Shown here: positions 1 through 64,000 of the stretch, one piece after another | Position numbering within the stretch: position 1 is the stretch's first letter | How the letters are laid out: each line of letters opens with the position of its first letter | Source of the DNA: Halichondria panicea | Lineage: Eukaryota; Porifera; Demospongiae; Suberitida; Halichondriidae | Length of the DNA stretch: 64,000 nt | Assembly: GCF_963675165.1 (NCBI RefSeq) | Contig: NC_087377.1 | Coordinates: forward strand, 3,440,978-3,504,977 | Reading direction: 5' to 3' | Notes under the pieces: model-generated | Database searches by the model: none | The model's input: the letters and a program-made list of their open reading frames with translations, nothing else | Told to the model about the DNA's origin: nothing | Translations under genes and position numbers: made by a program

Positions 1-1137
1 CATCCCAGCCACAGCACAGTATAACAACACTGTTGTGCAGTGTGAGGCAGTCGTTGTAGCCGGACGAGTGTTCATACCTGAATTATCAGAAAATGCTACC
101 TTGCAAGTACAAGGTATAGTCACAAACATTACATTAATAGCTTGTTTTGTACCCGGTTCCTCTCAGGTCCTCTTTCAGCTGTCTCCAACCTTCATACTCA
201 GTCATCAAGTACCAACATCACAATCACCTGGGATGCCCCCTTCTCTCTTAACCTCACCACAGCTGAACCTGTAGTTTTACTCCTACTCTTAGTCATTGCC
301 ATTTTAACAGCTGTTGTCATAGTGAAACGAAAACTAAGGAACCATAAAGGTAAACTGTTGACAATTTTGTTTATTATATTTACTATTTCTCTTTAATTTA
401 GATGATGTTGTTGTATCAGATGGAAGATTGGATTGGTCATCAACATTGCCAGGAATTGAGTAGCCTAACGAAGCTCGTGCTCTAGTGCTCAATAAGAACA
501 TTGCTTATGAGCAGACACGGATACCAAGACACAATGAACACACCACCACCATTGTCACCAGGGCAATAATAATGAGCCTAGTCATGAGTACGTATTAGTT
601 ATTGCCCAGCCAGAGTGCAACATGCCATATATTGCACTGGATGACATAATGCCCTCGGGGCCTGCGGTCCTCGGACATTATATTGCTCCAGTGCAATATA
701 TGGCATGTTGCACGAGGGCGCCTGCAATAACTAACTTGTTGCCCAATGACGTTAAACTCGTCTGACTGGTCATATAAACCGTCATAAAAGACATGTGTTT
801 TGAAGGAATTTAGTGTATTCATTAGTTTTGCTGAATTCCATAGTAAATTTTTTAGGTTTTCTTCCCACTATAGTAGTTGTAAAGGTAGTAGCCTATAAAA
901 GGGACCAACTGAGTATAGGGTGGGATGGTGGGGCATAAGTCCCAAATGGATATCTCTTAAAGAAATGTACTACATATACACACATGCATATAATCCAGTG
1001 CATTATGCCATATAATGCAGTGCAATATATGGTAGCCATGGCAGTGATGCAACATGCCATATACTGAGCACTGGATTGCTTTGATCTGCCCACTCACTGG
1101 GAAACAAGAAGAAGTATTACCTCAGGGACATTTTTAG
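1..1137 (+). pseudogene. A1: 3' remnant of Ig/FN3 receptor, decayed
   Basis: This is the left-edge remnant of the family A receptor. Exon pieces: 1-113 encodes the end of an Ig domain (YNNTVVQCEAVV, then NATLQVQ), 167-349 encodes half an FN3 domain fused directly to the membrane exon, and 402 onward encodes the cytoplasmic tail. In intact A3 the FN3 half, a whole Ig, a second FN3 and a linker separate these parts, so a deletion has joined FN3-1 (TTAEP) to the membrane helix (VVLLLLLVIAILTAVVIV). The fused exon stays open, but the tail has an in-frame TAG at 461-463 where paralogues read CAG, and a foldback element (about 593-1106) splits the last codons. The 5' part lies outside the window. 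Pseudogene status is well supported; a short product ending at the TAG cannot be excluded. Confidence 0.85.
593..1106. mobile_element. Foldback element inserted in A1 tail exon
   Basis: Compared with A2, where GAGTACG runs straight into AAGAAGTATTACC, A1 has about 514 extra bases. The left 150 bases form a near-perfect hairpin: TTAGTTATTG near 596 pairs with CAATAACTAA near 725, and CAACATGCCATATATTGCAC (619-638) pairs with the complementary run near 690-712. The right part repeats the same CATATAATGCAGTGCAATAT words. A related fragment lies near 16045. No coding capacity is visible. Confidence 0.7.
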
Positions 1138-1330
1138 AACGATTGAACATCACTTCACATCGATTAATGTGGCAACATAAACCACATCTCGCCCTCCAAC
1201 CATAGTATAACTATAACATAAAGGTCAATTTAGTACCCTATTATTCTCAATTATGCTAGTTGCTAGAAGTTATTATTATTAGAACTATTATTCCAAAAAT
1301 TATGCTAGCATAATTTTCCAAGCGAGGGCT

Positions 1331-1555
1331 TCAATCCATAATCACTCTGTTGTCTACGACCTCAGTATCTCTCCTCCACCTCTGAGCTCTCAATGACAAA
1401 CAGTTTAGCGATATCTTTAGCTTGAGTCGTAGCTTGATTGGGTAGTCATCGTCCTTACACAACTTTTTGCGACCATTATCATAGAACACAGAGAACTTGA
1501 TCGGACATATCATTCTCAACGACAAAAGGAAAGAGGAATTAATGTTTAGTTGCAT
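1331..1555 (-). pseudogene. RASSF-like Ras-association exon, decayed copy 1
   Basis: The minus strand reads KFSVFYDNGRKKLCKDDDYP then IKLRLKL, the start of a RASSF-type Ras-association (RA) domain. The next residues go out of frame because about ten bases that encode the GPSE core in the copy at 13595-13890 are missing. The identical deletion occurs in the copy at 7267-7491, so the two share a decayed ancestor. It lies tail to tail with A1. Without that deletion no downstream stop would follow at once, so I call it a relic exon rather than a gene. Confidence 0.6.
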
Positions 1556-2302
1556 GCATGGGAAGAAGCCAATAGACGAGCTAAATGTATTACTGTCTGA
1601 TTATAATAATTATCAGACGTGGTGGAGGCCAACTGCATGGCCACTGCATGCATGTGCCGTTTGTTATGCCTCTACATACAAGAGTGTATAATTATCATAA
1701 ATGCTGCCACCAGCGCAAAAAAGTGCCCATGCATACAACTATAATTATGTCGATAGCTAATGTGGTGATATGAATGGTATTCACAGATATGTCTATCCAG
1801 GAGTACATTAATGGTCTACCTGTTTAATAGCTAGCTGTACATGCAATTGTTGCATGTCAGTATCTAGAAAATCAAGTCTGACCTTATAAAACCAGTTGTC
1901 AACAAGAAGTATACTCATTTTTAAAATTATCGAGATTTGCATTTACACCTGAACCTTTAACCTTAAAACAGTTGTCAACAAGAAGTAGTAATATAGTGTT
2001 TTTAGATTTGCATTTACACCTGAATCTTTCCAGTTGTCAACAAGAAGTATATAGGGTATCTATAAGTATAATTATAGTGCACATGGTTTCTAGAGATTTT
2101 CATTTACATCTGAGCAACAACTTTAAACCTAGTGTAGTATATTGGTTTTTAAATTGAACCTTTAACTTAAACCAGTTGTCAAAAAGAAGTACGTAGTATA
2201 TAGTGGTTTCTAGAGATTTGCATTTACATCTGAACAACAACTTTAAACCTTGTTCAAACCAGTTTGAGATTTTAGTATAAAATGCATGAACCAAGGAACA
2301 CC
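1556..2302. repeat. Spacer with a degenerate tandem repeat
   Basis: From about 1895 to 2285 a unit built from CCAGTTGTCAACAAGAAGTA, a TATAGTG stretch, TTTCTAGAGATTTGCATTTA and CACCTGAACCTTT recurs about five times at irregular spacing with internal deletions. The part before 1895 is flank shared with the region after A2 (7492-7830). No gene is seen. Confidence 0.7.
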
Positions 2303-3164
2303 ATGGACTCTGTGTTCAGAACATTGAGGAAGGAAGGTATTGGATCGGAGAAGAAAACAGCAAAGCCATTTTCGAAGGAAGAAGAGCAGCAACTTTGGTC
2401 ATCTGGAGCATTGGGTGTGCAAGACCCTGTATCACTTTAACGTGCTGTATTCTTTTCAAATGGCAAAAGTTTTTGCCTGAGAGGAGGAAACGAGCATCGT
2501 GAACCCAGTTGAAAAGAGAAGTCGGAGGCTACAGATACACTGAGAATGCATCCAAAAACCGTGCAGGTGGACTTGGCCAGTTAAAACTGCAGAACAAAAC
2601 TGTTTTCATAGCAGCAGTTCATGAAGCTGGAGAAAGATGCTATTGCTACCTACTGGATCTGTACATCAGTAAGCTTCCTAGAAAGCTATCGAAACCGACT
2701 TGTTTTACGTCCGTCCCCTCGAAAATGTCCAACTCGAATCTCAAACATGGTACACTTGTGTCCCTGTAGGAAGAAATAAACTGTACAAAATGGTGAACGA
2801 CATGTGTACTCTTGCTGGGATTCTGGGAAGAACAAATCATCGCCTCAGAGCAACAGGCGCTACTGAGCTATACAATGCTGGTGTTCCAGAGAAAATCATT
2901 AAAGAGCGAACTGGACATCGTTCTTTGGAATGTCTACGAATGTACGAGCGTACAAGTGAGAAGCAACAGAATGCCGTATCCAGAGTTTTATCTGCACAAA
3001 AAGAAACCTGTTTCAATGTGGAAATGACGAAACTGGCAGAAAACACAACGAACATTGCAACTCACTCATCTGTTCCAGTTATGAACTTCCATAACTGCCA
3101 AGTGAACATCAACCAATACAGTCACGGGTCCATCGTCGACAGTGGAGCTTCTCTCAACCATTAG
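2303..3164 (+). pseudogene. Crypton-type tyrosine recombinase (DUF3504-like), decayed
   Basis: Translation starting MDSVFRTLRKEGIGSEKKTA gives the pattern of the DUF3504/Crypton-derived proteins common in marine invertebrates: an EEEQQLWSSGALG segment, FSNGKSFCLRGGNEHR, YTENASKNRAGGLGQLK, then VPVGRNKLYKMVNDMC and the C-terminal block NHRLRATGATELYNAGVPEK, RTGHRSLECLRMYER. The last block carries the HxxR, GH and tyrosine signature of tyrosine recombinases. There is an in-frame TAA at 2438-2440 (codon 46), a second break near 2510 and a frameshift near 2700, so it is a relic. A TATA-rich 3' flank (3165-3320, with CAATAAA at 3233) is repeated at 43300-43520, which marks it as part of a dispersed element. 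Assignment rests on remembered family patterns, not on a search. Confidence 0.75.
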
Positions 3165-3433
3165 TTATGTTATTACGTTACTGGACTAGCTCTTATAATT
3201 ATTTTGTTATTACTGTCATGCATTGTAAATCACAATAAACTGTTAATGTTGTAGTTTGTAGCCCAGATATTACTATAGCTCATAGTTCCCTGCTAAATAC
3301 ACTCAAATGGGATCTAATAGAAATAGAGCACATAGCAACAATAAGCAAAAACACTCTAAAACTATGGTATAATGCGTTTTGCAAACCACTCCACAATTCT
3401 ATCACTGAATGCTGAATGCTATGATTATAATTA

Positions 3434-3453
3434 TGTTTAGTTAATGATCTTTA
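3434..3453 (+). promoter_or_regulatory. Conserved upstream box of A genes
   Basis: TTTAGTTAATGATCTTTA lies about 75 bp before the A2 start codon. The same or nearly the same box precedes A4 (35079-35098) and A6 (58874-58893), with weaker versions before A3 (10420-10440, GGTTAACGATCTTTA) and A5 (37808-37826). Conservation may only reflect recent duplication. A promoter role is inference. Confidence 0.4.
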
Positions 3454-4002
3454 CTAGAATCTAGGTGATGGCGGTTAGATTCCCAGCAATCATAATTCTC
3501 TTGATGGCAACTAAACTAAAAGTAATGGACCTGAGATGGCTCATTCTTTCAACAGCTCTTGTGGCATCTATACAAGGTTGGTCTCTCATAGTCAAACTCA
3601 GTGCATTGTGTTTTTATGTGTTTGCAACTCATGATCAGTTCACAGTAGGACCAGTGCCAGTGGTACAGGCCCAGGGGCTGAATGCAGTGTTTGAGTGTCG
3701 GTATCCTGGAGCACTAAATTACAATTGGAGGTTCAATGGATACTTTCCTATATACTGACAATAGCTACCCACCTAATGTGACTGTTATTCCACCATCTAG
3801 TGACACCCCAGCAAAAATGATCATCCCAGCCACAGGCCTGTACAATAATACTGTTGTTCAGTGTTTGATAGTGGTTATAGTGGAAGGAGAGTTCGTTAGT
3901 GAACTGCATGCATATATCAGAAAATGCTACCTTGCAAGTACAAGGTAACCATAATCTGTCATTAACTATAATTATACCATAATAATGTATAATAATAACT
4001 AT

Positions 4003-4176
4003 ATTGGCGTAGGAAGTGGGGTGGTTCCAGGGGCTGGAGCCACCCCTTGTTGGAGAGCACTGTTTAGCTTAAATTGTTGGTTAGTTTAGCTACAGCATGC
4101 TGGCTGAGGCCAGCTAGCTATTAAATAATTACGTGATTATTATACCTCGGTGCGCATGCGCAGCGAGGTATACGGT

Positions 4177-4210
<34 letters not shown>

Positions 4211-5284
4211 CTGCTACAGCTGCATGCTCAAGGATCAATGAAGTGCAAGTAAGAGTTTCTATAGGCTTCTATAGTCAAGTTTTCTTGGATTTTAATTTGT
4301 GGATTTGCAAAATAATACTTTGTTCTTGAGTTATGCTTAGTTTTGCTTACTTGGAATGCCATTGCAGCCTTTTCAGAAGAGCACGTAGCCATTAATTTTA
4401 GACTTGAACTTTTGGCATCGATCGTTTTACAACATTCATGGTTGATCATTACCCACTCTTTGATCATTACCCACTCTTTGAGTTTTGCATGCAGCAACAT
4501 TTGTGTGTGTAATGCAAAAATGTTCATCATGTGTATAAATTAATTATGCCTCGGTGCGCATGCGCAAGCGAGGTATACGGTAGTGTGTTTGTGTGTCTGT
4601 ACTGTATGTGTGTGTGTGTCTGTGTGTGTAGACTGCTACAGCTGCTCAAGGATGAATCAAGTGCAAGTAAGAGTTTCTATAGGCTTCTAGTCATGTTTTC
4701 TTGGATTTTAATTCGTGGATTTGCAAAATAATGCTTTGTTCTCGAGTTATGCCTAGTTTTGCTTACTTGGAATGCCATTGCAGCCTTTTCAGAAGAGCAC
4801 GTAGCCAAACTTGTTTACCGAGTGTTACTACTCTACTTAGTAGTTAGCTCTGCACTAGAACGCTAGCTATTGGTAGCTGCAAGAGTGAGAAGAGAGCTGC
4901 AAGGCTCTGCTGATGGCAGCCATTAATTTTAGACTTGAACTTTTGGCATCGATCGTTTTTAACAACAATCATAGTCGATCATTACCCACTCTTTGAGTTT
5001 GCAAAAAAAAAATAAGCTATTAGTAGCTTTATGTTATGTAGCTTTGGCATCTCCACCGAGGCATCAGCACCTAGCTGCGGTGCTTTCGGCATTTCAATGA
5101 TGGGCTATAGGTTTCAAAAGTAAAGTGCAAAGTGATAGATCTACCACGGAGATAATGATTGATCTATGAACCTATATAGTCTCAAAGTCCAGCCTCTTTC
5201 AGTCTTTGCAAGAATACGAAGATTTAGGAGGGCGTGGCCAGACTACTATGAACCCCCCTTGTAAAAAATCTTCCTACGCCTCTG
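4003..5284. mobile_element. Composite insertion in A2 intron, hAT-like ends
   Basis: The left end TGGCGTAGGAAG (about 4005) is the inverse of the right end CTTCCTACGCCTCTG (5270-5284); the flanks share CTATAT. Other copies of the gene lack it. Inside are two related repeat units starting GCCTCGGTGCGCATGCGC (about 4146 and 4547), each followed by a TG-rich run and then GACTGCTACAGCTG, AAGAGTTTCTATAGGCTTCT, a TTTTCTTGGATTTTAATT block and GGAATGCCATTGCAGCC. The same unit, inverted, makes the right end of the insertion in B2 at 49002-49850. No protein is recognisable. Confidence 0.65.
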
Positions 5285-6337
5285 CTATATAAGTGTAACT
5301 ATATACAACTACCCCTTCTATATAATTATATACAGGTCCTCTTTCAGCTGTCTCCAACCTCCGTGCTCATTCATCAAGCACAACTATCACAATCACCTGG
5401 GATGCCCCCTTCTCTCTAGACCTCACCACAGCTGAACCAGACATACAGTATTGTGTGGATGTGTACGATAGTGCCACTGGTGTTCTACTACACTCTGAGT
5501 GTGGTATTATTGAGGAACGCTACACCTATTCCCCTAGCAACCCCTGCTCGTATATGTTCACAGTAACACCTAGGAGCAATTTAGATGGAGCTCTCAATGG
5601 GACCACTTTGTTCAGATGTATACAAGATGGTAAGAATGTGACTTTGTACTAAATTGAGTAAGTTTGAGTTGGCTAATTGATTTCTCAACCACATGCACTC
5701 AAATACAGCACAGTCTCAGAACTTCACAATTCAGCCAGTATCAGTGATACAAGCTAAAGGCCTGAAGGCAGTGTTTGAGTGTTTGTACCCTGGTGCCCTG
5801 AGTCACAGATGGGGGATCAATGGAACGTACCCAGCTGATGATGCGTTTCCACCTGATGTAACTCGTACCCTACCGTCTGGTGATACTCCAGCAAGACTGG
5901 CCATTCCATCAACAGACCAGTACAACAACACTGTGGTGCAGTGTAGGGCTGTGCTTGATGCGGGAGGAGATGCGCAGTTTGTGCAAACATGTGATGCTTT
6001 GTTGTTAGTACAAGGTATCCTGCTATCATTATTATGAGCTTTACATTATAACACTTCAGGTCCACTGGGCTCTGTTACTGGACTGAGACTGGACATGGTG
6101 ACCTCTACTTCAGTGACTCTCATCTGGGATGCTCCCTTCTCCCTAGACCTCACCACAGCTGAGCCAGACATACAATATTGTGTGGATATGCACAGTGTCC
6201 CTATAGAGGACAATTGATGGAGTCAACATGTGACATCATCGACACTAACTACACTTTCTCTACCAGTGATCAAGACCAGTTAGTATTTACAGTGACACCA
6301 AGAAGTAATGTGGAGGGTAGTCTCAATGGAACCTCCA

Positions 6338-6466
6338 CACTGTAAAAAAAAAAGTGCGGTGAGCACACTAAAACCGTCGCATATAGCACACTTTTTCAAA
6401 AAAGCGTGCTATATGCGACGGTTTTAGTGTGTCCACCGCACTTTTTTTCAATCATTTTTTACAGTG
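6338..6466. mobile_element. CACTG-ended MITE in A2 FN3-2 exon
   Basis: A 129-bp near-palindrome with ends CACTGTAAAAAA and TTTTTTACAGTG. The empty site in A3, A4 and A6 reads CCTCCAGTGAAC; here CA is duplicated on both sides (6336-6337, 6467-6468). The arms contain AGTGCGGTG..CACACTAAAACCGTCGCA and its complement. The ends resemble CACTA/Chapaev-type termini, but a 2-bp duplication is short for those groups, so the superfamily is left open. Confidence 0.85.
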
Positions 6467-7266
6467 CAGTGAACTAGTCGGACCTCCTTCGCAAGGTAAA
6501 TGGTCTGTGTACCAAGCATTATCTATTATAGTTATGTAGTACCACTCTCTTCACAGCTAACGACACAATTACTGACATCTCACCATCGTCATCTCTTCCT
6601 GAGTCTATTCAACAACCCTCTATTTATACAATAGCAGGTGAGTAATAAAATATGCTAAGCAGGCTTAACTGTCGTATGATTGGCTGTTTATACCCTATAA
6701 TTATGTTATACAGTGTCTTCAGGTGTGACTGCTGTGGTAGTTCTACTCCTACTCTTATTCATCGCCATTTTAACAGCTGTTGTCATAGTGAAACGAAAAC
6801 AAAGGAACCACAAAGGTAAATGTTGACAATTTTATTTATTGTTTTTATTAATTTAGGTGATGTTGTTGTATCAGATGGAAGAGTGGATTTATCATCAACA
6901 TTGCCAGGAATTGAGCAGCCTAACGAAGCTTATGCTCCAGTGCTCAATAAGAACATTGCTTATGAGCAGACACAGATACCAAGACACAATGAACACACCA
7001 CCACCATTGTCACCACGGTAGTAGCAATGGATAATATTGAGCCTAGTCATGAGTACGAAGAAGTATTACCTCAGGGACATTTTTAGAACGATTGAACATC
7101 ACTTCACATCAATGTGGCAACATAAACTACACCTCGCCCTCGAATCATAGTATAACTAAGGTCAAATTATGCTAATTTAGTATCTCAATTATGCTAGTTG
7201 CTAGAAGTCTCCCTATTATTCCAAAAATTATGCTAGCATAATTTGCCAAGCCCTATAGTGGGGGCT

Positions 7267-7491
7267 TCAATCCATAATCACTCTGTTGTCTACGACCTCA
7301 GTATCTCTCCTCCACCTCTGAGCTCTCAATGACAAACAGTTTAGCGATATCTTTAGCTTAAGTCGTAGCTTGATTGGGTAGTCATCGTCCTTACACAACT
7401 CCTTGCGGCCATTGCCATAGAATACAGAGAACTTGATCGGACATATCATTCTCAACGACAAAAGGAAAGAGGAATTAATGTTTAGGTGCAT
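7267..7491 (-). pseudogene. RASSF-like Ras-association exon, decayed copy 2
   Basis: Minus-strand twin of the relic at 1331-1555, about 95 percent identical by eye (KFSVFYGNGRKELCKDDDYP), including the shared ten-base deletion of the GPSE core. It sits downstream of and opposed to A2. The shared deletion shows that the A gene and its antisense neighbour were duplicated together. Confidence 0.6.
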
Positions 7492-7836
7492 GGGAAGAAG
7501 CCAATAGATGAGCTAAATGTATTACTATCTGATTATCAGACGTGGTGGAGGCCAACTGCATGGCCACTGCATGCATGTACCGTTGGTTATGCCTCTACAT
7601 ACAAGAGTGTATACCAGTAGGTATCATAAATGCTGCCAGCTAAAAAAAATTTGCCCATGCATGCAACTATATGTACGATAGCTAACGTGGTGATATGAAA
7701 ATGGTATTCACAGATATAATTATGTCTATCCAGAAGTACATTAATTGTCTATCTGTTAGCTAGCTGTACATGCAATTGTTGCATGTCAGTATCTACAAAA
7801 TTGCCTCGAAGTCTGACCTTATAAACACATGTCAAC

Positions 7837-8585
7837 CAGAGGAGGGAGGACACGATTAACCTTAGGCCACTCCAAGTGATACTCTGGTTTCTGGTCCACC
7901 GCCCGCATCAGATTTTATTCTTGGATTTCTATCTCATTATTGGATTTCTATCCCATTATTTCTACTACGCATGCGCATAATGGTTCATGCGGTACAAAAT
8001 AGTGTGATAATGATATTCATTTGCAAAATAATGAGTTCATAAGGTGAAATTGATAATGACATAATGAGAAAAGCCGCCCGCCCGCATGCAATTAGAAAAA
8101 CTTCAGGACCAGAAACCAGAGTGTCACTTGGAGTGGCCTTAGCTATAATTAGCTAACTCTGAACTAAACAATTCCATGTTGCAGCTTTATCACAGAGACA
8201 GGAGTGCCTAGCCTGGGGTGCTTCTCACAGGGATCTTGGAGACAGGAGTGCCTGGGGTGCTCCTCATAGGGATCCTGTCTCCAGGATCAAGAGTGCTTCT
8301 CACAGAGACAAGATCAGAGTGCCTGGGATGCTTCTCACAGGGATTTTAGAGATAGGAGTACTTGAGGTGCTTCTTATAGGGGTCCTATTTATAATTACCT
8401 TCAGGTCCTGACAACTTGGCCATAGGGGTACCTCCAGTAGGAGAAAAGGCTTACTTTGCTCTAGCTCTTGTGTCCAATATGTAGAGGTTATAAAGAAAGA
8501 AAAGATGAATCGTTCAAAGAATGTCATTAAAAGGTCGCGAAATTAGCTAATTAGAGCTAAGGTTAATCGTGTCCTCCCTCCTCTG
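7837..8585. mobile_element. Nested foldback elements between A2 and A3
   Basis: Outer ends are CAGAGGAGGGAGGACACGAT (7837) and the complementary ATCGTGTCCTCCCTCCTCTG (8566-8585), both followed inward by TAACCTTAG. An inner element, about 7864-8141, has ends GGCCACTCCAAGTGATACTC and its complement. A further copy of the inner family is at 9894-10184. The remaining 8180-8395 holds four degenerate copies of GACAGGAGTGCCTGGGGTGC plus TTCTCACAGGGATC. Confidence 0.75.
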
Positions 8586-8802
8586 ATCTCTACCCAAATT
8601 CTGGTAGAGACAGAAGCTGTAGCCCAGAGTCACCAGTCCCTTTTCTCCCGGGGGGCCCGTCCAATCAGAGAAAAGGGAGTGGCTTGCGAGTCTAGCTAGC
8701 TAGCCTGGCTTGCCCCCCCCCCCCCATTTCCTCTCATGTAGAGCTAGAGTTTAAAGGTCACCAACTACCTACTAAAGCTAAATAGGTAAGCCGGCCAACT
8801 AC

Positions 8803-9869
8803 TAGCCTCGAGACCAGGCCGATTACAATACGGCCTGGTCTCTAGGCCCTGGCAAATTATGCCGGTATAATTTGGGGCATAATAGGTTAGATCATTATAC
8901 TGGCATAATTGGAGCATAATAGGCTTAAAATTGTGAATTTGGTCAGCTTGGTGCAAATGCAACGGTCCTCTGCTGTTGCTGAACGTAATTTTTCTCTTTT
9001 AAATGCTTCTTTACATCTAGAAGATTATGTTGAATTTTCAGTTATGTTATAAATGTGCAATACAAGAGATAATTTTTTTTACTACTACTGCTGAAAAAAG
9101 GACGTCAATGTGGGGCATAATGGGTTCTTTCCACAAGCATAATAGGCTGAATTTGGGGTAGTGCTCAAAAGCATAATAGGCAGAAAAAAGAGCATAATTT
9201 GCCAGGGCCTATACTGGTCTCTATCAGAGGAGGTACGACAGGCGCGGTGCACCTCAAGTAATTAGCCTTTGATTGAGCAATAATTATCCGCCCACTCCCC
9301 GCCCACGTCGAATGTTTTTGCTGTGAGTAATCAGAGGCTAATTACTTTAGCTGCACCGCGCCTGTCGTACCTCCTCTGGGTCTCTATTGCATAGTTAATT
9401 AATCATAGGCGTGGTCCATACACGCCCATGTACTATCTAGCTAGCTAGCTGTGGCCCTCTATGGTGTTGTCGAGAAGGCTTGCACACTAGTCTGAAACCA
9501 GAAGAGGCTCTCATCTACCTCTATGATGGTTGGATGGTCGTGCTGTTTTGAACTTGGTTTCTATACAAATGAGAGCTTTTTCTGGCTTCAGACTAGTGTG
9601 CAAGCTTTCTTGACAACACCATAGAGGGCCACAGCCTTCTCGACAACGCAATAGAGAGCATAAGCCACAGCTTCACAGGAGACAAGTATTTGTTTAAAAT
9701 TAATACAGAAAGAAACTAGTAAACAAACTAGTTTACGGTATAATTTTACAAAGGTTTACTATAAAGTATACGAGTTACCCAGATTCTGGGTAACTCAGTT
9801 TGCGCATGTGCACTATCACCCATGCAATAGAGACCAGGCCGTATTTTAATCGGCGTGGTCTCGAGGCTA
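8803..9869. mobile_element. MULE-like element, 9-bp target duplication
   Basis: A 1,067-bp element whose 40-bp ends, TAGCCTCGAGACCAGGCCGA and its near-exact complement, are flanked by identical 9-bp repeats GCCAACTAC at 8794-8802 and 9870-9878. Inside lie a hairpin with ends AGGCCCTGGCAAATTATGCC (8841-9211), a MITE at 9225-9378 and another foldback at 9449-9636 (ends TGTGGCCCTCTATGGTGTTG). Nine-base duplications are typical of the Mutator superfamily. No transposase is seen, so it is non-autonomous. Confidence 0.8.
9225..9378. mobile_element. CAGAGGAGGTACGAC MITE, 9-bp duplication
   Basis: 154-bp foldback with ends CAGAGGAGGTACGACAGGCG and complement, flanked by GGTCTCTAT at 9216-9224 and 9379-9387. 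Other members are at 19273-19418, 20541-20685 and 22299-22623. It is nested in the MULE-like element 8803-9869. Confidence 0.85.
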
Positions 9870-9893
9870 GCCAACTACCTACTTCGAAAGCTA

Positions 9894-10184
9894 AGGCCAC
9901 TCCAAATGAGACTGTAGTTTCCCGTCCAACTCGCGCTTCCTGCTTTAGCTACCTCATTGATAGTCATTATGGCCATTATTTCTCTAATTATCAATGAAAT
10001 ATTGAAATTACTTTTTTCTTGTTCTTTGTTGCCTCTAAGCACATGGTTGGCTGAATTTTTGTGGCTAATTAATTAAATTCATTGATGACGGAACAATAAT
10101 ATTTATAATTATGTGTAATGAATAATGATTTATAATTTACTGGAGTCTCTGACGGGAAACTACAGTCTCATTTGGAGTGGCCTA
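9894..10184. mobile_element. GGCCACTCCAA foldback MITE
   Basis: Ends GGCCACTCCAAATGAGACTG and TAGTTTCCCGTC (left) and their complement (right) enclose about 220 bp of AT-rich sequence. Same family as the inner element at 7864-8141. Confidence 0.75.
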
Positions 10185-10469
10185 AATAGCTAAGCCAACT
10201 ACCTACTTCAAAAACTAAATAGCTAAGATAAATAATTTATTGAACTACCTACTTCGAAAGCTAAGTAGGTAAGCCAACTACCTACTTAGAACGTCAACTG
10301 CAAGTAGCTCTCAGGGCCACCGTAGATCTGTAAGCACTTATTAGGAAGGTGCGTGTATAAACAATTCAAGTGATATAGCACAACTAGCATGCATGATTCA
10401 ACATAATTTTAATTATCATGGTTAACGATCTTTATTGTGCCACAAAGGCGCATGCCTATAGCTATTGAG

Positions 10470-12507
10470 ATGGAACTGAGATGGCTCTTTCTATCAACAG
10501 CTCTTGTATCTATAGAAGGTTGGTTTGTGTTGAGTCAGTGGGTTGTGTTTCTGTCTATGCTATATGTTTGCAGCTCAGTTCGCAGTACAACCAATGTCAG
10601 TGGTACAGGCCCAGGGGATAGATGCAGTGTTTGAGTGTCGGTATCCTGGAGCACAAAGTTACAATTGGGGGCTCAATGGAGACTTTCCTACACACAATAA
10701 CCTCCCACCTGATGTAACTATTATCCTACCATCTGGTGATATCCCAACAAAACTAATCATAGCCACAGGGCAGCATAATAACACTGTGGTGCAGTGTGAG
10801 GCAGTGGTTAGAGACGGACGAGTGTTCATACCTGAATTATCAGTAAATGCTACCTTGCAAGTACAAGGTAGTCACAACCAACATTAAATAGCTTGTTTTG
10901 TACCCTGTTCCTCTCAGGTCCTCTTTCAGCTGTCTCCAACCTCCGTGCTCAGTCATCAAGCACCAACATCACAATCACCTGGGATGCTCCCTTCTCTCTT
11001 AACCTCACCACAGCTGAACCAGACATACAGTATTGTGTGGATGTGTACGATAGTGTCACTGGTGTTCTACTACACTCTGAGTGTGGTATTATTGAGGAAC
11101 GCTACACCTATTCCCCTAGCAACCCCTGCTCGACGTACGCATTGTTTGTGACACCTAGGAGTAATCTTGACGGAGCTCTCAATGGAAGCATTGGTAAGTA
11201 GACTTATTGAAATGTGTGAGTGGCTCAATGAAATCACAATCTAACACAGCACGGTTTCAGGAATTCACAGTGCGGCCAGTATCAGTGATACAAGCTGAAG
11301 GCCTGAAGGCAGTGTTTGAGTGTTTGTACCCTGGTGCCCTAGGTCACAGTTGGGGGATCAATGGAATGTACCCAGCTGATGATGCGTTTCCACCTGATTT
11401 AACTCGTACCCTACCTTCTGGTGATACCCCGGCAACACTGGCCATCCCAGCGACAGGCCAGTACAACAACACTGTGGTGCAGTGTAGGGCTGTGCTTGAT
11501 GTGGGAGGAGATGCGCAGTTTGTGCAAACATGTGATGCTCTGTTGTTAGTACAAGGTATCCGATTAATATAGCTATCATTATAATAGCTTTACATTATAA
11601 CATTTCAGGTCCATTGGGTTCTGTTACTGGACTGAGACTGGACATGGTGACCTCTACTTCAGTGACTCTCACCTGGGATGCCCCCTTCTCTCTAGACCTC
11701 ACCACAGCTGAGCCAGACATACAGCATTGTGTGGATGTGCACAGTGTCCCTAGAGGACAACTGGTGGAGTCAACATGTGACATCATCGACACTAACTACA
11801 CTTTCTCTATCAGTGATCAAGGCCAGTTAGTGTTTACAGTGACACCAAGAAGTAATGTGGAGGGTAGTCTCAATGGAACCTCCAGTGAACTAGTCGGACC
11901 TCCTTTGCAAGGTAATTAAATTGGTTTGTGTACCAAGCAGGATAGCCACATAATACTATCTAGTCAATCTCTCCCACCCCCTCTCCTCACAGCTAACGGA
12001 ACAATCACTGGCGGCCCTGCTATTGAGTCTGCTCAACAACAGTTTAAAATAGCAGGTGAGTAATAAAATACGTTAAACAAGCTTAATTTAGTATGCTTTG
12101 TGTATAATTATTGTCTTTCCCATGCAGTGTCTTCAGGTGTGACTGCTGTGGTAGTTTTACTCCTACTCTTAGTCATTGCCATTTTAACAGCTGTTGTCAT
12201 AGTGAAACGAAAACAAAGGAACCACAAAGGTAAACTGTTGACAAATTTGTTTCTATTTCTTTTTAATTTAGATGATGTTGTTGTATCAGATGGAAGAGTG
12301 GATTTGTCATCAACATTGCCAAAAATTGAGCAGCCTAACGAAGCTTATGCTCCAGTGCTCAATAAGAACATTGCCTATGAGCAGACACGGATACCAAGAC
12401 ACAATGAACACACCACCACCATCGTCACCACGGTAGTAGCAATGGAGGATGAGAACACTGAGCCAAGTCATGAGTACGAAGAAGTATTACCTCAGGAACA
12501 CGATTGA
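10470..12507 (+). CDS. A3: intact Ig-FN3-Ig-FN3 single-pass receptor
   Basis: The only family A copy with no visible lesion. Exons: 10470-10518, 10574-10867, 10918-11193, 11250-11555, 11609-11911, 11993-12055, 12128-12229, 12272-12507; total 1,629 nt, 542 aa. Signal peptide 1-16 (MELRWLFLSTALVSIE); Ig1 17-114 with FEC and VVQC cysteines; FN3-1 115-206 with ITWDAPFSLNLTT and an extra QYC/SEC pair; Ig2 207-308; FN3-2 309-409; polar linker to 430; membrane helix about 436-456, then KRKQRNHK; tail with three tyrosines in YAPV, YEQT and YEEV. Every internal intron is phase 1, so each domain is a portable cassette. The start was chosen because MELRW aligns with MDLRW and MDVRW in paralogues; in-frame upstream ATGs exist at 10437 and 10452. 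The last intron is only 42 nt and is itself open in frame. Likely a cell-surface adhesion or recognition receptor; ligand unknown. Confidence 0.88.
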
Positions 12508-12555
12508 GCGTCACCTCACATTATTACATAATGTAGTTGTTCCAAATACACGTAA

Positions 12556-12561
12556 AATAAA
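12556..12561 (+). terminator. Polyadenylation signal of A3
   Basis: AATAAA lies 49 bp after the A3 stop. The same context (ACACGTAAAATAAATTGTGG) follows A6, with its AATAAA at 61053-61058. Confidence 0.6.
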
Positions 12562-12773
12562 TTGTGGTTACATTAGTGTTGTTATTTTTCCGAAAAGTTC
12601 GATAATTTGAACCATGACAACCATGCCTCGTTCACACACTCAGTATTCAAAGTGATTGGGCCTGAAAGCAATCGTTGATTTAAGCAAACCATTCTCAATA
12701 GAGCTATATGAAATAGCTACAAAGTGCACCCTTTATCACAAATAATTATTACACAACAACTGTACTCTAAGTG

Positions 12774-13890
12774 CTAAGTGTCTGTTTGTGAACTATTCAG
12801 TGCATCTTTAACCTCTCCTCTCCAGCGACCAAACCTGTGCACACAATCATTATACAGTGATAAACTTTCCACTATACAAGCTCGGGTTTCACACCTTGAT
12901 CTAATCCTCTTTTCCTCCTTTTCTTCCTCCTCGGTAAATTTGGTGCAGAATGTCTCCAGTTCGTGCACAGTGAACTTGATCCACTGTGAAGCCTGGATGA
13001 AAGGGTGTGCATACAATGGCGTAACTTAAGACATTTAGGGGGGATCTGAGGTAATTGGTAAGGCACGCTGACTCTTATAATTATGGGGGGGAGCTTCAGC
13101 CTCAAAATCATGTTGTTTTCTACGTGCATGAGCTTCAAACAACAAATACGCAATAATTACAGAGCAATTCTTGGTTGCTGGCCTCACAGTTGAATGCAAA
13201 GTTGATTACAGAGTCATTGTATTAATTGATAGTGCATGTTTTTTCTAAAGTATTGAACCAATGAGAGCCTATAATTATACGTAATAAGAATGAGACTGAT
13301 GAATGCAGCTAGCAATGTACCAGTCAGAGAACAACATTGCATATGCAGAGCATCACTAATGCAGCAGGCAGGAATAGACATAATAATTGAGGAGCGTTAC
13401 TTTTAAAAAGCTGGTGGGGGCAGCTACTTAAATTGAGATCACTGAACACACACTGTTACAGTAACTAGCACTGGCTAGTTGCATTGATATAATCACAGTT
13501 GAGTGTTACATTCTACAATCTTTGGTAGCAAATGACTTTCTCACTATACGAATGTGAGTTGATATAAGAGGCACTCAAAGTGAAACTCCTGCACCTCTGC
13601 TGACAGAATCTCCTCCACCTCTGAGGTTTCAATGCACTGTAAAAACAAAACTATAGTGACAATTTCAGTCTTTTACACTGGTGAAGTAGAAAAATGGTGA
13701 AGCTCACCACTCAAATTGGTGACCTTCACCGGGGTGTTTTTACAGTGTGACAAACAGTTTAGCAATATCTTCAGAGGGTCCTAACTTGAGTCGTAGCTTG
13801 AGTGGGTAGTCATCGTCCTTACACAACTCTTTGCGGCCATTGTCATATATAGAACACAGAGAGAGAGAACTCGGACACATCATTCTCAAC
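12774..13890 (-). pseudogene. RASSF-like gene fragment, RA domain, split by a MITE
   Basis: Two minus-strand exons together encode a Ras-association domain and a charged helix. Exon 13890-13595 reads NGRKELCKDDDYPLKLRLKL then GPSEDIAKLFV and, after the transposon, IETSEVEEILSAE. Exon 12992-12774 reads ASQWIKFTVHELETFCTKF then TEEEEKEEKRI and ends at a stop. This matches the RASSF pattern (PLxLRLxxGPS, FVxxE, then WxxFxxxEL followed by an acidic helix that leads toward SARAH). Splice signals fit: acceptor GTCCAG before 13890, donor GAG/GTGCAG at 13595, acceptor ATCCAG before 12992, all in phase. RASSF proteins bind Ras-like GTPases and Hippo kinases through RA and SARAH. The MITE at 13635-13747 brings a stop right after KLFV, so this copy is probably dead. 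Upstream exons are not seen. It converges on A3. Confidence 0.6.
13635..13747. mobile_element. CACTG-ended MITE in the RASSF-like exon
   Basis: 113-bp element with ends CACTGTAAAAAC and GTTTTTACAGTG, flanked by duplicated TG (13633-13634, 13748-13749). The empty site CAATGACAAACAG is preserved in the relics near 1391 and 7327. The interior differs from the member at 6338-6466 except at the ends. Confidence 0.85.
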
Positions 13891-13974
13891 CTGGACAAGA
13901 GGAGAGAGGAATTTTAGGGGATATACACAAGATAATAGACAGGCTATATATATATATAAAATATAGAGCTCTGC

Positions 13975-14223
13975 ATGCAGGTATTAGCTAGGCCGCCAGA
14001 GATCAAAAGAGAAGCAGTACATGCAAGTGATCAAGACCAGTGGGTGTTTACAGTGACACCAATAAGTAATGTGGAGAGTAGTCTTAATGGAACCTCCAGC
14101 AGTGACACCAATAGTGAAAGTCGGACTTCTTTTGAAGTGCTTAATTCCAACTATGTTGCTATAGCCTTTCTACACAATGGTTATCATACAGTAATGGATG
14201 TATTGCTATCAACATGTTGTTAG
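13975..14223 (+). pseudogene. Fragment of family A FN3-2 exon, copy 1
   Basis: About 14025-14112 encodes SDQDQWVFTVTPISNVESSL then NGTSS, the C-terminal strands of FN3-2, followed by an unrelated reading frame to 14223. No other family A exon adjoins it. The same crumb with the same downstream sequence recurs at 61855-62110, so it has travelled as a duplicated block. Confidence 0.7.
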
Positions 14224-15417
14224 CTTTCTACATGTGTAAACATGAAAGGTGGCTTACTTAGCCACACACACCTCCGCACATGCACGCTCACACTGCCTAT
14301 AATTATATAATGATGCCCCTGAGTATAAATACATATTAATCTTAATGGGGACAAACATAACAGAGACAGATTTATTGTTACACTAGCTATAATAGTTCTG
14401 GTAAGTTCTTATGCAGTTTGCAATACTGATCTGTTACAGGAACATGGGGGGGGGCGGGTAATAATGGTTTGACCCTTATACAAAGGTGACCTTAGGGACT
14501 AGGATATGGCCTGTTGTTGCATATAGGTACTAGTGGAAAGTACAGGGAATTTGAGTATCAAAGTGGCGTTCTGTGAAGTGACGAGTTAGCTAGATATAAA
14601 TTATTTTGATATAGATAAAGTATAGATATAGGTCTAGGTTAATGATAGTGGGCAGCGCATTCCAAAGCCTAGTATAATACGGTTGAAATAGAAGTGACGG
14701 CTGGTATTGTAGTGCATGAGAGACATTGTGCAAGCTTGTTGGAAGTTATCAAACGAGTTTTTCTGCTTGAAGTATTCTTGGTGGCAAACTGGCTTATGTC
14801 AAAATTGTCAGCTAGCTGTTGTATGCATTTCACAAAGAACATAATGTCTGAGCCAGTGCATTAAGGGTCCGCGCTAATAATAAAACGCATTTAAAAAACT
14901 CATAAAATAATTTTTTGCTTTTTCTAGTACTTTTGAGAGTATGCTAAGCTAGCCTCGATTTCAAGGCCGATTAAAATACGTATTTTAATCGGCCTGGAAT
15001 CGAGGCTAATGTTAAGCAAGCTAGCCCTTTTTTCATCTGTATATCTGACTCCAAACTTTCCATTTCATCTTTTGACAAATATTGTGTTAATGAATTTTCT
15101 GCAACAGATTTTTCTCTGAAAACGCTAAAATTACCTACACACAGCATGTTATATCATCGTATTATAGTGATTTTAACAGACTGAAATGTATGCCATTTCT
15201 AAAAGATATACTATTAAAAATGTTTTGTGTTAACATTTATATGCTTTTACTGTGTACCCGTATAATAGACTATATATAGTTTACTCCCTCAAGAATGCTG
15301 CAAGATCCCCCTATGGGGGGGTTGCTTTTTTCTCATCAATATATCAATTACCACATTCCATTTACAAATCATTTCTGCATAATAGCTATAGAGCATCCCA
15401 GGATTATATCTCTTGCA
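14224..15417. other. Spacer before B1 with a 59-bp palindromic element
   Basis: No gene is seen. At 14950-15008 a perfect-ended palindrome, TAGCCTCGATTTC...GAATCGAGGCTA, is flanked by ATGCTAAGC (14941-14949) and ATGTTAAGC (15009-15017), a 9-bp duplication with one mismatch; it is the smallest member of the MULE-like family at 8803 and 39761. A G-run lies at 14446-14456. Just before B1, 15277-15330 contains a block shared with the other B starts (see the entry at 15277). Confidence 0.6.
15277..15330 (+). promoter_or_regulatory. Conserved upstream block of B genes
   Basis: AGTTTACTCCCTCAAGAATG then CTGCAAG and a CCCCC..GGGGG inverted repeat lie 90 to 140 bp before the B1 ATG. B2 has the same words at 39025-39090, including GGGGGTT and AACCCCC arms. 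B3 has CTCCCCCTCAATATAAGGGG, GTT and ACCCCCTTGTA at 62818-62875. The role is unknown; a promoter or 5' UTR hairpin is a guess. Confidence 0.35.
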
Positions 15418-34698
<19,281 letters not shown>

Positions 34699-34818
34699 AC
34701 CATTAATTTACAGTATTTTGGTGACACTATAATAGATGTAGGTATAGCTGCTGAACTTTTAGCTTTGTTTTGTCTTCTAGACTTATTATTGTCCATGTCC
34801 CCCTGCGGCTCTACTATT

Positions 34819-34824
34819 AATAAA
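34819..34824 (+). terminator. Polyadenylation signal candidate of B1
   Basis: AATAAATAAATAG lies about 120 bp after the B1 stop and is conserved after B2 (58621). Another AATAAA overlaps the stop codon itself (34694-34699). Confidence 0.45.
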
Positions 34825-35128
34825 TAAATAGAGCTGGTATAAACGTAATCTTTCATTAGTGCAAACTTTCATATGAATTTCCATTAATTTCTATTCTATT
34901 CGTACAGCTCAGAATAGCGATGTACACATGTAGAAACTATTGCACATTATAAATTGTTTGTACTGCTTAATTTTCTTATTCAGAGTATAATGCCTAAATA
35001 TCCACCATACGAAAATAACCTGCTATTATAATAATTATGGTACACACTGACAGTCAATGATATCATGAATGATACATGTTTAGTTAATGATCTTTACATC
35101 TCTACATTTACGGGGCACTAAAAGCGAT

Positions 35129-37164
35129 ATGGATGTGAGATGGCTCATTCTTTCAATAACTCTTGTGGCATCTATACAAGGTTTGTCTGTGCATGAGGAG
35201 TCAGTGCATTATGTTTCTATGTGGTATACATGTATTATATAAGCAGCTCAGTTCACAATACAACCAGTGTCAGTGGTACAGGCCCAAGGGCTGAATGCAG
35301 TGTTTGAGTGTCGGCATCCTGGAGCACAATATCGCAATTGGAGATTCAATGGAGAGTTTCCTACTGACGATAGCTATCCACCTAATGTGACTTTTACCCT
35401 ACCATCAGGAACACTGACCATCCCAACCACAGGCCAGTACAACAACACTGTTGTGCAGTGTGAGGCAGTGGTTAGAGACGGACGAGTGTTCATGTCTGAA
35501 TTATCAGTAAATGCTACCTTGCAAGTACAAGGTAGTCACAAACATTAAATAGCTTGTTTTTGTACCCAGTTCCTCAGGTCTTCTTTCATGCAGCTGTCTC
35601 CAACCTCCATGTTCAGTCATCAAGCACCAACATCACAATCACCTGGGATACCCCCTTCTCTCTTAACCTCACCACAGCTGAACCAGACATACTGTATTGT
35701 GTGGATGTGTACGATAGTGCCACTGGTGTTCTACTACACTCTGAGTGTGGTATTATTGAGGAACGCTACACCTATTCCCCTAGCAACCCCTGCTCGATGT
35801 ATGCGTTGTTAGTGACACCTAGGAGTAATCTTGACGGAGCTCTCAATGGAAGCATTGGTAAGTAGACTTATTGAAATGTGTGAATGGCTCAATGATTCCA
35901 TGATAACAATCTAACACAGCACGGTCTCAGGGATTCACAGTGCGGCCAGTATCAGTGATACAAGCTAAAGGTCTGAAGGCAGTGTTTGAGTGTTTGTACC
36001 CTGGTGCCCTGAGTCACAGTTGGGGGATCAATGGAATGGAGACAGCTGATGATGCGTTTCCACCTGATGTAACTCGTACTCTACCGTCTGGTGATACTCC
36101 AGCAAGACTGGCCATTCCATCAACAGACGAGTACAACAACACTGTGGTGCAGTGTAGGGCAGTGCTTGATGTGGGAGGAGATGCGCATTTTGTGCAAATA
36201 ATTATGTGATGCTCTGTTGTTAGTACAAGGTATCCTTGATAGCTATAATTATAGCTTTACACAATTTTTTTATGCACTTTAGGTCCACTGGTTCTATTAC
36301 TGGACTGAGACTGGACATGGTGACCTCTACTTCAGTGACTCTCACCTGGGATGCTCCCTTCTCTCTAGACCTCACCACAGCTGAGCCAGACATACAGTAT
36401 TGTGTGGATGTGCACAGTGTCCCTGGAGGACAACTGGTGGAGTCAACATGTGACATCATCGACACTAACTACACTTTCTCTACCAGTGATCAAGACCAGT
36501 TAGTATTTACAGTGACACCAAGAAGCAATGTGGAGGGCAGTCTCAATGGAACCTCCAGTGAACTAGTCGGACCTCCTTCGCAAGGTAAATGGTCTGTGTA
36601 CCAAGCATTATCTATTATAGTTATGTAGTACCACTCTCTTCACAGCTAACGACACGATTACTGACATCTCACCATCGTCATCTCTTCCTGAGTCTATTCA
36701 ACCACCCTCTATTTATACAATAGCAGGTGAGTAATAAAATATGCTAAGCAGGCTTAACTGTCGTATGATTGGCTGTATAATTATGTTATACAGTGTCTTC
36801 AGGTGTGACTGCTGTGGTAGTTCTACTCCTACTCTTAGTCATTGCCATTTTAACAGCTGTTGTCATAGTGAAACGAAAACAAAGGAACCACAAAGGTAAC
36901 TGTTGACAATTTTGTTTATTGTATTTACTATTACTCTTTAATTTAGGTGATGTTGTTGTATCAGATGGAAGAGTGGATTTGTCATCAACATTGCCAGGAA
37001 TTGAGCAGCCTAACGAAGCTTATGCTTTAGTGCTCAATAAGAACATTGCTTATGAGCAGACACGGATACCAAGACACAATGAACACACCACCACCATCGT
37101 CACCACGGCAATAGCAATAGAAAATATTGAGCCAAGTCATGAATACGAAGAAGTATTGCTCTAA
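35129..37164 (+). pseudogene. A4: Ig/FN3 receptor, two frameshifts
   Basis: Exons 35129-35180, 35247-35531, 35594-35857, 35920-36229, 36283-36584, 36646-36726, 36794-36895, 36947-37164. Signal peptide, Ig1, FN3-1, membrane helix and tail (YALV, YEQT, YEEV) are open. Ig2 is broken near 36199, where CAAACATGTGATG has become CAAATAATTATGTGATG, giving an immediate TGA. FN3-2 lacks one G near 36291 (CTGGTTCT for CTGGGTTCT). FN3-1 carries a 4-bp insertion just after the old acceptor, but the new CATGCAG acceptor at 35593 would restore the frame and remove only GPLS. Ig1 also lacks about six residues (SGTLTIP for SGDIPTKLIIA). Either a recent pseudogene or one hit by assembly errors. Confidence 0.75.
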
Positions 37165-37886
37165 ATATTCAAAGCATTTCAAAGAGACAATAATAATAAT
37201 TCGATAAAACGAAAACATGTGCAGACAACTAGTACCAGGCCCAGTTGTTCGCCTAACCATTATAAAAGCGAAAACTCGGCCTGGGATCGAGGCTAAAATA
37301 ATGTTGCTACACTCAGCCAGAGGCCTTTGACTATGCGCATGCGCATTACGGTTTTCATTATAATATTATCGCCGCGGTGTTTAATCGAAGCTAATTTCCT
37401 GAGGCACTTGACGACATGCAATTACAGCCCTGCATGACGACATGCAATTACTCGCTTGACGACGTGCAATTAATTACAGCCTTGACAACTGGACAGGATG
37501 TAACTAATGATGTAATACGCTTTTAATAGCTGTAAGAATTGCAGTATAGTAATAGTATATCATAATGTTAGTGGAGGGTGTGCTAGTAGTGGAGGGTTCT
37601 TCCTATGATTAAAATCAATAATCACTAGCATGTCATAATGTTGCTTTTCAAGTAGATCTGTAAGCACTCACTAGGCAGGTGTGTGTATAAACAATTCAAG
37701 TGATATATGGCACAAACTGGCCATGGATTGAACTATAATCTATGATTTAACACATTTTATTTTCTCTGACAAGAATAATTATAACAATGCTCACTGAATG
37801 TTACTTGTTTGGTTAAGTATCTTTATAATGTGCCACAAATGTGCATGCTGACTATAGTCTAACTATATATACATGTAGCTATTGAG
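37165..37886. other. Spacer A4 to A5 with an isolated MULE-like end
   Basis: 37217-37291 matches one whole terminal repeat of the element at 39761-40854 (GCAGACAACTAGTACCAGGC through GATCGAGGCTA). From 37650 the block GTAGATCTGTAAGCACT and GTGTATAAACAATTCAAGTG is shared with the sequence upstream of A3 (10325-10375), so A5 and A3 have a common 5' flank. No gene is seen. Confidence 0.6.
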
Positions 37887-38899
37887 ATGGAACTGAGATG
37901 GCTCCAGCTCTTGTATCTATAGAAGATTGGTTCTGGTTTGGTTGGAAGGTTTGTGTTGAGTTCAGTGGATTGTGTTTCTGTCTATATGTATGCCGTATTA
38001 TAATTATGTTTGCAGCTCAGTTCGCAGTACAACCAATGTCAGTGGTACAGGCCCAGGGGATAGATGCAGTGTTTGAGTGTCGGTACCCTGGAGCACAAAG
38101 TTACAAATGTGTGCCGGCTCAATGGAGAGTTTCCTACACATGATAATTTCCCACCTGATGTAACTGTTATCTTACCGTCTGGTGATATCCCAACAAAACT
38201 GATCATAGCCACAGGCCAGTGCAACAACACTGTTGTGCAGTGTGAGGCAGTAGTTAGAGACGGACGAGCTAGTGTTCATACCTGAATTATCAGTAAATTC
38301 TACCTTGCAAGTACAAGGTATATAATCACAAATTAAACACATTAATAATGTGTTTACCCCCGTTCTTCAGGTCCTCTTTCAGCTGTCTCCAACCTCCATG
38401 CTCAGTCATCAAGCACCAACATCACAATCACCTGGGATGCTCCCTTCTCTCTTAACCTCACCACAGCTGAACCAGACATACAGTATTGTGTGGATGTGTA
38501 CGATAGTGCCTCTGGTGTTCTACTACACTCTGAGTGTGGTACTATTGAGGAACGCTACACCTATTCCCCTAGCAACCCTATACTCAACGTATGCAGACAT
38601 ACAGTATTGTGTGAATCGATGCATGTATATACAGTGTCCTTGGAGGACAATGAAGCAATGTGGATTCAATGGAACCTTAAATTCACAGCAGTGAACTAGT
38701 TGGACTTCTTTGCAAGGTGATTAAAATGGTCTGTATGCCAAGCCGTATATATATAATTATGGCTACAGTCATGATAATAATTATTTAGTCAATCTCACTT
38801 ACCACGTCTCCTCACAGCTAATGGCATCACGATTGACAGCTCACCATCGTCTAGGCTATACTAACGAGTCTACTCAACCAACCTCTATTACAATAGCAG
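37887..38899 (+). pseudogene. A5: chimeric, truncated Ig/FN3 receptor
   Basis: Degenerate family A copy. The signal-peptide exon has lost 11 bp, reads into a TAG, and its donor GG/GTT has become GATT. Ig1 (38016-38317) has a frameshift at 38106 (AAATGTGTGCC for ATTGGGG). The FN3 exon (38371-38716) begins as FN3-1 and then, at a second ACATACAGTATTGTGTG, continues as FN3-2 (near VYTVSLEDN), so Ig2 has been deleted by recombination between the two FN3 exons. The linker exon (38818-38899) remains; membrane and tail exons are gone, and B2 begins 280 bp later. Confidence 0.85.
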
Positions 38900-39178
38900 G
38901 TGAGAATAATTATACTCTCTCAAACTAATACTATAATAGTGAAACAGTGATAAGGAAATTTGGGCATAAATTTAGCACAAGCTTGATATTTGTAAGTCCT
39001 ATGTATAAGTGTTGTTAGTGAGCTAGTTTACTCCCTCAAAAATGCTGCAAGTCAGGGGGTTCTTTAATTTCTCATAAACCCCCTTGTAGATCTACTCTGC
39101 ACGTTACCAAATAAAGTCATTTACTAAAAGTTCTATGTATATAACAGCTAGCTAAACTCAGGGACCATTTCTCTTGCA

Positions 39179-58507
<19,329 letters not shown>

Positions 58508-58951
58508 ACCATTAATTTACAGTATTTTGGTGACACTATAATTAGTATGCTGCTGAACTTTTAGCTTTGTTTTGTCTTCTAGACTTATTATTGTCCATGT
58601 CCCCCTGCGGCTCTACTATTAATAAATAAATAGAGCTGGTATAAACGCCATTAGTGCAAACTTTCGTATGAATTTCGATTATTTTCTGTTCTATTCGTAT
58701 ACAGCTCAGAATCTCTGGCTCAGAATAGCGATGTACACATGTAGAAGCTATTGCACATTGTACTGCTTAATTTTCTTATTCAGAGTTAATGCCTAAATAT
58801 CCACCATAAGAAAATAACCCGCTATATAGATCTAGTACACACTGACAGTCAATCAATATCACTGAATGATACATGTTTAGTTAATGATCTTTACATCTCT
58901 ACATTTACGGGGTAATACATTCTAGTTCTCTTGATTGCCACTAAAAGCGAT

Positions 58952-60924
58952 ATGGACGTGAGATGGCTCATTCTTTCAACAACTCTTGTGGCATCTATAC
59001 AAGGTTTGTCTGTGAGGAGTCAGTGTATTATGTTTCTATGTGGTATACATGTTTGCAGCTCAGTTTGCAGTACAACCAGTGTCAGTGGTACAGGCCCAGG
59101 GGATAGATGCAGTGTTTGAGTGTCAGTATTCTGGAGCACAAAGTTACAATTGGGGGATCAATGGAGAGTTTCCTACTGAGGATAACTACCCACCTGATGT
59201 GACTGTTACCCCATCGTCTGGTGATATCCCAGCAACACTGACCATCCCAACCACAACAGAGTACAATAACACTGTGGTGCAGTGTGAGGCAGTGGTTAGA
59301 GACGGAAGAGTGTTCATACCTGAATTATCAGTACATGCTACCTTGCAAGTACAAGGTAGTCACAACCAACATTAAATAACTTGTTTTTGAACCCAGTTCC
59401 TCTCAGGTCCTCTTTCAGCTGTCTCCAACCTCCGTGCTCAGTCATCAAGCACCAACATCACAATCACCTGGGATGCTCCCTTCTCTCTTAACCTCACCAC
59501 AGCTGAACCAGACATACAGTATTGTGTGGATGTGTACGATAGTGTCACTGGTGTTCTACTACACTCTGAGTGTGGTATTATTGAGGAACATTACACCTAT
59601 TCCCCTAGCAACCCCTGCTCGATGTATTGCATTGTTGGTGACACCTAGGAGCAATCTTGACGGAGCTCTCAATGGAAGCATTGGTAAGTAGACTTATTGA
59701 AATGTGTGAGTGGCTAAATGATATCACAATCTAACACAGCACGGTTTCAGGGATTTTCAGTGCAGCCAGTATCAGTGATACAAGCTGAAGGCCTGGAGGC
59801 AGTGTTTGAGTGTTTGTACCCTGGAGCAACCGCTTATAGTTGGGGACTCGATAGAATATACCCACCTGCTGATGCGTTTCCACCTGATCTAACTCGTACC
59901 CCACCGTCTGGTAATACTCCAGCAAGACTTTCTATCCCATCGACAGGGCAATACAACAGCACTGTGGTGCAGTGTAGGGCTGTGCTTGATGTGGGAGGAG
60001 ATGCACAGTTTGTGCAAACATGTGATGCTCTGTTGTTAGTACAAGGTATCCTTATTGGAATGATAACTAGCTTTTACATTTTATGCTTTGAGCACTTCAG
60101 GTCCACTGGGTTCTGTTACTGGACTGAGACTAGACATGGTGACCTCTACTTCAGTGACTCTCACCTGGGATGCCCCCTTCTCTCTAGACCTCACCACAGC
60201 TGAGCCAGACACACAGTATTGTGTGGATGTGCACAGTGTTCCTGGAAGACAACTGGTGGAGTCAACATGTGACATCATCGACACTAATAACACTTTCTCT
60301 ACCAGTGATCAAGACCAGTTAGTATTTACAGTGACACCAAGAAGTAATGTGGAGGGTAGTCTCAATGGAACCTCCAGTGAACTAGTCGGACCTCCTTCGC
60401 AAGGTAAATGGTCTGTGTACCAAGCATTATCTATTATAGTTATGTAGTACCACTCTCTTCACAGCTAACGACACGATTACTGACATCTCACCATCGTCAT
60501 CTCTTCCTGAGTCTATTCAACCACCCTCTATTTATACAGTAGCAGGTGAGTAATAAAGTATGCTAAGCAGGCTTAACTGTATAGTATGATTGGCTGTTTA
60601 TACCCTGTAATTATGTTATACAGTGTCTTCAGGTGTGACAGCTGCGGTAGTTCTACTCCTACTCTTAGTTATCGCCATTTTAACAGCTGTTGTCATAGTG
60701 AAACGAAAACAAAGGAACCACAAAGGTAAACTGTTGATAATTAATTTTGTTTATTGTATTTACTATTTCTCTTTAATTTAGGTGATGTTGTTGTATCAGA
60801 TGGAAGAATGGATTTGTCATCAACATTGCCAGGAATTGAGCAGCCTAACGAAGCTCATGCTCCAGTGCTCAATAAGAACATTGTCTATGAGCAGACACGG
60901 ATACCAAGACACAATGCACGGTAG
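58952..60924 (+). pseudogene. A6: Ig/FN3 receptor, frameshift and shortened tail
   Basis: Exons 58952-59003, 59059-59355, 59407-59683, 59740-60045, 60101-60403, 60465-60545, 60624-60725, 60782-60924. Signal peptide (MDVRWLILSTTLVASIQ), Ig1, Ig2, FN3-2 and membrane helix are open. FN3-1 has one extra T near 59628 (TGTATTGCATTG), leading to a TAG at 59647. In the tail 22 bp are missing after CACAATG, giving NAR and a stop, so YAPV and YEQT remain but the last YEEV is lost; YEEV codons persist out of frame at 60960. If the single T is a sequencing error this would be a receptor with a short tail. Confidence 0.72.
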
Positions 60925-61284
60925 TAGCAATGGAGGATAGGAACACTGAGCCAAGTCATGAGTACGAAGAAGTATTATCTCAGGGACATTTTTAGAATGA
61001 TTGAGCGTCACCTCACATTATTACATAATGTAGTTGTCCCAAATACACGTAAAATAAATTGTGGTTACATTAGTGTTGTTATTTTTTCGAGAAGTTCGAT
61101 AATTATACTGCTTAATTGAACCATGACAACCGTGCCTCGTTCACACACTCAGTATTCAACGTGAGAAGTTTAATTGGGCCTGAAGCAATCATTGATTTAA
61201 GCAAACCTTTCAATTGAGCTATATGAAATAGGTACAAAGTGCACCCTTTATCACAAATAATTATTACACAACAACTGTACTCTA

Positions 61285-61415
61285 AGTGCTAAGTGTCTGT
61301 GAACTATTCAGTGCATCTTTAACCTCTCCTCTCCAGTGACCAAACCTGTGCACACAATAATTATACACTGATAAAGTTTCCACTATACAAGGCTCGGCTT
61401 TCTTACTACTGTATA
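61285..61415 (-). pseudogene. RASSF-like last exon fragment after A6
   Basis: Minus-strand match to the last exon of the RASSF-like copy (12774-12992): the segment coding for VHRFGRWRGEVKDALN and the stop is kept with small indels, then similarity ends at about 61415. The whole flank 60990-61415 parallels 12510-12900, so A3 and A6 shared a duplicated downstream block. Confidence 0.55.
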
Positions 61416-61854
61416 CATTAATGTGAGAAATATTTGATCATTATAAAATTATTATTGTGTAGGGGAATGATTGGTGCATGGTCGTTTATAATAATTATAA
61501 CAGCAAAAAATTGTTATAGTATAGGCAATCGCTTAGCAATGAAAAACATCAACCGTTGTTGGCTATAAGGTCTGGCAAACATAAGTGGATAGTTTATCTA
61601 ACATATGCAACGTCATGCATGATCTGACGTTGTATTGAAACACACAGTTTTGTACCCATTTGAGCTATTAATAGGCCCAGGGTACCTTTTTGGTTAGTGA
61701 TGATCAATGGAACTCAAGCAAATTCGTCAGCTAAAGTCTACTTGTTTTACACATGCATGCATTGCTATGTCTATAACATTAGAATACTTATACTTGCAGA
61801 GATAAACGATGCTACATTTTTACATTTTAAGTTCACCTAAACGGTTTCCCACTA

Positions 61855-62130
61855 ATAACTACACTTTCTCTACCATTGATCAAGACCATGCAGTGGGTGT
61901 TTACAGTGACACCAAGAAGTAATGTGGAGGGTAGTCTCAATGGAACCTCCAGCAGTGACACCAATAGTGAAAGTCGGACTATCTTTTGAAGTGGTTAATT
62001 CCAACTATGTTGCTAGCCTTTCTACACAATTGTTATCATACAGTAATGGATGTATTGCTATCAACATGTTGCTATAGCTTTCTACATGTGTAAACATGAA
62101 AGGTGGCTTAGCTAACACCTCCACACAACA
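61855..62130 (+). pseudogene. Fragment of family A FN3-2 exon, copy 2
   Basis: ACTAATAACTACACTTTCTC through GTCTCAATGGAACCTCCAGC, then the same non-coding continuation as the fragment at 13975-14260 (ATTCCAACTATGTTGCTA, CAACATGTTG, AACATGAAAGGTGGCTTA). It keeps about 35 bp more of the exon at its 5' side than the other copy. Confidence 0.7.
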
Positions 62131-62961
62131 CATGCATGCACACTCTATATAATTATATAGTCCAGAACAAAGGGAATGAACTACTTTATCATAATTGTAG
62201 TCTTAATTCCTGACAGTGCATGGTGTTAGGGTGCATCCCTTCATAGAATCCAATTGCCATGGTGACAAGTCCTCTGTTGTTACATATAACTATGAATGTT
62301 TTTTTTCTTCTCAATCTCCTTTACAACTAGATCTAGATCTATAGAACAAATAAGAGATTATTTGTTTTAATAAAATCATGCAATGTCTATAATTACATCA
62401 AAATTTTGTGCAATAATTGAAATAATTATGTATACTGTTGTACTAGACAAGAATACTATTATAGGGGCAGTGCTCGAAAGCATAATTATAATTATATAAT
62501 AGTATAAGGTCCTATACTCTAAAGAATGTCACTGCATGCATGACTGTTTGAGTATAATAATTTATTATATAATTATATAATAGTATAAGGTCCTATACTC
62601 TAAAGAATGTCACTGCATGACTGTTTGAGTATAATAATTATAATAGTCAAGAGCCAATACAATGTGTGATAGGTGTCTCGTAATATTCACCCTGCATGAT
62701 GTCTTAAATCACGTCATGCATGTGCACCGGTATACAAACCGAGCATTAACAAAAAACAAAGCTGTCAACTATAAATAATTTAGCTTGAAACCCATAATTT
62801 AATGACTCATAATAATTGCTCCCCCTCAATATAAGGGGGTTCAAAAACATTGGAATTTATCATATACCCCCTTGTATATAGCTATATAGCTATTAAACAG
62901 CTACGTATAATATTATAGTCTCTAAAACATTAAACGCGCTGCAGGAGACTGTTCTCTTGCA
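62130..62961. repeat. Spacer before B3 with a 75-bp tandem duplication
   Basis: A unit with ATAGTATAAGGTCCTATACT, CTAAAGAATGTCACTGCATG and GACTGTTTGAGTATAATAAT occurs twice in a row (about 62500-62567 and 62577-62640). The B upstream block is at 62818-62875. No gene is seen. Confidence 0.6.
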
Positions 62962-63049
62962 ATGAAGTTTCTTATAGCTGTGGCTCTGTTGGTTGTTGGA
63001 CTCTCCCCTGGCCCAGGCTCAGGACAGACCAGTGAGGCACCAACTGATG
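62962..63049 (+). CDS. B3: first exon of a third mucin-like receptor
   Basis: MKFLIAVALLVVGLSPGPGS and GQTSEAPTDG, ending in a GTAAG donor in the same phase as B1 and B2. It is identical to the B2 signal peptide for the first 13 residues. The next exon is expected about 2 to 5 kb further right, outside the window, so only this exon is supported here. Confidence 0.75.
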
Positions 63050-64000
63050 GTAAGTCCACAAGAGAAGGTAAATTTGTTATGAGCCGGGCACCTGCACCCC
63101 TGTTGTACTACTATAGACCTATTGTTCTACCTATAGTAAATCTATAATTATGTATATAATTATAGTATTATTTTACCCGTGCACTATTTATATTTTTGTT
63201 ATACGTAGAGAGTCTGCATATGGTTTTGATGTCTCTGATCGCAAACCTATAATTATACCGTATTACTAGGATATTTTGCTAGTGAAAACCTTTGTGAATG
63301 AGCCAAATCAGCAGAAAATTTGATCCTTTGCGTTCTAACTATTGCGTTCTGGCAAGGATCGTGTGTATTTACTATAGTAATAATTTAGGTTTTGCGGATT
63401 TTATTGTTGCGAATTGATCAACCATCGCGAAGTTCGCAAATGTTTGATGCTCGCAAAACCTTCTAGTAATATGCTTTTGTATGCATCCAATTTGATCACT
63501 TAGACATATCTGCATGCGTGGCGTATTAAAAAATGCAGAGACACAAAGTCTATAATTATAGTGGGCTATAACCACAAAGCCATACAACATTCGATTTTCA
63601 GTAGCAGCTTAATAAAAATTATGGAATTACCATAATTATTAAAATGACCAAACTAGGCTGCTTTCCATTTGCAAGAACTGCAGTTCAAATATACACACTG
63701 AGTTAGACACTCTTTCTCCCTATTTATGGGCTCCTGACTAAATACATTCAAGGTTCGCAGAAAAATAGTCCCCTCCAGACCATTGATTGAATGTCAAATC
63801 AATTTGGCAGAAAATAATTATGGCCCTGCCCTGCAAAAAATGTTTCACCAAAGTTTTATAGAACATGATTATATTCTACTGGGCCATTAGGATGAAGGTA
63901 GTGAGCGCGTAATTCTCTCTAACATCCTTTCAGTCTACTGTTGGATTGTCTATTAATTAGCACTTGCTTGATTATAAGCGGTTTTTATTTAAGCGCATGC
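63050..64000 (+). other. Start of B3 intron 1 (to the window edge)
   Basis: AT-rich. 63230-63480 repeats words also found in B2 (ACCGTATTACT, GTGAAAACCTTTGTGAAT, AGCCAAATCAGCAG; compare 46240-46310). The last 60 bases (ATTATAAGCGGTTTTTATTT, AAGCGCATGC) resemble the element at 16587-17040. No coding sequence was recognised. Confidence 0.5.

Follow-up and report, generated by a model that had tools for sequence, protein, structure and literature searches.

Two interleaved families of putative surface receptors in the sponge Halichondria panicea: a candidate recognition complex

What is encoded by a stretch of sponge chromosome in which two families of receptor-like genes alternate, and do the two form a pair? 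The window (the whole 64-kb stretch of Halichondria panicea DNA analysed here) was characterized by self-blastn, by tblastn with exon queries and with a self-trained gene finder. On the plus strand, which carries all the features described below, the genes lie in the order A1, A2, A3, B1, A4, A5, B2, A6, B3, confirming the order and strand given in the original prediction. Two of them read through intact in the window, A3 (8 exons, 542 aa) and B1 (27 exons, ~2,112 aa). Damage affects each of the other five A copies, and a coding exon of B2 is interrupted by an insertion. A1 starts 298 bases 5' of the window, and the greater part of B3 falls past the window's 3' end. The prediction that no housekeeping gene separates the copies held in a gene-model census that could overlook short exons of other genes: the only model of at least 100 aa outside A and B was a tyrosine-recombinase fragment (2682-3161), and three more ORFs of at least 120 aa outside both families had no Pfam match. 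Mobile elements and long CA runs occur in the array.

The A genes encode a predicted Ig-FN3-Ig-FN3 ectodomain, a membrane span and a tyrosine-bearing tail. A3 (10470..12507) is free of internal stops, and its exons (10470-10518, 10574-10867, 10918-11193, 11250-11555, 11609-11911, 11993-12055, 12128-12229 and 12272-12507) specify in order a signal-like start, Ig, FN3, Ig, FN3, a linker, a membrane span recognized by inspection, and the tail (12272..12507), which contains NIAYEQT and EYEEVL. Both tail tyrosines were kept in all 13 copies that were aligned (15 copies, less two short ones), while a third position was Y in five and H in eight. The tail motifs are, as we understand the motif rules, not canonical ITIM or ITAM. 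The other copies have decayed to different extents. A1 (1..609, beginning at -298) has Ig1, a truncated FN3 domain joined directly to the membrane span, and the tail, with stops; A2 (3525..7086) has all seven exon types and is pseudogene-like, with frameshifts in Ig1 and FN2; A4 (35129..37158) has a stop in Ig2; A5 (38006..38909) is a fragment with a broken Ig1 and a partial FN1; and A6 (58952..60989) has frameshifts in FN1 and the tail. A flag of FN2 damage near A6 belongs not to A6 but to another fragment, at 61.9 kb. Of 16 A copies examined, eight were intact and the other half damaged.

The family had been described as a small Ig/FN3 receptor with a tyrosine tail. Its Ig domain places it in the immunoglobulin superfamily: the family profile matched titin Ig at E 4.2e-6 and other titin chains at 0.028-0.31, and Ig_3 was called in 14 of 41 family members (best E 0.0019), A3's own exon not being among them. 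The Ig and the tail tyrosines of that description stand; the fn3 score of 20.1 bits fell under the Pfam cut-off of 25; FN3 chains were matched at E 0.026 and 0.087.

The B proteins consist of an N-terminal half, without Pfam matches, joined to a MUC4-like stalk (NIDO, VWD, C8-3_MUC4, EGF, membrane span). B1 (15418..34698) has an uninterrupted reading frame. Its splice sites follow GT/GC-AG with one exception, the end of exon 3 (24053), from which an in-phase GT lies 18 bases on. Exon 1 (15418..15781) encodes a signal-like start and a Thr-rich repeat, a 36-bp unit present 7.6 times at 15507-15779. The N-terminal variable domain (17689..18480) gave neither a Pfam match over cut-off nor a PDB sequence match, and a low-confidence model suggests beta-rich modules. 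Exon B04 (25043..25357), with a putative Ig-like fold on weak evidence, has a conserved framework flanking a hypervariable middle. There follow NIDO and the segment at the AMOP position (26401..27817), VWD with C8-3_MUC4 (28251..29365), EGF-type exons (30668..33153), and a membrane span, hydrophobic by inspection, with a short tail (34175..34698). NIDO scored 75.5 bits against a Pfam cut-off of 25, VWD 50.6 (cut-off 22.9) and C8-3_MUC4, which follows it, 34 (cut-off 25); the VWD matched solved FCGBP, mucin and VWF chains, and EGF families over cut-off lie upstream of the membrane span. The predicted NIDO, VWD and EGF domains were thus recovered. The predicted Ig has the weak fold evidence of B04, and AMOP was not called by Pfam at E 0.05, although a Cys-rich CPC...CCYG...GAL segment at that position may correspond to the AMOP motif. 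B2 (39152..58507) has the exon complement of B1, its start being placed by an ORF resembling B1 exon 1. A repeated element of ~843 bp (49003..49845) splits its exon 8; the element recurs with 96% identity at locus L020 (+149329 to +150186 in window coordinates). B3 (62962..64000) is represented by its first exon; the rest, in which every exon was matched, runs past the window end to +80508.

The window captures part of a larger receptor complex on one chromosome. That chromosome carries 23 B N-terminal loci (one weak match on another sequence, C6, was set aside) and 67 A tail matches in two arrays, 19 around the window and 48 some 3 Mb away, at 6.90-7.76 Mb. Of the 48 distal tails, 40 were preceded by an A-type Ig exon in the same orientation and no more than 4 kb away, whereas 1,000 random placements averaged 6.4 such cases and reached 15 at most. 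In a cluster of exon matches on C2, the Ser-type silicatein motif CGASYAF occurs at three places; these exon matches are 43-95% identical to a silicatein sequence. The motifs are in keeping with a siliceous sponge.

The original prediction of paired receptors was not upheld, because A and B each also stand alone. The main cluster has 16 B loci, seven of which precede the first A gene; in that upstream part the only trace of A is an FN3 remnant at -20.4 kb. Among the matches listed, no A match accompanied B at 1.1 and 4.6 Mb of the chromosome, and no B match was found with the 48 distal A-type tails.

Diversity in the B family is concentrated in the outer domains. Across seven full B copies (95% bootstrap intervals in brackets), dN/dS was 0.59 (0.48-0.72) in the N-terminal domain and 0.63 (0.43-0.89) in the Ig-like exon; in the stalk it was 0.32 for exons B05-B09, 0.17 (0.12-0.23) for the VWD block and 0.31 from EGF to the membrane span. 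The corresponding dS values were 0.357, 0.321, 0.201, 0.122 and 0.114, so that synonymous divergence of the outer domains is about threefold that of the VWD block. The B tail is not tightly held (0.46, 0.24-0.88; 0.67 over 14 copies). Within the Ig-like exon, the hypervariable middle had a dN/dS of 0.91 as compared with 0.40 and 0.50 in its flanks, and residues 16-35 of A Ig1 had a dN of 0.148 and a dS of 0.053; for each of these hottest stretches, the value 1 falls inside the bootstrap interval (0.99 upward in the one, 0.57-1.46 in the other). No whole domain had a dN/dS above 1. In A the contrast between domains was weak (Ig1 0.75, Ig2 0.58, FN1 0.54, FN2 0.61, tail 0.60). Clustering of database variants at 90% identity, which is biased toward more clusters for fast exons, gave 49 clusters for the N-terminal domain (30 of them less than 90% identical to all 23 own loci), 43 for A Ig1 and 10 for the AMOP-position exon. 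For seven of the latter's 10 database hits, identity to the copies within the compared 264 kb was just 48-86%. Sister species, rather than this one, may be the source of the database variants.

The outer ends have also moved between genes. B1 and B4 differed by a dS of 0.004 in the outer part and 0.084 in the EGF-tail, whereas B1 and B2 differed by 0.347 and 0.017, respectively. B1 thus has its outer part in common with B4 and its stalk in common with B2, indicating that outer ends were exchanged. The maximum chi-square for B chimerism was 275, against a largest value of 17.7 in 500 shuffles. The outer parts of B1 and B4 are 98.5% identical over ~11 kb, and identity falls to 92-95%, then 86%, within and past the gene. 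Besides chimerism, the predicted domain deletion (A1), repeat expansion (B1 exon 1) and pseudogenes (stops or frameshifts in A1, A2, A4 and A6, the A5 fragment and the split B2 exon 8) were all found. These observations support turnover of both families by duplication, deletion and exchange.

We conclude that the window probably belongs to a large one-chromosome complex of single-pass surface receptors recognizing cells or microbes. Gene anatomy, copy number, mosaicism and the constraint contrast in B were seen directly; the function is read from sequence. B would present a variable outer half (N-terminal domain and Ig-like exon) atop a conserved MUC4-like stalk, and A an outer Ig-FN3-Ig-FN3 rod above a tail with two fixed tyrosines. 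Joint duplication of an A gene and its B neighbour, combined with sequence exchange among copies, would have put old, diverged outer ends on a more uniform stalk. Ligands of the outer domains may sit on adjacent cells, on larvae or on microbes, and the A tail tyrosines may bind SH2-type adaptors. Outer ends that are strongly divergent and swapped between genes make this a candidate system for recognizing self, kin or microbes.

The near-identity of B1 and B4 could suggest haplotype copies joined end to end by the assembler. This is very improbable: there is no N across the 264 kb read, five window-encoded proteins (P0027, P0056, P0069, P0087, P0102) are listed on a 1,012,132-base contig, the remaining pairs of full B copies differ by a dS of 0.157-0.427 in the outer block, and the B1/B4 identity itself decays across the gene and beyond it. 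We give limited weight to another possibility, everyday adhesion or glycocalyx genes whose outer ends evolve under relaxed constraint in an array prone to recombination. Every whole-domain dN/dS is below 1, the contrast in A is weak, damaged copies are many, and mobile elements and long CA runs are present. Relaxed constraint alone, however, does not yield the threefold higher dS of the outer exons, which stalk conversion could give, nor the conserved framework round a variable core in B04, and strong constraint is retained in the B stalk.

Two rival readings concern function. Filter-feeding cells might sort food, pathogens and symbionts via A and B, a tentative proposal from the sequence. Vertebrate MUC4-like stalks face outer epithelia, a location that we count in its favour. 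Many-copy receptors with diversifying ends on conserved stalks would fit microbial arms races, and similar diversification is reported in tandem immune families such as the sea urchin 185/333 genes; allorecognition fits the identical genomic evidence equally well. That the complex governs whether sponges fuse or reject one another, in the manner of the Hydractinia Alr genes, is conceivable but doubtful, the argument being one of layout analogy. A long IgSF tandem array that recombines and is diverse in its outer domains is consistent with it, as is the scale, 67 A tail matches as compared with the 41 Alr family members reported inside the Hydractinia allorecognition complex (PMC11999971). Sponges are reported to tell self from nonself with remarkable specificity (PMC5450542), which fits allorecognition, although the words immunoglobulin and locus are absent from the main text of that paper. 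We would only hesitantly say that the chromosome carries the sponge's allorecognition complex, made up of the 19 A tails and the 16 B N-terminal loci near the window plus an array of up to 48 A-type genes, in which recombination of germline genes might shuffle old outer lineages onto shared stalks in a variable/constant design.

The literature searched contains no description of an A/B receptor complex or of a MUC4-like stalk as the constant part beneath an interchangeable outer half, and in the sources consulted no receptor locus is named for sponge self/nonself discrimination. The complex is a candidate for a long-standing gap in sponge biology, the recognition of self, kin or microbes. It offers a mapped candidate for self/nonself discrimination, its exons named and open to diversity scoring in individuals, and an example of a MUC4-like stalk that would form the constant base of an interchangeable outer half.

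Among known systems, the Hydractinia Alr genes are similarly a large linked cluster of IgSF membrane receptors; the likeness is one of layout, and the sponge complex differs in the interleaved second, MUC4-like family and in the Ig-FN3-Ig-FN3 ectodomain of A. B resembles MUC4-like membrane mucins in NIDO, VWD, C8-3_MUC4, EGF, the membrane span and the Thr-rich N-terminal repeat. Unlike them, it has an extra N-terminal half (variable domain and Ig-like exons), many tandem copies and no AMOP call. The sponge aggregation factor is likewise a candidate for sponge self-recognition and, as does B, has VWD. B differs from it in ending in a membrane span and in lacking a Calx-beta match: none was found in B1 at E 0.05, nor at 3.2-3.8 Mb of the chromosome among the matches listed (151 matches; 150 of 645 candidates scored). 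The sea urchin 185/333 proteins are not known to be related to A and B. Their genes are reported to share with this complex tandem copies, repeats and segmental duplication.

Self-blastn, exon tblastn (covering the window with 100 kb of flank to either side, 264 kb in all) and a self-trained gene finder agreed on the order A1, A2, A3, B1, A4, A5, B2, A6, B3 on the + strand, as the original prediction had it. Here A is an Ig-FN3-Ig-FN3 membrane receptor with a tyrosine tail, and B a receptor carrying a variable outer half on a MUC4-like stalk. The whole 264 kb holds 16 A copies and nine B copies, counting broken ones and leaving out smaller fragments. Eight of the 16 A copies had no stop, frameshift or missing exon, A3 being the only one in the window to pass this test. 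In the gene finder's model of A1 (window 167-349), FN3 joins the membrane span directly and in frame, the pattern expected if a deletion had produced a short receptor. Collagen-like genes sit among the A genes downstream and form a third family within the array: one at L018:5223-6029 (+; 25.5 bits against a cut-off of 27.2) and a second, broken copy at L017:2032-2874 (+). Tyrosine-recombinase fragments at window 2682-3161 (+) and L005:5627-6767 (+), matching Phage_integrase and DUF3504, with QRICH1 in L005, are presumably Crypton-like mobile elements.

In the B family the outer ends are variable and the stalk is constant. Across seven full copies, dN/dS was 0.59 in the N-terminal domain, 0.63 in the Ig-like exon B04, 0.32 in the exons that follow it (B05-B09), 0.17 in the VWD block and 0.31 over the part that extends from EGF to the membrane span, the corresponding dS values being 0.357, 0.321, 0.201, 0.122 and 0.114; the short tail's value of 0.46 had a broad interval. 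Of the positions in B04, 44 are invariant (seven sequences, two of them identical) and frame a variable middle with a dN/dS of 0.91 (bootstrap 0.57-1.46). Contrast between the parts of A was weak (Ig1 0.75, Ig2 0.58, FN1 0.54, FN2 0.61, tail 0.60), and Ig1 residues 16-35 had a dN of 0.148 versus a dS of 0.053, a ratio of 2.8 with a lower bound of 0.99. No whole domain of A or B exceeded 1. The ratios in the B04 middle and A Ig1 16-35 are signs of diversifying selection without being proof of it.

Individual B copies are mosaics. B1 and B4 differ by a dS of 0.004 in the outer block and 0.084 in the EGF-tail part, while B1 and B2 differ by 0.347 outside and 0.017 in the EGF-tail part. At the best break over 527 informative sites in B1, B2 and B4, B1 equals B4 at 94% versus 20% of sites (chi-square 275, against a largest value of 17.7 in 500 shuffles). 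Either outer ends have been swapped between genes or stalks have been made uniform by conversion. Exon B05 (window 25521-26201) is single in B1, B3 and Be and seems to be divided in Ba, Bc, B2 and B4, for which intron gain, loss and retention are candidates. Inside exon 8 of B2 lies a repeated element (49003-49845), which recurs with 96% identity at +149329 and as shorter matches in other parts of the 264 kb. A B2 intron carries 215 CA units in one run (50995-51424); the matching place in B1 (28172-28249) has 39.

The proposal that A and B form a pair was not borne out, each family also standing without the other among the genome-wide matches listed. The genome comprises 131.46 Mb in 39 contigs, the window being C1:3440978-3504977, and all match counts are lower bounds. 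The B N-terminal domain occurs at at least 23 loci on NC_087377.1 (C1): at least 16 at 3.23-3.78 Mb, two at 4.56-4.60 Mb and five at 1.09-1.16 Mb, a weak match on contig C6 (E 5e-4, 26% identity) being left out. Seven B loci at 3.23-3.42 Mb precede the first A gene, the sole A trace among them being an FN3 remnant, and the matches listed include no A at the 1.1 and 4.6 Mb B loci. A FN1 gave at least 40 matches, all those listed on C1 and at least 35 at 3.44-3.70 Mb, where the A tail query found at least 19 loci; it also matched C2 and 8.72 Mb. A second array at C1:6.90-7.76 Mb, on both strands, holds at least 48 A-type tail matches (37-75% identity, mostly 50-66%), some of which may be pieces of one gene, and no B among the matches listed. 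An A-type Ig exon lies within 4 kb upstream on the same strand in 40 of the 48, mostly 2.1-2.6 kb away (1,000 random placements: mean 6.4, maximum 15). At C8 4.48-4.53 Mb the A-type Ig exon matches number at least six, at 59-74% identity; the matches listed for the genome-wide tail query include no A tail there. A and B are not obligate pairs. Their interleaving is restricted to about 3.44-3.70 Mb, where A + B units were duplicated together, since the DNA leading from A3 into B1 resembles, at 88-98.5%, the DNA that leads from an A gene into B4.

Separately, tandem silicatein-like genes lie at C2:655-668 kb (exon identities 43-95% to a silicatein query). Three places in this cluster carry the Ser-for-Cys motif CGASYAF, and the related CGSSYAF lies on C6; a reversed control of the motif search and the motif in TCN spelling gave no match. 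An origin of this DNA in a siliceous demosponge is well supported.

In the protein database the B N-terminal domain is represented by 49 clusters, A Ig1 by 43 and the AMOP-position exon, which follows NIDO, by 10. Against all 23 own loci, 14 of the 49 were at least 97% identical, five 90-97% and 30 below 90%; with two fragmentary loci removed, these became 14, three and 32. In a tree, 45 database clusters and 21 own copies were interleaved, one group of eight lacking an own member. These variants are suggestive of polymorphism, though alleles and sister species are indistinguishable here because most AMOP-position matches also differ from copies within the 264 kb.

The window is a portion of a real, large, recombining receptor complex whose B family has a variable-tip, constant-stalk design. 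Recognition is its best reading, one we hold with a modest lean, marginally reduced because the dN/dS contrast within A is weak. Whether such recognition is directed at other sponges or at microbes, the evidence does not distinguish: allorecognition is a tentative proposal, and microbe recognition an equally tentative one. The literature searched, which takes in few subscription journals, contained no description of such a receptor locus in a sponge. A3 has eight exons encoding 542 aa with no internal stops, laid out as a signal-like start, Ig, FN3, Ig, FN3, linker, membrane span and tail, start and tail being assigned by inspection. Ig_3 was matched in 14 of 41 A family members, A3's own exon not among them; FN3 support was weaker than that for Ig (20.1 bits, below the cut-off of 25). 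The A family Ig profile matches titin Ig domains (E 4.2e-6). Two tyrosines, one in NIAYEQT and one in [ED]YE[EK][VI]L, are conserved in all 13 aligned A tails, a third position being Y in five and H in eight; the second motif resembles Src-type SH2 sites.
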